A stretch of 64,000 bases of DNA from Rhodopseudomonas pentothenatexigens (GTDB lineage: Bacteria > Pseudomonadota > Alphaproteobacteria > Rhizobiales > Xanthobacteraceae): assembly GCF_900218015.1 (NCBI RefSeq), contig NZ_UFQQ01000005.1, forward strand, positions 186,001 to 250,000, given 5' to 3'. The position numbers and the translations under genes were made by a program. Below the pieces are notes generated by a model, which was not told the origin of the DNA, searched no databases, and was given only the letters and a program-made list of their open reading frames with translations. Positions 1 to 64,000 of this stretch are shown here, piece after piece (the stretch's first letter is position 1; every line of letters begins with the position of its first letter).

Positions 1-2162
1 GTAACCGCACCGATGCGGCGGTCGATCGCGTCGATCGCCTGCGCGGTGCCGTCGGTGAGCGAATGGGTGAGATGGGTCAGGCGCGAATCGATCGCCTCGA
101 TCGCCTGCACCGCACCGGTCGACAGCGTGGTGGTCAGGGTGGTGATCCGTTCGTCGATCACTCCGGCCGCGTTGGCGGTGCCGCTCGACAGCGTGGTGCT
201 GAGCTGGACGATCCGGGTATCGATCGCTTCGACCGCATGGGCGGCGCCGGTCGACAGCGCCGAGGCGAGCTTCTCGATCCGGCCGTCGATGTTGCCGGTG
301 ACCGCGTCGGTGCGGGTGTCGAGAATGCGTTCCAGCGAATTCAGATGGTTGCCGACGGTGTCGTCGAGCGCCTTCAGACGGTTGTCGATCGCGCCGTCGA
401 GGCTGCCGGTGCGGGTTTCGAACATGGTCTCGAACTGGTGCAGACGATCGTCGAGCCGCGCGGTGATCTCGCCCGAGCTGGTCGCGACCCGCTGGTCGAA
501 GCCGTCGACATAGGTCTTCAGCGTCTCGTTGATGTCCTGGGTGCGCTGGCCCATCCGTTCGACGATCTCGCCGCCGAAGGTCTTCACGGTGCGGTCGAAC
601 TCGGAGATGTGGCGAGTGATCAGCGCGCCGAGCGTGCCGCTGTCGCGCGCGAACTTCTCGGCGAGCTCGCTGCCCTGCTGCTTCACCAGATCGTCGAACG
701 CGCTCATCTGGATGGCGAGCGTGTCGTGGGTGGCCTCGGTCTGGCTGACCACCTTGGCGACCAGCGCGTTGACGGTGACGTCGAGCGCTTCGCTGGCCTT
801 GTCGCCGCTGGTCAGGATCTGATCGGCGAGGCGATGGCCGGCGTCGTCGATCTTGGTGACCAGGTCGCCGCTGCGCAGCTCGAGTTCGAGCAGCAGCGAG
901 TCGCCGGAGTTCTTCAGCGAATCCTGCACCTGCTCGGTGCGCTCCGAAATGCCGTCGATGATGGTCGACGACCGCTGTTCGAAATCGGTGGTGATGCGGT
1001 CGAGCCGCTCGTTCATCATGTCGTGGACGCGATCGGCCAGTTCGACGAACTCGGCGTGGACGTGGCCGGTCTTGAAATTCAGGCTGGTGGTCAGCCGCTC
1101 GCTGGCGTCGAGCACCGCGCGGGTGGTCTCGGAGCTGGCCTCTTCGAGGCGGTCGAGCAGTTCGCCGCCGCGCTCGCCGAGCGCCAGAATCATGTTGTCG
1201 CCGGCGTGGCTGAGCGCGCTGGTGATGTGGGCGCCGCGCTCTTCCAGCGCGCTGGTGATGCTCTTGGCGACCTCGTCGACGCGGCTGGCGATCGCGTCCG
1301 AGATCAGCGCGATGTCGTGGCGGAGGTCGATCTGCACGCCGGAAATCGCGCTGCGGACCTGCTCGGCCTGGCCGACCAGATTGTCACGCTGATGCGCGAT
1401 GTCCTGCAGCAGCGCGCGGATTCGCACTTCGTTGTCCGAATAGGCGCGCTCCAGCGCCGACACTTCGTTGGCGACCAGGGCTTCGAGTTCGCTGGCGCGC
1501 GCGATCGCGCGCTCGACGCCGTCGCCCATCGCGGCGACCTCGCGGCGGATCGCCTGACCGACCGTCACCACCGAATCGCTGGCGGCGATTTCGGGCTCGG
1601 AGAAGCGGATCGCGACCTGCGCCATCGATTGCGCGATCATCCGCAGCTCCTGGCCGCGCCACGCCAGGCTGGCGAGGAAGTAGAACAGCATCACCGGCGC
1701 GAAGAACAGCGCGGCGAGGCCGGCCAGCGCCAGCGTTCCGCCGCTGCCCTGGCCGACCAGCGCCTGCAGGGCGGGCAGGAAGCTGATGGTCAGAATGATG
1801 CCGCCGAACACCCAGACGCCGGCGAAAATCGTCGCGAGAGTGTAGACGTTGCGGGTGGTGCGGCCCTTCTGAAGCGACTGCAGCAACTGGCCGATGGTTT
1901 CGCGGTCGTCGTTGGCGGGGCGACTGGCGAAGCCACGCTCGGCGGCCGGCTCGAAATTCGGCGACGGCGGCGCGATCCGCGGCTCGGCCGTCAGTTCCGG
2001 CAGATCGGGCAGGGGCTCGGTGTCCGAAATTGACGCACTTTCCTTCGGCCCTGCGGCCTGATCCTCACCGGCCGGCGGCGCATCGGGGATGTTCAGGGCT
2101 TCCTGAATCGCCGACAGCGCGACTTCGGTCGGATCTTTGATCTTCTTGGGATTGTTCGCCAT
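1..2162 (-). CDS. Large two-TM coiled-coil membrane protein (partial, C-terminus off window)
   Basis: The frame is open from an ATG at 2162 to the window edge, giving about 720 residues with the C-terminus missing. Residues 1-100 are Pro/Asp/Glu-rich. Two hydrophobic segments at about 106-128 and 142-167 look like transmembrane helices. The rest is a long Ala/Glu/Ser/Thr-rich helix with heptad character and no Cys, ending in the window with 22-residue repeats. Rhizobiales databases often label such proteins kinesin-like or apolipoprotein-like, which is only a coiled-coil resemblance. A short N-terminal tail, two TM helices and a long coiled coil is also the layout of the Caulobacter polarity factor TipN, so a structural or polarity role is possible (inference). 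A CtrA-type box lies upstream. A long antisense frame here is a codon-bias shadow. Confidence 0.75.
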   Translation of the reverse strand, partial: MANNPKKIKDPTEVALSAIQEALNIPDAPPAGEDQAAGPKESASISDTEPLPDLPELTAEPRIAPPSPNFEPAAERGFASRPANDDRETIGQLLQSLQKGRTTRNVYTLATIFAGVWVFGGIILTISFLPALQALVGQGSGGTLALAGLAALFFAPVMLFYFLASLAWRGQELRMIAQSMAQVAIRFSEPEIAASDSVVTVGQAIRREVAAMGDGVERAIARASELEALVANEVSALERAYSDNEVRIRALLQDIAHQRDNLVGQAEQVRSAISGVQIDLRHDIALISDAIASRVDEVAKSITSALEERGAHITSALSHAGDNMILALGERGGELLDRLEEASSETTRAVLDASERLTTSLNFKTGHVHAEFVELADRVHDMMNERLDRITTDFEQRSSTIIDGISERTEQVQDSLKNSGDSLLLELELRSGDLVTKIDDAGHRLADQILTSGDKASEALDVTVNALVAKVVSQTEATHDTLAIQMSAFDDLVKQQGSELAEKFARDSGTLGALITRHISEFDRTVKTFGGEIVERMGQRTQDINETLKTYVDGFDQRVATSSGEITARLDDRLHQFETMFETRTGSLDGAIDNRLKALDDTVGNHLNSLERILDTRTDAVTGNIDGRIEKLASALSTGAAHAVEAIDTRIVQLSTTLSSGTANAAGVIDERITTLTTTLSTGAVQAIEAIDSRLTHLTHSLTDGTAQAIDAIDRRIGAV
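43..306 (-). repeat. Four tandem 66-bp (22-aa) coding repeats
   Basis: Related units begin at 43, 109, 175 and 241, spaced exactly 66 bp. Each encodes a 22-residue amphipathic unit of the type L-S-T-G-x-x-x-A-[IV]-E-A-I-D-x-R-[IL]-x-x-L. The repeats belong to the coiled-coil protein and may continue beyond the window edge. Confidence 0.75.
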
Positions 2163-2334
2163 CTTGAATTACGCCCTTGTTACGCATCCGGGGACGTCGG
2201 TTCAGTGGAGACCGCAGACAGGCCCCTCGGTGCTCCCCCAGCACGGCGAAGTTGAACCCCATTCCCACCGCGCTTTTGTCCGCCACTTCATCAAACATCC
2301 TATTGGCTGGATCGCGCGAAAGGAATGGTTCGGA

Positions 2335-2349
2335 TTAAGACTTTCTTAA
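2335..2349. promoter_or_regulatory. CtrA-type box TTAA-N7-TTAA
   Basis: TTAA at 2335-2338 and TTAA at 2346-2349 are separated by exactly 7 nt, matching the CtrA full site. Further TTAAC-type half sites follow at about 2356, 2436 and 2497. The 2163-2566 gap between the divergent coiled-coil and Hpt genes holds no gene I can support, so it is probably a shared, cell-cycle-controlled promoter region. Confidence 0.6.
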
Positions 2350-2566
2350 TCATCGTTAACGGCATCCGGGGCTAAGCCCTTTGGAGAACGGAAAAATCCT
2401 ACCGGGCCGGGCGGTAACGGTGGCATTTTAGCGACTTAACCGCGGCAACTCGGCGGCATTGTCCCGGAATGGTGCTTTGGCACCGGCAAGGAAGCGTTAA
2501 CCAGACTTGTGGTTGGCTCCGGAGCCCGGATTGCCGAGATGTGGAAAACCGCGATCCTGTGCCGAG

Positions 2567-2962
2567 GTGAACGTGCCGCTACAGGTCGACCGGATCGAAT
2601 GGATGCCATCGCCGCCGCTGGTTCCGGATCTCGAGCCGATCGACGACGCGCACCTCCGGAAGATGACACTGGGCGACGTCGCGCTCGAGCATGAAGTGCT
2701 GCTGCTGTTCACCGCCCAGGCCGCCAGCCTGATGGCGTTGCTTGCATCGTGGCCCGCCGATGCCGCCGCGCTCGCCCATACGTTGAAAGGCTCGGCCCGG
2801 TCGATCGGCGCGTTTGCCGTGGCGGATGCCGCCGCCGGCCTCGAAGACGCGCTGCGCCGCGGCGAGGATGCGGCGGAACCGCTTGCGGTGCTGGAAGCGG
2901 CGGTGGACCACGTCCGCATCGCGATCGACGACCGCGTCAAGCCGTCCCGCCCCCGCTTTTGA
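2567..2962 (+). CDS. Hpt-domain phosphotransfer protein
   Basis: This is a single-domain histidine phosphotransfer protein of about 131 aa. The phosphoacceptor motif H-T-L-K-G-S-A-R-S-I-G-A sits mid-protein within an all-helical, Ala/Leu-rich four-helix-bundle profile. Such proteins relay phosphate between hybrid kinases and response regulators in the cytoplasm. No kinase lies next to it; a hybrid kinase lies about 19 kb away. The start is uncertain: GTG 2567 is chosen, but GTG 2573, ATG 2603 or a TTG at 2507 are possible, and none has a strong Shine-Dalgarno. A CtrA box and several TTAAC half sites lie upstream. Confidence 0.72.
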   Translation: MNVPLQVDRIEWMPSPPLVPDLEPIDDAHLRKMTLGDVALEHEVLLLFTAQAASLMALLASWPADAAALAHTLKGSARSIGAFAVADAAAGLEDALRRGEDAAEPLAVLEAAVDHVRIAIDDRVKPSRPRF

Positions 2963-3058
2963 AAGGCGCCACGGCTGGCGGAACGTCGGCCGAGACGCTA
3001 TAGGACTGGCGCGTCAGCCCATAATTCATAAAACGAGCAAAGCGTCCGACGAGCAATC

Positions 3059-3379
3059 ATGGCCAAGATTCACTTCGTTGATCACACCGGTGAAACCCGC
3101 ACTGTCGAAGTCGAGGAGGGCGCCACGGTGATGGAAGCGGCGATCCGCAACGCCATTCCCGGCGTCGAGGCGGAATGCGGCGGCGCCTGCGCCTGCGCGA
3201 CCTGCCACGTCTATGTCGACGAAGCCTGGCGCGAGAAGGTCGGCAGCCCGTCGCCGATGGAAGAGGACATGCTCGACTTCGGCTACGACGTGCGCCCGAA
3301 TTCGCGGCTGTCGTGCCAGATCAAGGTCTCGAGTGAACTCGACGGGCTGGTTGTGACCACGCCCGAGCGCCAAGCCTGA
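3059..3379 (+). CDS. [2Fe-2S] ferredoxin, adrenodoxin/putidaredoxin type
   Basis: A 106-aa soluble electron carrier. The cluster ligands C40-x5-C46-x2-C49 and C86 fit the vertebrate/ISC-type ferredoxin signature, and an extra Cys lies at 44. Proteins of this type pass electrons from an FAD-dependent ferredoxin reductase to P450s or to Fe-S assembly. The thioredoxin-reductase-like ferredoxin reductase at 4123 is a plausible electron donor, separated only by a thioesterase gene on the other strand. The arrangement resembles the R. palustris palustrisredoxin B / RpFNR locus (from memory, not searched). The gene ends just before a hairpin. Confidence 0.93.
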
Positions 3380-3409
3380 GAGCTCAGGCGTTCTCATCCA
3401 GCGAGCGGC

Positions 3410-3433
3410 CGTTGCACGGAGTATCGTGCAACG
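3410..3433. terminator. Perfect 9-bp stem-loop between convergent genes
   Basis: CGTTGCACG (3410-3418) and CGTGCAACG (3425-3433) form a perfect stem around a 6-nt loop, in the gap between the convergent ferredoxin and thioesterase genes. There is no clear T-tract on either side. It could be a bidirectional terminator or an mRNA 3'-end stabiliser. Confidence 0.45.
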
Positions 3434-3506
3434 CCGCATCTACTGCGGTCGCCATCTCCGGATGACCCTGCCGGCGCGCGTCGCGGCCGGACGAAAGACG
3501 CCTCGA

Positions 3507-3962
3507 TCAATCGTGCTCGACGCCGCGGCGCCACCACGGCGCCAGATTGGCAATGATCTGTTCGGTCAGCGGCGCCGGCTTCCGGCTGGTCTCGTCGACC
3601 AGCACGGTGACGGCGCGCGCCGAGGCGACGCAGACGCCTTCAGAGAACACCACCTGATCGAAATGCGTCGAGGTGCGCCCCAGTTTGACCAGGCCGAGCC
3701 CGAGCTCGATCTTGCCCGGCCAGTGCAGTTCGCTGCGGAAATGAATGTCGAGCCGTACCAGAACCCAGGATAGTCCGGGCGGGATCAGTCCGTGGTTCGG
3801 GTCCTTCATCAGCGTGACCCGGCCGGTCTCGAAATAACTGGCGTAAACCGCGTTGTTGACGTGGTTATTTGGATCGAGGTCGGCGAAGCGGACGTTGTCC
3901 GCAAGGCGGAACGGGAAATCGGCGAGCTGCGGCAGCGCGTGGTCACGGGATCGTGCGGTCAA
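3507..3962 (-). CDS. 4HBT-type hotdog acyl-CoA thioesterase
   Basis: A hotdog-fold thioesterase of about 151 aa that hydrolyses acyl-CoA (or acyl-ACP) thioesters; the substrate is not predictable. The active-site motif F-A-D-L-D-P-N-N-H-V-N-N near residues 26-37 contains the catalytic Asp (D30) of the 4HBT/YbgC family. The start is set at TTG 3962 because GGAG lies 8 nt upstream (3971-3974). An in-frame start at 4025 would add 21 poorly conserved-looking residues. It is divergent from the ferredoxin reductase gene. Confidence 0.82.
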   Translation of the reverse strand: MTARSRDHALPQLADFPFRLADNVRFADLDPNNHVNNAVYASYFETGRVTLMKDPNHGLIPPGLSWVLVRLDIHFRSELHWPGKIELGLGLVKLGRTSTHFDQVVFSEGVCVASARAVTVLVDETSRKPAPLTEQIIANLAPWWRRGVEHD

Positions 3963-4065
3963 GGGCCATTCTCCGGGCTTTTTAGAACCATTGAACGCAA
4001 AACTTGCGCTAGAACAAGCTACCAATAGACTTTTATGGCTTTTCTCCCCCGCCGCGCTTGGTTAG

Positions 4066-5151
<1,086 letters not shown>

Positions 5152-5184
5152 TCGCGCCGCACGCGTATCACCGCGGATTTAGGG

Positions 5185-5215
5185 AGGCGCGCCGCAGGGG
5201 GCGCCTTCTTTCTTT
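5185..5215 (+). terminator. Rho-independent terminator after the ferredoxin reductase
   Basis: AGGCGC (5185-5190) pairs with GCGCCT (5201-5206) around a 10-nt loop, followed by a T-rich TCTTTCTTT tract. It lies 34 nt after the reductase stop codon. Confidence 0.75.
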
Positions 5216-5229
5216 GCGGGGGTGAACTG

Positions 5230-6240
5230 TTACTTGGGGGCAGTCGCGACAGCGGCGCGCTGATCGTCGAGCACGTCGGCCAGCGTTTGCTCGAACGGGA
5301 TCTTCGGCTGCCAGTCGAGCACGGACCGGGCCCGGCCGGCATCACCGACGATGACGTCCGAAGCGTCGCTGCGGCCGCGGCTCGGATCGTTCTGCACCTC
5401 GATCGGCACGCGCGCCATCGACAGCAACTGCTGCAGCATGTCGCCGATCCTGCGCGGCAGGCCGGACGCGACGTTGAGGATCAGCCCGGCTTCGAGGCTG
5501 TCGCTGCGCGCGATCACCTCAACATAGGCGGCAGCGACGTCGCGGACGTCGAGAAAGTCGCGCTGACCGTCGAGGTTGCCGACCTGCATCTGCGGCGGCA
5601 TGAGCCCGGCTTCGATCCGGGCGATCTGGCGCGCGAACGCCGGGACGACGAACGCCTCGGTCTGGCCGGGCCCGGTGTGATTGAACGGCCGCATCCGGAT
5701 GCAGCGCAAACCTCTGGCGATCAGTACTCCGAGGGCGAGGTCGGCTGCCGCTTTCGAGGCACCGTATTCGTCGGTCGGGGCCAGCACGGCGTCTTCGGCA
5801 GTCGGCCGGATCGGCGGACGGTTCTTGCCATAGGCGAGGCCGGAGCCGATGTGCACGAGCACGCAGTCGGGCGCGGCCTGCAGGATCGCGCGCCCGATAT
5901 TGCGGGGGCCGTCGAGATGCACCCGCCAGCTCGCCGACGGATCGGCGTTGGCCGCCGACGGTGCGGCCAGCGCCGCAAGGTTGACGACATGGGTCGGCTG
6001 AAGTTCGGCGATAATGCCGGAGACCGCAGCGGCGTCGGTGACATCGAGAGCGACCACCTCGCCGAGGACCGGATCGCTCCCGGCATGGAGTGCGGTCGGG
6101 ATCAGCTTGGCCTCCTCACCGACTCTGCGGCGGATCGCGGCAGCGAGGTGGAGCCCGACGAAGCCGACCGCCCCGGTCATCAGGATGCGCAAGGGCGCCT
6201 GCTGTCGGGTGACGCCGGTAATGAAAGCCGTCTCGCTCAT
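5230..6240 (-). CDS. NAD-dependent sugar epimerase/reductase (extended SDR, Rmd-like)
   Basis: A 336-aa extended short-chain dehydrogenase. The Rossmann G-x2-G-x2-G motif (G23, G26, G29) and catalytic Y159-x3-K163 are intact. The P-T-D-E-Y-G-A-S-K context and size resemble GDP-4-keto-6-deoxymannose reductases (Rmd), which make GDP-rhamnose-type sugars; other NDP-sugar epimerases cannot be excluded. It is followed on the same strand by no other gene and preceded by a GT2 glycosyltransferase at 7375, so it probably provides a nucleotide sugar for surface polysaccharide. Confidence 0.8.
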   Translation of the reverse strand: MSETAFITGVTRQQAPLRILMTGAVGFVGLHLAAAIRRRVGEEAKLIPTALHAGSDPVLGEVVALDVTDAAAVSGIIAELQPTHVVNLAALAAPSAANADPSASWRVHLDGPRNIGRAILQAAPDCVLVHIGSGLAYGKNRPPIRPTAEDAVLAPTDEYGASKAAADLALGVLIARGLRCIRMRPFNHTGPGQTEAFVVPAFARQIARIEAGLMPPQMQVGNLDGQRDFLDVRDVAAAYVEVIARSDSLEAGLILNVASGLPRRIGDMLQQLLSMARVPIEVQNDPSRGRSDASDVIVGDAGRARSVLDWQPKIPFEQTLADVLDDQRAAVATAPK

Positions 6241-6325
6241 GGTCTACTGGACTGATTCCGGTGGTTGAGTGGGCCGAGCTTGGGAGCACGCCGAACGGCG
6301 CAGTGATACGCGGGCGCTCGCTGCT

Positions 6326-7375
6326 TTATCTGTTTCGAAGCTGCCATGCCGCCTTTATGGTTTTCAATGGATCGAGTCTCAATAGCGTCAGGATCATCGG
6401 CCATCGCGCGCCGCCGAGCGCTTCGCGATCTTTCAGCAGCAGGTTGAGCAGCGCGGCTCGGGCGAATTTGCGCTCGCCTGCGGTTAGGGTCGCGAACTGC
6501 GAGGTGATGGCATCGAGATCGATGGCCGAGGCGGGGATCGACGCCGCAACAGCCGGATCGGCGAACTCCAGCATTCTGAACAGCCTTGAGCTGTCCCGCT
6601 CGAACGAGCCGGGCGTGGCGTTGTGCCAATCGGGCGGGGCGGAGAGTGCGGTCGAGGGATCGGGCCGGCCGGCGTGCCGTTCCGCCGCGGCGAGTTTGGC
6701 GAGCCGGGCGGAGTAGATCTGCCGCAATTGCCGGGTGCGGGTGACGCTGCCGCCGTGCTCGCGATAGCGGATCAAAAGCTCCGGCAGAATCGCGATTTCG
6801 CCGACGTCCGCGAGCCGCAGCCAGAAATCGTAGTCTTCGCCGGCTTCGAACGCGGCGTGATAGCCGCCGACCCGGTGCGCGGCCTCGGCGCGGAACATCA
6901 CGGTCGGATGGATGAACGGGCTTTTCTTCATCAGTGTCGCCCGCAAATTCTTCGGGCTCGGCCGCATCTCTCGCCCCTTGGGCCGGCCCTGCTCGTCGAT
7001 GATCGTTGCCCAGCCGCCGAGCAGCACGACACCAGGATGGGCCGCCATGTGGTCGACCTGCCGCGCCAGCCGGTCGGGCAGGGCGACATCGTCGGCGTCG
7101 AGCCGGGCGATCAGCGGCGCGCGAGCCGCCGCAAGGCCGCGATTGAGCGCGGCCACCAGCCCATCACGTTGCTGCTGCAGAACGACGATCCGCGGATCGG
7201 CAGCGGCGGCCGCCACCAGGATGTCGGGGGTGGCGTCGGTGGAACCGTCGTCGATCACCACCAGTTCGAACGCCGCAAGCGTCTGGTCCCGCACGCTCCG
7301 GATCGCTTCGGCGACCCAGCGCTCGCCGTCCCGAACCGGCATGATCACCGAGACTTTCGGCTGTTCCGGCGACAC
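6326..7375 (-). CDS. Family 2 glycosyltransferase
   Basis: A GT-A fold glycosyltransferase of about 349 aa. It begins V-S-V-I-M-P-V-R-D-G, followed by V-I-D-D-G-S-T-D and L-D-A-D-D, the nucleotide-sugar and metal-binding motifs. The acceptor-side G-E-D-Y-D-F-W-L-R-L motif contains the catalytic-base region. No membrane helices are apparent, so it acts at the cytoplasmic face. GTG 7375 is chosen because GAGGA lies 5-6 nt upstream; the longer frame to 7741 would overlap the divergent glycosyltransferase gene. The 167-bp gap to that gene is probably a shared promoter. Confidence 0.85.
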   Translation of the reverse strand: MSPEQPKVSVIMPVRDGERWVAEAIRSVRDQTLAAFELVVIDDGSTDATPDILVAAAAADPRIVVLQQQRDGLVAALNRGLAAARAPLIARLDADDVALPDRLARQVDHMAAHPGVVLLGGWATIIDEQGRPKGREMRPSPKNLRATLMKKSPFIHPTVMFRAEAAHRVGGYHAAFEAGEDYDFWLRLADVGEIAILPELLIRYREHGGSVTRTRQLRQIYSARLAKLAAAERHAGRPDPSTALSAPPDWHNATPGSFERDSSRLFRMLEFADPAVAASIPASAIDLDAITSQFATLTAGERKFARAALLNLLLKDREALGGARWPMILTLLRLDPLKTIKAAWQLRNR

Positions 7376-7542
7376 GCCATCCTCATCGCTGTGCCGGCCC
7401 TGAGGGGCGGCGGAGGAACTTAGACTGCGCGGACGCCGGCAATGCAAGTGGGGCGGCATTGACGTTGCGGAGCCCGACCCGCTAGACCCGCCTCCCAGCG
7501 CTGGCCTGAAGGGCTGGATTTTCACCAACGACGGACAGCACC

Positions 7543-8871
7543 GTGGATCAGATCGCCGACCGGCACGATCAGCCCTGGCTGTGGATGGACGTCTCGACCA
7601 GCGCGCGGGCGCGCTCCGGCCAGATGAACGGTACGCTGCGTGTTGAACAAAGTTACATCCGCGCACTGTCGGCCGAGATGGCGCCTGCGTTGCGGTTCTG
7701 TCGCTACGATCCGCTGCGGTGCGACTACGTGGCGGTGGCAACTCCCCCCGACCTCAGCGGCAAGCCGATCGCGGACAAACCGAAGACCAAGTCGAGCGGC
7801 GGCATCGCTGCGACGCTGAAACCGATCGGCAAGTCGGTCGAACGCGCCGTCAAGACCGCGGTCCGGGGGGCGACCGCATCGCTGTTGAGGAAGACGAGCC
7901 AGGCCGAACCGTTGCCGAAACTGGGCGATGACGATCTCGGCGAGGTCCTGTTTCTCGCCGGTGAAAACTGGTCGCGGGTCGACTTCTCAACCATCGCGCG
8001 GATGCGCCGCGAGCGCGGTACCAAGGTCGCGGCGCTGTGCCAGGACTTCATCCCGGTGGTGGCGCCGCAATTCTTCGCCGGTGGCGATTTCGTCGCCAAG
8101 TTCGATGCCTATGCGCAGTTCCTGATCAAAGAGGCCGATCTGGTCGTGTCGATTTCGGAGGCGACCAAGCGCGATATTCTAGGTTACGCGCAGCGCCACG
8201 GCGGGATGCAAGGTGCGGTCGAGATCGTGCATCTTGGGGCCGATATCGCGACGCCGCAGGCGGTGCGGCGACCTGCGGCGCTGACCGATGCGCAGGCCGC
8301 GCGATTCGTGATCAGTGTTTCGACCATTCAGTCGCGCAAGAATTTCGATCTGTTGTATCACCTCTGGCATCGGCTGACCGAACAGAACACTCCAGACCTG
8401 CCGACGCTTGTCATCATTGGCCAGCCCGGCTTCGGGAGTTCCGACCTGCTGTGGCAGATCGCCAATGATCCGGTCACCGCGGGTTCGATCGTTCATCTGC
8501 CGCGCGCGGGCGACGACGAACTGGCGTGGCTGTATCAGCACTGCCTGTTCACACTCTACCCTTCGTTCTACGAGGGATGGGGATTACCCGTGTCGGAAAG
8601 CCTCGCATTCGGGAAGTACTGCCTTGCTTCGAACGCCTCGTCACTTCCTGAGGCTGGCGCCGGCCTGGCGCACCACCTCGATCCGCTCGATTTCGCCGCC
8701 TGGCGCGACGCGGTACTTGACCTGATCGTCGCGCCTGATCAACTTGACCGTCACGAAGCTGCGATCCGCGCCGTGTATCGCCCCGTCACCTGGGTTGAAT
8801 CGGCCAAGCGGCTCGCTGAAGTTCTGCGCGGATTGGCGGTAACTCCGACCACCGCCCGACGGGCCGGATAG
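7543..8871 (+). CDS. Family 4 (GT-B) glycosyltransferase
   Basis: A 442-aa GT-B glycosyltransferase of the group 1/GT4 type. The C-terminal half has V-S-T-I-Q-S-R-K-N, then P-S-F-Y-E-G-W-G-L-P-V-S-E, the E-x7-E nucleotide-sugar-binding motif of GT4. The N-terminal third is unusual, with a basic linker around residues 75-115. It is followed 7 nt later by an O-antigen ligase/polymerase-like gene, so both likely act in surface polysaccharide assembly. The start is GTG 7543. Confidence 0.82.
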   Translation: MDQIADRHDQPWLWMDVSTSARARSGQMNGTLRVEQSYIRALSAEMAPALRFCRYDPLRCDYVAVATPPDLSGKPIADKPKTKSSGGIAATLKPIGKSVERAVKTAVRGATASLLRKTSQAEPLPKLGDDDLGEVLFLAGENWSRVDFSTIARMRRERGTKVAALCQDFIPVVAPQFFAGGDFVAKFDAYAQFLIKEADLVVSISEATKRDILGYAQRHGGMQGAVEIVHLGADIATPQAVRRPAALTDAQAARFVISVSTIQSRKNFDLLYHLWHRLTEQNTPDLPTLVIIGQPGFGSSDLLWQIANDPVTAGSIVHLPRAGDDELAWLYQHCLFTLYPSFYEGWGLPVSESLAFGKYCLASNASSLPEAGAGLAHHLDPLDFAAWRDAVLDLIVAPDQLDRHEAAIRAVYRPVTWVESAKRLAEVLRGLAVTPTTARRAG

Positions 8872-8878
8872 AGGTTAA

Positions 8879-10120
8879 ATGGTTTCTGTCGTCACCCGCG
8901 CTTCGCCGTCGAAATCGCTGTTCGATCGCAGTCAAGCCTGGCTGTCGGACGTCAAGGCACCCGAACGACTGTTCGTGCTGGTGATGTGCCTGATGTATGC
9001 GATGCACAACATCTGGCTGTCGCGGACCATCCTCTGGTTCCTGGTGTTGCCGACGCTGCTGATCACCGCCATGCCTCCGCGCAATCTGCTGCCGATCGTC
9101 AAGTCCAGCGTATTCGTCGCGACGGCGGGGTTTCTCGGGGTGATCATCGTCACTTCGCTGCTCGGTGACGGCGTGACGGGGGCGCTGCTCTGGAAGAACA
9201 TCCGCTACGTCGCCGCGGTCCTGGCGTTCGTCGTCATCGTGGCTCACCTTGTCAGTCGGGACGGCGATTTTCTGCGGCTGTTGTTTCTGTGGCTGGCGCC
9301 GGTGGCCGCCTGTGCGGCGATCCGCGACATCGGTGCGTTCAGCCACTGGTCGCTGACCGAGATGCTGTCGGTGCGCTTGCAGGGCACCAAGGGTTTGAGC
9401 CTCTACTACAATTCCAACGTCGTCGGCCTGATCTACGCGATGCCGTGCATCGGCGCCGTTGCAATCATGGCGACGCGGCGCCTGCGGCACTGGGAGTTCG
9501 CGCTGCTCTTCGTGTCGGCGCTGGTCCTGTTGGCTACGGTGCTGCTCTCCGGCAGTCGCGGCTCGCTGATGGCGGCGCTGGGCGGGATCGGCGTCTCGGT
9601 GCTGTTGGCAGCGAATTGGCGGATTGCCGCAGCGGTGGGGGCACTCGTTTCGATCGCCGCACTGGCGGCGCTGCTGACGCCGCTCGCAGGTGAATTGGTG
9701 CAGCGGCGGGACAGCCTGCGGTTCGAACTATGGCCGGTGTATCTGCACATGGTCGCGCTGAAGCCCTGGCTGGGCTACGGCTTGGCATTCGACCCGAAAG
9801 TCACCCTGCCGAGCGGCACTGAGGTGATGAACGGCCACAACATCTTCATGTGTGCTGCGGTCCGTGGCGGCGTGTTTGCTGCGTTGGCGCTTGCCGGCGT
9901 CGTGCTGGCGGCATTGGCCAGCGGCTGGCGGGCGTTTCGTCGCTCGGGCGAGGTGGTGGGGATGGGATTGCTCGCGGCCTGCCTGGCAGCCACCGCTGTC
10001 GACTACGAAATCGTTCCGAGTGACCTCGGCTATCTGTACATTCTGTTCTGGTTGCCGGTCGCGATCTGTCTCGGTGTCGCCCTGTCGGCTGCGAGACGAG
10101 TTCCGGCATCCCGCGGCTGA
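8879..10120 (+). CDS. O-antigen ligase/polymerase-like membrane protein (Wzy_C family)
   Basis: A 413-aa polytopic inner-membrane protein with roughly 10-12 hydrophobic segments. The family signature is recognisable as L-S-G-S-R-G-S in the middle and a large periplasmic-loop region containing W-P-V-Y-L-H-M followed by L-G-Y-G. Members either ligate O-antigen to lipid A-core (WaaL) or polymerise repeat units (Wzy); the two cannot be separated from sequence alone. It lies 7 nt after the GT4 gene and is probably cotranscribed with it. Confidence 0.78.
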   Translation: MVSVVTRASPSKSLFDRSQAWLSDVKAPERLFVLVMCLMYAMHNIWLSRTILWFLVLPTLLITAMPPRNLLPIVKSSVFVATAGFLGVIIVTSLLGDGVTGALLWKNIRYVAAVLAFVVIVAHLVSRDGDFLRLLFLWLAPVAACAAIRDIGAFSHWSLTEMLSVRLQGTKGLSLYYNSNVVGLIYAMPCIGAVAIMATRRLRHWEFALLFVSALVLLATVLLSGSRGSLMAALGGIGVSVLLAANWRIAAAVGALVSIAALAALLTPLAGELVQRRDSLRFELWPVYLHMVALKPWLGYGLAFDPKVTLPSGTEVMNGHNIFMCAAVRGGVFAALALAGVVLAALASGWRAFRRSGEVVGMGLLAACLAATAVDYEIVPSDLGYLYILFWLPVAICLGVALSAARRVPASRG

Positions 10121-10238
10121 CGCCGGCTCTCGACATCGCCGCGTCATGAAATCGGTCCTGATCCGCCTCGCTCTGCTCACTGGATTGCCGGATCGATCCG
10201 CCATATTGTCGTCTCATCGCGGTGTTTCAGGTGTTGCT

Positions 10239-10922
10239 ATGATCACACATCGACCGACTACACATCGACCGACTACACATCGACCGATCCGATTAGTCGC
10301 GCGGGCCGCTGTCGCGGCTTTTGCGCTGTTGCTATCCGCGGCCGCCCCGTCGGTTGCCGCGGAACCCACCGCCGCCGGCCTTTGGCAGCGCACCGAAACC
10401 GGCAAGCCCGGCGGCAAGCCGGTGGTCTGGGTGCTGATGCTCGATCGCGGCAACAACATGTACGAAGGCGTCGTCGCCAAGAGCTTTCCGCAGCCAGGGC
10501 AACCCAACCTGACGATTTGCGAGGAGTGCGAGGACGACCGCAAGAACCAGCCGATCCTCGGCATCTCGCTGATCCGCGATATGAAGCGGAAAGGCCGTGT
10601 CTATGAGGATGGCAATATCCTCGATCCGCGCAACGGCGACGTGTGGAAGGCGATGCTGACGGTCAGCCCCGATGGCCAGACCCTGACGCTGCGCGGCTAT
10701 CTGATGACGCCCGCGCTCGGCCAGGACGAGGACTGGTTCAGGCTGCCCGACAGCGCGATCTCTCAGCTCGATCCGGAAATCGTCGCCAAGTTCATGCCGG
10801 AACAGGCCGCAACCCAGGCGGCGCAGGCCGGCAAGCCGGCCGCGGCGCCGGGAACGGCCGGGAAGGCCAAGGCTCCGCCGGCCCCGGCCCCGAAGGGCGG
10901 CGCGATGGCCCCGGCGAAGTGA
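10239..10922 (+). CDS. DUF2147-family secreted protein
   Basis: A predicted periplasmic protein of 227 aa. A hydrophobic segment ending in the A-A-P-S-V-A-A-E cleavage-like site acts as a signal peptide. The body has the DUF2147 signature (A-G-L-W near the start, G-R-V-Y-E-D-G-N-I-L-D-P-R-N-G-D-V-W later), with an Ala/Pro/Lys-rich tail. Its biochemical function is unknown. The N-terminus before the signal peptide is built from a 15-bp tandem repeat (T-H-R-P-T units). An in-frame upstream ATG at 10146 could give a longer protein; neither start has a strong Shine-Dalgarno. A terminator follows. Confidence 0.75.
   Translation: MITHRPTTHRPTTHRPIRLVARAAVAAFALLLSAAAPSVAAEPTAAGLWQRTETGKPGGKPVVWVLMLDRGNNMYEGVVAKSFPQPGQPNLTICEECEDDRKNQPILGISLIRDMKRKGRVYEDGNILDPRNGDVWKAMLTVSPDGQTLTLRGYLMTPALGQDEDWFRLPDSAISQLDPEIVAKFMPEQAATQAAQAGKPAAAPGTAGKAKAPPAPAPKGGAMAPAK
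10245..10287 (+). repeat. 15-bp tandem repeat, nearly three copies
   Basis: The unit ACACATCGACCGACT occurs at 10245 and 10260, with a 13-bp partial copy from 10275. It sits just after the ATG of the DUF2147 gene. The 15-bp period keeps frame, so copy-number changes would alter only the protein's extreme N-terminus. Confidence 0.9.
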
Positions 10923-10969
10923 GACGCACGCGAGCCGGCGTTTGTTTCTGAAGATTGCGACCAACAGCA

Positions 10970-11001
10970 AAGAGCGCTCTCGGATGAGGGCGCTCTTTTT
11001 T
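10970..11001 (+). terminator. Rho-independent terminator after the DUF2147 gene
   Basis: AGAGCGC (10971-10977) pairs with GCGCTCT (10990-10996), followed immediately by a T-run. It lies about 50 nt after the stop codon. Confidence 0.85.
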
Positions 11002-11083
11002 GTTGGAACGCTGCGCTTGCTCGGACCCACCGGATCCCGAGTCGATCACTCCAGGCCTGAACTTGATCCCAAGCTGAGCGACT

Positions 11084-13156
11084 CTATTCGGTGGTCGGCG
11101 GAGCCGTGACGGCCGGCGGCGGCAACGGCTGGCTTTCGACGTCGGGGCCACCGGGCTGCAGCGATAGCACCGACTCGACCGCCGGCAATGCTGCGTCGGC
11201 CATCGCGGCGTGGCCTTCGGCGGTCGGGTGGATCGCGCCGCCATACACCGCCGACACCACGCCCCAGGTGGCGTCGTGAATGTCTGCCGGCTGGATCGCA
11301 GCGGCGAGGCCCTGCGGATAGGTCATCGCCGCGAAGTAGCTGTCGTTGGCGTCGCGAATCCATCGGGCGCGGGGCAAGTAGGCGCGGTAGTTGCTGGCGC
11401 CGGCACCGCAGGTCATCGGCGAGCTGCCGGCGGTGACGATGTCCGGGTTGAAGCTGTTGCCGCTCTGCGAGAAACAGGCGCGGTCGAATTCCGGGTCGGT
11501 GGCGGCGCGGGCGCAAAAGCCGTGGTCGGCGAACACCCGCTGATGGCCGTCGACGAAGGTCATCCGGTCCGACGACGGATTGCGGCACAACACTCCGTTG
11601 GAGCATTGCGCCAGATCCTTCAGCCGCGGGAGGAACTCGTTGTCGACGAAGGAGCTCACCGTGCTGAGCCGGGCCGGATCGGCGTTGAACGAAGGATGGA
11701 TGTCGAAGCCGGCCGGGCCGCCGGGACAGGGCGCGCCGCGGTTCGCCAGCGCCGGATTGGCGTAGGCGACGTAGACCACCCGCGACAGATCCTCGACCAT
11801 CGGCTTGAGGGCCTCGCGCAGCCGAGCGAAATCCCGTGGCAAAGTGCGGGCCAGCGCGGTGCGCGATTCCTCGACGGACCCGATCACGCCGGAACGCCGG
11901 AACAGCGCCCGCTCTGTGGCGGAATCGACGATGACGTCGGCGACCAGACCCGAGAAGTTGATGTCGTTGGCGCCGATCGACAGCAGCACCAGGTCGAGCG
12001 TGCGGTCCGGCTGCCGGCGATGCGCTGCGGTAAGCGCGGCGCGCAACTCGCCGAGCTGGCCGTCGACGCTGCCGGGGCAGGAGGTGCCGGATTTGGTGCG
12101 GATGCACTCCCTGGCGCGCTGCGAACCGAACAGTCCATCGGCGATGGTCGCGCCGGTGCAGGCGAGCGGCAGGTAGGTGACCGCGATGTGCGGGTGGCGG
12201 ACCGCGAGCGCCAGCGCGGTGCGGGTCTGGTAGCTGTACAGCGAGCGGTGGCAGGCGGCGTTGAACCAGGTCGCCGAATAGCGTTGCCAGTTCGCCAGCG
12301 TGTCGGGCGCCTCGCAGGCGCGGCCGCCCTTGAAGCCGGCGCGGCTCGGCCGGTAGAACTGGCCGATGCCGCTGCCGAGATAGGATTTGAAGCAGAAGCC
12401 TTCGTCCGACAGCGCAATGGCGCGGTCCGGATTGCCTTCGCCTGACCCGATCGAGTCGCCGAGGCCGGCGATGAGGAAATCCCGCACCATGATCTGGGTG
12501 GTGACGCGCAGCGGCGCGTCGGCGCCGCTGGTGATGTCGACGGTGGCGACCGTCGGCTTGCCGTAGCGGGCGCGGAAATTGATCGGTTCGGCGCAGTCCT
12601 GGGTGGCGTTGCGTGGACCCTCGCCGTCGTCGAACGTCCAGGCGCAGATCGCCCCGACCGGGATCGCGCCGCTCAGCCGTACCGTTACTGGATGCTCGGT
12701 GGGGGTCAGGTAGCTTTCCTTGACCCCGTCACGGGTGCAGGGTTCGTTGACCCGGCCGGCGAGATCGATGCACAGCCGGTTGACGACGTTGCGGGCCCAG
12801 CCGCGGCCTTCGCTCTGCCGGCCGAGCGTCTGTTCCGACGTCAGCACGGTCAGTCCGGACAATGCCTCGACCTGCTCGCGGAAGTCGCGTTCTTCCCGAA
12901 ACAGCCGGAACCGGTTGCGCACTTCCCAACTGATCAGCATCGAGCCGTCGGTGACCGGCACCGCCGCCAGCGGCGGGGTGGCTGTCTGCGGCGCGGTCGC
13001 GGGGGGCGCTGCGGCCGGTGGCGGCGCGGCGGGGGCGGCCGGTTCGGGGCTCTTCGAGCCACCAAACAGCGAGAATTGAGCGGAAGCGGGCAGCGGCGAG
13101 GCGCCGGCCGCGGCGGTCAGCAGCAACAACAACGCCAGGGAGCGGAAACGGGACAT
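11084..13156 (-). CDS. Secreted SGNH/GDSL-type hydrolase
   Basis: A 690-aa exported protein. A Leu/Ala-rich signal peptide (S-L-A-L-L-L-L-L-T-A-A) is followed by a Pro/Ala-rich linker to about residue 60. The hydrolase part has G-L-G-D-S-I-G-S-G-E-G (nucleophile Ser near 234), L-S-I-G-A-N-D-I-N (block with oxyanion Asn) and I-H-P-T-A-E-G-H near 646 (catalytic His region). That is the SGNH order G-D-S / G-x-N-D / H. Many Cys in the catalytic part suggest disulfides in the periplasm. The substrate is unknown. ATG 13156 is used because it opens the signal peptide. It lies 91 nt downstream of the UPF0104 gene and is probably in one operon with it. Confidence 0.78.
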   Translation of the reverse strand: MSRFRSLALLLLLTAAAGASPLPASAQFSLFGGSKSPEPAAPAAPPPAAAPPATAPQTATPPLAAVPVTDGSMLISWEVRNRFRLFREERDFREQVEALSGLTVLTSEQTLGRQSEGRGWARNVVNRLCIDLAGRVNEPCTRDGVKESYLTPTEHPVTVRLSGAIPVGAICAWTFDDGEGPRNATQDCAEPINFRARYGKPTVATVDITSGADAPLRVTTQIMVRDFLIAGLGDSIGSGEGNPDRAIALSDEGFCFKSYLGSGIGQFYRPSRAGFKGGRACEAPDTLANWQRYSATWFNAACHRSLYSYQTRTALALAVRHPHIAVTYLPLACTGATIADGLFGSQRARECIRTKSGTSCPGSVDGQLGELRAALTAAHRRQPDRTLDLVLLSIGANDINFSGLVADVIVDSATERALFRRSGVIGSVEESRTALARTLPRDFARLREALKPMVEDLSRVVYVAYANPALANRGAPCPGGPAGFDIHPSFNADPARLSTVSSFVDNEFLPRLKDLAQCSNGVLCRNPSSDRMTFVDGHQRVFADHGFCARAATDPEFDRACFSQSGNSFNPDIVTAGSSPMTCGAGASNYRAYLPRARWIRDANDSYFAAMTYPQGLAAAIQPADIHDATWGVVSAVYGGAIHPTAEGHAAMADAALPAVESVLSLQPGGPDVESQPLPPPAVTAPPTTE

Positions 13157-13247
13157 GGTACCACGCGGCCATGAGGGATCGCGGCCATTGACGCCGCGGT
13201 TGAGGCCAAAATATGAGCCCCGTCGCGACCACGGACGGATATTGGAA

Positions 13248-14330
13248 CTAGAGCTTCGGGGAACGGTGCAGAGCCTGTCCGACGGGAGCCCTGACCGGCG
13301 CTGCGGCGGTGGCGGCGTGGTCCTCGCCATTGCAGGCGTTGCGGCGGTCGCGCCACGGCTTGATCACGCTCAGCCAGATCTCGCGCAGGCCCATGATCGA
13401 GATCGCGATTCCGAACGGCAACAGGAAGTACAATACGCGATAGATCAGCAGGGTGGCGATGATGTCCTCGCGGGCGAACATCGGCAGCGCCACCAGCATC
13501 GCGGCGTCGAACACGCCGAGGCTGCCCGGGGCATGGCTGGCGAAGCCGAGCAGGGTGGCGAGGATGAACACCACCGCCAGCGACACGTAGTCGATATACG
13601 GCTCCGAGGGCATCAGCAGGTACATCGCCAGCGCGCAGAAGCCGAGATCGATCACGCCGATCAGCACCTGGACCAGGGTGAGCTTGGCCGACGGCAGCAC
13701 CACCTTCCAGCCGTTCTGACCGAGCTCGCGGCGCTTCTTGCCGGTGGCCAGCCAGACGAAATAGGCCGCAATGCCGACCAGACAGGCGACGCCGATCAGC
13801 CGGTTGATCTGATCGGGCAGCAGGTCCATCGCGCTCGCCGCCGCCGGATGCCAGATCATGCCGATGCCGAGCACGAACAGGTTGCCGAGCCAAAACGTCA
13901 GGCCGGAGATGAAGCAGATCTTGGCGACGTCGATCGCGGTGAGGCCGTAGTCCGAATAGATCCGGAACCGGATCGCACCGCCGGTGAACACCGTGGCGCC
14001 GAGATTGTGACCGATCACGTAGGACGTGAACGCCGACATCGCGGCGATGCGGTACGGCACGTGCAGCTTGCCGATCGTCCGTAGCGCGAAAAAATCGTAG
14101 AACGTCAGGGTGCAGAACGCACCGACCACGCACAGCGCCGCCAGCCCGATCTGGGTGGGGCTCTTGTCGGTCAGCGCGGTCAGAATGACGGTGTGATCGA
14201 CCCCCTTGAGGGTACGGACCAGCGACGATATCGCGAAGCCGATAATCAAGATGCTGGCGACGATACCGACACGTTTCCAGCCGATATACGTCTTGAAGCC
14301 ACGCCCCAGCGCGCTCAGCAGTCGATGCAT
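13248..14330 (-). CDS. UPF0104/YbhN-family membrane protein (MprF-type flippase domain)
   Basis: A 360-aa inner-membrane protein with about 8 hydrophobic helices. The family hallmarks are visible: conserved S-A-F-T-S-Y-V-I-G-H-N-L-G and G-G-A-I-R-F-R-I-Y early, and S-H-A-P-G-S-L-G-V-F-D-A late. This fold is the N-terminal flippase domain of lysylphosphatidylglycerol synthases; stand-alone members lack the aminoacyl transferase part, as here. A lipid or lipid-linked substrate is likely but unknown. It is the first gene of a probable two-gene unit with the SGNH hydrolase. Confidence 0.85.
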   Translation of the reverse strand: MHRLLSALGRGFKTYIGWKRVGIVASILIIGFAISSLVRTLKGVDHTVILTALTDKSPTQIGLAALCVVGAFCTLTFYDFFALRTIGKLHVPYRIAAMSAFTSYVIGHNLGATVFTGGAIRFRIYSDYGLTAIDVAKICFISGLTFWLGNLFVLGIGMIWHPAAASAMDLLPDQINRLIGVACLVGIAAYFVWLATGKKRRELGQNGWKVVLPSAKLTLVQVLIGVIDLGFCALAMYLLMPSEPYIDYVSLAVVFILATLLGFASHAPGSLGVFDAAMLVALPMFAREDIIATLLIYRVLYFLLPFGIAISIMGLREIWLSVIKPWRDRRNACNGEDHAATAAAPVRAPVGQALHRSPKL

Positions 14331-14638
14331 TCGTCCTCCCGGCGGGGCGGCAACGCGACGAACGCCGCCTGCAGCACGACCCTGCTACCGGCGTTCGACT
14401 TACTCATCCGCGCAATTCCTTAGGGCATAAATGCCCCGTCGTGCAATCCGCCGTACTGTCGCGTGCGGATCGCGCATCAATGGGACGGTCGGCTGTCAGC
14501 GCCCTTGACGTGGCGCAAACGAGCCGTCCGGCGGCTGCATGGCGGCCCCGATCAGGGCTGTGCGTGCTCGCAACGCCCGCTCGATATAGGGCGCAGCTGC
14601 GGCCCGCGCCATTGCGGCGTGGCGCCCCCGGGAACTGC

Positions 14639-14663
14639 GGAACGGGCTTCGGTGCCGCTGGTT
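14639..14663 (+). promoter_or_regulatory. EcfG-type general stress promoter upstream of yciF
   Basis: GGAAC at 14639-14643 and GGTT at 14660-14663 are separated by 16 nt, matching the alphaproteobacterial EcfG consensus (GGAAC-N16/17-[C]GTT). It lies about 77 nt before the ATG at 14740 of a YciF-type stress protein. The rest of the 14331-14739 gap has no gene I can support. Confidence 0.65.
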
Positions 14664-14739
14664 AACGTCGCGAAGGCCGGAGCACCGGCGTGCGGCGCAG
14701 TCGCCGGGCCCCGCTCCGGGTAACCAGAGAGGAACCGCA

Positions 14740-15246
14740 ATGGGACTTTTCACCAAAGACATCAAGACGATGGACGATCTGTTCGTGCATCAGCTGCAGG
14801 ATATCTATTATGCCGAGAAGCAGCTCCTGAAAGCGATCCCGAAAATGGCCGACAAGGCCACCGATCCGATGCTGAAACAGGGATTTCTGACCCATCTGGA
14901 CGAGACCAAGGGTCACGTGAAGCGCCTGGAGCAGGTGTTCGAAATGCACGGCGTGCAGGCCAAGGCGATCGATTGCCCGGCGATCGACGGCATCATCGAA
15001 GAAGCCGACGAGACCGCCGGCGAGGTCGAGGACAAGAAGGTGCTCGATGCCGCGCTGATCAACGCTGCGCAGGCGGTCGAGCACTACGAAATCGTGCGCT
15101 ACGGCAGTCTGGTTTCGTGGGCCAAGCTGCTCGGCCGTAACGACTGTGCGGCTGTGCTGCAGAAGACGCTGGACGAAGAGAAGGCCACCGACAAGAAGCT
15201 CAACACGCTGGCCGAGAGCCAGGTCAATCTGCGCGCCGCCGGCTGA
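14740..15246 (+). CDS. YciE/YciF-family ferritin-like protein (DUF892)
   Basis: A 168-aa four-helix ferritin-like protein. The N-terminal D-L-F-V-H-Q-L-Q-D-I-Y-Y-A-E-K-Q-L and the later E-H-Y-E-I-x-R-Y-G supply the Glu/His ligands of a diiron site typical of DUF892. The family is induced by osmotic and general stress; its reaction is not established. An EcfG-type promoter upstream fits that. The AGAGAGGA Shine-Dalgarno is clear. It is monocistronic: the next gene is convergent. Confidence 0.9.
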   Translation: MGLFTKDIKTMDDLFVHQLQDIYYAEKQLLKAIPKMADKATDPMLKQGFLTHLDETKGHVKRLEQVFEMHGVQAKAIDCPAIDGIIEEADETAGEVEDKKVLDAALINAAQAVEHYEIVRYGSLVSWAKLLGRNDCAAVLQKTLDEEKATDKKLNTLAESQVNLRAAG

Positions 15247-15347
15247 CCGCTTACGACAGGCGTATGACGCCCCGATGAGGCCAAAGGCCGCGCGGATTTC
15301 CGTGCGGCCTTTGCTGTTTGCAGCCGCGAACGCGCCCGATCGGGCGT

Positions 15348-15788
15348 TCAGACTTTGCGCAAGGCGAAATAAGCGCCGCAAAACGCCATCGCGGCGCCCA
15401 GCAACAGCGTGACCAGACCCGCGATCACGCCCGCCGCGCTCGGCGCCGTGGAGGGCGCCGACGCAGCCTGCCCGGCGGCGGCGAGTACCAGCACCAGCAC
15501 CACGATGAGAAACTGGCGCAGCTTCGGCGGGATCTGTCCGGCTGCGGCATGGTCCATCAGCCGCGCCGTGAAGTAGCCGCCGGCGAAGCCGCCGGTCGCG
15601 ACCAGCCACCACGCCAGCGCCGCGCTCGCCGGCATCAAGCTGCCGGAGTCGCTGCGCCACAATCCGCTGAGATCGAGCCCGACGTTCTGCCCGAGCATGT
15701 GTAGCGCCAAGGCCATCAACAGGCCGGACATCAGGGCGCCGCCCAGGATCAGGTGGCGAGGGTACTGGGTGGATTCGGTCTTGGGCAT
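15348..15788 (-). CDS. Small polytopic membrane protein, unknown function
   Basis: About 146 aa with four hydrophobic segments (about 14-34, 58-80, 92-111 and 119-141), separated by short loops, and a basic C-terminus (A-L-R-K-V). No enzymatic motif is seen. ATG 15788 opens M-P-K-T-E-S-T; the frame extends upstream but over the start of the divergent gene, so the short form is preferred. I do not recognise the family. Confidence 0.6.
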   Translation of the reverse strand: MPKTESTQYPRHLILGGALMSGLLMALALHMLGQNVGLDLSGLWRSDSGSLMPASAALAWWLVATGGFAGGYFTARLMDHAAAGQIPPKLRQFLIVVLVLVLAAAGQAASAPSTAPSAAGVIAGLVTLLLGAAMAFCGAYFALRKV

Positions 15789-15932
15789 GGCGGGTCCGTG
15801 GAGCACAATTGTAGAAAACCGAGCCTCCGCCGACAAGTTGTCCGATCGGTCGCTGCGGCGCGGGCTGATCGCCGCATTGCATCGCCGCATCGGCTCCGGC
15901 AATGACGGCGAACCGGCAGGGGAGGCTTTGCG

Positions 15933-16529
15933 GTGACGCGACGATCCGATCAACCCGACCACCGCGATCCGGGGCCGGCCTACGCCTACAAGGCCTCGCT
16001 GATCGGTGCAGCGCAACAGTTCGAGCTGGGCGAGGATGGTCTGATCTGGCGGATCGGGCCGAAGGCCGGACTTTGGCCGTATGCGACGATCGCCAAGGTG
16101 CGGTTGAGCTACCGGCCGGTGTCGATGCAATCGCGGCGCTACCGCGCCGATCTCCAGGACGCCTCCGGCGCCCGGCTGCGGATTCTGTCGACCACCTGGC
16201 AGACGGTGGCGCTGATGGCGCCGCAGGACGAAGCCTACCGCACCTTCATGATCGAACTGCATCGCCGGATGCACAAGGCCGGCAGCCGCGCCGAACTAAT
16301 CGGTGGCCTGCCGCCGGTCGTGCATACCTCCGCGCTGGTGCTGATCGCACTGGTCGCCGTGGCGCTGACCGGGTTGTTGGCGCGCGCGGTGGCGGTCGGA
16401 TCGTGGTCGGGTGCGCTGTTCCTGGCCGGCTTTGCGCTGCTGTTCGGCTGGCAGATCGGCGGCTTCATCCGCCGCAACCGCCCGCGCCGCTACACTTTCG
16501 CCGACGTGCCGAAGGATTTGCTGCCGTAG
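15933..16529 (+). CDS. Membrane protein of unknown function
   Basis: A 198-aa protein with a soluble N-terminal half rich in beta-strand pattern (residues 20-110), then two transmembrane helices near 130-150 and 157-177 and a short basic tail. The start is a GTG with GGGAGG-like sequence upstream. The layout (N-terminal PH-like cytoplasmic part plus two TM helices) suggests a membrane-anchored sensor or structural protein, but no function can be assigned. It is convergent with the UspA gene. Confidence 0.65.
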   Translation: MTRRSDQPDHRDPGPAYAYKASLIGAAQQFELGEDGLIWRIGPKAGLWPYATIAKVRLSYRPVSMQSRRYRADLQDASGARLRILSTTWQTVALMAPQDEAYRTFMIELHRRMHKAGSRAELIGGLPPVVHTSALVLIALVAVALTGLLARAVAVGSWSGALFLAGFALLFGWQIGGFIRRNRPRRYTFADVPKDLLP

Positions 16530-16558
16530 CCGCAGGCATCGATGCTTCGGCGATGGAG

Positions 16559-16990
16559 CTAGTCGCTTTCCCGAACGACCAGTACCGAACACGGCGCGTA
16601 GCGCACGACGTGGCCGGCGTTGGAGCCGAGGAAGTAGCTGCGCATCGCCGGCCGGTGCGAACTCATCACGATCAGATCGGCACCGATCGCCGCCACCTCT
16701 TCGAGGATCTCGTGATAGATGCCGCCCTGGCGCACGTTGGTCGACAGCCGGTGCGGCGGGATGCCGGAATTGCGGGCGATCTCGGCCAGCGCAGTTTCCG
16801 CCGACTGCCGCTGCTGATCGTCGAAATCCGCCGGGACGTATTCGGCGAGCATCACCGGGGTGATCGCCAGCACGTGCAGCAGCCGCACCTTGCCGTCATA
16901 GCTGTCGGCCAGCTTCGCCGCGGTCGCGATCGCCGGCTGGGCGAGCGCGGGATCGACCAGGTCGATCGGTACGAGGATGGACTTGAACAT
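16559..16990 (-). CDS. Universal stress protein (UspA family)
   Basis: A 143-aa cytoplasmic protein with the UspA fold: I-L-V-P-I-D-L at the N-terminus, A-D-L-I-V-M-S-S-H-R near 110, and G-S-N-A-G-H-V-V-R-Y-A-P-C-S-V-L-V-V at the C-terminus. The last part is the ATP-binding G-x2-G-x9-G-[ST] region in slightly altered form (S-S-H instead of G-S-H). Such proteins help survival under starvation or oxidative stress. An AGGAGG-like Shine-Dalgarno precedes the ATG. The neighbouring sixA gene ends up in the same direction. Confidence 0.92.
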   Translation of the reverse strand: MFKSILVPIDLVDPALAQPAIATAAKLADSYDGKVRLLHVLAITPVMLAEYVPADFDDQQRQSAETALAEIARNSGIPPHRLSTNVRQGGIYHEILEEVAAIGADLIVMSSHRPAMRSYFLGSNAGHVVRYAPCSVLVVRESD

Positions 16991-17036
16991 CGCCGGCTCC
17001 TCCTGATCAGCGGAAGGGCGACACCATCGTCCTCCG

Positions 17037-17567
17037 TCAGCTCGCTTCGCGCAATACTTTCGGGCTGACGAAATGTTGCAGCTTGCCGGTGCCGAACGCG
17101 GCGTCGGCCCAATCGGCGATCGGGAAGTCGATCACCACCACCGCCGCGGTCGGCATGCTGCCGGAGAGCTGGCGCCGCTCCGCCTCGTTGCAGGTGCAGG
17201 TCAATGCCAGCGCCAGTTCGTGCAGGCCTGGATTGTGGCCGATCAGCATCAGCCGGTTGATGCCGGCGGATACCCCGTGGATCGCCTGGAGTAGTTGCGA
17301 AGCGCTCGCGCTGTACAGCTCCGGCAGATACTCGACCTGCGGCTCGCGGTTCGCCGGAAACAGCTCTGACAAAACGTCCCAGGTCTGCCGGGTCCGGGTC
17401 GCGGTGGAGATCAGCACCTGATCGGGCACCAGATGTTCCGCGGCGAGCCAGGCGGCGATCTCCGCGGCATCGCTGCGGCCGCGGTCTTCCAGGCGGCGGT
17501 CATGGTCCTTGCCGCTCGGCGCGTCCCTTTCGGTTTTGGCGTGTCGCAGCAGGATCAGGCGGCGCAT
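17037..17567 (-). CDS. sixA: Phosphohistidine phosphatase, SixA family
   Basis: A 176-aa histidine-phosphatase-superfamily enzyme. The catalytic L-R-H-A-K-T-E motif is at the N-terminus, with the nucleophile in R-H; L-I-G-H-N-P-G-L-H mid-protein supplies the second His. SixA removes phosphate from Hpt-type phosphohistidine, e.g. on ArcB in E. coli, so it could act on hybrid-kinase relays such as those in this window (inference). The start and spacing fit cotranscription with the UspA gene 46 nt downstream. Confidence 0.88.
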   Translation of the reverse strand: MRRLILLRHAKTERDAPSGKDHDRRLEDRGRSDAAEIAAWLAAEHLVPDQVLISTATRTRQTWDVLSELFPANREPQVEYLPELYSASASQLLQAIHGVSAGINRLMLIGHNPGLHELALALTCTCNEAERRQLSGSMPTAAVVVIDFPIADWADAAFGTGKLQHFVSPKVLREAS

Positions 17568-17710
17568 GAAATCTTCCCAGCGGGTGGAGCTTGCGGATTA
17601 ATCGAGACCGGCCGGCAGGACAAGGTGACAACCGTCCGTGCTGTCCGTATTGAACGCGTATCTCGCAACAACGGGACCCCCGTTTGCGGATGCGCTCTTT
17701 AGGAAACGGC

Positions 17711-19117
17711 ATGGATTCGCTCCCGACAAGTGCGACGAATGGACCGGGTTTCGCGACCGAAACCGACGCGGAACCGCACGCGCGGCTGACCTTCGATCTC
17801 GATGTCGATCTCTGTGTGATCGGAGCTGGGCTGGCGGGACTGTCGGTGGCGCTGGAGGCGGCGCAGGCCGGCCTCAGCGTCGCGGTGCTGGAGAGCGGGC
17901 GGATCGGATGGGGCGGGTCGGGGCATCATCTCGGCACGGTGATGCCGGGCTACGGCGTACCGATCGCGGATCTGATCGCCCGGGTCGGCCTCGAGCACGC
18001 CAGTGCGCTGTGGGCGCTGTCGCGCGAAGGCATGGAGATCGTCCGTACCCGTGCCACCGACGAGGCGATGTCGGGCCTCGCGCTGTCGGATGGCGCGCTG
18101 GAGGTCTCCAACGTCGATCTCGGCGACCGCCTGGTGGCCCGATTGCAGACGCTCGGCGTCGATTTCGGCTCCGAGGTCGAGGGTTGGCCGATCGACAAGG
18201 TCCGCGACGTGCTGCGGACCGACCGTTACTTCCACGGCATCTATTATCCGACCGCCTTCCAGATCGACGCCCGTCTCTACCTGGTCGGCCTGGAGCGGCT
18301 GGCGCGGCGGGCGGGGGTCCGGATTTTCGAGGAGACGCCGGCGGTCGGAATCGACTTTTCCGGCATCCGCAAGCGGATCTCGACGCCGAATGCGCGGCTG
18401 CGCGCCTCCGACATCGTGCTGGCCGGCAGCGTTCATCTCGGTGCGCCATCGCGGCAGGTGGCGGAGACGCTGCTGCCGGTGTGGCGCGCCGCGGCGCTGA
18501 CGGCTCCGCTCGGAGATCGCCTCCTCGAGGCGATCGGCTTCGCCGGCTCGATTGCCGACACCGATGGTGTCGATCACTACCGCATCGTCGGCGGCGACCG
18601 GTTGCTGTGGGCGAGCGGCGAGACCACGTTCGAGGTTGCGCCGCAGCGTCTGGAAGGCGTGATCCGTCGCCGGATCCGCGCGGTGTTCCCGCAACTCGGC
18701 GAGGTCGAGATCGCCCGAAGCTTCACCGCGGCGGTCGGGATGACGGTGCACGGCATGCCGCAGATCGGGGAGTTGCGTCCGGGTCTGTGGGTCGCGAGCG
18801 GATTCGGCCGCCAGGGGCTCGCCACCACGGCGATTGCCGGCCGGCTGATCGCCCGCGGCCTCACTCACGCTGACGAACGATGGAAGCTGTTCTCGCCGTT
18901 CGATCTGGTGTGGGCCGGCGGCCGGATCGGCCGCATCGTGGGCCAGGGCGTGTACCTTGCAACGCGGGAAAGCGCGCTCGCCGCCGGTGCGCTGGCGCGC
19001 TATCGCGAGCGGGCCGCCGCCCGCACCCGGATCAAGGACGAGCGGGCCGAGGCCAAGCGCGCGGCGCGCCGCAGCAGTGCCGCCGCCCGACAGTCGGAGC
19101 AGCCTCCGGCCAATTAG
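17711..19117 (+). CDS. FAD-dependent oxidoreductase, DAO family
   Basis: A 468-aa flavoprotein. D-L-C-V-I-G-A-G-L-A-G-L-S near residue 38 is the FAD-binding dinucleotide fold. W-V-A-S-G-F-G-R-Q-G-L near residue 365 is the C-terminal flavin-contact segment of D-amino-acid-oxidase/glycine-oxidase-like enzymes. The C-terminal 35 residues are highly charged (Arg/Ala/Glu). The amine or amino-acid substrate is unknown. ATG 17711 is chosen because AGGA lies 7 nt upstream; the in-frame 17684 start has no Shine-Dalgarno. The next gene, msrB, follows 135 nt later. Confidence 0.82.
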   Translation: MDSLPTSATNGPGFATETDAEPHARLTFDLDVDLCVIGAGLAGLSVALEAAQAGLSVAVLESGRIGWGGSGHHLGTVMPGYGVPIADLIARVGLEHASALWALSREGMEIVRTRATDEAMSGLALSDGALEVSNVDLGDRLVARLQTLGVDFGSEVEGWPIDKVRDVLRTDRYFHGIYYPTAFQIDARLYLVGLERLARRAGVRIFEETPAVGIDFSGIRKRISTPNARLRASDIVLAGSVHLGAPSRQVAETLLPVWRAAALTAPLGDRLLEAIGFAGSIADTDGVDHYRIVGGDRLLWASGETTFEVAPQRLEGVIRRRIRAVFPQLGEVEIARSFTAAVGMTVHGMPQIGELRPGLWVASGFGRQGLATTAIAGRLIARGLTHADERWKLFSPFDLVWAGGRIGRIVGQGVYLATRESALAAGALARYRERAAARTRIKDERAEAKRAARRSSAAARQSEQPPAN

Positions 19118-19252
19118 GCCCGCACCGCAGACGGTCTGGCTCGCGACAATGTGAGCGCCCGGCGGGTCGGCGGATGTAACCTGACACACGGCGGCTGCGT
19201 ATCTCGACCAGCGCCGCCTGGGCTTTCACGCAGACCACGCAGGGAAACAATC

Positions 19253-19750
19253 ATGATCGATCGCCGCATCCTGCTCGCTTCCGCCGCTCTTGCCGCCGCT
19301 TTCGGCTTCCGCTGGCTGCGGCCGGACGACGCCCGTGCGGCGGAAAAATTCGAGATCGAGAAGACTCCCGAGGAATGGCGCAAACAGCTGACGCCGATGC
19401 AGTACCACATCCTCCGCGAGGAAGGTACGGAACGGCCGTTTTCCAGCCGGCTGCTCAAGGAGCACCGCAAGGGGACCTTCGCCTGCGCCGGCTGCGATCT
19501 GCCGCTGTTCTCCTCCGAGACAAAATACGACAGCGGTACCGGATGGCCGAGCTTCTGGCAGCCGTTGCCGAATGCCGTCGGCGAGCGGAACGACAGCACG
19601 CTCGGGATGACGCGCACAGAAGTGCATTGCCGGCGCTGCGGCGGACATCTCGGGCATGTGTTCGACGACGGACCGAAGCCGACCGGACTGCGCTACTGCA
19701 TCGACGGCTACGCGCTGACGTTCCAGCCGGCCACACCAAAGCCGAGCTGA
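19253..19750 (+). CDS. msrB: Peptide methionine-(R)-S-oxide reductase MsrB, exported
   Basis: A 165-aa enzyme that reduces methionine-R-sulfoxide in proteins. The MsrB core is intact: two zinc-binding C-x2-C pairs (C-A-G-C-D and C-R-R-C-G), G-T-G-W-P-S-F, and the catalytic Cys in R-Y-C-I-D. The N-terminus carries a Tat-like [10 protein letters not shown] signal with an A-R-A-A cleavage region, so it probably works in the periplasm. AGGGAAA precedes the ATG. Confidence 0.93.
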
Positions 19751-19912
19751 CGTTCGCTCCTGAGGGGCGATGGGGCACGCCGGCTGAATCGTTTGCCCCG
19801 GCGTCTCAACAATCCCCTTGCGGTGCGATCGAGCCGGCCGCTCTGGTTGACAATGCTTCGCCACACCCGCATTTAGCCGCGCGTTCACAATTGGAAATGT
19901 TCGGCTAGCTTG

Positions 19913-21406
19913 ATGCAACCTTTGGTGTCGCGGCCAGGGGGCTCTGGCGGCCTGCTGGCAGTTCTCGCAGCGGCGATCGTCCTGCCGGTCCTGCTCGCCG
20001 CAGTGGTGTTTCCGACGCCGCTGTACGACACCCGTGAACTGATCGCCTGGGGGCGGCACTTCCCGCTGATCACCCCGGTCCACCCGCCGATGATGGTATG
20101 GGCCGGCGGCGCTGTGGACCGCCTGTTCGGCCCCTCGGGTGCCGCGATCGTCGCCGCCAATCAGGTGCTGATGGCGATCGGATTTGCGTACCTCTATGCC
20201 GTCCTGCGGCTGCTGGTCGAACGTCCGATGGCGACCTACCTGATCGTCCTCGCCGGCACTTCGTTCTATGCGGTGTTCGCGCCGCTGTCCTGGGCGCTCA
20301 ACGCCGACATCCTGCAGCTCACCTCGTGGCCGGCGGTGATCTTCCATCTCCTGCGCGCCCGACAGAGCGATCGCTGGCTGCACTGGATCCTGCTCGGCGT
20401 GTGGGCTGCGATCGCGGCGCTGACCAAATACAACGCCGCCGTGCTGTTTCTCGCGATCGCCGTCGGCGTCGTCGCTCTGCCTTCGTTCCGGCGGTGCCTG
20501 ACGCGGCCCGGATTTTACGGGGCTGTGCTGATCGCCACGCTGCTGCTGCTGCCGCACGTCATCACCGCGCTGAAGTTCGGCAGCACCCTGGCGTACGGCG
20601 AGCGCCACTTCACCGGGGGCGGTTCGCTCGGTGACAGCGCTCGACGTTTCGGACTGCTGGTGGTCGGCTATCTGCTTCTGCTGCTGCCGGGCGGGGTGAT
20701 CGTCGCGGTGTCGAGCGCGCGGCACATGATCTCGGTGCGCGTGCCGCGGTTCTCGGAAGCAAGCGACGATCTGAAGTTCATCGTGATCGTCAACGTTTCG
20801 ATGCTGGTGATTCTGCTCGGCCTGATCGGTGGGCTGGGGCTGGAGTACATCGCGCGCTACGGGGCGCCGTTCTCGCTGCTGGCGGTGCCGGCGCTGGCAC
20901 CGCTGCTCCGCTGGAACGAGCCGCGACGCGAGAGTTGCGAGCGGCAGACGGCCTGGACCCTGGCCGGACTATACGGCGCGCTCAGCGCTGTGGTGATGAT
21001 CGCCTATCTCGGTCCCGCCTCGCACAGCGGACTGCAGGAGCCGACCGCCGATGCGGCGCGCCTGATCCTCGACGATTGGCGCGGCCGCTACAGCTGTGGC
21101 CCAGGCTATTTTCTCGGCGACCGCCAGACCGTCTATGGCATCGGCATCGCCGCCGGTCCCGATGGCGACTCGACCACCATCCATTTCATTCCGGCAACGC
21201 GCTGGTTCGATCAGCGCAAGCTCGACGACCAGGGCGCCGTGCTGGTCTACACGCTGCCGCAGGTGCCGGCGCAATTCGCGGCCGCCTATCCGGGCCGGGC
21301 GATGTCGGAGGAAAAGCGCATCGACGTGCCGGTGTTGCGCACCCACAACGGCAAGACCAAAGAATACTATTACCGGTTTGTCGCGCCGAAAGGGTGCGAC
21401 AGGTGA
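19913..21406 (+). CDS. GT39/ArnT-like membrane glycosyltransferase
   Basis: A polytopic inner-membrane protein of about 497 aa with roughly 11 TM helices. The first periplasmic loop has Y-D-T-R-E-L-I-A-W, where the acidic residues match the catalytic position of PMT/ArnT enzymes using polyprenyl-phosphate sugars. L-T-K-Y-N-A-A-V-L-F-L follows as in YkcA/ArnT relatives. It likely transfers a sugar from undecaprenyl phosphate to an envelope acceptor. ATG 19913 is used; TTG 19910 directly before it is also possible. Confidence 0.78.
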   Translation: MQPLVSRPGGSGGLLAVLAAAIVLPVLLAAVVFPTPLYDTRELIAWGRHFPLITPVHPPMMVWAGGAVDRLFGPSGAAIVAANQVLMAIGFAYLYAVLRLLVERPMATYLIVLAGTSFYAVFAPLSWALNADILQLTSWPAVIFHLLRARQSDRWLHWILLGVWAAIAALTKYNAAVLFLAIAVGVVALPSFRRCLTRPGFYGAVLIATLLLLPHVITALKFGSTLAYGERHFTGGGSLGDSARRFGLLVVGYLLLLLPGGVIVAVSSARHMISVRVPRFSEASDDLKFIVIVNVSMLVILLGLIGGLGLEYIARYGAPFSLLAVPALAPLLRWNEPRRESCERQTAWTLAGLYGALSAVVMIAYLGPASHSGLQEPTADAARLILDDWRGRYSCGPGYFLGDRQTVYGIGIAAGPDGDSTTIHFIPATRWFDQRKLDDQGAVLVYTLPQVPAQFAAAYPGRAMSEEKRIDVPVLRTHNGKTKEYYYRFVAPKGCDR

Positions 21407-21460
21407 GGGGTGGCGGGTAGCGGCTGGATTGGCTCGAGCTCGTGAGAAACGGCGTACGGG

Positions 21461-21733
21461 TCAGCCCGCCAGCGACCGCCATCTTTCTGCGGCGTCGATC
21501 GCGGCGGGACGCAGGCCGTCTGCCGGCAGGCCGCGGTGCAGGGCCTTGGCGTATTCGCAGATCGCCATGAAGGTCGAAGACCGGGCCTCGTCGACCTCGC
21601 AGGAATGCACATTGCCGGCGCCGTGGATGTAGCTGATCAGTCGCTTCAGTGACGAGACTGCCGAATGCGGCTCCGCCTTTTCGGTCTGTTGCAAACAGGA
21701 CAGCACCTGCTGGGCGATCTCGATCTCGGTCAT
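21461..21733 (-). CDS. Small hypothetical protein
   Basis: About 90 aa, starting at ATG 21733 (M-T-E-I-E-I-A-Q-Q), with AAGAG upstream. It is predicted to be helical, with two Cys and no signal or TM segment. The frame continues further upstream to 21892 with less plausible residues. It lies 185 nt after the hybrid kinase stop codon on the same strand. No family is recognised. Confidence 0.5.
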   Translation of the reverse strand: MTEIEIAQQVLSCLQQTEKAEPHSAVSSLKRLISYIHGAGNVHSCEVDEARSSTFMAICEYAKALHRGLPADGLRPAAIDAAERWRSLAG

Positions 21734-21918
21734 GGTGCGCTCTTGGCTACGCTCGCGGACGGACATGCTCGGGCCGGATGACGGTCTCGATGCCATGCGC
21801 GATTGTGCTGAGAAATGATCTGGCTCAATGCGATAGCGAAGCACGCGCGACGCCTTGATCACAATGACGCGAACTCTGCAGCTGCCGTGCAATTGCCGGT
21901 TCCGCGGCGGAACCGAAT

Positions 21919-24900
21919 TCAGGCCCGTTCAGCCATGGCCTTGCGGAGGGTTTTCGACAGATCCTCCACCGAATACGGCTTGTGCAACAGCTCGAAGCCG
22001 TGGTCATCGTCGGCGAGCATGTGCGCGTAGCCCGAATTCAGCACGACCGGCAGTTCCGGCAAACGCTTCTTGATCTCGCGACCCAGCGTCACCCCATCCA
22101 TCCCCGGCATCGCCACGTCGCTGAGCACAAGATCGAAGCGTCTGGCGTTGTCGCCGAGCAGCGCCAGCGCCTGCTCACCGGACGAAGCCAGCACCGTCTG
22201 GTAGCCCAGATCGTGGAGCAATTGGGTGGAGAATTCGCCGACCTCTGCGTTGTCCTCGACCACAAGGATGCAGCCGCGCTGCCGGCCGTCGAGCGCATCC
22301 GAGGCGTTGCCGTTCCGGCGCTGAATCGGCTTGTCGCTGAGCGGCAGCCTGAGCGTGATCGTGGTGCCGCGGCCCAAGGCACTGTCGACGTTGATGCTGC
22401 CGCCGGATTGCTGGACGAAGCCGTAGACTTGCGACAGGCCGAGGCCGGTGCCGCGACCGATGTCCTTGGTGGTGAAGAACGGCTCGAAGATCCGCTCGAT
22501 CTGCTCGCGCGGAATACCGCAGCCGGTGTCGGCGATCGACACTTCGACGAAGCCGCGGCGACCCGCGGCTGCTTCCTGCGACGTCGGCGCGGCGCGCGTG
22601 ACCGAGACGGTGAGGGTGCCGTGGCCGTCCATCGCGTCGCGGGCATTGGCGACCAGATTGACCAGTGCGGCGTCGAACTGATTGGTGTCCGCCTCGACCG
22701 GCAGCGGTCGCTCGGCGATGTCCAGATTGAACACGGCGCGTGAGCCGAGTGCGGTCTTCAGCATGTCGGACACATGCTCGATATGCGCCGCGGCGTCGAA
22801 TACTTCGCGGTTCTGTGCGTGGCGGCGCGCGAAGGTGAGAAGCTGGCCGGTGAGCTTGGCGGCGCGGTCGGCGGTGTCGGAGATCGCGTCGACGTAGCGG
22901 CGGATCCGTTCCGGCGGCAGTTCGCGCCGGCGCAGCAGATCCGCCGAGGAGCGGATCACCGTCAGCAGGTTGTTGAAGTCGTGGGCGACGCCGCCGGTGA
23001 GCTGGCCGATTGCCTCCATCTTCTGCGCCTGCCGGAACGCCTCTTCGGCCTTGCGGCGTTCGGTGATGTCGACCGCTTCGGGGACGATCGCGATCACCTT
23101 GCCCTGCGCATCCTGCACCGGACGCATCTGCAGATCGAACCAGCGCCACCCGCCGGCCGGCAGGTTGATGTGGAGTTCGCGTCGCACGGTTTCGCCGGCC
23201 GCGACTGCTGCGATGTCGCCGCGGATCGTTTCCGGCAGTCCGGGGGTTGCGGCGAACCACGGGGTGGCCCACACCGGCTTTCCGACAACCGCGTCAAGTT
23301 CTGCATCGATCCCGGCCAGCGCGGTGCGGTTGGCGTCGAGCACCACGCCGTCGACATCGAGCAGGGCCTGGTACGTATAGCTGGCGGCGAAGATGGTGCG
23401 GAGCCGCGCCTCCTTTTGCTGAAGTTCGACGGTGCGCTCGGAGACCTGCTCCTCGAGTTGCTCGTTGATGTCGCGCAGCGCCGCTTCCGCCTTCTTCTGC
23501 TCGGTGATGTTGCGGAAATACACCGAAATGCTGCTGTCGTTGGCCGGCGTCACCCGCAATTCGAACCAGCGCCTGCTCGACGAATCATAGGTTTCGAAAT
23601 CGCAGGCGACGCGCTCTGTCATGGCGCGGCGATAGGCCTGCTCGATCTCGGTGCCGAGCAGCATCGGATACACGTCCCAACACACCTTGCCGATCAGTTC
23701 GCCCGCGTTGCTTTGGATCAGTCGTTCGGCGGCGGCGTTGACGTAAGTGAAGCGGTAGTCCTGGTCGAGCGCGATGAAGCCGTCGCTGATCGAGGCCAGA
23801 ATGCCTTCGGCATGCTCGCGGGCCGCCTGTGCCTCCTGGCGCAGCGCGTATTCGGTCCGCAGCGCCTTCCGACGGATCGCCGCGGTGTCGAGATTGGCGC
23901 GCACTCTGGTGAGCAGTTCGCGGGCGCTGAACGGCTTGCTGAGATAATCGTCGGCGCCGGCCTCCAGCCCTTCCAGCTTGGCTTCCTCGCCGGCGCGCGC
24001 CGACAGAAAGATCACCGGCAGGTCGGCGAGTGCCGGGTCGCCGCGTAGCGCCTTGAGCAGACCGATACCGTCGAGCCGTGGCATCATCACGTCGCTGAGC
24101 ACCAGATCCGGTCGGCGCTGCTTGACGGCTTCCAGCGCTGCGACACCGTCGCCGACTGCTTCGACCTCGTAGGCGTCGCCGAGCAGCCGGGCGACATAGT
24201 CGCGCATGTCGTGGTTGTCGTCGGCCAGAAGAATGAGCGGCCGACCCGTCGCGGGCGCCATGGCGATGCCGAGATCCTGCGCGCCGGACGCCGGCGGCAG
24301 ATCGGCGTCACCGCCGTCGCCGAGCCAGCCGATCGCCTCGTCGAGATAGGCCTGGGCGCGGACATTGGTCGAGACCTGCAGCGCGCCGTGCCGTGGCCGG
24401 TCGGCAGGAAGGTGGGCAGAGCCGAACGGCAGCGTCACCCGGAAAGTCGATCCGCGACCGATCTCGCTGTCGACGCTGATCGTGCCGCTGTGCAGCTTGA
24501 CCAGTTCCTGCACCAGCGCCAGCCCGATGCCGCTGCCTTCGATCGAACGTCCGCGGGCGCCGTCGACCCGGCGAAAGCGTTCAAACAGATGCGGGATCTC
24601 CGCCCGGGGAATGCCGGTGCCGGTGTCGCTGACTTCGATCACCGCATGACGGTCGTCCGGATCGCTGCTCACCCGGACTGCGATCTCGCCTTCGAAGGTG
24701 AACTTGAAGGCGTTCGACAGCAGGTTGAGGACGATCTTCTCCCACATGTCCCGGTCGATATGGACCGGCTGCGGCAGCGGTGGCGCATCGATCACCAGGC
24801 GAAGGCCGGCGCGGTCGAGCGCGGAGCGGAAGTTCGAGGCGAGTTCGGCCGTGAACGATGGCAGATCGACCGGGGTGAAGTGTGCCGTCACGCGGCCTGC

Positions 24901-26163
24901 TTCGATCCGCGCGAAATCCAGCAGGGTGTTGACCAGCTTCAAAAGGCGCAGGCCGTTGCGGTGGGCGATGCCGAGCAGCGATCGCTGTTCGTCCGGAATC
25001 CCGTCGCGCCCGAGCGCTTCTTCCAGCGGGCTCAGCATCAGGGTCAGCGGGGTGCGGAATTCGTGGCTGACGTTGGAGAAGAATGCGGTCTTGGCGCGGT
25101 CGATCTCGGCCAGCGCCTCGGCGCGGCGGCGCTCTTCCTGATAGGCGTCGGCATTGCCGATCGCCGCCGAGATCTGACCGGCGACCAGAGCCAGAAAATC
25201 CTGGTAGGCGGTGTCGTACAGCCGGAACGGGTTGAGTCCGGTAATCAGGAATCCGGAGCGGCCGGTATCGCCTCTCGCCGGAATCGGCAGCACCACTGCC
25301 TGGGTCGGTGGCTGGCGCCAGCCACCGGTCGGAAACGCCATGCCGAACCGCTCGTGGAGATCCGTCACCATGACCGGCGCATTGCGGCAAAAAGCTTCGG
25401 CGATCGGCCACGGCCCGTCGCCGCTGTCGAGCGGAAGCGTCTGCTTCACCGCCGGGTGGTCGGCGTCGATCCCGGACGAGGCGGCAAGCTCGGCGCAGTC
25501 GCCGCCGGGGGCGGTGAGATAGATCAGCGCGAACGGCAGGTCGCGGGAATCGGTGGCCAGCGCTGCGGCGCTTTGCGCGCAGGCCTGGGCGACACTGCGG
25601 GATTCGGCGGCGCTGGCGGCGAGATCGCGCAGCAGCGATAATTGCCGCTCACTGATGACCCGCTGGGTGTCATCGGTGTTGGCGCAGAAGATGCCGCCGG
25701 GAGAGCCGTCGTCGGTCGGAATCGGGCTGTAGGAGAAGGTGTAGTAGGTCTCCTCGGGAAAGCCGTTGCGCTCCATGATCAGGAGCTGGGCCTCGACATA
25801 GGTGCCCTCTTGGCCACGGGTCGCCTTGGCGAGCAGGGGAGCGATGTCTTCCCAGATTTCCGACCACACCTGCGAGGTCGGGCGGCCGAGCGCCCAGGGG
25901 TGCTTGCCGCCGATGATCGACTTGTAGGGGTCGTTGTAGAGATAAGTCAGTTCGGAGCCCCAGCCGATCCAGATCGGCTGCTGCGACGTCAGCATGATCC
26001 GGACAGCGGTTTTCAGCGCCTGAGGCCAGCTGTCCGCCGGACCGATCGGGGTGGAGGCCCAGTCGAACGCACGCATCAGCGACGCAAGTTCGCCGCGGCC
26101 GAGAAACAGAGTGTCTTGCCCCGCGGCTTTGCGAAGTCGCTCGTCGGGCGAGTTGTCAGCCAA
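21919..26163 (-). CDS. Giant hybrid histidine kinase with two kinase cores and two receiver domains
   Basis: A 1414-aa soluble sensor kinase. In order: N-terminal PAS-like region (about 30-170); GAF-like region (180-340); first HisKA with S-H-E-F-R-T-P-L, phosphoacceptor H367; HATPase with N-box and G-S-G-I-G-L-A-L; first receiver with phosphoacceptor D691; two PAS domains (about 760-1035); a second HisKA with [10 protein letters not shown]1061; second HATPase; and a C-terminal receiver with D1349. No TM helices are visible, so it is cytoplasmic. A doubled kinase-receiver layout suggests internal phosphorelay. An EcfG-type promoter lies 38 nt upstream, implying general-stress control. The output partner is unknown; the Hpt protein at 2567 and SixA are candidates. 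Confidence 0.9.
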
Positions 26164-26200
26164 GGAATCCCCCGATCAAGCCCCCGCTGTCCCGGACCAA

Positions 26201-26225
26201 AACGTGCAGCGGAGGGTTTGGTTCC
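26201..26225 (-). promoter_or_regulatory. EcfG-type general stress promoter upstream of the hybrid kinase
   Basis: Read on the minus strand, GGAAC (26225-26221) and CGTT (26204-26201) are separated by exactly 16 nt, a full match to the EcfG consensus. The -10 element lies 38 nt before the kinase ATG. Confidence 0.7.
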
Positions 26226-26352
26226 CCGGCATTCCGGTAGGGGCGAGTTTGCCGATTGATCTCGGCAATTGTTGCCCGACCCGGCAAAACCGCCCTGGAT
26301 CGGCATCCGCTCGATGCGGATCAACCATATGACATCGTTAGAATTTTTTCTT

Positions 26353-26368
26353 TGGCACGCCGCTTGCG
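26353..26368 (+). promoter_or_regulatory. Sigma-54 promoter upstream of flgE
   Basis: TGGCAC (26353-26358), a 5-nt spacer, then TTGC (26364-26367) give the invariant GG-N10-GC spacing of -24/-12 promoters and almost the full consensus. It lies 65 nt before the flgE ATG. In alphaproteobacteria this class is normally activated by FlbD with FliX; fliX is at 56990. Confidence 0.82.
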
Positions 26369-26431
26369 AAGCTTGTGCGAATTTCGCTCTCACCAGCCGC
26401 CGCGGGGCGGCCGCAACCGGAGAAGTCAGTA

Positions 26432-28282
26432 ATGGGTATTTTCGGCGCTCTCACCACCTCGGTTGCGGGCCTGCGCGCCAATTCCTACGCGCTGGAGAAC
26501 ATCTCCGGAAACATCGCGAACTCGCAGACCACGGCCTTCAAGCGGATCGACACCTCGTTCCTCGACCTGATCCCACGGACGGGCAACAATCAGCAGCTCG
26601 CCGGCTCGGTGAACGCCGAATCGCGGCTGACCAATACGCTCACGGGCTCGGTCCAGTCGGCTGCGGTGGGAACCTATATGGCGATCAACGGCGAAGGCTT
26701 CTTCGTGGTGCAGAAGCCCGCTTCGTTCACCGACAACAACCCGATCTTCGCCGGCGTCAACAACTACACCCGCCGCGGCGACTTCTCGCTCGACAAGAAC
26801 GGCTATCTGGTGAACGGAGCCGGCTTTTATCTGCAGGGCGTGCCGATCGATCCGAGCACTGGCAATCCGGCCGGCAGCGTACCGCAGATCCTGAAGTTTC
26901 AGAACGACTTCCTGCCGTCGCAAGCGACCACCAAGATCGACTATCGCGCCAACCTCGCCAGCTATCCGCTCACGACCAAGGCCAACAAGTCGGTGGTCGG
27001 CTCGGAATTGCTGCGTCCGGCCGATTTCGTGTCCAACCCGCGACCGCTGGGAACACCTGCGGCTCCGTATACCAACACCAGCATTCTCGGCTCGGCGCGG
27101 ACCAACTTCCAAACTCCGGCGGTGGCAGTGACCGGCGCCACCTTGCTGAAATCCGCCAGCGGCACCGACTCGCTGCAAGCCGGCTTCACCGCGAGCGATA
27201 CCATCACGGTGAAGACCACGACGGGCGGCGTCACGACCAACAAGACGGTGGCGTTCTACGATTCCAGCGCCGGCGGCAGCGCCGGTTCGGCTCCCGACAC
27301 CGCCTATGTCGATCTCAACGGCGGCAGCATCTCGACTCTGCTGGCCGCGATCGACGGCCTGACGGGCAACGCCGCACCGAACCTCTCCAACGTCGCCAGC
27401 GGCGTCGTCACCATCAACAGTGGCCTCGCCAACGACGTTCAATTGACGTCGTCGAGTTCGACCGCATGGAACGCGCTCGGCTTCACTGGGACGCTCACTG
27501 GGCTACGCGGCGGCGGCGGCACTGCCGGCACGGGAGTGGTGATCGGCTCGGACAACCAGACTTTCCTGGACGAGTCGATCGCGGGCGGCGCGCTGACGGC
27601 CTATGACGGTAACGGCGCTCCTGTCAGCTTGCAGTTCCGCTGGGCCAAGGTGGCATCGGCGGCAGTCGGCGGCACCGATACCTGGAACCTGTTCTATCAG
27701 ACCAATCCTAACGCGACCGGATCGGATGTCAGCTGGGTGAACGTCGGCACCAACTTCACCTTCGGCAGCACCGGCCAGATGCAGCCGGTGGTGGGCCAAG
27801 TCACGTTGCCGGGCGTCACGGTGAACGGCATCAGTCTCGGCAACCTGACCATGGCAATCGGAACAGGCGGCCTGACCCAGTTCTCCGACAGCAACGGCAA
27901 CGTCCAGGTCAACCAGTTGAAGCAGGACGGCTATGCCGCCGGACAGTTGGTCAGCGTTTCGGTCAGCAACGAAGGTCGCGTGGTCGGCGCCTATTCCAAC
28001 GGCAGGAACATCGACCTCGCCGAGGTCAGCGTTGCCACCTTCAACGGCGCCAACTTCCTGAAGCGCATCGACGGCGGCGCGTTCGAGACCACCAACGAGT
28101 CCGGTGAGGCGCTGTTCGGCAAAGGCGGCAGCATCTCCGGCGCTTCGCTGGAATCATCCAACACCGACATCGCCGACGAGTTCACCAAGCTGATCGTCAC
28201 GCAGCAGGCGTACTCGGCCAACACCAAGGTCATCACCACCGCCAACACCATGGTGCAGGACCTGCTCAACGTGATGCGTTGA
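26432..28282 (+). CDS. flgE: Flagellar hook protein FlgE
   Basis: A 616-aa hook subunit. The N-terminal L-T-T-S-V-A-G-L-R-A-N-S-Y-A-L and N-I-S-G-N-I-A-N-S-Q-T-T-A-F-K match the flagellar rod/hook family; the C-terminal S-L-E-S-S-N-T-D-I-A-D-E-F and Q-Q-A-Y-S-A-N-T-K segment is the matching helix. Residues about 230-365 carry a Ser/Thr/Gly-rich insert that resembles repeat units in the two flagellins here. GGAG precedes the ATG. First gene of flgE-flgK-flgL behind a sigma-54 promoter. Confidence 0.95.
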   Translation: MGIFGALTTSVAGLRANSYALENISGNIANSQTTAFKRIDTSFLDLIPRTGNNQQLAGSVNAESRLTNTLTGSVQSAAVGTYMAINGEGFFVVQKPASFTDNNPIFAGVNNYTRRGDFSLDKNGYLVNGAGFYLQGVPIDPSTGNPAGSVPQILKFQNDFLPSQATTKIDYRANLASYPLTTKANKSVVGSELLRPADFVSNPRPLGTPAAPYTNTSILGSARTNFQTPAVAVTGATLLKSASGTDSLQAGFTASDTITVKTTTGGVTTNKTVAFYDSSAGGSAGSAPDTAYVDLNGGSISTLLAAIDGLTGNAAPNLSNVASGVVTINSGLANDVQLTSSSSTAWNALGFTGTLTGLRGGGGTAGTGVVIGSDNQTFLDESIAGGALTAYDGNGAPVSLQFRWAKVASAAVGGTDTWNLFYQTNPNATGSDVSWVNVGTNFTFGSTGQMQPVVGQVTLPGVTVNGISLGNLTMAIGTGGLTQFSDSNGNVQVNQLKQDGYAAGQLVSVSVSNEGRVVGAYSNGRNIDLAEVSVATFNGANFLKRIDGGAFETTNESGEALFGKGGSISGASLESSNTDIADEFTKLIVTQQAYSANTKVITTANTMVQDLLNVMR

Positions 28283-28322
28283 GCGGCTCCGCGGCGCCGT
28301 CCTCGAACCCGGGTAACCAGTC

Positions 28323-30194
28323 ATGAGTCTCGGAGACGCACTTTCGATCGCAATGGCCGGCCTGCGGGTGAACCAGTCGGCGATCTCGCTGGTGTCGTCC
28401 AACGTCGCCAACGCCGAGACGCCGGGCTATGTCCGCAAGACGATCAATCAGTCGGTCACCGTCTCCGGCGAGACCGGCACCGGGGTCCAGGTCAACGGCA
28501 TCAACCGCCAACTCGACGACTATGTGCTGGCGCAGCTCCGGACCGAGATCTCGGGCGCCGCCTACGCGTCGCTTCGATCCGACTTTCTCGGACAGCTTCA
28601 GGGGCTGTTCGGCGACCCGAACGCCACCGGCACTCTGGAGAGTTCGTTCAACGCCCTGACCACGGCGATGCAGGCGCTGGCGACCAGCCCCGACAGCACG
28701 TCGGCGCGGATCGGGGTGCTGAACGCAGCCCAGGCGCTGGCGGCTGGCCTGAACTCGATGTCGAACGGCATCCAGACGCTGCGCTCCGGCTGCGAGGCTG
28801 GGCTGACCGACGCGGTGGGAACGGCGAACAATCTGCTGAAACAGATCGCCACCATCAACACCCAGATTCGCAGCAATCCTCAGGGCGGCACTTCGACCGA
28901 CGCAGCGACCGCGGCGCTGCTGGACCAGCGCGATCAGGCGATCAACCAGCTCTCGCAGCTGATGGACATCCGCATCGTGACCAATGCCGCCAACCAAGTC
29001 TCGGTGTTCACCGGGTCGGGCGTGCAACTCGCCGGCATGGAAGCCGCGACGCTATCGTTCAATGCCCAGGGCACGGTCAACCCCGGAACCACCTGGTCGT
29101 CGAACAGCCTGACCAGCGAACTCGGTTCGATCACGGTGAGCTACGCCAGCGGATCGTCGATCGATCTCACCGCGTCGCTGAAGTCCGGCCAGATGGCCGC
29201 CTATGTCGAATTGCGGGACCATACGCTGGTCACGGCGCAGACCCAGCTCGACCAGTTCGCCGCAACGCTGTCCAGCTCGCTGTCGGACAAGACCACGGCC
29301 GGCACGCCGGTGACGTCCGGCGCGTCGGCCGGCTTCTCGCTCGACCTGTCGGGCATGAAGAACGGCAATACGATCAACATCGCCTATACTGACACCGCCA
29401 CCGGGCAGAAGCGTTCCGTCACGGTGGTTCGGGTCGACGACCCCGCGCTGCTGCCTCTGCCGCAGACCGCAACCAACGACCCCAACGACTACGTCGTCGG
29501 CATCGACTTCTCCGGCCTGTCGGGATCGGTTGTCTCTCAACTCAATTCCGCGCTGTACGGCCGCAACCTGCAGTTCACCGGGACCTATCCGGCGATCGAC
29601 GTGCTGGACAACGCCGGGTTCTCGACGGTGAACTCGGCGTCCGTCACGACCACGGTGACAGGGCTGGCCGGCGGCAGCGTCGAGGTGCCGCTGTTCAACG
29701 ACAACGGCTCTGCCTATTCCGGGGCGCTCAACGTCGCCGGCAATCAGATGACCGGCTACGCCCAGCGAATCTCCGTCAATGCCGACCTGGTGAAGGACAA
29801 TTCCAAGCTGGTGGTCTACTCCACCTCGCCGACGACGGCCGCCGGGGATACCGCGCGTCCGGATTTCATGATCAAGCAGCTGATGAGCGGCCGGTACTAC
29901 TACTCGGCGAGCACCGGGATTGGTTCCGACTCTGCGCCGTTCAACGGCTCGCTGGAGAGCTATCTGCAGCAGTTCGTCAGCCAGCAGGGCTCCAACGCCG
30001 CGGCCGCCAAGCAGTTGTCGGAGGGCCAGAACGTAGTTCTCAACACCCTGCAGCAGAAGCTCTCCACGTCCTCCGGCGTCAACATGGACGAAGAGATGGC
30101 GCACCTGTTGTCGTTGCAGAACGCCTACGCGGCGAACGCGCGGGTGATGTCGACTATCAACCAGATGTATCAGTCCCTGATGCAGGCGATCTGA
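28323..30194 (+). CDS. flgK: Flagellar hook-associated protein 1 (FlgK)
   Basis: A 623-aa hook-filament junction protein. The N-terminal A-L-S-I-A-M-A-G-L-R-V-N-Q and S-N-V-A-N-A-E-T-P-G-Y-V-R-K motifs are typical of FlgK. The C-terminus has S-S-G-V-N-M-D-E-E-M-A-H-L and Q-N-A-Y-A-A-N-A-R-V-M-S, the matching coiled-coil helix. Gene order (40 nt after flgE, 9 nt before flgL) implies one transcript. Confidence 0.96.
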   Translation: MSLGDALSIAMAGLRVNQSAISLVSSNVANAETPGYVRKTINQSVTVSGETGTGVQVNGINRQLDDYVLAQLRTEISGAAYASLRSDFLGQLQGLFGDPNATGTLESSFNALTTAMQALATSPDSTSARIGVLNAAQALAAGLNSMSNGIQTLRSGCEAGLTDAVGTANNLLKQIATINTQIRSNPQGGTSTDAATAALLDQRDQAINQLSQLMDIRIVTNAANQVSVFTGSGVQLAGMEAATLSFNAQGTVNPGTTWSSNSLTSELGSITVSYASGSSIDLTASLKSGQMAAYVELRDHTLVTAQTQLDQFAATLSSSLSDKTTAGTPVTSGASAGFSLDLSGMKNGNTINIAYTDTATGQKRSVTVVRVDDPALLPLPQTATNDPNDYVVGIDFSGLSGSVVSQLNSALYGRNLQFTGTYPAIDVLDNAGFSTVNSASVTTTVTGLAGGSVEVPLFNDNGSAYSGALNVAGNQMTGYAQRISVNADLVKDNSKLVVYSTSPTTAAGDTARPDFMIKQLMSGRYYYSASTGIGSDSAPFNGSLESYLQQFVSQQGSNAAAAKQLSEGQNVVLNTLQQKLSTSSGVNMDEEMAHLLSLQNAYAANARVMSTINQMYQSLMQAI

Positions 30195-30202
30195 GGCGAG
30201 CC

Positions 30203-31810
30203 ATGGCGATCGACGGTGTAAGCGGGCGTACTTCCTATATCGGCTCCACCATTCTCAACCTGCGCAGCCAGCTCGAGACGCTGAGCCAGCAGCTCGCCAC
30301 CGGCCGGGTCTCGCAGACCTATGCGGGCGACGGCACCGGTCGCAGCCTGGCGATCGGCCTGCGGGCGCAGATGGCGAACATCGCCAGCTACAGCGACACG
30401 ATGACCAACATCACCACCCGCATCAGCGTGGCGAATCTGTCGCTGCAGCGGATGGCCGAGATCAGCAGCGAGGTGAAGGGCGCGGCGGTGAGTGCCGGCT
30501 CGACGCTCGACAACACCGGCCAGACCCCGGGACAAAAGACTGCGTCGCTCGACTTCTTCGACTCCGTCGACATGCTGAACGCGCAGGTCGGCGACCGCTA
30601 TCTGTTCGGCGGCCGGGTCACCGACACCGCTCCGGTGACTGCCGCCGACCAGATCATGAACGGGAACGGTGCCGCGGTCGCCGGGCTGAAACAGGTGATC
30701 AGCGAGCGCCACGACGCCGACGTCGGCACGACCGGTATGGGCCGTACCATCGTCTCTGCCGGCGCGACCGCGACCGCGGTGCAGATCGGCGAGGATTTCG
30801 CCGCCAATCCATATGCCTTGCCCGATCCGATCGGGGCGTCTCCGTTCGGGCTGAAGCTCGACGCGATTTCCACCACCATCGCCGGCGCGACTGTGACCCA
30901 GCCGACCGAGACGCCGCCGACCACGCCGCCGGCGGCACCGAACCCGGTGGCGATGGGAATCGACCTCAACGGCGTGATCCCGAACGAAGGCGACGCGGTC
31001 AAGTTCACCTTCGACCTGCCGGACGGCACCCAGGAGACCATCACGCTGACGGCTTCCTCGAAGACGCCGCTGCCGGACAATTGCTTCGCGATCGATCAAG
31101 GCGATCCGACCGCAGTGCCGCCGGTCGCCCCGTCGTCCTCGGTCACCGCGACCAACCTGCAGACGGCCCTGACCGCGGCCGTGAAGAAGCTGGCCAACGG
31201 TCCGCTGGCCGCGGCGTCGGCCATCAAAGCCGGCAACGATTTCTTCAACAACACCCCGCCGCTCCGGGTCGCCGGCACCGCGCCGTTCGGCGCCGCCACC
31301 GCGCAGGTCGCGGGTACCAAAGACAACACCGTCTTCTGGTACAATGGCGAGCCGGACTCGGCGAGCGATCCGGCGCGCGGCACCGCCGTCGCCAAGATCG
31401 ACGACGCCATCACGGTGCAATACGGCGCCCGCGCCGACGAACAGGCGCTGCGCAAGCAGTTGCAGACCGTGGCGGTGTTCGCAGCGGTCACGACCTCGGC
31501 GACCGATCCCTACAGCTCCGGCAAGATCGCGGGGTTGAACCAGCGGGTCGCCGCCAATCTCGCGGTGGTGCCGGGCGAGCAGTCGATCCAGAACATGCAG
31601 GCCGAACTGGCCGGCGCCCAGGCCTCGATCAAGGCCACCAGCAATCGGCAGGTCCAGAGCAAGGCGCTGGCGCAGACCATGCTGAGTTCGATCGAAGGCA
31701 TCAACAACGACGAGGTCGCGACCAAAATCCTGGCGCTGCAGACAGCGCTGCAGGCGTCGTATCAGACGACGTCGAAACTCTATCAGCTCAGCCTCGTCAA
31801 GTTTCTCTAG
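30203..31810 (+). CDS. flgL: Flagellar hook-associated protein 3 (FlgL)
   Basis: A 535-aa junction protein of the flagellin superfamily. The N-terminal helix has L-R-S-Q-L-E-T-L-S-Q-Q-L-A-T-G-R-V-S, and the C-terminus has N-N-D-E-V-A-T-K-I-L-A-L-Q-T-A-L-Q-A-S-Y-Q-T-T-S, as in FlgL. It is longer than the E. coli protein (about 317 aa) because of a Pro/Thr-rich linker near 230-250 followed by a globular insert to about 400. It is the last gene of the flgEKL unit. Nothing resembling FlgD or FliK lies in the window. Confidence 0.92.
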   Translation: MAIDGVSGRTSYIGSTILNLRSQLETLSQQLATGRVSQTYAGDGTGRSLAIGLRAQMANIASYSDTMTNITTRISVANLSLQRMAEISSEVKGAAVSAGSTLDNTGQTPGQKTASLDFFDSVDMLNAQVGDRYLFGGRVTDTAPVTAADQIMNGNGAAVAGLKQVISERHDADVGTTGMGRTIVSAGATATAVQIGEDFAANPYALPDPIGASPFGLKLDAISTTIAGATVTQPTETPPTTPPAAPNPVAMGIDLNGVIPNEGDAVKFTFDLPDGTQETITLTASSKTPLPDNCFAIDQGDPTAVPPVAPSSSVTATNLQTALTAAVKKLANGPLAAASAIKAGNDFFNNTPPLRVAGTAPFGAATAQVAGTKDNTVFWYNGEPDSASDPARGTAVAKIDDAITVQYGARADEQALRKQLQTVAVFAAVTTSATDPYSSGKIAGLNQRVAANLAVVPGEQSIQNMQAELAGAQASIKATSNRQVQSKALAQTMLSSIEGINNDEVATKILALQTALQASYQTTSKLYQLSLVKFL

Positions 31811-32116
31811 TTAATTATCTCTGAACGAGGGGCCGCTGCTCCGGCGGCCGCTCGGCGTGTTATTTCGCGCCGCTGAGCTGTCGCAGCTGCAGCCAAGTCA
31901 TCCTAAACGCTCACAGATCCAGACAAACCACGTAGTCTTGCGAGGCTTCGGGTCGCGTCCCGACGCTCGTCTCATCTTGCACAAACCAGTGATTTTACGG
32001 GCGTTTCCTTCCGTCAAACCCGGTTCTCTGCCTTTACGCAATTTTAGAGTCTCGCCGGCAAGGTTCCGCGGCCGATCAAGAAGATCGCGTTTGCACACCA
32101 GGAAGGTAGCATCAAA
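31811..32116 (+). other. 306-bp leader/intergenic region of flagellin 1
   Basis: No gene is seen. GGCCGC (31841-31846) and GCGGCC (31854-31859) form a hairpin without a T-tract. TTAA-N7-TGAA at 31811-31825 is a one-mismatch CtrA-like site. I found no convincing sigma-54 or sigma-28 promoter. The last bases, CAGGAAGGTAGCATC, are nearly shared with the flagellin 2 leader and hold the ribosome binding site. A long leader fits FlbT-type mRNA control. Confidence 0.5.
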
Positions 32117-34795
32117 ATGTCCGGTATCGTTCTATCCAACGCCGTTCGCCAGAATCTTTCGTCGCTCCAGGCCACGGCTGATTTGCTCGCCACCACCCAA
32201 AGCCGCCTCTCGTCCGGCAAGAAGGTGAACACGGCGCTCGACAATCCGACCAACTTCTTCACCGCCGCTTCGCTCGACAGCCGCGCCAGCGACATCAACA
32301 ACCTGCTCGACGGCATCGGCAACGGCGTGCAGATCCTGCAGGCCGCCAACACCGGCATCACCTCGCTGAACAAGCTGGTCGACAGCGCCAAGTCGATCGC
32401 CAACCAGGCTCTGCAGACCACCTCCGGCTATTCGACCAAGTCGAACGTGTCGGCGACCATCTCCGGCGCCACCGCTGACGACCTGCGCGGCACCCAGAGC
32501 TTCAGCAACGCGGTTGCGACTTCGAACGTGATCTTCGACGGTACCGCCGGCGGCACCACCGCGGCGTCCTCGACCGACACGCTCGGCGGCGCGATCGTCA
32601 GCATCGCGTCCGATCCCAGCACTCCCGTTGTGGTCGCGGCTGCCGTCGACAACTCGGCGGCGGGCAGCGCGCTCACGGTCGGCACCGCCGGTGCGACCGC
32701 GGCCGGCACCAACCTGATCAGCGAACTGACCAACGGTGCGACCTCGACGGCGACCGGTCCGGCTGCGGGTGACTCGATCACCGTCAACGGCAAGACCATC
32801 ACCTTCACCACCGCCGGCGCCGCCAGCAAGGACAGCGAAGGCAACTACACGATCGGTATCGACCAGACCGTCAACTCGCTGCTCGACACCATCGACACGA
32901 TCAACGGCAACACCGGCTTGACCTCGACCGTGACTGCCGGTGCGATCACCTTGCACACCGGCACCAACAGCCCGCTGACGATCGGTGACAACTCCGGCGG
33001 TACCGTGCTTACCAAGCTCGGGCTGACCGCGCAGACCATCAACACCACCGCGGCGGCGACCTCGACCCAGCAGATCTCGTCCACGACGCAGCTGTTCAAC
33101 ACCAACGGTGGCCTGACCAGCACGTCGATCTCGGACGGAACCCAGCTGACGGTGAACGGCAAGACCATCACCTTCAAGACCGCCGACGCGCCGCAGGGCA
33201 ACAACATCGCGTCCGGCACCGGCGTGCTCGGCCGCATCGGCACCGACGGCAACGGCAACTCGACGATCTATCTCGGCAACCAGACCAACTTCACCAACGC
33301 CACGGTGGGTGATCTGTTGACCGCGATCGACCTGGCGAACGGCGTCAAGTCGGCGTCGATCTCCAACGGCGTCGCCACCATCAGCACCAACTCGGGTCAG
33401 ACGGCGTCCACCTCCACCGCCGGCGTCACCACCATCCGCAGCTCGACCGGCGCTGACCTGAACGTCACCGGCTTCACCGATCTGTTCAAGAACCTCGGCC
33501 TGACCACCGCTTCCGGTACCGGCCCGCTGACGCTGACCAAGCAGCGCACCACCAGCGCTTCGACGCTGGGCACGCTGATCCAGGACGGCTCGACGCTCAA
33601 CGTGAACGGCAAGACCATCACGTTCACGAACGCCGGCACCCCGGCCGCCTCGGCGAGCCGTACCGGCATCAGCGGCAACGTCGAGACCGACGGCTCGGGC
33701 AACTCGACCGTGTACCTGCAGAAGGGCACCCTCGACGACGTGCTGAAGGCGATCGACCTCGCCACCGGCGTGCGGACTGCGACCCTCGGCGCCTCCGGTG
33801 CGGTGATCTCGACCGCGCAGGGCACCGCCAACTCGACGATCTCCAGCGGCTCGCTGAAGATCTCGACCGGCCTCGCCTCCGATCTCAGCATCAGCGGTGG
33901 TTCCGGCAACGCTCTGTCGGCGCTCGGCCTCACCGGCGCGAGCGGCACCTCGGACTCGTTCACCGCGGCCCGCGGCACCGCCGCCGGCAGCCTGAACGGC
34001 AAGACGCTGACCTTCACGTCGTTCAACGGCGGCGCGGGCGTCAACGTCACCCTGGGTGACGGCACCAACGGCACCGTCAAGTCGCTGGCCCAGCTCAACA
34101 CCGCGCTGGCCGCCAACAACATGACCGCGTCGATCGACAACGCCACCGGCAAGCTGACGATCGCTGCGTCGAACGACTACGCGTCCCACACCCTGGGCGG
34201 CGCGGACGGCGGCGTGATCGGCGGCTCTCTGGCCACGACCCTGACCTTCTCGGTGCCGACCGCACCGGTGGCGGACGTCAATGCCCAGAACACCCGCGCC
34301 GGTCTGGTCAAGCAGTTCAACGACGTGCTCGAGCAGATCAAGACCACGGCGCAGGATGCCTCCTTCAACGGTGTCAACCTGCTGAACGGCGACACCCTGA
34401 AGCTGGTGTTCAACGAAACCGGCAAGTCGACGATCTCGATCCAGGGCGTCACCTTCAACCCGACCGGCCTCGGCCTGTCGACCCTGGCCTCGGGCACCGA
34501 CTTCATCGACAACAAGGCCACCAATGCGGTCCTGGACAAGCTGAGCACGGCGTCGACCTCGCTCCGCTCGCAGGCCTCCGCGTTCGGTTCGAACCTGTCG
34601 ATCGTGCAGGCCCGTCAGGAGTTCTCCAAGAACCTGATCGCGGTGCTGCAGACCGGCTCGTCCAACCTGACGCTGGCCGACACCAACGAGGAAGCGGCGA
34701 ACAGCCAGGCGCTGACCACCCGCCAGTCGATCGCGGTGTCTGCGCTGTCGCTGGCCAACCAGTCGCAGCAGAGCGTGCTGCAGCTCCTCCGCTAA
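32117..34795 (+). CDS. Giant flagellin (copy 1), 892 aa
   Basis: A filament subunit. The N-terminal D0/D1 part (1-140: L-S-S-G-K-K-V-N-T-A-L-D-N-P and N-T-G-I-T-S-L-N-K-L) and the C-terminal D1/D0 part (A-N-S-Q-A-L-T-T-R-Q-S-I-A-V-S) are standard. The central part (about 150-720) is very large and repetitive: near-identical V-N-G-K-T-I-T-F units start at about residues 223, 346 and 496, with a diverged one near 626. They resemble the DUF1522-type domains of Bradyrhizobium-group flagellins. No cysteine is present, and Ser/Thr are abundant, offering O-glycosylation sites. A strong terminator follows. The paralogue lies at 50424 in the same orientation. Confidence 0.95.
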   Translation: MSGIVLSNAVRQNLSSLQATADLLATTQSRLSSGKKVNTALDNPTNFFTAASLDSRASDINNLLDGIGNGVQILQAANTGITSLNKLVDSAKSIANQALQTTSGYSTKSNVSATISGATADDLRGTQSFSNAVATSNVIFDGTAGGTTAASSTDTLGGAIVSIASDPSTPVVVAAAVDNSAAGSALTVGTAGATAAGTNLISELTNGATSTATGPAAGDSITVNGKTITFTTAGAASKDSEGNYTIGIDQTVNSLLDTIDTINGNTGLTSTVTAGAITLHTGTNSPLTIGDNSGGTVLTKLGLTAQTINTTAAATSTQQISSTTQLFNTNGGLTSTSISDGTQLTVNGKTITFKTADAPQGNNIASGTGVLGRIGTDGNGNSTIYLGNQTNFTNATVGDLLTAIDLANGVKSASISNGVATISTNSGQTASTSTAGVTTIRSSTGADLNVTGFTDLFKNLGLTTASGTGPLTLTKQRTTSASTLGTLIQDGSTLNVNGKTITFTNAGTPAASASRTGISGNVETDGSGNSTVYLQKGTLDDVLKAIDLATGVRTATLGASGAVISTAQGTANSTISSGSLKISTGLASDLSISGGSGNALSALGLTGASGTSDSFTAARGTAAGSLNGKTLTFTSFNGGAGVNVTLGDGTNGTVKSLAQLNTALAANNMTASIDNATGKLTIAASNDYASHTLGGADGGVIGGSLATTLTFSVPTAPVADVNAQNTRAGLVKQFNDVLEQIKTTAQDASFNGVNLLNGDTLKLVFNETGKSTISIQGVTFNPTGLGLSTLASGTDFIDNKATNAVLDKLSTASTSLRSQASAFGSNLSIVQARQEFSKNLIAVLQTGSSNLTLADTNEEAANSQALTTRQSIAVSALSLANQSQQSVLQLLR

Positions 34796-34826
34796 TCGCA
34801 GCGTAGCTGATCGAACGACTGAAGGC

Positions 34827-34855
34827 GGCGGGGGCGACCCCGCCGTCTTTTTTTC
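34827..34855 (+). terminator. Rho-independent terminator after flagellin 1
   Basis: GGCGGGG (34827-34833) pairs with CCCCGCC (34838-34844) around a GNRA-type GCGA loop, followed by TCTTTTTTT. It lies 32 nt after the stop codon. Confidence 0.9.
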
Positions 34856-34947
34856 TGCCCGGCTGCGACCGGCCCGAGGTTCGTGTTGCGGGCAGGGATG
34901 CAGTAAGGTGCAGGTGATTCGGGTTGTTCCAGAAACGGCGCCGTTGC

Positions 34948-35880
34948 ATGACCGACATCGCCCCGACGGCAGATACAAACGCCGCGCCTCCGGACGCGCC
35001 GGCGCCGCATGCGCCGGGTCCCGACCGTATCCTCGCCGACATCATCGCCGCGCTGCCCGAACTGGCGCGGCATCACGCCCCGGGGGGAGCCGCCTACACC
35101 GCGCTGTCCTCGGCGGCGCGCAGCGCCGTGGTGGCGCTGTTCGCGCGCGGCGGCCGCGACGTGACGTTCGGCCCGTTCGGGCCGATCAGCTTTCCCTATC
35201 ACCGGATGGGCGCGGTGGACTCGCTCGACCTGTTCGGGCTCGATGAACTGATCCTGTTTTCGTTCTACTGGCAGAACCGCGGCCGCTACCGCCGCGTCGC
35301 CGACATCGGCGGCAATATCGGCCTGCACAGCCTGGTGATGGCGCGCTGCGGCTTTGCGGTCGAAACCTACGAACCGGACCCCGAGCACGTCGCGCTGTTT
35401 CAGGCCAACATGCGTGCCAACGGCATCACCACGGTCCACGTCAACGAGGCGGCGGTCTCGGCGCGAGCCGGCGAGGCGGAATTCCTGCGGCTGCGCGGCA
35501 ACACCACCGGCAGCCACATCGCCGGCGCCAAGCTCGATCCCTACGGCGAGATCGATCGCTTCAAGGTTCGGCTCGCCGCCTTTGACGACATTGCCGCAAC
35601 GGCGGACTTCGCCAAGATCGACGCCGAAGGCCACGAGGCGGTGATCATCACCTCGCTGCCGCGCGAACGCTGGGCGACGATCGACGTCATGCTCGAGATC
35701 GGCAGCGACGCCAACGCTTCGGCGATCTTCGACTATGCGCGCGACGCCGGCGTGCGTCTGTTCACCCAGAAGACCGGCTGGCGCCGGGCGGAGACGCTGG
35801 CCGACCTGCCGACCTCCTACAAGCAGGGCAGCGCGTTCCTCACCGCCAAGGATGCGATGCCCGGGCTGCCGCCGTCATAA
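34948..35880 (+). CDS. FkbM-family SAM-dependent methyltransferase
   Basis: About 310 aa. V-A-D-I-G-G-N-I-G-L-H-S near residue 115 is SAM motif I; E-T-Y-E-P-D-P follows as the acidic motif II, and K-I-D-A-E-G-H-E is the FkbM family signature. Members O-methylate sugars or small molecules. ATG 34948 is chosen; a TTG at 34924 is in frame, with no clear Shine-Dalgarno for either. The N-terminus is Ala/Pro-rich. Lying between a flagellin and sugar-nucleotide genes, it may methylate the flagellin glycan (inference). Confidence 0.85.
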   Translation: MTDIAPTADTNAAPPDAPAPHAPGPDRILADIIAALPELARHHAPGGAAYTALSSAARSAVVALFARGGRDVTFGPFGPISFPYHRMGAVDSLDLFGLDELILFSFYWQNRGRYRRVADIGGNIGLHSLVMARCGFAVETYEPDPEHVALFQANMRANGITTVHVNEAAVSARAGEAEFLRLRGNTTGSHIAGAKLDPYGEIDRFKVRLAAFDDIAATADFAKIDAEGHEAVIITSLPRERWATIDVMLEIGSDANASAIFDYARDAGVRLFTQKTGWRRAETLADLPTSYKQGSAFLTAKDAMPGLPPS

Positions 35881-36006
35881 TGATCCGCGCTTGCCAGGTA
35901 GTATTCCGAGGCGACTCGGGTCGCGCGGCGATGGCCGGCCATGATTTACACATTGCTAACGAATCACGCGCAACCGTGATGGCTCGGAATGCCGAGGACG
36001 CCGCCG

Positions 36007-36675
36007 ATGACGCAGTCGCGTAACAGCACCGCCCCCGTTCCCGACGACGTCCCTGAGGATGTCGCCGCGACGCCGCTGCTGTCGAAACGACAGATGCTCG
36101 GCTATTACGATCACCTTCGGGCGACGCTCGCTGCCGCACAGGCCTCCGATTGCGAAGGCCGGCCGTTCGCGCAGGAAGTCGCCGCCTCGCTGGTGATCGC
36201 CTGGGCCCGCGAGGTCCATGCCGAAGGCCGCAAGCTGATGTTCATCGGCAATGGCGGCAGCGCCGCGATCGCCAGCCATATGGCCACCGACTATTCCAAG
36301 AACGGCGGCATGCGCGCGCTCTGCCTCAACGATGGCGCGATGCTGACCTGTCTCGGCAACGACTACGGCTACGAGCAGGTGTTCGCCAAGCAGATCGAGC
36401 TGTTCGCGCAGGACGGCGATCTGCTGATCGCGATCTCCTCGTCCGGGCGTTCGCCGAACATCCTCAACGCGGTGGCTGCGGCCCGTGTCCGCGGCTGCCG
36501 GGTGATCACCCTGAGCGGATTTTCGGCGGACAATCCGCTGCGCCGCGAGGGCGACATCAATTTCTACCTCGCCTCCGATCAATACGGTTTCGTCGAGCTC
36601 GGCCATCTGACGATCTGCCATGCCATCCTCGATTTCGCCTGCGGCCAGCGCGTGCCGCTGCCGGCGGCCGGCTGA
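36007..36675 (+). CDS. SIS-domain isomerase, GmhA-like (sedoheptulose-7-phosphate isomerase)
   Basis: A 222-aa phosphosugar isomerase. F-I-G-N-G-G-S-A-A-I-A-S-H-M-A-T-D contains the phosphate-binding Ser/Gly loop, and A-I-S-S-S-G-R-S-P-N is the second phosphate loop, both as in GmhA. C-terminal E-L-G-H-L-T-I-C-H holds the catalytic His. GmhA makes D-glycero-D-manno-heptose 7-phosphate from sedoheptulose 7-phosphate. ATG 36007 has GAGGA 9 nt upstream. An HldE-like kinase/nucleotidyltransferase lies 6 kb on, so heptose activation is the natural reading. Confidence 0.88.
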   Translation: MTQSRNSTAPVPDDVPEDVAATPLLSKRQMLGYYDHLRATLAAAQASDCEGRPFAQEVAASLVIAWAREVHAEGRKLMFIGNGGSAAIASHMATDYSKNGGMRALCLNDGAMLTCLGNDYGYEQVFAKQIELFAQDGDLLIAISSSGRSPNILNAVAAARVRGCRVITLSGFSADNPLRREGDINFYLASDQYGFVELGHLTICHAILDFACGQRVPLPAAG

Positions 36676-36814
36676 CCGGACCAAACGAGACCGATCCGGG
36701 CGGCCCTATCAGGGCGTGCGGAAATGCGTTTATCTCTTGCATTCAGGGCTGAAGTGATTCGTCGGCGCTGCGAAGCGTCGCGCCGGGGACGGGCTGATCA
36801 GTGGGAATGACGCG

Positions 36815-37753
36815 ATGAAGATCCTGGTGACCGGCGCCTGCGGCTACGTCGGGACCACGCTGGTGCCGAAGCTGCTGGCGCGCGGCGACGACGTGGTGGC
36901 GTTCGACATCATGTGGTTCGGCAACGATCTGCCGCCGCATCCGAAGCTGACGGTGGTTCGCGGCGACGTTCGCGATACGGGCTCGATCGATCTCTCCGGG
37001 ATCGACGCGATCGTGCATCTCGCTTCGGTCGCCAACGATCCGTGCGGCGACCTCGACCCCAAGCTGACCTGGGAGATCAGCGCGCTCGCCACCATGCAGC
37101 TCGCCGACCGCGCCGCGCGCGCCGGGATCCAGCGCTTCGTCTACGCCTCGTCCGGCAGCGTCTACGGCATCAAGGACGAAGAGCAGGTCACCGAGGACCT
37201 GACGCTGGAGCCGATCTCCGAATACAACAAGACCAAGATGGTGGCCGAGCGGGTGATGCTCAGCTACGCAGGCGACATGGCGGTGCAGATCGTCCGCCCG
37301 GCGACGGTGTGCGGGCCGTCGCCGCGGATGCGGCTCGACGTCTCGGTCAACATGCTGACCATGCAGGCGCTGACCAATGGCGAGATCACCGTGTTCGGCG
37401 GCAATCAGGTCCGCCCCAACATCCATATCGACGACATCACCGATCTTTACCTGATGCTGCTCGACCGGCCCGAACTGCGCGGCATCTACAATGCCGGGTT
37501 CGAAAACATCTCGATCCTGGACATCGCCAAAATGGTCGACGCCCAGGTGCCGACCAAGATCACCGTCACCGCCTCGAACGATCCGCGCTCGTACCGGATC
37601 AATTCCGACAAGCTGCTGGCGACCGGCTTCAAACCGAAGAAGACGGTGAACGACGCGATCCGCGAGATCATCGTCAAATTCCAGCGCGGCGAATTGAAGA
37701 ACGAGGATCGTCACTACAATCTGCGCTGGATGCAGCGGAGCCTGCAGGCGTGA
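36815..37753 (+). CDS. NAD-dependent nucleotide-sugar epimerase/dehydratase
   Basis: A 312-aa extended SDR. T-G-A-C-G-Y-V-G at the N-terminus is the NAD-binding motif. S-S-G-S-V-Y-G and Y137-N-K-T-K141 give an intact Ser/Tyr/Lys active site. N-I-H-I-D-D-I-T near 210 is the sugar-binding region. It probably epimerises or dehydrates an activated heptose or hexose. Its TGA overlaps the GTG of the next gene, indicating translational coupling. Confidence 0.85.
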   Translation: MKILVTGACGYVGTTLVPKLLARGDDVVAFDIMWFGNDLPPHPKLTVVRGDVRDTGSIDLSGIDAIVHLASVANDPCGDLDPKLTWEISALATMQLADRAARAGIQRFVYASSGSVYGIKDEEQVTEDLTLEPISEYNKTKMVAERVMLSYAGDMAVQIVRPATVCGPSPRMRLDVSVNMLTMQALTNGEITVFGGNQVRPNIHIDDITDLYLMLLDRPELRGIYNAGFENISILDIAKMVDAQVPTKITVTASNDPRSYRINSDKLLATGFKPKKTVNDAIREIIVKFQRGELKNEDRHYNLRWMQRSLQA

Positions 37754-38787
37754 CCGGCATCGTTCCCGCGTCTGCGCCGTGTGCGATGGCCCGCGCGGGC
37801 TTCGACAAATATCTGGTGGTCGGCTCGAACTCGTTCACCGGTGCGTCGATGGTCGGCTATCTGCTCGACCAGGGCGCCGAGGTCGTCGGCATCAGCCGCT
37901 CCGACGAGCCGCACCCGGCATTCCTGCCGTATCGCTGGAAGAAGGCCGATCGTTTCCGGTTTCACAAGCTCGACCTCAACCACGATCTCGATGCGATCAT
38001 GCAGCTGGTGACCGCCGAGCGGTTTCCCTGCATCATCAATTTCGCAGCTCAGAGCATGGTCGGTGAGAGCTGGGCCAACCCGGACCATTGGTTCATGACC
38101 AATGTGGTGTCCACGGTGCGGCTGCACGAGCGCTTGCGCGCTTGCGATTTCCTCGAGCGCTACGTTCACGTCACCACGCCGGAAGTGTACGGCAACGCCA
38201 CCGGCACCCTCACCGAGGATGCGGTGTTCGATCCCTCGACGCCCTATGCGGTGTCGCGCGCGGCCGGCGACATGAGCCTGCGCTCGTATTTCCGTGCCTA
38301 CGGCTTTCCCGTGCTGTTCACCCGCGCCGCCAACGTCTATGGGCCGGGGCAGCGGCTGTACCGGATCGTGCCGCGCACCATCCTGTTCATCAAGCTCGGC
38401 CGCAAGCTGCAACTGCACGGCGGCGGCACATCGGAGCGCTCGTTCATCCACGCAGCCGACGTCGCCGACGCCACGCGGCGGATCGCCTGCAACGGCAGGC
38501 TCGGCGACAGCTATCACATCTCCACCGACCGCATCGTCACCATCCGCGCGCTGGTCGAGATGATCTGCACGATGATGGGGGCACGGTTCGAGGACCAGGT
38601 CGAGATCGTCGGCGAGCGGCTCGGCAAGGACGCCGCCTACAAGCTCGACAGCAGCAAGCTCCGCAACGAGCTCGGCTGGAGCGATCAGATCACGCTGGAG
38701 CAGGGTATCGAACAAACGATCGCCTGGATCGATCGCTGGTTCGAGGAACTGAAGAGCCAGCCGTTCGACTACGCGCACAAGCCTTGA
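37750..38787 (+). CDS. GDP-mannose-4,6-dehydratase-like protein with altered catalytic motif
   Basis: A 345-aa extended SDR. The NAD motif reads G-S-N-S-F-T-G, with Ser at the middle Gly position. The catalytic motif is Y166-A-V-S-R170, where the usual Lys of Y-x3-K is Arg. R-A-A-N-V-Y-G-P-G-Q-R-L-Y-R-I and R-S-F-I-H-A-A-D-V-A-D follow as in GMD/dTDP-glucose dehydratases. GTG 37750 overlaps the previous stop (GTGA); ATG 37786 is an alternative. It may be a dehydratase with changed chemistry, or inactive. Confidence 0.8.
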   Translation: MTGIVPASAPCAMARAGFDKYLVVGSNSFTGASMVGYLLDQGAEVVGISRSDEPHPAFLPYRWKKADRFRFHKLDLNHDLDAIMQLVTAERFPCIINFAAQSMVGESWANPDHWFMTNVVSTVRLHERLRACDFLERYVHVTTPEVYGNATGTLTEDAVFDPSTPYAVSRAAGDMSLRSYFRAYGFPVLFTRAANVYGPGQRLYRIVPRTILFIKLGRKLQLHGGGTSERSFIHAADVADATRRIACNGRLGDSYHISTDRIVTIRALVEMICTMMGARFEDQVEIVGERLGKDAAYKLDSSKLRNELGWSDQITLEQGIEQTIAWIDRWFEELKSQPFDYAHKP

Positions 38788-38795
38788 GGATCGCG

Positions 38796-39455
38796 ATGGG
38801 TCAGGAAATCGATCTGCTCGTCAATTATCCGCGCACCAAGCGCAACGTCGACGAGCGCGGCCAGACCAAGTCCGAAGAGGATCGCGCGATCGCGCGCAAA
38901 TTCGGCAAGGAGTTCTTCGACGGCGACCGCCGCCACGGCTACGGCGGCTTCAATTACATGCCGCGGTTCTGGCAGCCGGTGATCCCGACCTTCCAGCAGC
39001 ATTTCGGGCTCGACGCCTCGTCCTCGGTGCTCGACGTCGGCTGCGCCAAGGGCTTCATGCTGCACGACATGGCCGAGCTGATCCCCGGCATCACCGTGAA
39101 GGGTGTCGACGTGTCGGACTACGCCATCGCGCATGCGATCGACGACATGAAGCCGCATCTTTCCGTCGCCAGTGCGACGAAGCTGCCGTTCCCGGACAAA
39201 TCGTTCGACGTGGTGATCTCGATCAACACCGTGCATAACCTCGTCCGTGACGACTGCGCGACCGCGCTGCGCGAGATCGAGCGGGTGGCGCGCAAAGGCG
39301 CGTTCATCACCGTCGACGCCTATCGTGACGACGAGGAGAAGCGGCGGATGATGGCGTGGAATCTGACCGCGCAGACCATCATGCATGTCGACGAGTGGAA
39401 GGCGTTCTTCGCGCAAGTCGGCTACACCGGCGACTACTACTGGTTCATCCCATGA
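38796..39455 (+). CDS. Class I SAM-dependent methyltransferase
   Basis: A 219-aa methyltransferase. V-L-D-V-G-C-A-K-G-F-M near residue 75 is SAM motif I, G-V-D-V-S-D-Y motif II, and L-P-F-P-D-K-S-F-D-V-V-I-S the methyltransferase 11-type motif IV. GAGGA 6 nt before ATG 38796 overlaps the previous gene's stop. Its own stop overlaps the next ATG (ATGA). It probably modifies the sugar made by this operon; other small acceptors are possible. Confidence 0.82.
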   Translation: MGQEIDLLVNYPRTKRNVDERGQTKSEEDRAIARKFGKEFFDGDRRHGYGGFNYMPRFWQPVIPTFQQHFGLDASSSVLDVGCAKGFMLHDMAELIPGITVKGVDVSDYAIAHAIDDMKPHLSVASATKLPFPDKSFDVVISINTVHNLVRDDCATALREIERVARKGAFITVDAYRDDEEKRRMMAWNLTAQTIMHVDEWKAFFAQVGYTGDYYWFIP

Positions 39456-40429
39456 ATCCCGAGACGTCGCGCCGCCTGCTGTTCGACATGCTGCGGATCC
39501 GCAGCGTGGAGGAGACCATCGCGGCACGTTACGGCGAGCAGAAGATGCGCTGCCCGACGCATCTGTCGGTCGGGCAGGAGGCGGTCGCCGCGGCCGCTGG
39601 TGCGGTGCTGAGGCCGACCGATCTCGCGGTGAGCGGCCATCGCGCTCACGCGCATTATCTCGCCAAAGGCGGATCGCTGAAGGCGATGATCGCCGAGATC
39701 TACGGCAAGGTCACCGGCTGTGCCCGCGGCAAGGGCGGCTCGATGCATCTGATCGACGAGAGCGTCGGCTTCATGGGCTCGACCGCGATCGTCGGCGGCA
39801 CGGTGCCGGTCGGCGTCGGGCTGTCCTATCCGATGAAGCTGAACAGCACCGATCAGATTTCCTGTGTGTTCCTCGGCGACGCGGTGCCGGAGACCGGCGT
39901 GTTCTTCGAGTCGGTGAACTTCGCGGTGGTGAAACAACTGCCCGTGCTGTTCCTCTGCGAGAACAACGGCTACTCGGTGTATTCGCCGCTGAGGGTGCGG
40001 CAGCCGCCCGGCCGCAAGCTGCACGAGCTGGTCGCCGGCTTCGGCCTCGAGACGCATCACGGCGACGGCAATGATGCCCGTGCGGTGGTTGCGGCGCTGA
40101 GCGAAGGCGTGGCGGCAATCCGCGCCGGCGAGGGGCCGCGGTTCTACGAGTTCGAGACCTATCGCTGGCGCGAGCATTGCGGGCCGAACTACGACAACGA
40201 CATCGGCTATCGCTCGGCGGCTGAATACGAGGCGTGGAAGCTGCGCGATCCGGTGCCGGCGCTGCAGCGCGCGCTGATCACCGAAGCCATCGTGACCGAG
40301 GCCGATGTCGCCGACATGCAGGCGGAAATCGATGCCGAGATCGAGGAGGCGTTCGCCTTCGCCGAAAGCTCGCCGTTCCCGCCGCCCGAAGACGCCTTCA
40401 CCGACGTCTATGCGTCGACCGCAGGCTGA
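39452..40429 (+). CDS. TPP-dependent dehydrogenase/transketolase-like E1 alpha subunit
   Basis: A 325-aa protein of the pyruvate/acetoin dehydrogenase E1-alpha family. The TPP motif starts G-D-A-V-P-E-T-G-V-F-F-E-S and ends C-E-N-N-G-Y-S-V-Y, i.e. the G-D-G...N-N motif with Ala for the last Gly. G-H-R-A-H-A-H-Y and R-G-K-G-G-S-M-H are the catalytic-loop regions. It pairs with the E1-beta gene 10 nt downstream. No E2 or E3 gene is nearby, which argues against a classical oxo-acid dehydrogenase complex and for a stand-alone TPP carboligase in sugar synthesis. Confidence 0.85.
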   Translation: MNPETSRRLLFDMLRIRSVEETIAARYGEQKMRCPTHLSVGQEAVAAAAGAVLRPTDLAVSGHRAHAHYLAKGGSLKAMIAEIYGKVTGCARGKGGSMHLIDESVGFMGSTAIVGGTVPVGVGLSYPMKLNSTDQISCVFLGDAVPETGVFFESVNFAVVKQLPVLFLCENNGYSVYSPLRVRQPPGRKLHELVAGFGLETHHGDGNDARAVVAALSEGVAAIRAGEGPRFYEFETYRWREHCGPNYDNDIGYRSAAEYEAWKLRDPVPALQRALITEAIVTEADVADMQAEIDAEIEEAFAFAESSPFPPPEDAFTDVYASTAG

Positions 40430-40439
40430 GGAGGGCGGA

Positions 40440-41492
40440 ATGGCAACGAGCTTCGCCGCCGCGATCCGGGATGGGCTCGCCACCGCGCTTACGGCCGATC
40501 CGAACGTGATCTGCTTCGGGCTCGGCACCGACGACCCCAAGGGCGTGTTCGGCACCACGCTCGATCTGCACAAAGAGTTCGGCTCGCACCGCGTATTCGA
40601 CATGCCGACCTCGGAAGCGGCGATGACCGGCTTTGCGATCGGCGCGGCGCTCAACGGGATGCGGCCGGTGCTGACGCATCAGCGGCTCGACTTTGCGCTG
40701 CTGTCGCTCGATCAGCTGGTCAACAACGCCGCGAAATGGCGTTTCATGTTCGGCGGCAAGCGCGGCGTGCCGATCACCATCCGGATGATCATCGGCCGCG
40801 GCTGGGGGCAGGGCCCGACGCATTCGCAGAGCCTGCAATCCTGGTTCGCGCATATTCCCGGCTTGAAAGTGGTGATGCCGACCACCGCGGAGGACGCCAA
40901 GACGCTGCTGCTCGGATCGATCTTCGACGACGACCCGGTGATATTTCTCGAGCATCGCTGGCTGCACAACATGCAGGGCGAGGTGCCGGCCGGCGACGTG
41001 CGCGAGCCTCTGGGCAAGGCGCGCGTGGTGCGCCAGGGCGATGCGGTGACCATCGTGGCGATGAGCTACATGACGGTCGAGGCGTTGCACGCGGTCGATC
41101 ATCTCGCCGCGCAAAGCATCGCCTGCGAGCTGATCGACCTGCGCAGTATCCGCCCGCTGGACTGGCCCACAGTGATCGCCTCGGTGCAGAAGACCGGCCG
41201 GCTGCTGGCGCTCGACAGCGGCCATCTGACCGGCGGCATTGCCGGCGAGATCGTGGCCCGGATCGCGACCGACCACTTCGCCAGCCTGAAATGCGCGCCG
41301 CAGCGGCTCGCCGCGCCGGACGTGCCGGAAGCGACCAGCCCGGCGCTGACCAAGAATTATCACGTCCGCGCCGAACACATCGCCGAGGCCGTCGGCCGGA
41401 TGCTCGGCCGCGAGGTCGAAACCGCCTCGCTGGTCGCCCAACGCCAGTTCCCGCACGACGTGCCGGGCAACTGGTTTTCGGGACCGTTCTGA
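40440..41492 (+). CDS. TPP-dependent E1 beta subunit
   Basis: A 350-aa partner of the preceding E1 alpha. It has the transketolase pyrimidine-binding domain (residues 1-175: M-P-T-S-E-A-A-M-T-G-F-A-I-G-A-A, whose Glu activates TPP) and the C-terminal transketolase domain (V-T-I-V-A-M-S-Y-M-T near 205, E-L-I-D-L-R-S-I-R-P-L-D near 236). The G-A-G-G-A-G Shine-Dalgarno is strong. It forms an alpha2-beta2 type enzyme with 39452. It is followed by an orphan RBS/start and a palindromic repeat. Confidence 0.85.
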   Translation: MATSFAAAIRDGLATALTADPNVICFGLGTDDPKGVFGTTLDLHKEFGSHRVFDMPTSEAAMTGFAIGAALNGMRPVLTHQRLDFALLSLDQLVNNAAKWRFMFGGKRGVPITIRMIIGRGWGQGPTHSQSLQSWFAHIPGLKVVMPTTAEDAKTLLLGSIFDDDPVIFLEHRWLHNMQGEVPAGDVREPLGKARVVRQGDAVTIVAMSYMTVEALHAVDHLAAQSIACELIDLRSIRPLDWPTVIASVQKTGRLLALDSGHLTGGIAGEIVARIATDHFASLKCAPQRLAAPDVPEATSPALTKNYHVRAEHIAEAVGRMLGREVETASLVAQRQFPHDVPGNWFSGPF

Positions 41493-41499
41493 GGGAGCG

Positions 41500-41648
41500 A
41501 TGATGGCACAGACTTTCCACGTCATTGCGAGGAGGCGAAGCCGACGAAGCAATCCAGGAACTCGGTGCACCGTGCTCCTGGATTGCTTCGCTCCGCTCGC
41601 AATGACGGGGCGAGGGCGGGACTCGAATAGGTGGAGGCCGTCATGTCC
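41500..41648 (+). pseudogene. Orphan ribosome-binding site and start codon running into a repeat
   Basis: GAGGGAG is followed by ATGATG at 41500. The frame begins M-M-A-Q-T-F, then reads through the palindromic repeat at 41520 and stops near 41648. M-A-Q-T-F resembles the M-S-V-T-F start of the dehydrogenase at 41643, which is in another frame. This looks like the original start of the dehydrogenase gene separated from it by repeat insertion, rather than a working 50-aa gene. Confidence 0.4.
41520..41607. repeat. 88-bp palindromic repeat element, copy 1
   Basis: Outer arms CGTCATTGCGAG (41520-41531) and CTCGCAATGACG (41596-41607) and inner arms CGAAGCAATCCAGGA (41545-41559) and TCCTGGATTGCTTCG (41576-41590) are perfect inverted repeats. 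The element would fold into one long hairpin. A related copy lies at 44920-45006. Similar GTCATTGCGAG...CTCGCAATGAC elements are, from memory, scattered through this bacterial group. Confidence 0.92.
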
Positions 41649-42698
41649 GTGACCTTCCGCGCCGCGGTGCTGACCGAGCTGAACCAGCCGCTCTCGATCG
41701 AGACCGTGGAGGCGCCGGCGCTCGCGGCCGGACAGGTGCTGGTCAAGCTGGCGTACTCCGGAGTCTGCCACAGCCAGCTGATGGAAGCGCGCGGCGGGCG
41801 CGGGCCGGATCGCTATCTGCCGCACATGATGGGCCACGAAGGCTCGGGCGTCGTCGTCGAGATCGGCGCGGGCGTCACCAAGGTCGCGCGCGGCGACCGC
41901 GTTATTCTCGGCTGGATCAAGGGGCAGGGCGCCGACACCCAGGGCGTGCGCTACGCAAGCGGCGAGCGCATCATCAACGCCGGCGCCGTCACCACCTTCA
42001 ACGAATACGCCGTGGCCGCGGAGAACCGCCTCACGCCGCTGCCGGCCGGGCTGCCGATGGACGCCGCGGTGCTGTTCGGCTGCGCGCTGCCGGTCGGCGC
42101 CGGCATCGTCATCAACATCGCAAAGCCGCAGCCCGGTTCGACGCTGGCGGTGTTCGGTCTCGGCGGCATCGGGCTCGCGGCGCTGATGGCCTGCAAGCTG
42201 TTCGCCTGCAAGCAGGTGATTGCGGTCGATGTCGAAGCCGCCAAGCTGAAGATGGCGACCGAGTTCGGCGCGACGACCGTGATCGACGCCTCGCGCACCG
42301 ACCCGGTCGAGGAGATCCGCAAGCTCACCGGCGGGATCGGCGTCGACATCGCGATCGAATCCGCCGGCCTCACCCGCGTGATCGAGCAGGCGTTCGACGC
42401 CACCCGGCGGTTCGGCGGGCTGTGCGTGTTCGCCTCGCATCCGCGCAGCGGCGAGAAGATTGCGCTCGATCCGTTCGAGCTGATCTGCGGCAAGCGTATC
42501 CTCGGCACCTGGGGCGGCGATGCCAAGCCGGAGCGCGACATCGCCTTGCTGGCGGGACTGTATCGCGACGGCAAGCTGCCGCTCGATGCGATGTTCGCCC
42601 GGCGCTACACGCTCGACGAGATCAACGAGGCGCTGGACGATCTCGAACATCGCCGCAGCGTGCGCCCGCTGATCGAAATCGACCCGTCGCTGAGGTGA
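41643..42698 (+). CDS. Zinc-dependent MDR alcohol dehydrogenase
   Basis: A 351-aa medium-chain dehydrogenase. The catalytic zinc site is seen as G-V-C-H-S-Q near residue 43 and G-H-E-G-S-G near 66. The structural-zinc four-Cys lobe is absent or reduced. F-G-L-G-G-I-G-L-A near 175 is the NAD(P) Rossmann motif. It oxidises or reduces an alcohol/ketone, here plausibly a sugar hydroxyl. ATG 41643 has GGAGG 6 nt upstream. A palindromic repeat and a relic start lie just before it. Confidence 0.87.
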   Translation: MSVTFRAAVLTELNQPLSIETVEAPALAAGQVLVKLAYSGVCHSQLMEARGGRGPDRYLPHMMGHEGSGVVVEIGAGVTKVARGDRVILGWIKGQGADTQGVRYASGERIINAGAVTTFNEYAVAAENRLTPLPAGLPMDAAVLFGCALPVGAGIVINIAKPQPGSTLAVFGLGGIGLAALMACKLFACKQVIAVDVEAAKLKMATEFGATTVIDASRTDPVEEIRKLTGGIGVDIAIESAGLTRVIEQAFDATRRFGGLCVFASHPRSGEKIALDPFELICGKRILGTWGGDAKPERDIALLAGLYRDGKLPLDAMFARRYTLDEINEALDDLEHRRSVRPLIEIDPSLR

Positions 42699-42703
42699 CG
42701 ACG

Positions 42704-44188
42704 ATGCTGCATCCCGAGACCGGCACCACGCTCGCGGAGATCCGGAAGAAAGCCGGGCGTCGCCGCAGCATCGTGTTCGTGTCGGGCAATTTCAACATCG
42801 TCCACCCCGGCCATCTGCGGCTTCTGAAATTCGCCGCCGACTGCGGCGACTATCTCGTGGTCGGCGTCACCGCCGATCCCGGCTACGACTGGATGCTGCC
42901 GGCCGAGCTGCGGCTCGAAGGCGTGCGCGCGATCGGCGTGGTCGATCACGCTTTCCTGCTGCACGACGCGCCGGAGGACTTCATCGCGGCGCTGCAGCCG
43001 AGCGTGGTGGTCAAAGGCAAGGAGCACGAGGGCGCCGACAATCCGGAGAAGGCGGTGCTCGACGGCTATGGCGGCCGGCTGGTGTTCTCCTCCGGCGAAG
43101 TCGCATTTTCGTCGCTCGATCTGATCAAGCGCGAGTTCCGCGAGTTCAACCCGTCGTCGATCGTCAAGCCGCTCGACTATCCGCGGCGGCATCGCTTCGA
43201 ACCGCTCGAGCTGAAGAGCGTGCTGGCGGGATTTCCGAAGCTGCGGGTGCTGGTGATCGGCGACCTGATCGTCGACGAATACATCGCCTGCGATCCGCTC
43301 GGCCTGTCGCAGGAAGATCCGACCATCGTGGTGACCCCGGTGCTGCGCGAGCTGTTCGTCGGCGGTGCCGGGATCGTCGCCGGTCATGCTGCCGGCATGG
43401 GCGCGCAGGTCGGTCTGCTCACTGTCGGCGGCGGCGACGCGATGGCGGATTTCGCCCGCGAGCGGCTGGCGTCGTACAATGTCGACGCCACCATCCTCAC
43501 CGACGAGAGCCGGCCCACCACCACCAAGCAGCGGTTCCGCGCCGGCAACAAGACGCTGCTGCGCGTCAGCCATCTCAAGCAGCACGATGTCGATGCCGAT
43601 CTGCAGACACGGATGCTGGAGACGATCGAGCATCGGCTGCCGACGACTGATCTCGTGGTGTTCTCGGATTTCAACTACGGATGTCTGCCGACCCGGCTGG
43701 TCGAGGCGGTCGGGCAGGCGTGCCGCGCCCGCGGCGTCCCGATGGTGGCCGACAGCCAGTCGTCGTCGCAGGTCGGCGACATCTCGCGCTTCACCGAGAT
43801 GCTGCTGATCAAGCCGACCGAGCGCGAGGCGCGGCTGGCGATGCGCGATTTCGATTCCGGTCTGGTCGTGCTGGTCGAAGCGTTGCGGGAAAAGGCGCGG
43901 GCCAAGAACGTGATCCTGACGCTGGCGGCCGAGGGCTTGTTGGTGCACGCCGAAACCGGCAGCGCCGGCACGGTGGTGACCGACCGGCTGCCGGCGTTCA
44001 ACACCGCCCCGAAGGATGCTGCCGGCGCCGGCGACTCGTTCTTCGTCTGTGCCGCGCTGGCGCTGGCGATCGGCACCGACATCTGGCGCAGCGCCTATCT
44101 CGCCTCGATCGCCGCCGCCTGTCAGGTCGGCCGGATCGGCAACATCCCGGTCACGGCGCGCGACATTATCCGGGAGCTCGACACGTGA
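42704..44188 (+). CDS. HldE-like bifunctional protein, nucleotidyltransferase-kinase order reversed
   Basis: A 494-aa fusion. Residues 20-150 are a cytidylyltransferase-fold domain with G-N-F-N-I-V-H34-P-G-H37, the HxGH nucleotide motif. Residues about 180-490 are a PfkB/ribokinase domain ending in A-A-G-A-G-D444-S-F-F, with the catalytic Asp. E. coli HldE has the kinase first and transferase second; here the order is swapped. The likely role is phosphorylating heptose 7-phosphate at C1 and activating it with a nucleotide. No GmhB phosphatase, needed between these steps, is in the window. Its stop overlaps the next GTG. Confidence 0.85.
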   Translation: MLHPETGTTLAEIRKKAGRRRSIVFVSGNFNIVHPGHLRLLKFAADCGDYLVVGVTADPGYDWMLPAELRLEGVRAIGVVDHAFLLHDAPEDFIAALQPSVVVKGKEHEGADNPEKAVLDGYGGRLVFSSGEVAFSSLDLIKREFREFNPSSIVKPLDYPRRHRFEPLELKSVLAGFPKLRVLVIGDLIVDEYIACDPLGLSQEDPTIVVTPVLRELFVGGAGIVAGHAAGMGAQVGLLTVGGGDAMADFARERLASYNVDATILTDESRPTTTKQRFRAGNKTLLRVSHLKQHDVDADLQTRMLETIEHRLPTTDLVVFSDFNYGCLPTRLVEAVGQACRARGVPMVADSQSSSQVGDISRFTEMLLIKPTEREARLAMRDFDSGLVVLVEALREKARAKNVILTLAAEGLLVHAETGSAGTVVTDRLPAFNTAPKDAAGAGDSFFVCAALALAIGTDIWRSAYLASIAAACQVGRIGNIPVTARDIIRELDT

Positions 44189-45114
44189 GCGGGAGTGCCA
44201 AGGCGCTGCTGGTCGCGGCTGGTCTCGGCACGCGGCTCGCGCCGCTCACCGACGTGCTGCCGAAATGCCTGATGCCGATCGCAGGCCGCCCGCTGCTCGG
44301 GCTGTGGCTGCAGATGCTGAGCGAGGCCGGCTTCTCCGAGGTCGTCGTCAATCTGCATCACCATGCGGAGCTGGTGAGCGAGTACATCCGCCGCAGCCCA
44401 TGGTCGGGGTGGGTGATCCTCGCGCCCGAGGACACGCTGCTCGGCACCGCCGGCACGCTGCTGCGGCATCGCGAGCGCTTCATGGACGGCCCGACGCTGT
44501 TCGCCCATGCCGACAATCTCAGCCTGTTCGATCCGCGCGCCTTCCTCGCCGCCCATGCGCAGCGACCGCGGGATTGCGCGATGACGATGATGAGTTTCGT
44601 CACCGATCATCCGCAGAGCTGCGGCATCCTCACGCTCGATTCCGCCGGCCGCGTGCTGGAGATGGACGAGAAGCCGCAGCATCCCAAGGGCAACCTCGCC
44701 AACGCCGCGGTTTATCTCGTCGAGCCCGAGGTGATCGCCTTCATCGCCTCGCTCGGCAAGCCGGTGGTCGATTTCTCGACCGAAGTGCTGCCGGTGTTCA
44801 TGGGCCGGATCTTCTCGTTCCACAACGGCAGCTATCACCGCGACATCGGCAATCCCTCCAGCCTGGCGCTGGCGCAGCTCGATTTTCCGCTTGCGGCTAT
44901 TCAGTTTGAAGCCTCTTCCCGTCATTGCAAGGAGGCGCCGCCGACAACGCAATCCAGCCCCGCGCATGGCGCCTCTGGATTGCTTCGCATTCGGCTCGCA
45001 ATGACGGAGACCAATAACGACGATCCCTGGTATGGCCTGATGACCGACAATAGCGGCGCTCTAGCCAGAGCTTTCGCCCAGGCTGCGGCAAAGACCTATG
45101 GAGGTCAGCGATGA
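44185..45114 (+). CDS. HddC-like sugar-1-phosphate nucleotidyltransferase carrying an in-frame repeat
   Basis: A 309-aa NTP_transferase-family enzyme. V-A-A-G-L-G-T-R-L-A-P-L-T and P-K-C-L-M-P-I-A-G-R-P-L are the nucleotide-binding loop and Lys, as in HddC/RmlA/GlmU. It would link a sugar 1-phosphate to a nucleotide. Residues about 246-274 are encoded by an 87-bp palindromic repeat (44920-45006) inserted in frame; the Trp/Asp-rich C-terminal tail resumes after it. GTG 44185 overlaps the previous stop (GTGA), and its stop overlaps the next ATG. Confidence 0.85.
   Translation: MSGSAKALLVAAGLGTRLAPLTDVLPKCLMPIAGRPLLGLWLQMLSEAGFSEVVVNLHHHAELVSEYIRRSPWSGWVILAPEDTLLGTAGTLLRHRERFMDGPTLFAHADNLSLFDPRAFLAAHAQRPRDCAMTMMSFVTDHPQSCGILTLDSAGRVLEMDEKPQHPKGNLANAAVYLVEPEVIAFIASLGKPVVDFSTEVLPVFMGRIFSFHNGSYHRDIGNPSSLALAQLDFPLAAIQFEASSRHCKEAPPTTQSSPAHGASGLLRIRLAMTETNNDDPWYGLMTDNSGALARAFAQAAAKTYGGQR
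44920..45006. repeat. 87-bp palindromic repeat element, copy 2, inside a coding sequence
   Basis: Outer arms CGTCATTGCAAG (44920-44931) and CTCGCAATGACG (44995-45006) match copy 1 closely. The centre is CAATCCAG...CTCTGGATTG. At 87 bp (29 codons) it keeps the reading frame of the nucleotidyltransferase and contains no stop in that frame. Confidence 0.9.
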
Positions 45115-45917
45115 GCGGCAGCGTCGTCATCGCGGCGATCTCCAGTGACATCGGCGTCAGGCTGGCGCGGCTCTATCGCGCGCAGGGCTGCGACGTCATC
45201 GGCACCTATCGGTCGAGTGAGAATTTGAGCGAGCTGCAGGCTGATGCCGGCATTCATCTGGTGCATTGCGATCTGACCGACCCCGGCAGCGTCAGCAAAG
45301 CGGCGGCGGAGATCGCGGCGCTCGGCAAGCCGTGGGAGCGGCTGATCAGTGCCGCCGGGCAACTGTCGCCGATCGGCGATTTCTTCGGGCGCGATTTCGA
45401 GGATTGGGCGGCGTCGCTGTCGCTGAATTCGGTGGCGCAGATCCGGCTGCTGCACGCGCTGTATCCGCATCGCGCGCAGGGGGCGATCACCAAAGTCGCG
45501 TTCCTGGTCGGCGGCGGCATCAATGGCGCGTTCCGCAACTACTCGGCCTATTGCCTCGGCAAGGTGATGCTGGTCAAGCTGTGCGAGCTGCTCGACGACG
45601 AGTACCAAGACGTGCACGCGATCGCGGTCGGCACCGGCTGGGTCAACACCAAGATCCATCGCCAGACCGTGGAGGCCGGCGACGACGCCGGCGTCAATCT
45701 GCGCCGCACCCTCGAATTCCTCGACAGCGGCGCGCAGGGCACGTCCTACGAAGACATCTTCGGCTGCATCGAATGGGCGTTCGATGCCGGCCGCGCCGCG
45801 ACCGGCGGGCGCAATTTCTCGGTGGTGCACGATGCCTGGCGGGACGGCGGCGCAGCGCTGACCGAACGGCTCGCCGCCGATCCGAACATCTACAAGCTGC
45901 GCCGGCACGGCAATTGA
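45111..45917 (+). CDS. Short-chain dehydrogenase/reductase
   Basis: A 268-aa SDR. The catalytic Y147-x3-K151 is intact, with a Ser/Thr region before it. The N-terminal nucleotide motif is degenerate: I-A-A-I-S-S-D-I-G where T-G-x3-G-I-G is usual, so cofactor binding may differ. It probably reduces a keto group on the operon's sugar intermediate. ATG 45111 overlaps the preceding stop. Confidence 0.78.
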   Translation: MSGSVVIAAISSDIGVRLARLYRAQGCDVIGTYRSSENLSELQADAGIHLVHCDLTDPGSVSKAAAEIAALGKPWERLISAAGQLSPIGDFFGRDFEDWAASLSLNSVAQIRLLHALYPHRAQGAITKVAFLVGGGINGAFRNYSAYCLGKVMLVKLCELLDDEYQDVHAIAVGTGWVNTKIHRQTVEAGDDAGVNLRRTLEFLDSGAQGTSYEDIFGCIEWAFDAGRAATGGRNFSVVHDAWRDGGAALTERLAADPNIYKLRRHGN

Positions 45918-45939
45918 TCGGCGCGCGAGGAGGACAAGC

Positions 45940-47742
45940 GTGAAGCTCTCCGATTACGTCATCGATTTTCTGGCGCGGCGCGGCGTCACCCATGTGTTCG
46001 GCATTTCCGGCGGCGCCGCGGTGCACATGTTCGATTCCGCCCAGCGCCATCCGGATGTCACGCCGATCTTCCCGCAGCACGAGCAGGCGGCTGCGATCGC
46101 CGCCGACGGCTATGCGCGCGCCACCGGCAAGCTCGGCGTCGCCATCACCACCTCGGGTCCGGGCGCCACCAACCTGCTGACCGGGGTGTGCTGCGCGTAT
46201 TACGACTCGGTGCCGACGCTGATGATCACCGGGCAGGTCGCCACCCATCGGCTGAAGGGCAAGAATCAGATCCGCCAGCTCGGTTTTCAGGAAACCGACG
46301 TCACCTCGATCTTCGCCACGGTGACCAAATACGCGGTGCAGATCTCCGATCCCACCACCATCCGCTATCATCTGGAGAAGGCGTTCCACCTCGCATTCGA
46401 AGGCCGGCCCGGTTCGGTGCTGATCGATCTGCCGGACGATCTGCAACGCGCCGAGATCGATCCCGACGCGTTGCCGGCCTTCACGCCGGAGCCGGAGGCT
46501 GGATCGAACGATCTCGACGCCGCGGTCGCGGCGCTGCTGCCGCTGATCGCGCGGGCCAAACGGCCGGTGCTGGTGCTCGGCGGCGGGCTGTCGACGCCGC
46601 GGATCGGGTCGATGCTGGATCAGCTCGTCGACCGCCTCGGCATGCCGGTGCTGACCACCTGGGCGGCGACCGATCTGATCGCAGCCGACCATCCGCTGCG
46701 GGTCGGGCCGTTCGGGGTTTACGGGCCGCGGCTCGGCAACTTCACGGTGCAGAACGCCGACCTGATCCTGTGCCTCGGCAGCCGGCTGTCGCAGAACGTC
46801 ACCGGCGGCATTCTGCCGTCGTTCGCGCGCGAGGCGACGATCGTGATGGTCGACGCCAGCCGCGGCGAGATGGACAAGTTCGACGACCGCGGCATTCGCA
46901 TCGCGACGCGGATCGCGGCGCGGCTCGATGACTTCGTGCCGAAGCTGCTCGCCGCGATCGAGGCGGCGCCGCCGCGCGACGCGTGGCTGAGTACAATCGC
47001 GCATTGGCGCAGCACGTTGCCGGACGATCGGCCCGGCCCCGCGCCCGACAATGCCGGTTTCGTCGACGCCTACGACTTCATCGACAAGTTGAGCGACGCT
47101 GCGCCCGCCGATGAACTGCTCTATGTCGACACCGGCGGCAACCTGACCTGGACCTGCAACGGCTTCCGCATCAAGCGCGGCCAGCGACTGATCTCGGACT
47201 GGAACAACACCGCGATGGGCTACGCGCTGGCGGCGTCGATCGGCGCCGCGGTACAGGCGAAAGGCGGCGTCACCTGCATCATCGGCGACGGCGGCCTGAT
47301 GCTGTCACTCGGCGAACTGGCGCTGCTGAAGCGGCACCAACTGCCGGTGCGGCTGATGCTGTTCAACAATCACGGCCACGGCATCCAGAAGCAGACGCTG
47401 GAGACCTGGCTCGACGGCCACTATGTCGGCGTCGATGCGCCGAGCGGATTGTCGTTCGTGGACTTCCGTAAAGTTGCCGAGGCGATGGACCTGCCGGTAG
47501 TCACGATCAGCCGCAGCACCGACATCGCCGGCCAGCTCCGCGACGTCTATGCCCGGAAGGGGCCGGTGTTCTGCAATGTCGAGATCAACCCCGGGCAGAA
47601 GCTGTACCCGGTGCTGAAGTTCGGCGCGCCGCTGGAAAGCCAGTTGCCGGCGATCGACGACGAACTGATCCAACGCGAGATGCTGATCGCGCCGTTCGTC
47701 GCTGGTGCTGCGCCGAAGCACAGCGGCGGCGCCGGCGTGTAG
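45940..47742 (+). CDS. IlvB-like TPP-dependent enzyme (acetolactate-synthase superfamily)
   Basis: A 600-aa three-domain TPP enzyme. The N-terminal P-Q-H-E48-Q-A-A-A has the catalytic Glu; T-S-G-P-G-A-T-N-L follows; the central domain (about 190-330) is the DHS-like/FAD-binding region; I-G-D450-G-G...F-N-N is the TPP/Mg motif. No ilvN regulatory subunit is adjacent and all neighbours are sugar genes, so branched-chain amino-acid synthesis is unlikely. Relatives such as YerE add a two-carbon unit to NDP-keto-sugars to give branched sugars; that is the favoured idea. GTG 45940 has GGAGGA upstream. Confidence 0.85.
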   Translation: MKLSDYVIDFLARRGVTHVFGISGGAAVHMFDSAQRHPDVTPIFPQHEQAAAIAADGYARATGKLGVAITTSGPGATNLLTGVCCAYYDSVPTLMITGQVATHRLKGKNQIRQLGFQETDVTSIFATVTKYAVQISDPTTIRYHLEKAFHLAFEGRPGSVLIDLPDDLQRAEIDPDALPAFTPEPEAGSNDLDAAVAALLPLIARAKRPVLVLGGGLSTPRIGSMLDQLVDRLGMPVLTTWAATDLIAADHPLRVGPFGVYGPRLGNFTVQNADLILCLGSRLSQNVTGGILPSFAREATIVMVDASRGEMDKFDDRGIRIATRIAARLDDFVPKLLAAIEAAPPRDAWLSTIAHWRSTLPDDRPGPAPDNAGFVDAYDFIDKLSDAAPADELLYVDTGGNLTWTCNGFRIKRGQRLISDWNNTAMGYALAASIGAAVQAKGGVTCIIGDGGLMLSLGELALLKRHQLPVRLMLFNNHGHGIQKQTLETWLDGHYVGVDAPSGLSFVDFRKVAEAMDLPVVTISRSTDIAGQLRDVYARKGPVFCNVEINPGQKLYPVLKFGAPLESQLPAIDDELIQREMLIAPFVAGAAPKHSGGAGV

Positions 47743-47755
47743 CGGGGGAAGGGGG

Positions 47756-49903
47756 TCAGCGCCCGCGGCGGAGCGCCCGATCCTTGGCCTCGTCGAACGG
47801 GGTGGCGCACCAGCGTTTCCACATCGTCCGGTAAGCGTCTTCGACCGCGCGGGTGTAGGCGGCCGGGCCGCAGCGCTCCAGGATGAAGTCGCGCAGGCCG
47901 CGCCGGATTGAGCGCAGCCGCTCCAGGTCCGGTTTGCTGGCGATCTCGATGTAGCGCGCATCGTCGGTGGCGATGAAGTCCGGCAGCCCGGCGGCAGCGA
48001 GCACCGCGCAGCCGACCCGGCTGGAGACGGCGTTGCCGAGCCGGCTGACGACCGCGACGCCCATGTACAGCGCTTCCCAGGTCGAGACGCCGCCGGCTTG
48101 CGGAAACGGATCGAGGCAGAGATCGATCTGCTTGAGAGTTTCGAGGTGGTCCTGGCGCGAACTGGAGCCGAGCAAGGTGATCCGGTCCGCCGCGATGCCG
48201 CGCGCGCCGAACTTCTCGAGCAGCGTCTGCCGCACCGCCGGATCGTCGATCTGATGATCCTTCAGGATCAGCCGTGACGTCGGCACCGCCGCGAGCAGCT
48301 GCGCCCACACCTCGATCGCCGCGTCCGAGATCTTGGAGATCCGGTTCAGCGAGCCGTAGGTCAGGTAGCCGTTGCGGTCGAAAGGCAGGTCCTGCGAGCG
48401 CCACTCGTCGGGCAACGGCTCGACGATCACGATCGACGGCAGGTCGTAGATCGTCTCGGCGTAGAAGTGCCGGTCCTCGACCGGGATCGCCACCGGGTCG
48501 CCGAGCAGATAGTCCATCACCGGCAGGCCGGTTCCGGTGGCGTGGCCCCAGGCGGTGACCTGGACCGGCGCCGGCTTGCGGGCGAACACGCGCAGCCGGT
48601 TGCCGCCGGAATGGCCGGACAGATCGACCAGCACGTCGACCTTGTCCTGCTTGATCTGGTCGGCGAGCTGCTGGTCGGTCATGTGAGTCATGTCCCGCCA
48701 TTTGTCGGCGGTCGCCTCGAACGCCCGGGTGACGTCGTCGGGGATCACCACGCCCGAGTACAGCACCACTTCGAATTGGCTGCGGTCGTGATGCTCGATC
48801 ACCGGGCGGAACGAAAACGCCGCCGAATGCGCCCGGAAGTCGGCCGACACGTAGCCGACCACCAGACGGCGGTCGGGATTGCGGTCGTTGGCCGGCGGCA
48901 CCGCGCAGGCCCGGTAGATCGGCGCGCCGACTTGCGTCCACCAGGTCTTGCGGGTCGCCTGCTGGGCCTCGATCGTGGAACCGGCGCAGAAATCCATCGA
49001 GAAGATCTTGCTCGAGATCGCCGCTTCGAAGTTCGGGCGCAGCTCCAGCGCGCGGCTGTGCAGGGTGGTGGCGGTCTCGGCGTCGCCGAGCGCGGCCATG
49101 CAATTGCCGAGCAGCGTCAGCGCCGGTACCGAGTTCGGCTCGACCTGCAGCACCGCAGTGCAGGTCGCCAGCGCGTCCTTGACGTTCTTCATGAACAGCA
49201 ACGTCTCGGCGCGGGCAATGCCGGCCTCGACCGGCCGCTTGCCGATCGACAGCGCGCGGTCGTAGCTCGCCAGCGCCTGATCGAACTGCTTCAGTTCTTT
49301 GAAGGTGCTGGCGCGATTGATGAAGGCGATGTCGTTGAGCGGGTCGATCTCGATCGCCTTGGCGTAGCTCGCCAGCGCCTCGTCGTAGCGGCCGAGCTTG
49401 TGCAGCGCGTTGCCGCGATCGTTCCAGCTGTCGGCGCGGCTGGGCAGCAGCTCGATCGATTTGTCGAAGCTGTCGACCGCCTCGTCGTGGCGGGAGAGGC
49501 CGGCCAGCGCCAGCCCGCGATTGGCGTATGCGAGCGCCAGGCCGGGATCGAGCGCGAGCGCCTTGTCGCAGGCCGCGACGGCGTCCGCGAACCGCCCCGA
49601 GGCGATCAGCATGATGCCCATGTCGGAATGCGCCTGGGCAGAGCCCGGCTCGATCAGCAGCGCACGCTTCAGCGATCGGATGCCGAGCTCGAGATTGCCG
49701 CTCTGATACTCGGCGAGCCCGTAGAAATGCAGTGCGGTGAAATTGTCCGGCGCCTTCTTCAGCACCTTCTTGTAAGCGGAGCGCGCTTCGTCGAGCTGGC
49801 CGTGCTGATGCAGGACCCGGGCACGCATCAGCAGCACCACCGGCTCGTAAGCTTTGTCCGCCTGGTTGCGGGTGGGAACGACCTTGCTACGTCCGGGCTG
49901 CAT
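47756..49903 (-). CDS. TPR-GT41 (OGT/SPINDLY-like) glycosyltransferase, candidate flagellin glycosyltransferase
   Basis: A 715-aa protein. Residues about 20-310 contain 8-9 TPR units (A-x-x-x-Y-x-x-A-L-x-x-x-P type). The C-terminal half is a GT-B fold of the O-GlcNAc transferase family: G-Y-V-S-A-D-F-R-A-H-S carries the conserved His region, G-S-L-N-R-I-S-K the nucleotide-contact Lys, and D-P-F-P-Q-A-G-G-V-S-T the nucleotide-sugar loop. TPR-GT proteins such as Caulobacter FlmG bind and glycosylate flagellin in the cytoplasm. It sits between the sugar operon and flagellin 2, in opposite orientation to both, with its promoter probably in the gap at 49904-50423. Confidence 0.9.
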   Translation of the reverse strand: MQPGRSKVVPTRNQADKAYEPVVLLMRARVLHQHGQLDEARSAYKKVLKKAPDNFTALHFYGLAEYQSGNLELGIRSLKRALLIEPGSAQAHSDMGIMLIASGRFADAVAACDKALALDPGLALAYANRGLALAGLSRHDEAVDSFDKSIELLPSRADSWNDRGNALHKLGRYDEALASYAKAIEIDPLNDIAFINRASTFKELKQFDQALASYDRALSIGKRPVEAGIARAETLLFMKNVKDALATCTAVLQVEPNSVPALTLLGNCMAALGDAETATTLHSRALELRPNFEAAISSKIFSMDFCAGSTIEAQQATRKTWWTQVGAPIYRACAVPPANDRNPDRRLVVGYVSADFRAHSAAFSFRPVIEHHDRSQFEVVLYSGVVIPDDVTRAFEATADKWRDMTHMTDQQLADQIKQDKVDVLVDLSGHSGGNRLRVFARKPAPVQVTAWGHATGTGLPVMDYLLGDPVAIPVEDRHFYAETIYDLPSIVIVEPLPDEWRSQDLPFDRNGYLTYGSLNRISKISDAAIEVWAQLLAAVPTSRLILKDHQIDDPAVRQTLLEKFGARGIAADRITLLGSSSRQDHLETLKQIDLCLDPFPQAGGVSTWEALYMGVAVVSRLGNAVSSRVGCAVLAAAGLPDFIATDDARYIEIASKPDLERLRSIRRGLRDFILERCGPAAYTRAVEDAYRTMWKRWCATPFDEAKDRALRRGR

Positions 49904-50423
49904 CTGATGATCCGAATCTGGCGGAGTGATCGTATCTCGTCAGGCCCTGTGACGCACCTCAGAGAGACCCGCAGGGTTCATCCTCGGGTACGCGCGTAAA
50001 CAATTCATAAACCATGGCCCGCCGACCGCGCAAAAGCCGTGCCGGAGCAACGGAAAACCCGGCTCGCCCGGCTGCAACAGGGCTGGGAAGGTCGCGAATC
50101 ACGCTGCGTGAATCGCTCCTCGGCGGCGAGCGACGGCCATGAGTGTGCCAATGGCCTTTGATTTGATTGACGTTTTTCGCCTTAAGATGCTGTTAACCAT
50201 ATTTTAAATGGCCCTCGCCATAGTCCCCGGTGCTCAGGAAGAAGGTAGGTCGAGAATCGGCCGCGTTGATCCGGTGCGCACGTGTGCGGTGCGTCCGAGG
50301 TCCCTCTCCAGAACAGGCGTCTAAACACAACCGGCAAGCGTCGCGGCGGCAACGACCGTTCGACGCGAGCAGCGACGTGCGACTGAAGGTCGACGTCCAG
50401 CGCGGATCAGGAAGGTTTGCATC
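49904..50423. other. 520-bp intergenic region between the glycosyltransferase and flagellin 2
   Basis: No gene is seen. It holds a CtrA box (50193-50207), an imperfect inverted repeat around 50094-50116 (GCGAATCACG-CTG-CGTGAATCGC), and a leader ending in CAGGAAGGTTTGCATC, nearly the same as at flagellin 1. The upstream part must also hold the promoter of the divergent glycosyltransferase gene. Confidence 0.5.
50193..50207 (+). promoter_or_regulatory. CtrA-type box TTAA-N7-TTAA upstream of flagellin 2
   Basis: TTAA at 50193-50196 and TTAA at 50204-50207 with a 7-nt spacer; the first half also reads TTAACCAT, the second published CtrA motif. It lies about 217 bp before the flagellin ATG. Confidence 0.65.
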
Positions 50424-53087
50424 ATGGCTGATGTGGTTCTCTCAGCAGCGGTTCGCCAGAATCTGCTATCGCTGCAGTCGACGGCCGATCTGTTGGCGAC
50501 GACGCAGAACCGGCTTGCCTCCGGCAAGAAGGTCAATACCGCGCTCGACAATCCGACCAACTTCTTCACCGCGGCAGGGCTCGACAGTCGCGCCAGTGAC
50601 ATCAACAACCTGCTCGACGGCATCGGCAACGGCGTCCAGATCCTGCAGGCGGCCAACACCGGCATCACCTCGCTGAACAAGCTGATCGACACCGCCAAAT
50701 CGATCGCCAACCAGGCGCTGCAGTCGAACGTCGGTTACAGCACCAAATCCAACGTCTCGACCACCATCGCCGGCGCCACGCCGAACGATCTGCGCGGCAC
50801 CCAGACCTTCGCCAGCGCGATCGCGACCAGCAACGTGATCTACGACGGCACCGTCGGCGGCACCAACGGGGTGTCGGCGACCGATACGCTCGGCGGCGGC
50901 ATTGGCAGCGTGTCGTCGCTTGCTGCCGTGACCAAGAACGTCGCCACCGACGCCACCGCGACCGGCGCCGTGCTGTACACCGGCACCGCGACTGCGACCG
51001 CGACCGGCACCGACCTGATCTCGTCGCTGACCAACGGTTCGACCACGACCCCGACAGGCCCTCAGGCGGGCGACGTGCTGGTGGTCGACGGCAAGACCAT
51101 CACCTTCACCGCGACCGGCACGCCGACGATCGACAGCAACGGAAACTACACGCTGGGCGTCAACCAGCCGATCAACGCGCTGCTGGCGACCATCGACACC
51201 ATCAATGGCAACACCTCCAACCCGTCGGTGGTCAATGCCGCCGGCCGGCTCGAGCTTCACACCGGCACCAATCGCGAACTGCAGATCTCCGACACCACCG
51301 GCGGCACCGTGCTGGCCAAGCTCGGTCTCGGCTCCTCGGTGACGGTGCCGCTCGGCAGCGCCGCTGCCACCGCGATCAACGCCAGCACCAAGCTGTTCAA
51401 TTCCGTCGGCGGTCTCGGCGCTGCGATCGCCGACGGCACCACGCTGACGGTGAACGGCAAGACCATCACCTTCAAGGCTTCCGACCCGCCGTCGCCGTCG
51501 GGCCTGCTGGTCGGCTCCGGCGTGCTCGGCAACATCGTCGCCGACTCCCAGGGCAACTCGACGATCTATCTCGGCACCAGCAACACCTTCACCAATGCCA
51601 CCGTCGGCGACGTGCTGACGGCGATCGATCTCGCCAGCGGGGTCAAGTCGGCGACGATTGCCGGCGGTGTCGCGACCTTCGCCGCCAACGGTACGCCGTC
51701 CTCGATCAGCACCGGCGGCGTGGTGACGCTGAATTCCTCCACCGGTGCGGACCTCCACGTCACCGGCCCGGCCGACTTCCTGAAATCGCTGAACCTCACC
51801 ACCTCGACCGGATCCGGCCCGACCACGATCGACGTTCCGCGCATCACGGGGGCGGGCACCATCGGCACCCTGATCGAAGACGGGTCGATCCTGACCGTCA
51901 ACGGCCAGACCATCACCTTCAAGAACGCACCGGTGCCGCTGCCCTCGGCGACCCACACCGGCGTGACCGGCAATGTCGAAACCGACGGCCTGGGCAATTC
52001 GACCGTCTATCTGCAGGGCGGCACCATCGCCGACGTGCTGAAGGCGATCGACCTCGCTACCGGCGTGCAGACCGCAACGCTGTCGCAGACGGGCGCGACG
52101 CTCACGACGCAGACCGGCGCTGCGAACTCGTCGCTGTCGAGCGGCTCGCTGAAGATCTCGACCGGCAGCGCCTCGGACCTCACCATCAGCGGCACCGGCA
52201 ACGCGATGCTGGCGCTCGGCCTCGCCGGCAACACCGGCACCTCGACCGTGTTCCAGGCGTCGCGCGCCTCCGGCGCCGGCGGCGTCTCCGGCAAGACCAT
52301 GACCTTCACCGCCTTCAAGGGCGGCACCCCGGTCAGCGTCACCTTCGGCGACGGCACCGGCGGCACGGTGAAGACGCTCGCCCAGCTCAACGCCAAGCTG
52401 GCGCCGAACAATCTGATCGCGCAGATCGACGCCAACGGCGTGCTGACCATTTCGTCGAACAACGACTACGCCTCGTCGACGCTCGGCTCGGCGGAGGACG
52501 GCGGCGTGCTCGGCGGCACGATCACCTCGACGCTGACCTTCACCACGCCGAATCCGCCGGTCGCCGATCTCAATTCGCAGACCGCGCGCGCCAAGCTGGT
52601 GGAGCAGTACAACAACGTCATCGCGCAGATCACCACCACGTCGCAGGACGCGTCGTTCAACGGCGTCAACCTCCTGAACGGCGACACGTTGAAGCTGGTG
52701 TTCAACGAGACCGGCAAATCGACGCTGACCATCGTCGGTACCGCGCTGTCGCCGGCGGCGCTGGGCCTGCCGACGCTGGTCGCCGGCGTCGACTTCATCG
52801 ACAACGCCGCGACCAACAAGACGCTCGCCGCTCTCAACACCGCGTCGACCACGCTGCGCTCGCAGGCGTCGTCCTACGGCTCCAACCTGTCGATCGTGCA
52901 GATCCGTCAGGAGTTCGCCAAGAACCTCATCAACGTGCTGCAGACCGGCTCGTCCAACCTGACGCTGGCCGACACCAACGAAGAAGCAGCCAACAGCCAG
53001 GCGCTGTCGACCCGGCAATCGATCGCCGTGTCGGCGCTGTCGCTGGCCAACCAGTCGCAGCAGAGCGTGCTGCAGTTGCTGCGGTAA
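50424..53087 (+). CDS. Giant flagellin (copy 2), 887 aa
   Basis: A paralogue of the flagellin at 32117, in the same orientation. The ends are nearly identical in protein (R-Q-N-L-x-S-L-Q at the start, Q-S-V-L-Q-L-L-R at the end) and similar in DNA. The large centre again has four repeated units, with markers V-D-G-K-T-I-T-F, V-N-G-K-T-I-T-F, V-N-G-Q-T-I-T-F and V-S-G-K-T-M-T-F, but these have diverged from copy 1. Ser/Thr-rich and Cys-free. It is followed by flbT and flaF. A CtrA box lies upstream. Confidence 0.95.
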   Translation: MADVVLSAAVRQNLLSLQSTADLLATTQNRLASGKKVNTALDNPTNFFTAAGLDSRASDINNLLDGIGNGVQILQAANTGITSLNKLIDTAKSIANQALQSNVGYSTKSNVSTTIAGATPNDLRGTQTFASAIATSNVIYDGTVGGTNGVSATDTLGGGIGSVSSLAAVTKNVATDATATGAVLYTGTATATATGTDLISSLTNGSTTTPTGPQAGDVLVVDGKTITFTATGTPTIDSNGNYTLGVNQPINALLATIDTINGNTSNPSVVNAAGRLELHTGTNRELQISDTTGGTVLAKLGLGSSVTVPLGSAAATAINASTKLFNSVGGLGAAIADGTTLTVNGKTITFKASDPPSPSGLLVGSGVLGNIVADSQGNSTIYLGTSNTFTNATVGDVLTAIDLASGVKSATIAGGVATFAANGTPSSISTGGVVTLNSSTGADLHVTGPADFLKSLNLTTSTGSGPTTIDVPRITGAGTIGTLIEDGSILTVNGQTITFKNAPVPLPSATHTGVTGNVETDGLGNSTVYLQGGTIADVLKAIDLATGVQTATLSQTGATLTTQTGAANSSLSSGSLKISTGSASDLTISGTGNAMLALGLAGNTGTSTVFQASRASGAGGVSGKTMTFTAFKGGTPVSVTFGDGTGGTVKTLAQLNAKLAPNNLIAQIDANGVLTISSNNDYASSTLGSAEDGGVLGGTITSTLTFTTPNPPVADLNSQTARAKLVEQYNNVIAQITTTSQDASFNGVNLLNGDTLKLVFNETGKSTLTIVGTALSPAALGLPTLVAGVDFIDNAATNKTLAALNTASTTLRSQASSYGSNLSIVQIRQEFAKNLINVLQTGSSNLTLADTNEEAANSQALSTRQSIAVSALSLANQSQQSVLQLLR

Positions 53088-53095
53088 ACACGGCG

Positions 53096-53116
53096 GTCCC
53101 GGCCTCGCGCCGGGAC
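53096..53116 (+). terminator. Hairpin after flagellin 2
   Basis: GTCCCGGC (53096-53103) pairs with GCCGGGAC (53109-53116) around a 5-nt loop, 8 nt after the stop. There is no T-tract, so it may stabilise the flagellin mRNA end or give partial termination before flbT. Confidence 0.5.
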
Positions 53117-53299
53117 GGCGGCGGAGCAGCCCTGCTCGAAGCGTCGACGCGATTCGGCGTCGCGCAACCGCCTGTTCCATTTTTCCCCTGAAAGCACGGC
53201 GCGTTTGCACTGGATCGATTCGGAAACCCTGCGCATAAGGAAAAAGGGCTGGAGGATGAGTCGATCTCGGTCCGGTGACCGTACGCGAAGGGAGCAGCG

Positions 53300-53680
53300 A
53301 TGCCTTTACGAGTCGAATTGAAGCCGTTCGAACGGATCGTGATCGGGCAGAGCGTGATCACCAACTCCGACACCCGCACGACATTTCTCATCGACGGCGA
53401 CGCGCCGATCCTGCGCGAGAAGGACATCCTGACCGCCGAGACCGCAAACACGCCGGTCAAGCGCATCTATCTGTGCGTGCAGATGATGTATCTGCAGAAC
53501 GACATTCCCGCCTATCAGGATCTGTATCTCGGCTTCATCAAGGAATTGCTCGAAGCTGTGCCGAGTTTTCGCGAAACGATCGAGGCGACCAGTAATCATA
53601 TCTTAAGCGGCAATCTCTATAAGGCACTCAGAGAGCTGCGCCCCCTCATCAAGCGTGAAGAAGAACTGTTGTCGAGGTAG
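53300..53680 (+). CDS. flbT: Flagellin synthesis regulator FlbT
   Basis: A 126-aa cytoplasmic protein. The V-E-L-K-P-F-E-R-I-V-I-G N-terminus and R-I-Y-L-C-V-Q-M-M-Y-L segment are typical of FlbT. In Caulobacter FlbT represses translation and promotes decay of flagellin mRNA; in Brucella it is an activator, so the sign here is unknown. GGGAG precedes the ATG. It lies between flagellin 2 and flaF, the usual order in alphaproteobacteria. Confidence 0.95.
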   Translation: MPLRVELKPFERIVIGQSVITNSDTRTTFLIDGDAPILREKDILTAETANTPVKRIYLCVQMMYLQNDIPAYQDLYLGFIKELLEAVPSFRETIEATSNHILSGNLYKALRELRPLIKREEELLSR

Positions 53681-53683
53681 CCG

Positions 53684-54052
53684 ATGTCGAGTGCCGCGCA
53701 AGCTTACGCCAGAACCGCGCAGAGAACCGCATCTCCTCGCGAAATCGAAGCGCAAGCGCTGCTCAAGGCGGCCAAGCAGCTCCAGGACGTCGTCACCAAC
53801 TGGAACGAGAAGGGCGCGATCGGACTTCAGGAAGCGCTGATGTTCAATCGCAAACTGTGGTCGATCTTCGTCTCCGAAGCGATGCGCGACGACAATCCGC
53901 AATCGATCGAAATTCGCCAGAACATCGCCAACATCGGCGTGTTCGTGCTCAGCCAGTCCAGCGCGCTGCAGATCAAGCCGGAAGTCGAGCGCCTGCAGGC
54001 GCTGATCGACATCAACCGCAACATCGCAGCGGGCCTCAGCGGTCGTCCCTGA
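53684..54052 (+). CDS. flaF: Flagellin assembly/regulatory protein FlaF
   Basis: A 122-aa helical protein with the FlaF pattern: A-Y-A-R-T-A-Q near the start, E-A-L-M-F-N-R-K-L-W-S-I-F mid-protein, and L-I-D-I-N-R-N-I-A-A-G-L at the end. FlaF promotes flagellin synthesis and secretion, acting opposite to FlbT in Caulobacter. It lies 3 nt after flbT and is clearly in one transcript with it. Confidence 0.95.
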   Translation: MSSAAQAYARTAQRTASPREIEAQALLKAAKQLQDVVTNWNEKGAIGLQEALMFNRKLWSIFVSEAMRDDNPQSIEIRQNIANIGVFVLSQSSALQIKPEVERLQALIDINRNIAAGLSGRP

Positions 54053-54170
54053 TGCTGCCGACGTGGACGGCGTGCCGACGATTTTCGATCACAGCTTCTT
54101 TTACCCAGCAGCAATCGCCCGCGCCCGCGATCGGCAGGCCGGGAAAGCCATCGGACGATCCGAGGGCAGG

Positions 54171-54542
54171 TCAGACGATGCGGTCGGTGGCGAGCGCCCC
54201 GATACGTTCCGGTTTGGACTGATCGAGCTCGCGGAAGTAAGCGCGTGCCTTGAGCTGCCAGGACTCCGGATATTGGCTGATCACCGCCTTGGTATCCCGA
54301 TCGACCGCGACGTAGACCATCTCCGCCGCCGCCTGATCGAAGATCACCTGGCGCAGCACGGACGACGACGCATTGGTCTCGGCCTTGACCGTAGCCGATC
54401 CGAATCCTTTCTCCGCCGCGGTGACGCTCTGCGGCGCGGGCAGGTCGGTCGGGATCGCAGTTCGCGCCGCCTCAGGCTCCGGCCTGATGATCGGCGTAGT
54501 CACCGGCGCCCCCACCGGCTTCACGTTGAAATCGATACTCAT
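54171..54542 (-). CDS. FlaG-like flagellar protein
   Basis: A 123-aa protein. The C-terminal half reads V-A-V-D-R-D-T-K-A-V-I-S-Q-Y-P, close to the V-D-x-x-T-x-x-V-I-R-Q-I-P core of the FlaG family, which affects filament length and stability. The N-terminal half is Pro/Ala-rich and low-complexity. It is the last gene of the minus-strand flagellar group, 179 nt from the FlgN-like gene. It may have its own promoter. The assignment rests on one motif and on the context. Confidence 0.6.
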   Translation of the reverse strand: MSIDFNVKPVGAPVTTPIIRPEPEAARTAIPTDLPAPQSVTAAEKGFGSATVKAETNASSSVLRQVIFDQAAAEMVYVAVDRDTKAVISQYPESWQLKARAYFRELDQSKPERIGALATDRIV

Positions 54543-54721
54543 GTCAGCCTCCTGGCCTCCATCAGGTCAATCCCACACCTCCGCCAGCATCGTGGCAAAC
54601 AGTTCTGAAATTCCTCCTGCAAAGATGACGATGATTTGAGTCGAATGCAGCATGTCGCATGGACGTGCACGATCGCGCGGCACCGGGTGTCGCGCGATCC
54701 AGCGGCGGGACGTCTGCGAGG

Positions 54722-55213
54722 TTACAGCGAGCGGCTGACCGCGATCGGTGTGAGCTGGCGCGGGCTCGGGGCGGTGGGCCGGCCGTAGGCGGTGTAGGTC
54801 TGCGGCGAGTTGCGCTTCTGCACTTCGGCGTTGACGCCGCGCACGATGCCTTCCGACACCGCGTGGGCGGTGGCGAGCACGGTGAGATTAACCTGCAGCA
54901 TCGCGCGGAACACTTCGTGATGCCGATGCAGCGTGGCGAGCAGCTCGGGCGTCGCCTTGGCCATATAAGGCTGACTCGCGCGCACCAGGGTGATCGCCGT
55001 GATGTATTGCTTGGTGCGCCCGGTCTTGTCGCCCTCGAGCCGCATCGCTTCGGCGATCTGGCCGGCGCGGACCAGTTCGGTCTCGCGCTCGATCAGTTTC
55101 AGCAGCCCGTCCATCACCTCGATCAGGGCTTCGGCGAGCTTGCGGGCTTCGGCCGGAGTCGCCACCGGCTGCGCCGCGGCGGGCTGAACGGACTGATTTT
55201 GCGTGGAGATCAT
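54722..55213 (-). CDS. FlgN-like flagellar export chaperone
   Basis: A 163-aa helical protein. The middle part (A-L-I-E-V-M-D-G-L-L-K-L-I-E-R-E-T-E-L-V-R then a K-T-G-R segment) has the helical E-rich pattern of FlgN, the export chaperone of FlgK and FlgL. The N-terminal 20 residues and C-terminal 35 are low-complexity. It follows flgJ by 19 nt, so it belongs to the flgI operon. FlgN sequences are poorly conserved, so this is a context-supported guess. Confidence 0.58.
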   Translation of the reverse strand: MISTQNQSVQPAAAQPVATPAEARKLAEALIEVMDGLLKLIERETELVRAGQIAEAMRLEGDKTGRTKQYITAITLVRASQPYMAKATPELLATLHRHHEVFRAMLQVNLTVLATAHAVSEGIVRGVNAEVQKRNSPQTYTAYGRPTAPSPRQLTPIAVSRSL

Positions 55214-55232
55214 GGCGTCGTCCTCTACGGGC

Positions 55233-55571
55233 TCAGGAGCGGGCTGCCTGTTGCAGGATCAGGGAGCGGTAGACGTCGCTGGCGATGCCGACGCCGCCGG
55301 CTTTGGCGATGGTCTGCGAATACTGCTCGGTCAGCATCGATCGCCAGACGCCGGTGCCGACGGTGTCGCCGAACGGCCCGTCTCCCTTCAGCCCGGTCGT
55401 CATCTGCGAGAACATGGTGTTGAGGAACATCGCCTCGAAGTCCTTGGCGGTCTTCTGGGCCTTGTCTTTGACCTTCGACGGCACCTGCGCCAGCGCCTCG
55501 GCGAAGGCAAAGTCCGGCCGGCCGTTGTAGGTCGGAAGCGTCGGGCCGTAGGCGGAAGCGAGCGTCATCAC
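55233..55571 (-). CDS. flgJ: Rod-binding protein FlgJ (N-terminal domain only)
   Basis: A 112-aa protein with the rod-binding domain: A-K-D-F-E-A-M-F-L-N-T-M-F-S-Q-M and later G-V-G-I-A-S-D-V-Y-R-S-L. It caps rod assembly in the periplasm. The muramidase domain of enterobacterial FlgJ is missing, as in other alphaproteobacteria, where a separate enzyme digests peptidoglycan. Its ATG overlaps the flgI stop (ATGA), showing translational coupling. Confidence 0.93.
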   Translation of the reverse strand: MMTLASAYGPTLPTYNGRPDFAFAEALAQVPSKVKDKAQKTAKDFEAMFLNTMFSQMTTGLKGDGPFGDTVGTGVWRSMLTEQYSQTIAKAGGVGIASDVYRSLILQQAARS

Positions 55572-56689
55572 ATCACCTCGATGTCGGCTTCGATCGCGCC
55601 TGCGGCTTTGATCGCCTGCAGGATGCCGATCAGGTCGCGTGGTCCGATTCCCAGGCTGTTGAGGCCGTCGACGAGCTGCTGCAGCGACACGCCGTCCTTG
55701 ACCACCGCGAGCTTCTTGCCGTCCTCGGTGACGCCGATCCGTGAATTCGGCGTGACCACGGTGCGGCCGCCGCCAAGCGGATTGGGCTGGCTGACCTGCG
55801 GGCTTTCGGAGATCGACACCGTCAGGTTGCCCTGGGCCACCGCCACGGTCGCGACGCGGACGTCACGTCCCATCACTATGATACCGCTGCGCTCGTCGAT
55901 CACGATCTTGGCGGCCTGATCGGGCTCGACCTGCAACTGCTCGATCTCGGTCAGCAGCGCCACCGCGTTGCCCTTGAATTCGGCCGGAATCGAGAGCTGG
56001 ACGGTCGAAGGATCGAGCGGCTCGGCGCATTTGGTGCCGAGATAGTCGTTCACCGCGGCGGCGATCCGCTTGGCGGTGGTGAAGTCGGAGTTGCGCAGCG
56101 CCAGCCGCACATTGGGCAGGCGGTTCAGGGCGAATTCGATCTCGCGCTCGATGATCGCGCCGTTGGCGATCCGGCCGACCGTGGGCACGCCGCGGGTGAT
56201 CTTGGCGGCCTCGCCCTCGGCCTGGAAGCCGCCGATCGCCAGCGAGCCCTGGGCGACTGCGTACACATTGCCGTCGGCGCCGAGCAGCGGGGTGACCAGC
56301 AGGGTGCCGCCCTGCAGGTTCTTGGCGTCGCCGAGCGCCGAGACGGTGACGTCCATCCGCGTTCCCTGGGTGGCGAATGGCGGCAGATTGCCGGTGACCA
56401 TGACGGCCGCCACGTTGCCGGTGCGGATGGTGGCACCGCGGATGTTGACGCCCATCCGTTCCAGCATCGCCTGCAGCGACTGCTTGGTGAAGGGAATGTT
56501 GTTGAGAGTGTCGCCGGTGCCGTTGAGGCCGACCACCAGGCCGTAGCCGATCAGCTGGTTCTGCCGGATGCCCTCGATGTTGGCGAGGTCCTTGATCCGC
56601 GAGGTCGCGTTCGCCGCCACGCCGGTCAGCAGCAGCGCGCACAGCACTGCCGAGGCCAGCTTGAGGATTCGGGTGGTCGGGCGCGGCAT
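55568..56689 (-). CDS. flgI: Flagellar P-ring protein FlgI
   Basis: A 373-aa periplasmic protein forming the P-ring of the basal body. A signal peptide (A-S-A-V-L-C-A-L-L-L-T-G-V-A-A-N-A) is followed by the highly conserved R-I-K-D-L-A-N-I-E-G-I-R-Q-N-Q-L-I-G-Y-G-L-V-V-G-L-N-G-T-G-D start of the mature protein (written with breaks). It lies first in the minus-strand unit flgI-flgJ-flgN-like, behind a sigma-54 promoter. Confidence 0.97.
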   Translation of the reverse strand: MPRPTTRILKLASAVLCALLLTGVAANATSRIKDLANIEGIRQNQLIGYGLVVGLNGTGDTLNNIPFTKQSLQAMLERMGVNIRGATIRTGNVAAVMVTGNLPPFATQGTRMDVTVSALGDAKNLQGGTLLVTPLLGADGNVYAVAQGSLAIGGFQAEGEAAKITRGVPTVGRIANGAIIEREIEFALNRLPNVRLALRNSDFTTAKRIAAAVNDYLGTKCAEPLDPSTVQLSIPAEFKGNAVALLTEIEQLQVEPDQAAKIVIDERSGIIVMGRDVRVATVAVAQGNLTVSISESPQVSQPNPLGGGRTVVTPNSRIGVTEDGKKLAVVKDGVSLQQLVDGLNSLGIGPRDLIGILQAIKAAGAIEADIEVM

Positions 56690-56747
56690 TCACGGCTCCT
56701 GTCGATCCGCCATCGGCTTTCGCCGACGACGTGGGTCGGCTCAGCCT

Positions 56748-56763
56748 TGCCAGTCCTGTGCCA
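56748..56763 (-). promoter_or_regulatory. Sigma-54 promoter upstream of flgI
   Basis: Read on the minus strand, TGGCAC (56763-56758) is followed by a 5-nt spacer and TGGC (56752-56749), giving exact GG-N10-GC spacing. One base differs from the TTGC -12 box. It lies 59 nt before the flgI ATG. Confidence 0.75.
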
Positions 56764-56887
56764 CCCCTCGACGTCGCGCAACTTGTTGATTTGCCGAGGG
56801 TAAGTTCCGTTTCGGCGAGTTCCGTCCGGGTTCCCGCCACGGCGAAACTGCCGTCCCCGGCAAATCTTGCCGGGTGTTTACTCGCCG

Positions 56888-56895
56888 TTAACCAT
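56888..56895 (+). promoter_or_regulatory. CtrA-type TTAACCAT half-site upstream of fliX
   Basis: TTAACCAT at 56888-56895 matches the 8-bp CtrA motif variant. It lies 95 nt before the fliX ATG. In Caulobacter fliX transcription depends on CtrA. Confidence 0.5.
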
Positions 56896-56989
56896 AAATC
56901 TGTTTCCTCAGGGTCGGGGGCCTCAGCCCTGTTGCCGCCCTGGGTGTAAGCTGTTCCACGCGGCGAGCCTGGACACGGCGAGAGAAGCG

Positions 56990-57400
56990 ATGCGCATTTA
57001 CGGTCCGAACGGCACCACCACATCGACCGGCTCCGGCACCGTCCGGCGCTCCGGATCGAGCACGTTCTCGTTGCCCACCGCGCCGACGCCGTCGGAATCC
57101 AAGCCGATCAGTGCGCCGCGGCCGGCGGCAGGGCTGGACGCTCTGTTGGCCATGCAGGGCGTCGAGGACGCCACCGAACGCCGCAAGCGCTCGGTGCAGC
57201 GTGGCCGCACCGCGCTGGATGCGCTCGACGATCTGAAGATCGGGCTGCTGTCCGGCTCGCTCGACGCCGCCATGGTGGCGCGGCTGCGCGCTGCGGCGGC
57301 CGAATTGAAGAATTCGTCAGGTGATCCCGGCCTCGATGCCGTGCTGGGGGAAATCGAGCTGCGAGTCGAGGTCGAACTCGCCAAAGCCGGCCAAGCCTGA
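56990..57400 (+). CDS. fliX: Flagellar assembly regulator FliX
   Basis: A 136-aa protein. It opens M-R-I-Y-G-P-N-G, the typical FliX start, with a Ser/Thr-rich linker and a helical C-terminal half (A-L-D-A-L-D-D-L-K-I-G-L-L-S-G). FliX couples basal-body assembly to the sigma-54 activator FlbD in Caulobacter. It is divergent from flgI. Two sigma-54 promoters are visible in this window, so the circuit is coherent. flbD itself is not in the window. Confidence 0.9.
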   Translation: MRIYGPNGTTTSTGSGTVRRSGSSTFSLPTAPTPSESKPISAPRPAAGLDALLAMQGVEDATERRKRSVQRGRTALDALDDLKIGLLSGSLDAAMVARLRAAAAELKNSSGDPGLDAVLGEIELRVEVELAKAGQA

Positions 57401-57488
57401 TCTCGCGCCCAAATCCAAGGCAGGTCGAATCCGGTCGCACGCCTGTTCCTCGGCCGTGCGACGGGCCGAGCTATCGCTGCGGTCGATA

Positions 57489-57517
57489 TTGTCTGTCACA
57501 ACCGCGCGCTATATAAG
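57489..57517 (+). promoter_or_regulatory. Sigma-70-like promoter upstream of dksA
   Basis: TTGTCT (57489-57494), 17-nt spacer, TATAAG (57512-57517). It lies in the 167-bp gap between fliX and dksA. Confidence 0.5.
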
Positions 57518-57567
57518 CTGCCGCGCAGGCGGGGTGTTTACCGCCCAATGTGAATCATGGATTGCCC

Positions 57568-57978
57568 TTGGAAAAGTTGAAAGACTATCGACCATCCGAG
57601 AAAGAGCCGTTCATGAACGAGCGGCAGCGCGAATACTTTCGCGCCAAATTGTTGGCTTGGAAGGACGAGATCCTGCGTGAAGCCAAACTCACGCTCCAGG
57701 CACTGCAGGAAGAGAACGTCAATCATCCCGATCTGGCCGATCGCGCCTCTTCCGAAACCGACCGCGCGATCGAATTGCGCGCTCGCGACCGCCAGCGCAA
57801 GCTGATCGCCAAGATCGACGCGGCGCTGCAACGTATCGAAGACAACACCTACGGCTACTGCGAAGAGACGGGTGAACCGATTTCGCTGAAGCGGCTCGAG
57901 GCGCGCCCGATCGCGACGCTCTCGGTCGAAGCCCAGGAGCGCCACGAGAAGCGCGAAAAGGTGTATCGCGACGAATAG
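57568..57978 (+). CDS. dksA: DksA-family RNA polymerase-binding regulator, single-cysteine type
   Basis: A protein of about 136 aa that enters the RNA polymerase secondary channel and, with ppGpp, tunes rRNA and stress promoters. The coiled coil with D-L-A-D-R-A-S-S-E-T-D is typical. Of the four zinc Cys only C98 remains; the others are T101, S119 and A122, as in the ligand-poor DksA of other alphaproteobacteria such as Rhodobacter. TTG 57568 is chosen because it gives the usual M-E-K-L-K-D-Y-R-P-S start; GTG 57550 is an alternative. A good terminator follows. Confidence 0.9.
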   Translation: MEKLKDYRPSEKEPFMNERQREYFRAKLLAWKDEILREAKLTLQALQEENVNHPDLADRASSETDRAIELRARDRQRKLIAKIDAALQRIEDNTYGYCEETGEPISLKRLEARPIATLSVEAQERHEKREKVYRDE

Positions 57979-58001
57979 ACCGGTCGGCTCATCGAAGTTT
58001 T

Positions 58002-58042
58002 ACGGCGTCGCCTCCAATCGGAAGCGGCGCCGTTGTTTTTTT
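58002..58042 (+). terminator. Rho-independent terminator after dksA
   Basis: ACGGCGTCGC (58002-58011) pairs with GCGGCGCCGT (58024-58033), with one G-T pair, followed by a 7-T run. Confidence 0.9.
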
Positions 58043-58102
58043 GGCCGGGCCGTGCTGCACGACAGGGTGTCGAACGACGCGGACGCGACCAGTCCGCGCT
58101 GC

Positions 58103-58378
58103 TCAATGCCGGCGCTGACGTTGACGCGGCGGCGGCACCTGTTGCGGTTCGGCGTCCTGCTCGCGCGCGCCGAACGCGACCATCGGATTGATGTCGCAAT
58201 AGGCCCGGGTGCCGGAGGCGGTCACCATGCATTGCTGATAGGAGTCGAACTGGCAATTGCCGGGATAGCCCCATTCGCCGCCTTGCAGGCAGTAGGGGAA
58301 GTCGCGGGCCGAGGCCGGAGCCGCCGCCAGGGTGAGAAGGGTCGCGGCCGCGAGCAAAGCGGCGCCGGTCTTGGTCAT
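58103..58378 (-). CDS. DUF3551-family small secreted protein
   Basis: A 91-aa protein with an Ala/Leu-rich signal peptide ending A-S-A-R. The mature part has four Cys (Y-C-L-Q-G, N-C-Q-F, Q-C-M-V, Y-C-D-I-N), probably two disulfides in the periplasm, then a basic Gln/Arg tail. This Y-C-x-Q-G-x-E-x-G-x-P-G-x-C pattern marks DUF3551, a Bradyrhizobium-group family of unknown function. GGAGA lies 6 nt before ATG 58378. Confidence 0.85.
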   Translation of the reverse strand: MTKTGAALLAAATLLTLAAAPASARDFPYCLQGGEWGYPGNCQFDSYQQCMVTASGTRAYCDINPMVAFGAREQDAEPQQVPPPRQRQRRH

Positions 58379-58578
58379 CTGGTCTCTCCATTGAGCCCGA
58401 GGACTCCCCTGCAGGAATCGTCGGTCGCGGGGGGAAGTTAGCGTCTCCCGGTCGCGATACAACTACGAGCGCAGGATGCCGCCGATGCGCCGGATCATGT
58501 CTGCGGATGTCTGGACAGGCGGTTTATGATCCGCCGTAATGTGGCGTGTCCCGCATCGTGCCGCTCAGGAGCAGCGCC

Positions 58579-59142
58579 TCAATCTTTCCGCGTCATCGCC
58601 AGCAGTCGCGCCAGCAGCTTCTTGCGATCCATCCGGAGATCCGGGGCGAGGTGGGTGAGGTCGGCGAGCCAGGCGCCGTCGGCGGCGAGACGCACGATTT
58701 CCAGCGCCGGCGCCGAGTCGGTCTTCTTGTGCTTGGTCAGCCATGCCCGCATCCTGGCCGACCAGCGCGGCCGCAGCAGCGGATCGGTCATCATCGATAC
58801 GGCCAGCGCGCCGCCGCATTGGCTGTCGTCCTGGTCGCTGAGATCGAAGGTCGCCCGGACATAGGCGCGGGTGAAGCAGCCGTAGCTGGAATGGTCGTCC
58901 TGCAGCGCGTCGTCGACGGCGGCGCCGAACACGTCGAGCTGGGCGTCGAACACTGCCTCGATCAGTTTGTCCTTGGTCGGGAAATGATGAAACAGGCCGC
59001 CTTTGGTGACGCCGGCCGCGGCGGCGACGGCCTGCACCGTCACCGCCTGCAACCCCCGCTCCAGCGCCAGGGCGGCGGCGCAATCGATCAGGGCGCGCCG
59101 GACGACTTCAGGTTGTTTCTTTCGCTCATAGGCGCTGCTCAT
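58579..59142 (-). CDS. TetR-family repressor of the RND operon
   Basis: A 187-aa regulator. The N-terminal helix-turn-helix (residues about 33-54: V-T-V-Q-A-V-A-A-A-A-G-V-T-K-G-G-L-F-H-H-F) is clear. The C-terminal ligand domain has W-S-A-R-M-R-A-W. ATG 59142 is used; a longer frame runs over the operator and the next gene. It is divergent from the RND pump genes with a palindrome between, so it most likely represses them and itself, with drug-induced release. Confidence 0.88.
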   Translation of the reverse strand: MSSAYERKKQPEVVRRALIDCAAALALERGLQAVTVQAVAAAAGVTKGGLFHHFPTKDKLIEAVFDAQLDVFGAAVDDALQDDHSSYGCFTRAYVRATFDLSDQDDSQCGGALAVSMMTDPLLRPRWSARMRAWLTKHKKTDSAPALEIVRLAADGAWLADLTHLAPDLRMDRKKLLARLLAMTRKD

Positions 59143-59216
59143 CGCGGCGACAGGCTTTCCCTGTGACGGTTCGGTGAATCTAGACGGGCGGCGGTTGTCA
59201 TTGTCAATCAGATAAT

Positions 59217-59234
59217 ATACCAACCGGCCGGTAT
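59217..59234. promoter_or_regulatory. Putative TetR operator palindrome
   Basis: ATACC (59217-59221) and GGTAT (59230-59234) flank a central CCGG, an 18-bp palindrome with 14 matching positions, in the gap between the divergent tetR and RND genes. The size and symmetry fit a TetR-family operator. Confidence 0.65.
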
Positions 59235-59290
59235 CTTTTGAGCGGTTGCGGCGAGGCTGGGGAGCCCTGCGGCCGCGCCGAGCAAAGGTG

Positions 59291-60487
59291 ATGAGCGTGA
59301 GGACGCAGACGATAGCCGCTCTCCGGGCCGCTTGCGCGTTTGGCATGATGGTTGGCCTGGCCGGCTGCGGCGAAGGCAAGCAGGCCGGCCCAGCCGAGAA
59401 GCAAGCGCCGCCGGTCGTGGTGAGCGTGGTGACGGTCGCGCCGGAAACGCTGCGCATCGTCAGCGATCTGCCGGGGCGGATCGCGCCGACCCGGATCGCC
59501 GAGGTGCGCCCGCGGGTCTCCGGCATCATCATCGAGCGGGTGTTCAAGCAGGGCACCATCGTCCAGCAGGGTGACGTGCTGTACCGGCTCGACCCGGCGC
59601 CGTTTCAGGTCCGCGTCGCCAGCGCCAAGGCGGCGCTGCAGCGCGCCGAGGCGACGCGCGCCCTCGCCGCGCAGCAGGCCGAGCGCCAGACCAAGCTCAA
59701 GGACCGTGATGCGACCACCGGTCAGCTCTACGACAAGGCGGTCGCCGAACTGGCGCAGGCGGAGGCCGACGAGGCTTCGGCGCGTGCCGGACTGCAGGCG
59801 GCCGAGCTCGATCTGCAATACACCGAGGTGCGCGCGCCGATCACCGGCCGCATCGGGCGCGCGCTGATCACCGAGGGCGCGCTGTTCACCGTCGGCGGCA
59901 GCGAGAGTCTGGCGACGATCCAGCAGCTCGATCCGGTCTATGCCGACTTCACTCAATCGGCAAACGAGATGCTGGCGCTCAAGCATGCCGCGCAGCGAAC
60001 CGCAAAGCCCGGCGACGCGATCGAAGCCGAGGCGCGCCTGCGGTTCGACAATGGTACCAACTACGCGCATCGCGGCCGGTTGCTGTTCTCCGAGGCCTCG
60101 GTCGACGCCACCACCGGGCAGGTGACGCTGCGCGGCGAGTTTCCAAATCCGGACGGCGATCTGCTGCCCGGCATGTATGTCCGGGTGCAACTGGTACAGG
60201 GCGAGGAGGCCGGCGTGCTGGCTGTTCCCGACCGCGCGTTGCGCCGCGATCCCGGCGGGCAGGCGCAGCTTTATGTCGTCACCGCCGATCGCAAAGCCGA
60301 GTTGCGGCCGGTGACGCCGACGCGTCTGGTCGATGGCCGCTGGATCATCGCCGCCGGCTTGAAGGCCGGCGATGCGGTGATCGTGCAAGGCTTCCAGGCG
60401 CTGTCACCGGGTGCCTCGGTCGATCCGCAGCCATGGTCCGGGATCGCGGCGGCGGGCGCGGCCAGCGCCGCCGCGCAGGCGAAGTGA
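59291..60487 (+). CDS. RND efflux periplasmic adaptor (AcrA/MexA type)
   Basis: A 398-aa membrane fusion protein. The lipoprotein signal ends L-A-G-C26. The lipoyl half-motifs (V-R-P-R-V-S-G-I-I-I-E-R and the later V-R-A-P-I-T-G-R-I-G) flank a coiled-coil hairpin (about 105-165), followed by a beta-barrel. It links the inner-membrane pump to an outer-membrane channel. ATG 59291 is used since it opens the lipoprotein signal; no OprM/TolC-type gene is in the window. The pump gene starts 12 nt on. Confidence 0.92.
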   Translation: MSVRTQTIAALRAACAFGMMVGLAGCGEGKQAGPAEKQAPPVVVSVVTVAPETLRIVSDLPGRIAPTRIAEVRPRVSGIIIERVFKQGTIVQQGDVLYRLDPAPFQVRVASAKAALQRAEATRALAAQQAERQTKLKDRDATTGQLYDKAVAELAQAEADEASARAGLQAAELDLQYTEVRAPITGRIGRALITEGALFTVGGSESLATIQQLDPVYADFTQSANEMLALKHAAQRTAKPGDAIEAEARLRFDNGTNYAHRGRLLFSEASVDATTGQVTLRGEFPNPDGDLLPGMYVRVQLVQGEEAGVLAVPDRALRRDPGGQAQLYVVTADRKAELRPVTPTRLVDGRWIIAAGLKAGDAVIVQGFQALSPGASVDPQPWSGIAAAGAASAAAQAK

Positions 60488-60499
60488 GGCTCGGCGGTC

Positions 60500-63400
60500 A
60501 TGCCCGATTTCTTCATCGCGCGGCCGGTGTTCGCGTGGGTGGTCGCCATCTTCATCATGATCGCCGGCGCGTTGGCGATCCCGTTTCTGCCGGTCGCGCA
60601 ATATCCCAATATCGCGCCCGCCAAGATTTCCGTTACCGCCAACTACCCGGGCGCGTCGTCCGAGGAAATCTACCAGGGCGTCGTCCGGCTGATCGAGGAT
60701 CAGCTCGCCGGCATTCCCGGCCTGATGTACTTCGAGTCGACCACCGACGCGACCGGCCAGATCTCGATCGAGGTCTCGTTCCAGCCCGGCACCTCGCTGG
60801 CGCAGGCGACGGTGGATGTGCAGAACCGCATCCGCCGTGTGGAGTCGCGGCTGCCGAGCGCGGTGACGCAGCGCGGCATCCTGGTCGACGAAGCCTCCAG
60901 CACCTTCCTGATGTTCATCTCGGTGCAGACCACCGACGGTTCGCTCGATAGCATCGCGGTCGGCGACTACATCATCCGCAACATCATCAGCGAGATCCGC
61001 CGGGTCGAGGGCGTCGGCAAGGCGCAGCTGTTCGGCACCCAGCGGTCGATGCGGGTCTGGATCGATCCGGACAAGCTGTTCGGCGTCGGATTGACCGTCA
61101 GCGACGTCTCGGCGGCGATCGCCGCGCAGAACGCGCAGGTCGCGGCCGGGCGGATCGGCGCGATGCCCAATCCGGTGTCGCAGGAGGTCACCGCGCCGGT
61201 GCTGGTCAAGGGCCAGCTCGGCACGCCGGAGGAATTCGGCGCCATCGTGCTGCGCGCCAACCGCGACGGCTCGTCGGTGCGGCTGCGCGACGTCGCCCGT
61301 GTCGAGGTCGGCGGCGAGGACTACAATTCGGAGAGCCGGCTGAACGGTCAGCCGGCGGCGTCGATCGGCGTCCAGTTGTCGGCGACCGCCAATGCGCTCG
61401 CCACCTCCAGGGCCGTCACCGCCAAGATGAAGGAGCTCGCGCAGTATTTCCCGAAAGGGATGACCTACGAGATTCCATACGACACCACGCCGTTCATCAA
61501 GGCGTCGATCGAGAAGGTGCTGTACACGCTCGCCGAAGCGGTCGCGTTGGTGTTCGTGGTGATGTTCCTGTTCCTGCAGAACATCCGCTACACCCTGATC
61601 CCGACCCTGGTGGTGCCGATCGCGCTGCTCGGCACCTGCGCGGTGATGTTCGCCACCGGCTTCTCGATCAACGTGCTGACGATGTTCGCGATGGTGCTGG
61701 CGATCGGCATCCTGGTCGACGACGCCATCGTGGTGGTCGAGAACGTCGAGCGCCTGATGGCGACCGAGGGGCTGTCGCCGCGCGAGGCGACCATCAAGGC
61801 GATGAGGCAGATCAAGGGTGCGATCGTCGGCATCACGCTGGTGCTGACGGCGGTGTTCCTGCCGATGGCGTTCTTCCCCGGCGCGGTCGGGATCATCTAT
61901 CGGCAATTCAGTCTGACGATGGTGGTGTCGATCCTGTTCTCGAGCTTCCTGGCGCTGACCCTGACGCCGGCGTTGTGCGCCACCTTCCTGAAGCCGGTGC
62001 CGGACGATCACCACGAGAAGGCCGGCTTCTTCGGCTGGTTCAACCGCAGCTTCGCGCGCATCGCCGGCCGCTACCGTAGCGGCGTCCGCTGGGCCACGGG
62101 GCGGACCGGGCGGCTGATGGTGGTGTATCTGGCGCTGCTGGCCGGCCTCGGCTGGGCTTACTTGCGGCTGCCCGCGGCGTTCCTGCCGACCGAGGATCAG
62201 GGTTATCTGATCGTCGACATGCAGGCGCCGACCGAAGCGACCCAGACCCGCGCGATGACGTCGATCGAACAGGCCGAACGCGTCTTTCTCGCCGACCCCA
62301 GCGTGTCGCAAGTGTTCACCGTCGCAGGCTTCAGCTTCTCCGGCAATTCGCAGAGTGCCGCGGTGGCCTTCGTGACGCTGAAAGACTGGAGCGAACGCGG
62401 CCATGATAGCGCGGGGGCGATCGCCCGGCGCGCCAATGTCGAACTGGCGAAGATCGGCGATGCCGCCGTCATGGCATTCGAGCCGCCGCCGATCGACGGT
62501 CTCGGCAATTTCACCGGCTTCACCTTCCGACTGCAGGATCGCGGCAGCCGCGGCAATGCGGCGCTGGATGATGCCGCGACGCGTCTGACCGCGGCCGGCG
62601 CCGCCAGCCCGGTGCTGGCCGGTGTCCGGGTCGAGGGCCTGGCCAATTCCGCCCAGCTCCATCTGGTGATCGACCGTGAGAAGGCGAACGCGCTCGGCGT
62701 GTCGTTCGCCGATATCAACGCCACCATCACCGGCAGCCTCGGCTCGGCCTACGTCAACGACTTCCCCAACGCCGGCCGGATGCAGCGCGTCACCATCCAG
62801 GCGCAGGACGATCGCCGGATGCACGCGGACGATCTGCTCAAGCTGAATGTCCGCAATGCCGCAGGCGGCATGGTGCCGCTGTCGGCGTTCGCGCGGACCG
62901 AATGGTCGAAGGGACCGATTCAGGTGATCGGCTTCAACGGCTATCCGTCGGTGCGCTTCGCCGGCGACGCCGCGCCCGGGCATTCATCGGGCGAAGCGAT
63001 CGCCGAGATGGAACGGCTGGCGAAACAATTGCCGCGCGGCTTCGGCTTCGAATGGGCCGGGCAGTCGCTGCAGGAGATCCAGTCCGGCAATCAGGCGCCG
63101 TTCCTGCTCGGCCTCAGCGTGCTGTTCGTGTTCCTGCTGCTGGCGGCGCTGTACGAGAGCTGGTCGATCCCGCTGTCGGTGATGCTGGTGGTGCCGCTCG
63201 GCATCATCGGCGCGCTCTTCGCAGTGATGCTGCGCGACATGCCGAACGACATCTACTTCAAGGTCGGCCTGATCGCGATCATCGGTTTGTCCGCCAAGAA
63301 CGCGATCCTGATCGTCGAATTCGCCAAGGATCTCCATGCCGATGGCAAGCCGCTGCGCGAGGCGGCGATCGAGGCGGCCGGCATCCGCTTCCGTCCGATC

Positions 63401-63652
63401 ATCATGACCTCGCTCGCGTTCATTCTCGGCGTCACGCCCCTGGCGTTCGCCAGCGGTGTCAGCGCCGGCAGCCAGAACGCGATCGGCACCGGCGTGTTCG
63501 GCGGCATGCTGTCCGCCACCGTGCTGGCGGTGCTGTTCGTGCCGGTGTTCTACGTCTTCGTGCTGCAGAAGGTGGAGCGGCGGAAGGCGGGAGGCAGCAA
63601 GGGCGCGGCGGGCAAAAGCGAGCTGCGATCGACGACGGTTGCACGATCGTAG
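60500..63652 (+). CDS. RND multidrug efflux transporter (AcrB/MexB type, HAE1)
   Basis: A 1050-aa proton-driven drug exporter. The TM4 proton-relay pair D407-D408 (I-L-V-D-D-A-I-V-V) sits at the same numbers as in E. coli AcrB, and the TM10 Lys is in G-L-S-A-K-N-A-I-L-I-V-E. The N-terminal F-I-A-R-P-V-F-A-W-V is typical of HAE1. It works as a trimer with the preceding adaptor. Drug specificity cannot be told. Confidence 0.95.
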   Translation: MPDFFIARPVFAWVVAIFIMIAGALAIPFLPVAQYPNIAPAKISVTANYPGASSEEIYQGVVRLIEDQLAGIPGLMYFESTTDATGQISIEVSFQPGTSLAQATVDVQNRIRRVESRLPSAVTQRGILVDEASSTFLMFISVQTTDGSLDSIAVGDYIIRNIISEIRRVEGVGKAQLFGTQRSMRVWIDPDKLFGVGLTVSDVSAAIAAQNAQVAAGRIGAMPNPVSQEVTAPVLVKGQLGTPEEFGAIVLRANRDGSSVRLRDVARVEVGGEDYNSESRLNGQPAASIGVQLSATANALATSRAVTAKMKELAQYFPKGMTYEIPYDTTPFIKASIEKVLYTLAEAVALVFVVMFLFLQNIRYTLIPTLVVPIALLGTCAVMFATGFSINVLTMFAMVLAIGILVDDAIVVVENVERLMATEGLSPREATIKAMRQIKGAIVGITLVLTAVFLPMAFFPGAVGIIYRQFSLTMVVSILFSSFLALTLTPALCATFLKPVPDDHHEKAGFFGWFNRSFARIAGRYRSGVRWATGRTGRLMVVYLALLAGLGWAYLRLPAAFLPTEDQGYLIVDMQAPTEATQTRAMTSIEQAERVFLADPSVSQVFTVAGFSFSGNSQSAAVAFVTLKDWSERGHDSAGAIARRANVELAKIGDAAVMAFEPPPIDGLGNFTGFTFRLQDRGSRGNAALDDAATRLTAAGAASPVLAGVRVEGLANSAQLHLVIDREKANALGVSFADINATITGSLGSAYVNDFPNAGRMQRVTIQAQDDRRMHADDLLKLNVRNAAGGMVPLSAFARTEWSKGPIQVIGFNGYPSVRFAGDAAPGHSSGEAIAEMERLAKQLPRGFGFEWAGQSLQEIQSGNQAPFLLGLSVLFVFLLLAALYESWSIPLSVMLVVPLGIIGALFAVMLRDMPNDIYFKVGLIAIIGLSAKNAILIVEFAKDLHADGKPLREAAIEAAGIRFRPIIMTSLAFILGVTPLAFASGVSAGSQNAIGTGVFGGMLSATVLAVLFVPVFYVFVLQKVERRKAGGSKGAAGKSELRSTTVARS

Positions 63653-63744
63653 GTGCTGTTAGCTAATCGTCATGGCGGGAGAAGCCGGCCATAACGGAAG
63701 TCACTTAGCACGTTCAGCGACGCCTGCACTGCTTCAAAACGACC

Positions 63745-63782
63745 GCGGCCTCCGTCCGGAGGGAGAGCCGGACGGAGGCCGC
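63745..63782 (-). terminator. 15-bp perfect hairpin, probable terminator of flgH
   Basis: GCGGCCTCCGTCCGG (63745-63759) and CCGGACGGAGGCCGC (63768-63782) form a perfect stem with an 8-nt loop. On the minus strand it is followed by GGTCGTTTT, so it likely ends minus-strand transcripts coming from flgH. On the plus strand no T-run follows the RND gene. Confidence 0.6.
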
Positions 63783-63840
63783 GTGGAACACCTGACCGCG
63801 CCTAGGTTCGCGGTCGGGTGTGGGAGCTCGTTGGGTGAGT

Positions 63841-63890
63841 CCGCATGATCTGATCCCGAAAACCGGTGTCCACTTTTCGGGTTCATGCGG
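63841..63890. repeat. Interspersed palindromic repeat with CCGAAAA/TTTTCGG core
   Basis: Outer arms CCGCATGA (63841-63848) and TCATGCGG (63883-63890) and inner arms CCCGAAAA and TTTTCGGG enclose CCGGTGTCCAC. This is a typical short intergenic repeat of Rhizobiales (from memory). It directly abuts the flgH stop codon. Confidence 0.7.
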
Positions 63891-63891
63891 A

Positions 63892-64000
63892 TCAGAACGG
63901 CAGCAGCACGTCCATCACCTGTTGGCCGTAGCGCGGCTGTTGCACGTCGGTGATCTGGCCGCGGCCGCCATAGGCGATGCGGGCCTGCGCGATCTTGCTC
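63892..64000 (-). CDS. flgH: Flagellar L-ring protein FlgH (C-terminal 35 residues only)
   Basis: The stop codon is at 63894-63892 and the frame runs off the window edge. The visible end includes [20 protein letters not shown], then [10 protein letters not shown], the conserved C-terminus of the outer-membrane L-ring lipoprotein. It is separated from the other flagellar genes by the RND efflux operon. Confidence 0.9.

Follow-up and report, generated by a model that had tools for sequence, protein, structure and literature searches.

Known flagellin glycans are nonulosonates, viosamine and the like, and FlbT belongs to the alphaproteobacterial flagellar system. FlaF is a further component of this system in Caulobacter, whose flagellar glycosyltransferase FlmG is described as a 596 aa protein with a TPR N-terminus and a GT-B-type C-terminus that acts with pseudaminic acid and for which NeuB is needed (PMC7591256). 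TPR proteins with a GT41 domain, such as SPINDLY and O-GlcNAc transferase (OGT), are best known with UDP-GlcNAc and GDP-fucose as donors (PMC9715652). Among branched sugars, bradyrhizose has been linked to an eleven-gene cluster of the photosynthetic Bradyrhizobium ORS285, which lies near rfaL and not near flagellins, and in which a gdh insertion removes the bradyrhizose O-antigen, with polar effects not excluded by the authors (Busset et al. 2016, PMC4743980). Two classes of ThDP enzyme, E1 alpha/beta pairs (AviB1/B2, Pau11/12) and YerE, are proposed or known to place a C2 (acetyl) branch on a keto-sugar, each of the pathways being described with one class (PMC4753412, PMC12247030). In its account of sugar branching, a review draws split-transketolase candidates from Streptomycetes only and E1-type enzymes mainly from antibiotic pathways (PMC12247030).

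The window analysed here is a 64,000 bp stretch of the Rhodopseudomonas pentothenatexigens genome, in which a 15-kb sugar-biosynthesis island lies between two tandem flagellin genes. Its features are as follows.

32117..34795, plus strand: flagellin A, 892 aa, DUF1522 (Pfam/NCBIfam), conserved position; left bracket and likely acceptor
34823..34854, plus strand: intrinsic terminator of flagellin A; its T-run end is the end of empty-site homology
34948..35880, plus strand: FkbM-family methyltransferase (TIGR01444, 70 bits); putative sugar O-methylation
35989..36675, plus strand: SIS-domain isomerase, GmhA-like (TIGR00441, 97 bits, below the cut-off of 209)
36815..37753, plus strand: SDR, nucleotide-sugar dehydrogenase/epimerase-like (SDRa), 71-77% identity in 26/31 loci outside the genus
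37786..38787, plus strand: 4,6-dehydratase-like SDR, homologue of ORS285 gdh (GDH), signature GSNS[FY][ST]GA, TPEVYG, YAVSR
38796..39455, plus strand: class-I SAM methyltransferase, part of the E1-type module
39452..40429, plus strand: E1 alpha, ThDP enzyme of alpha-keto-acid dehydrogenase type (PF00676, 199 bits)
40440..41492, plus strand: E1 beta (PF02779/PF02780)
41643..42698, plus strand: zinc-type MDR reductase; putative C2-branch reduction
42704..44188, plus strand: HldE-like fusion, nucleotidyltransferase then PfkB kinase; full-length orthologue in 10/16 genus genomes
44185..45114, plus strand: NTP_transferase sugar-1-P nucleotidyltransferase (PF00483, 98 bits; NCBIfam)
45111..45917, plus strand: SDR reductase (SDRb), part of the IlvB-like module
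45940..47742, plus strand: IlvB/YerE-like ThDP enzyme
47756..49903, minus strand: TPR-GT41 glycosyltransferase, 715 aa (PF13844)
50179..50423, plus strand: retained leader of flagellin B; empty-site homology restarts at ~50179
50424..53087, plus strand: flagellin B, 887 aa; right bracket and likely acceptor

The interval 34948-49903 holds 13 intact genes, namely 12 sugar genes and the opposite-strand TPR-GT41 gene. Pfam and NCBIfam profiles recover every family that the original prediction had placed between two flagellin paralogues, with two amendments. The TPR-GT does stand at the end of the island, on the minus strand and opposite to the sugar genes, converging with the IlvB-like gene and diverging from flagellin B; and the HldE-like fusion is present with its nucleotidyltransferase domain first and its kinase domain second. 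E. coli HldE has the opposite order, kinase first. Both flagellins (892 aa and 887 aa) exceed the NCBIfam PRK14708 cut-off.

The whole set occupies the same slot in the same gene order in 10 of 16 Rhodopseudomonas genomes, and dN/dS ranges from 0.04 to 0.43 across all 13 genes (against three relatives), so that the arrangement is more than a chance one. In five further genomes the slot is empty, the TPR-GT is missing and the flagellins are ~0.4 kb apart (for G385 the view is limited to a contig end). The insertion lies between the flaA terminator and the flaB leader: the T-run of the terminator ends at the limit of empty-site homology, which marks the left edge, and homology resumes at ~50179, which marks the right. 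The sixteenth genome, G391, has the TPR-GT without this island, together with a different sugar island, of HLD-type, adjoining FlgL. Presence and absence require at least three changes on the FlgK tree, so that the set was acquired or lost as a whole on more than one occasion. As read by eye, the space between FlgL and flagellin holds extra LysR and MFS genes in two genomes, G028 and G392, to which G028 adds AraC and GGDEF/EAL-like proteins.

An association with 'giant' flagellins was rejected, as flagellin length does not follow the presence of the island: in G141 a pair of long flagellins occurs without any island, and in G391 the TPR-GT lies by a short flagellin. A link to nonulosonates was likewise rejected. 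As originally proposed, the island has no NeuB/PseI-type synthase, such as nonulosonate glycosylation of flagellin would call for, and Pfam gives no NeuB match among the 12 sugar proteins and the TPR-GT; the genome does, however, have a single NeuB-family gene, outside the island at C42:79135. NeuB is found in four of the 16 genus genomes, all of them island-bearing, and 6/10 island genomes are without it.

The best-studied relative of the sugar genes is the ORS285 bradyrhizose locus, in whose genome both gdh primers match exactly. The two share five core genes (HLD fusion, 55% identity; NTP_transferase, 52%; SDRa, 76%; SIS, 34%; GDH, 62%), as well as an MDR and a methyltransferase, and the GDH proteins carry the same unusual signature (GSNS/TPEVYG/YAVSR), which is found in 24 of 27 rows compared, the three misses being paralogues at 26%. 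Where the island has E1 alpha/beta, however, ORS285 has a split transketolase, an APH-family protein and a small protein with no Pfam match, none of which is found in the island; conversely, ORS285 is without the IlvB-like, SDRb and FkbM genes. Among 41 related loci, 19 have the split transketolase, 19 have E1 alpha/beta, none has both, and three are cut by contig ends. The IlvB-like gene is present in 15 of the 19 E1 loci, and the FkbM gene in 14 of the 41 loci, each time with the IlvB-like gene. With E1 alpha/beta replacing the split transketolase and no locus holding both, the island is a relative of the bradyrhizose cluster and not itself a cluster of that type; the pathway is probably a modular one, with a common core to which either module is joined.

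The relation of the pathway to flagellin differs within and outside the genus. In all ten island-bearing Rhodopseudomonas genomes (the window included) the island lies beside flagellins, and for this genus the proposal holds that the island is dedicated and bound to the flagellin locus. Outside the genus no flagellin is seen near the core genes at any of 31 loci, within the stretches fetched, so that the original prediction of a flagellin-dedicated sugar pathway does not extend there: for the pathway as such, a position away from flagellins is the rule among relatives. The sugar pathway is not flagellin-specific, and its best-known relative serves LPS (PMC4743980).

The island holds both ThDP classes, E1 alpha/beta and IlvB/YerE-like, that are described singly in the YerE, AviB and Pau11/12 pathways, and the predicted TPP-dependent carbon addition is borne out to the extent that members of both classes are known or proposed C2 branchers (PMC12247030, PMC4753412). 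The starting sugar is less certain, since the matches to the GmhA, HldE and HddC models score under the curated cut-offs throughout; gmhA (97 bits, cut-off 209), rfaE I (183, cut-off 345) and rfaE II (60, cut-off 181.5) are the best matches of the proteins concerned. From its gene content, the island probably makes a C2-branched NDP-sugar, and a heptose origin of this sugar is likewise probable.

Judged by their families, the 10-12 enzymes would make a single unusual nucleotide sugar. The starting sugar phosphate, probably sedoheptulose-7-P, would be isomerised by the SIS protein, phosphorylated by the kinase half of the HldE-like fusion, and nucleotidylated by the other half, the NTP_transferase, or both. 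The two SDRs would then oxidise or dehydrate it to a keto-sugar, onto whose keto group E1 alpha/beta could transfer a C2 acetyl unit from pyruvate, leaving a tertiary alcohol; the IlvB/YerE-like enzyme may add a second C2 unit. The resulting ketones would be reduced by the MDR and SDR, and the two methyltransferases would complete the sugar, which, in the cytoplasm and prior to export, the TPR-GT41 would transfer to Ser/Thr residues of the two neighbouring flagellins.

The TPR-GT is the sole glycosyltransferase of the island and the only PF13844 (GT41) protein found in the genome, scoring 140 bits against a cut-off of 25 in addition to TPR families. Like FlmG, it has a TPR and GT organization and an alphaproteobacterial flagellar setting that includes FlaF, but at 715 aa it is larger, it is a clear GT41, and no nonulosonate gene accompanies it; PF13844 matches do exist in Caulobacter vibrioides. 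In a tree of 35 TPR-GTs, the 12 flagellin-adjacent ones form a single clade (100/99) that spans two genera, and all 12 lie beside flagellins, including a member from the other genus situated between FlgL and flagellins. Membership of this clade agrees with the predicted flagellar type. Relatives of the TPR-GT also adjoin or lie within ~20 kb of the bradyrhizose cluster at 5 of 14 Bradyrhizobium loci, with no flagellin near them, and these copies are separate from the flagellar clade. As in SPINDLY and OGT, the essential Lys and neighbouring site residues are retained in a bacterial, flagellar setting: K524, N520, H359 and S360 are the SPINDLY active-site equivalents and are invariant in 12/12 clade members. 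The donor-sugar residue, Tyr in SPINDLY and Cys in human OGT (PMC9715652), is Gln here (Q602, 12/12); with Q602 and V606 at the positions of SPINDLY Y744 and T748, a fucose-like use is not implied.

These observations make it reasonably likely that the island is a flagellin-glycosylation cassette, producing one unusual nucleotide sugar that the TPR-GT41 puts on the flanking flagellins. The sugar moved to flagellin could instead be a common one, for example GlcNAc or fucose, with the island product being something different; GT41 donor preferences fit this idea, as does G088, in which a flagellar TPR-GT has no such island alongside. It is nonetheless highly improbable, because the TPR-GT and the island are jointly present in ten and jointly absent in five of the 16 genomes, the exceptional G391 has another sugar island next to FlgL, and G088 itself carries one of HLD-type on a different contig.

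Proposals involving LPS have more in their favor, yet each appears unlikely. Branched sugars of this kind occur in LPS of the genus, as a C-4-branched sugar is reported for the R. palustris CGA009 O-antigen (Marchetti 2018, cited in PMC9912281). The island could thus make an O-antigen or other LPS sugar, its flagellin site being merely convenient and the TPR-GT unrelated or LPS-side, an idea that gains from the O-antigen loss in ORS285 gdh mutants, from the TPR-GT relatives by the bradyrhizose cluster, and from the Wzy_C and GT1 genes that the window carries 16 kb upstream of flgE. But the island lacks a flippase, polymerase, ligase or ordinary glycosyltransferase, it co-varies with the TPR-GT except in G391, and the flagellar TPR-GTs stand apart from the bradyrhizose-cluster copies. 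The Wzy_C/GT1 genes were rejected as an LPS part of the island, since three genomes that lack the island have Wzy_C and/or GT1 at the equivalent position, and the stretch from island-bearing G089 shows neither. Dual use, in which a single NDP-sugar pool supplies flagellin through the TPR-GT and O-antigen through glycosyltransferases elsewhere, is similarly doubtful. Both outlets exist in the genome, and no second YerE-like enzyme is seen among the 12 TPP_C matches compared, of 14 in the genome (next best 29% identical, ilvB), so that any C-4-branched O-antigen sugar that this strain might have would probably use the island enzyme; the retention of GT1 and/or Wzy_C in the three island-less genomes counts against dual use.

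Within the flagellin-cassette reading, the pathway would have been captured in Rhodopseudomonas together with a flagellar TPR-GT between tandem flagellin genes. A more specific version is tentative and rather unlikely: that flagellin bears a bradyrhizose-family sugar of C10 or more, built from heptose by two serial ThDP classes, and that the locus is a pathway exchange slot, whose contents in the 16 genomes would be the E1-type in ten, a different HLD-type beside FlgL in the eleventh, and nothing in five. In this version the core plus the transketolase module would give bradyrhizose (C7 + C2 + C1 = C10), if the methyltransferase of that cluster is a C-methylase.

At the level of titles and abstract openings, the open PMC literature yielded nothing on Rhodopseudomonas flagellin glycosylation or on a branched-chain sugar on flagellin. 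Both the split-transketolase and the E1 type are found here in proteobacterial sugar loci, among the 41 related ones. If the proposed function is correct, carbon-branched higher sugars would add a new class to the flagellin glycans, and the locus would offer a comparative route into the unsolved biosynthesis of bradyrhizose, since the fixed core marks the scaffold enzymes and the swapped C2-adding module marks those that choose the branch.

The window (G000:C42:186001-250000) belongs to a 5.38-Mb genome, and the named matches of its proteins, with 83-98% identity, come from Rhodopseudomonas strains XCP, BR0M22 and AAP120. Its flagellar genes are arranged as follows, with start codons within overlapping frames refined.

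Gene order at the flagellar locus (window positions)
26375: flgE
28323: flgK
30203: flgL
32117-34795: flagellin A
34948-47742, plus strand: twelve sugar genes
47756-49903, minus strand: TPR-GT41 transferase gene (TPR-GT)
50424-53087: flagellin B, followed by flbT and flaF

Between a polysaccharide locus and flgE lies a gene for a PMT_2-family membrane glycosyltransferase (19910-21406), which is found in three of the four island-less genomes compared and in all four island-bearing ones. A large hybrid histidine kinase (21919-26163; 1414 aa, with duplicated kinase modules) is divergent from flgE and has 76-90% identity in seven of the eight genomes compared, with G067 lacking a match. An RND efflux pump is encoded at 58579-63652 (ACR_tran 60500-63652, HlyD-type adaptor 59246-60487, TetR-type regulator 58579-59559).

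The sugar genes and the TPR-GT are linked to the flagellins, and are gained and lost together. Separate searches of the 16 Rhodopseudomonas genomes found flagellins in all of them, the TPR-GT in 11, and a full orthologue of the HldE-like fusion gene (HLD; 84-100% identity) in ten; HLD matches in the other six are at most 34% identical. In all ten island genomes (the window's and nine others mapped) the order from the FkbM methyltransferase to the TPR-GT is identical and lies between both flagellins. Five genomes have neither the TPR-GT nor the island; in four of these the flagellins are 406-418 bp apart (distance between alignment ends), and the remaining one, G385, has a contig end at the site, which is similar in appearance. 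G391 has the TPR-GT between its flagellins without the island. Homology with the empty sites stops on the left at 34854, the last T of the flagellin A terminator, and restarts on the right at ~50179, 245 bp upstream of flagellin B. A FlgK tree was built from G088, a member of another genus, and all Rhodopseudomonas genomes but G385 (15 in number); island presence requires at least three changes on it, with the G391 and G088 rows excluded from the count. All 13 island genes have dN/dS values of 0.04-0.43 (versus G108, G089 and G392), the TPR-GT being the least constrained in the comparisons with G089 and G392. In both G028 (L200/L142) and G392 (L119), one of which is island-bearing and the other island-less, the interval between flgL and flagellin A contains, at the same place, genes that by eye resemble LysR and MFS genes.

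The TPR-GT is the sole GT41 protein found in the window's genome, and the top PDB matches of its GT domain are SPINDLY (241 bits) and the bacterial TPR protein 5djs (240 bits), with human OGT scoring lower (121 bits). Residues aligned with SPINDLY H495, S496, N661 and K665 are retained, whereas Y744 and T748 are replaced by Q and V; the residue roles are taken from PMC9715652. The four retained residues and Q602 are invariant in all 12 aligned relatives. A family-wide scan returned TPR-GT matches at E 1e-90 or better in nine of 149 genomes. In G088 a TPR-GT ~50% identical lies between flgL and two flagellins (L194, G088:C34:103001-122000); no sugar island adjoins it, and that genome carries an HLD-type island on a different contig (L054). 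The 12 flagellin-adjacent proteins form a single clade (support 100/99) in a tree of 35 TPR-GTs, with that of G088 on a long branch, and the other 23 have no flagellin match within the fetched stretches. The tree omits the L087 copy, the copy at a contig end of G068 (L193) and, in L166, a fragment with 32% identity; the L193 stretch has a weak 31% FlgE-like match ~7 kb from its TPR-GT copy.

The island is homologous to the bradyrhizose cluster of Bradyrhizobium ORS285. Matches to its short-chain dehydrogenase GDH at E 1e-70 or better occur in 14 of 242 Bradyrhizobium-genus genomes (the genus label rests on the ORS285 match), nine of 385 in the class sample and two of 398 in the phylum sample, the latter two counts including the window's genome. 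Both ORS285 gdh primers of Busset et al., as given in the primer information of PMC4743980, are present with no mismatches at the GDH locus of G303. According to that paper, gdh lies within an eleven-gene cluster and insertions in this gene cause loss of the bradyrhizose O-antigen, polar effects not being excluded by the authors. We count eleven genes at the G303 locus: HLD, a nucleotidyltransferase, the SDR SDRa, an SIS-domain isomerase, GDH, the N and C halves of a transketolase, the reductase MDR, a methyltransferase, a member of the APH family and one protein that matches no Pfam family. The GDH family has an unusual signature, TPEVYG and YAVSR, common to 24 rows and missing from three 26% paralogues; two aligned dTDP-glucose 4,6-dehydratases have instead TDEVYG and Y-x3-K.

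Among 41 GDH loci, 19 have an E1alpha/beta pair as in the island, 19 have the split transketolase, none has both, and three are cut by contig ends. Each type spans about seven genera, with Rhodopseudomonas accounting for 10 of the E1 loci and Bradyrhizobium for 13 of the transketolase loci. An IlvB-like gene is present at 16 loci, of which 15 are E1 loci, none is a transketolase locus and one is truncated; all 14 loci that have FkbM are among these 16. The module label changes five or six times on the GDH tree, with at least two (E1) and at least four (transketolase) changes forced by strong branches, exact placements being unsure for several long branches; the modules were therefore probably swapped onto a conserved core.

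Isomerase, kinase and nucleotidyltransferase functions, with model scores under the cut-offs, suggest that a heptose may be the starting sugar. The top PDB match of SDRa is 6vo6, a Campylobacter GDP-heptose dehydrogenase. The presence of two enzymes of C2-branching type and two reductases suggests that two C2 units would be added to the sugar. According to PMC4753412 and PMC12247030, C2 branching of keto-sugars is proposed for the E1alpha/beta pairs AviB1/B2 and Pau11/12 and known for YerE, which the IlvB-like enzyme of the island resembles. We infer the sugar structure, as well as its transfer to flagellin.

A different sugar island adjoins FlgL in G391 (L149, G391:C346:26001-41818, 5935-15800). 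It encodes a HAD phosphatase, two SDRs, a methyltransferase, a member of the UDP-glucose-dehydrogenase family and a GDH relative (36%); its HLD-like gene is divided between two overlapping frames, and only the beginning of a transketolase half is present. The finding points to exchange of sugar pathways at the flagellar locus.

Several observations speak against a pathway that serves flagellin exclusively. None of the 31 GDH loci outside Rhodopseudomonas has a flagellin match within the fetched 10-60 kb. TPR-GT relatives also occur near the bradyrhizose cluster: three in tandem ~16-22 kb away in ORS285, two in G321 and three in G341 at ~17-18 kb, and one each in G338 and G229, adjoining or at most 3 kb off. 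The remaining nine of 14 Bradyrhizobium loci have none in the fetched flanks (at most ~10 kb each side of GDH). Bradyrhizobium-genus genomes carry TPR-GT genes in tandem, two or three to a locus (L139, L092, L093, L090, L134, L195-L197), several of them near the bradyrhizose cluster and with no flagellin match nearby.

The window's genome also has a NeuB-family gene ~140 kb away, and NeuB is present in four of the 16 Rhodopseudomonas genomes, all island-bearing; at the NeuB locus (L173, G000:C42:72001-92000) two neighbours, assigned by eye, are a CMP-sugar-synthetase-like gene and a small HAD-like one. Within the window, genes for an SDR, a GT1 and a Wzy_C protein (O-antigen-ligase family) lie at 5230-10120, upstream of flgE and the flagellar genes, and Wzy_C and/or GT1 genes are likewise found in three island-less genomes; the stretch of island-bearing G089 has neither, and that of G141 begins too late to judge. 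The island thus encodes a mobile sugar pathway, with an LPS role in at least one relative, that Rhodopseudomonas has tied to the flagellum.
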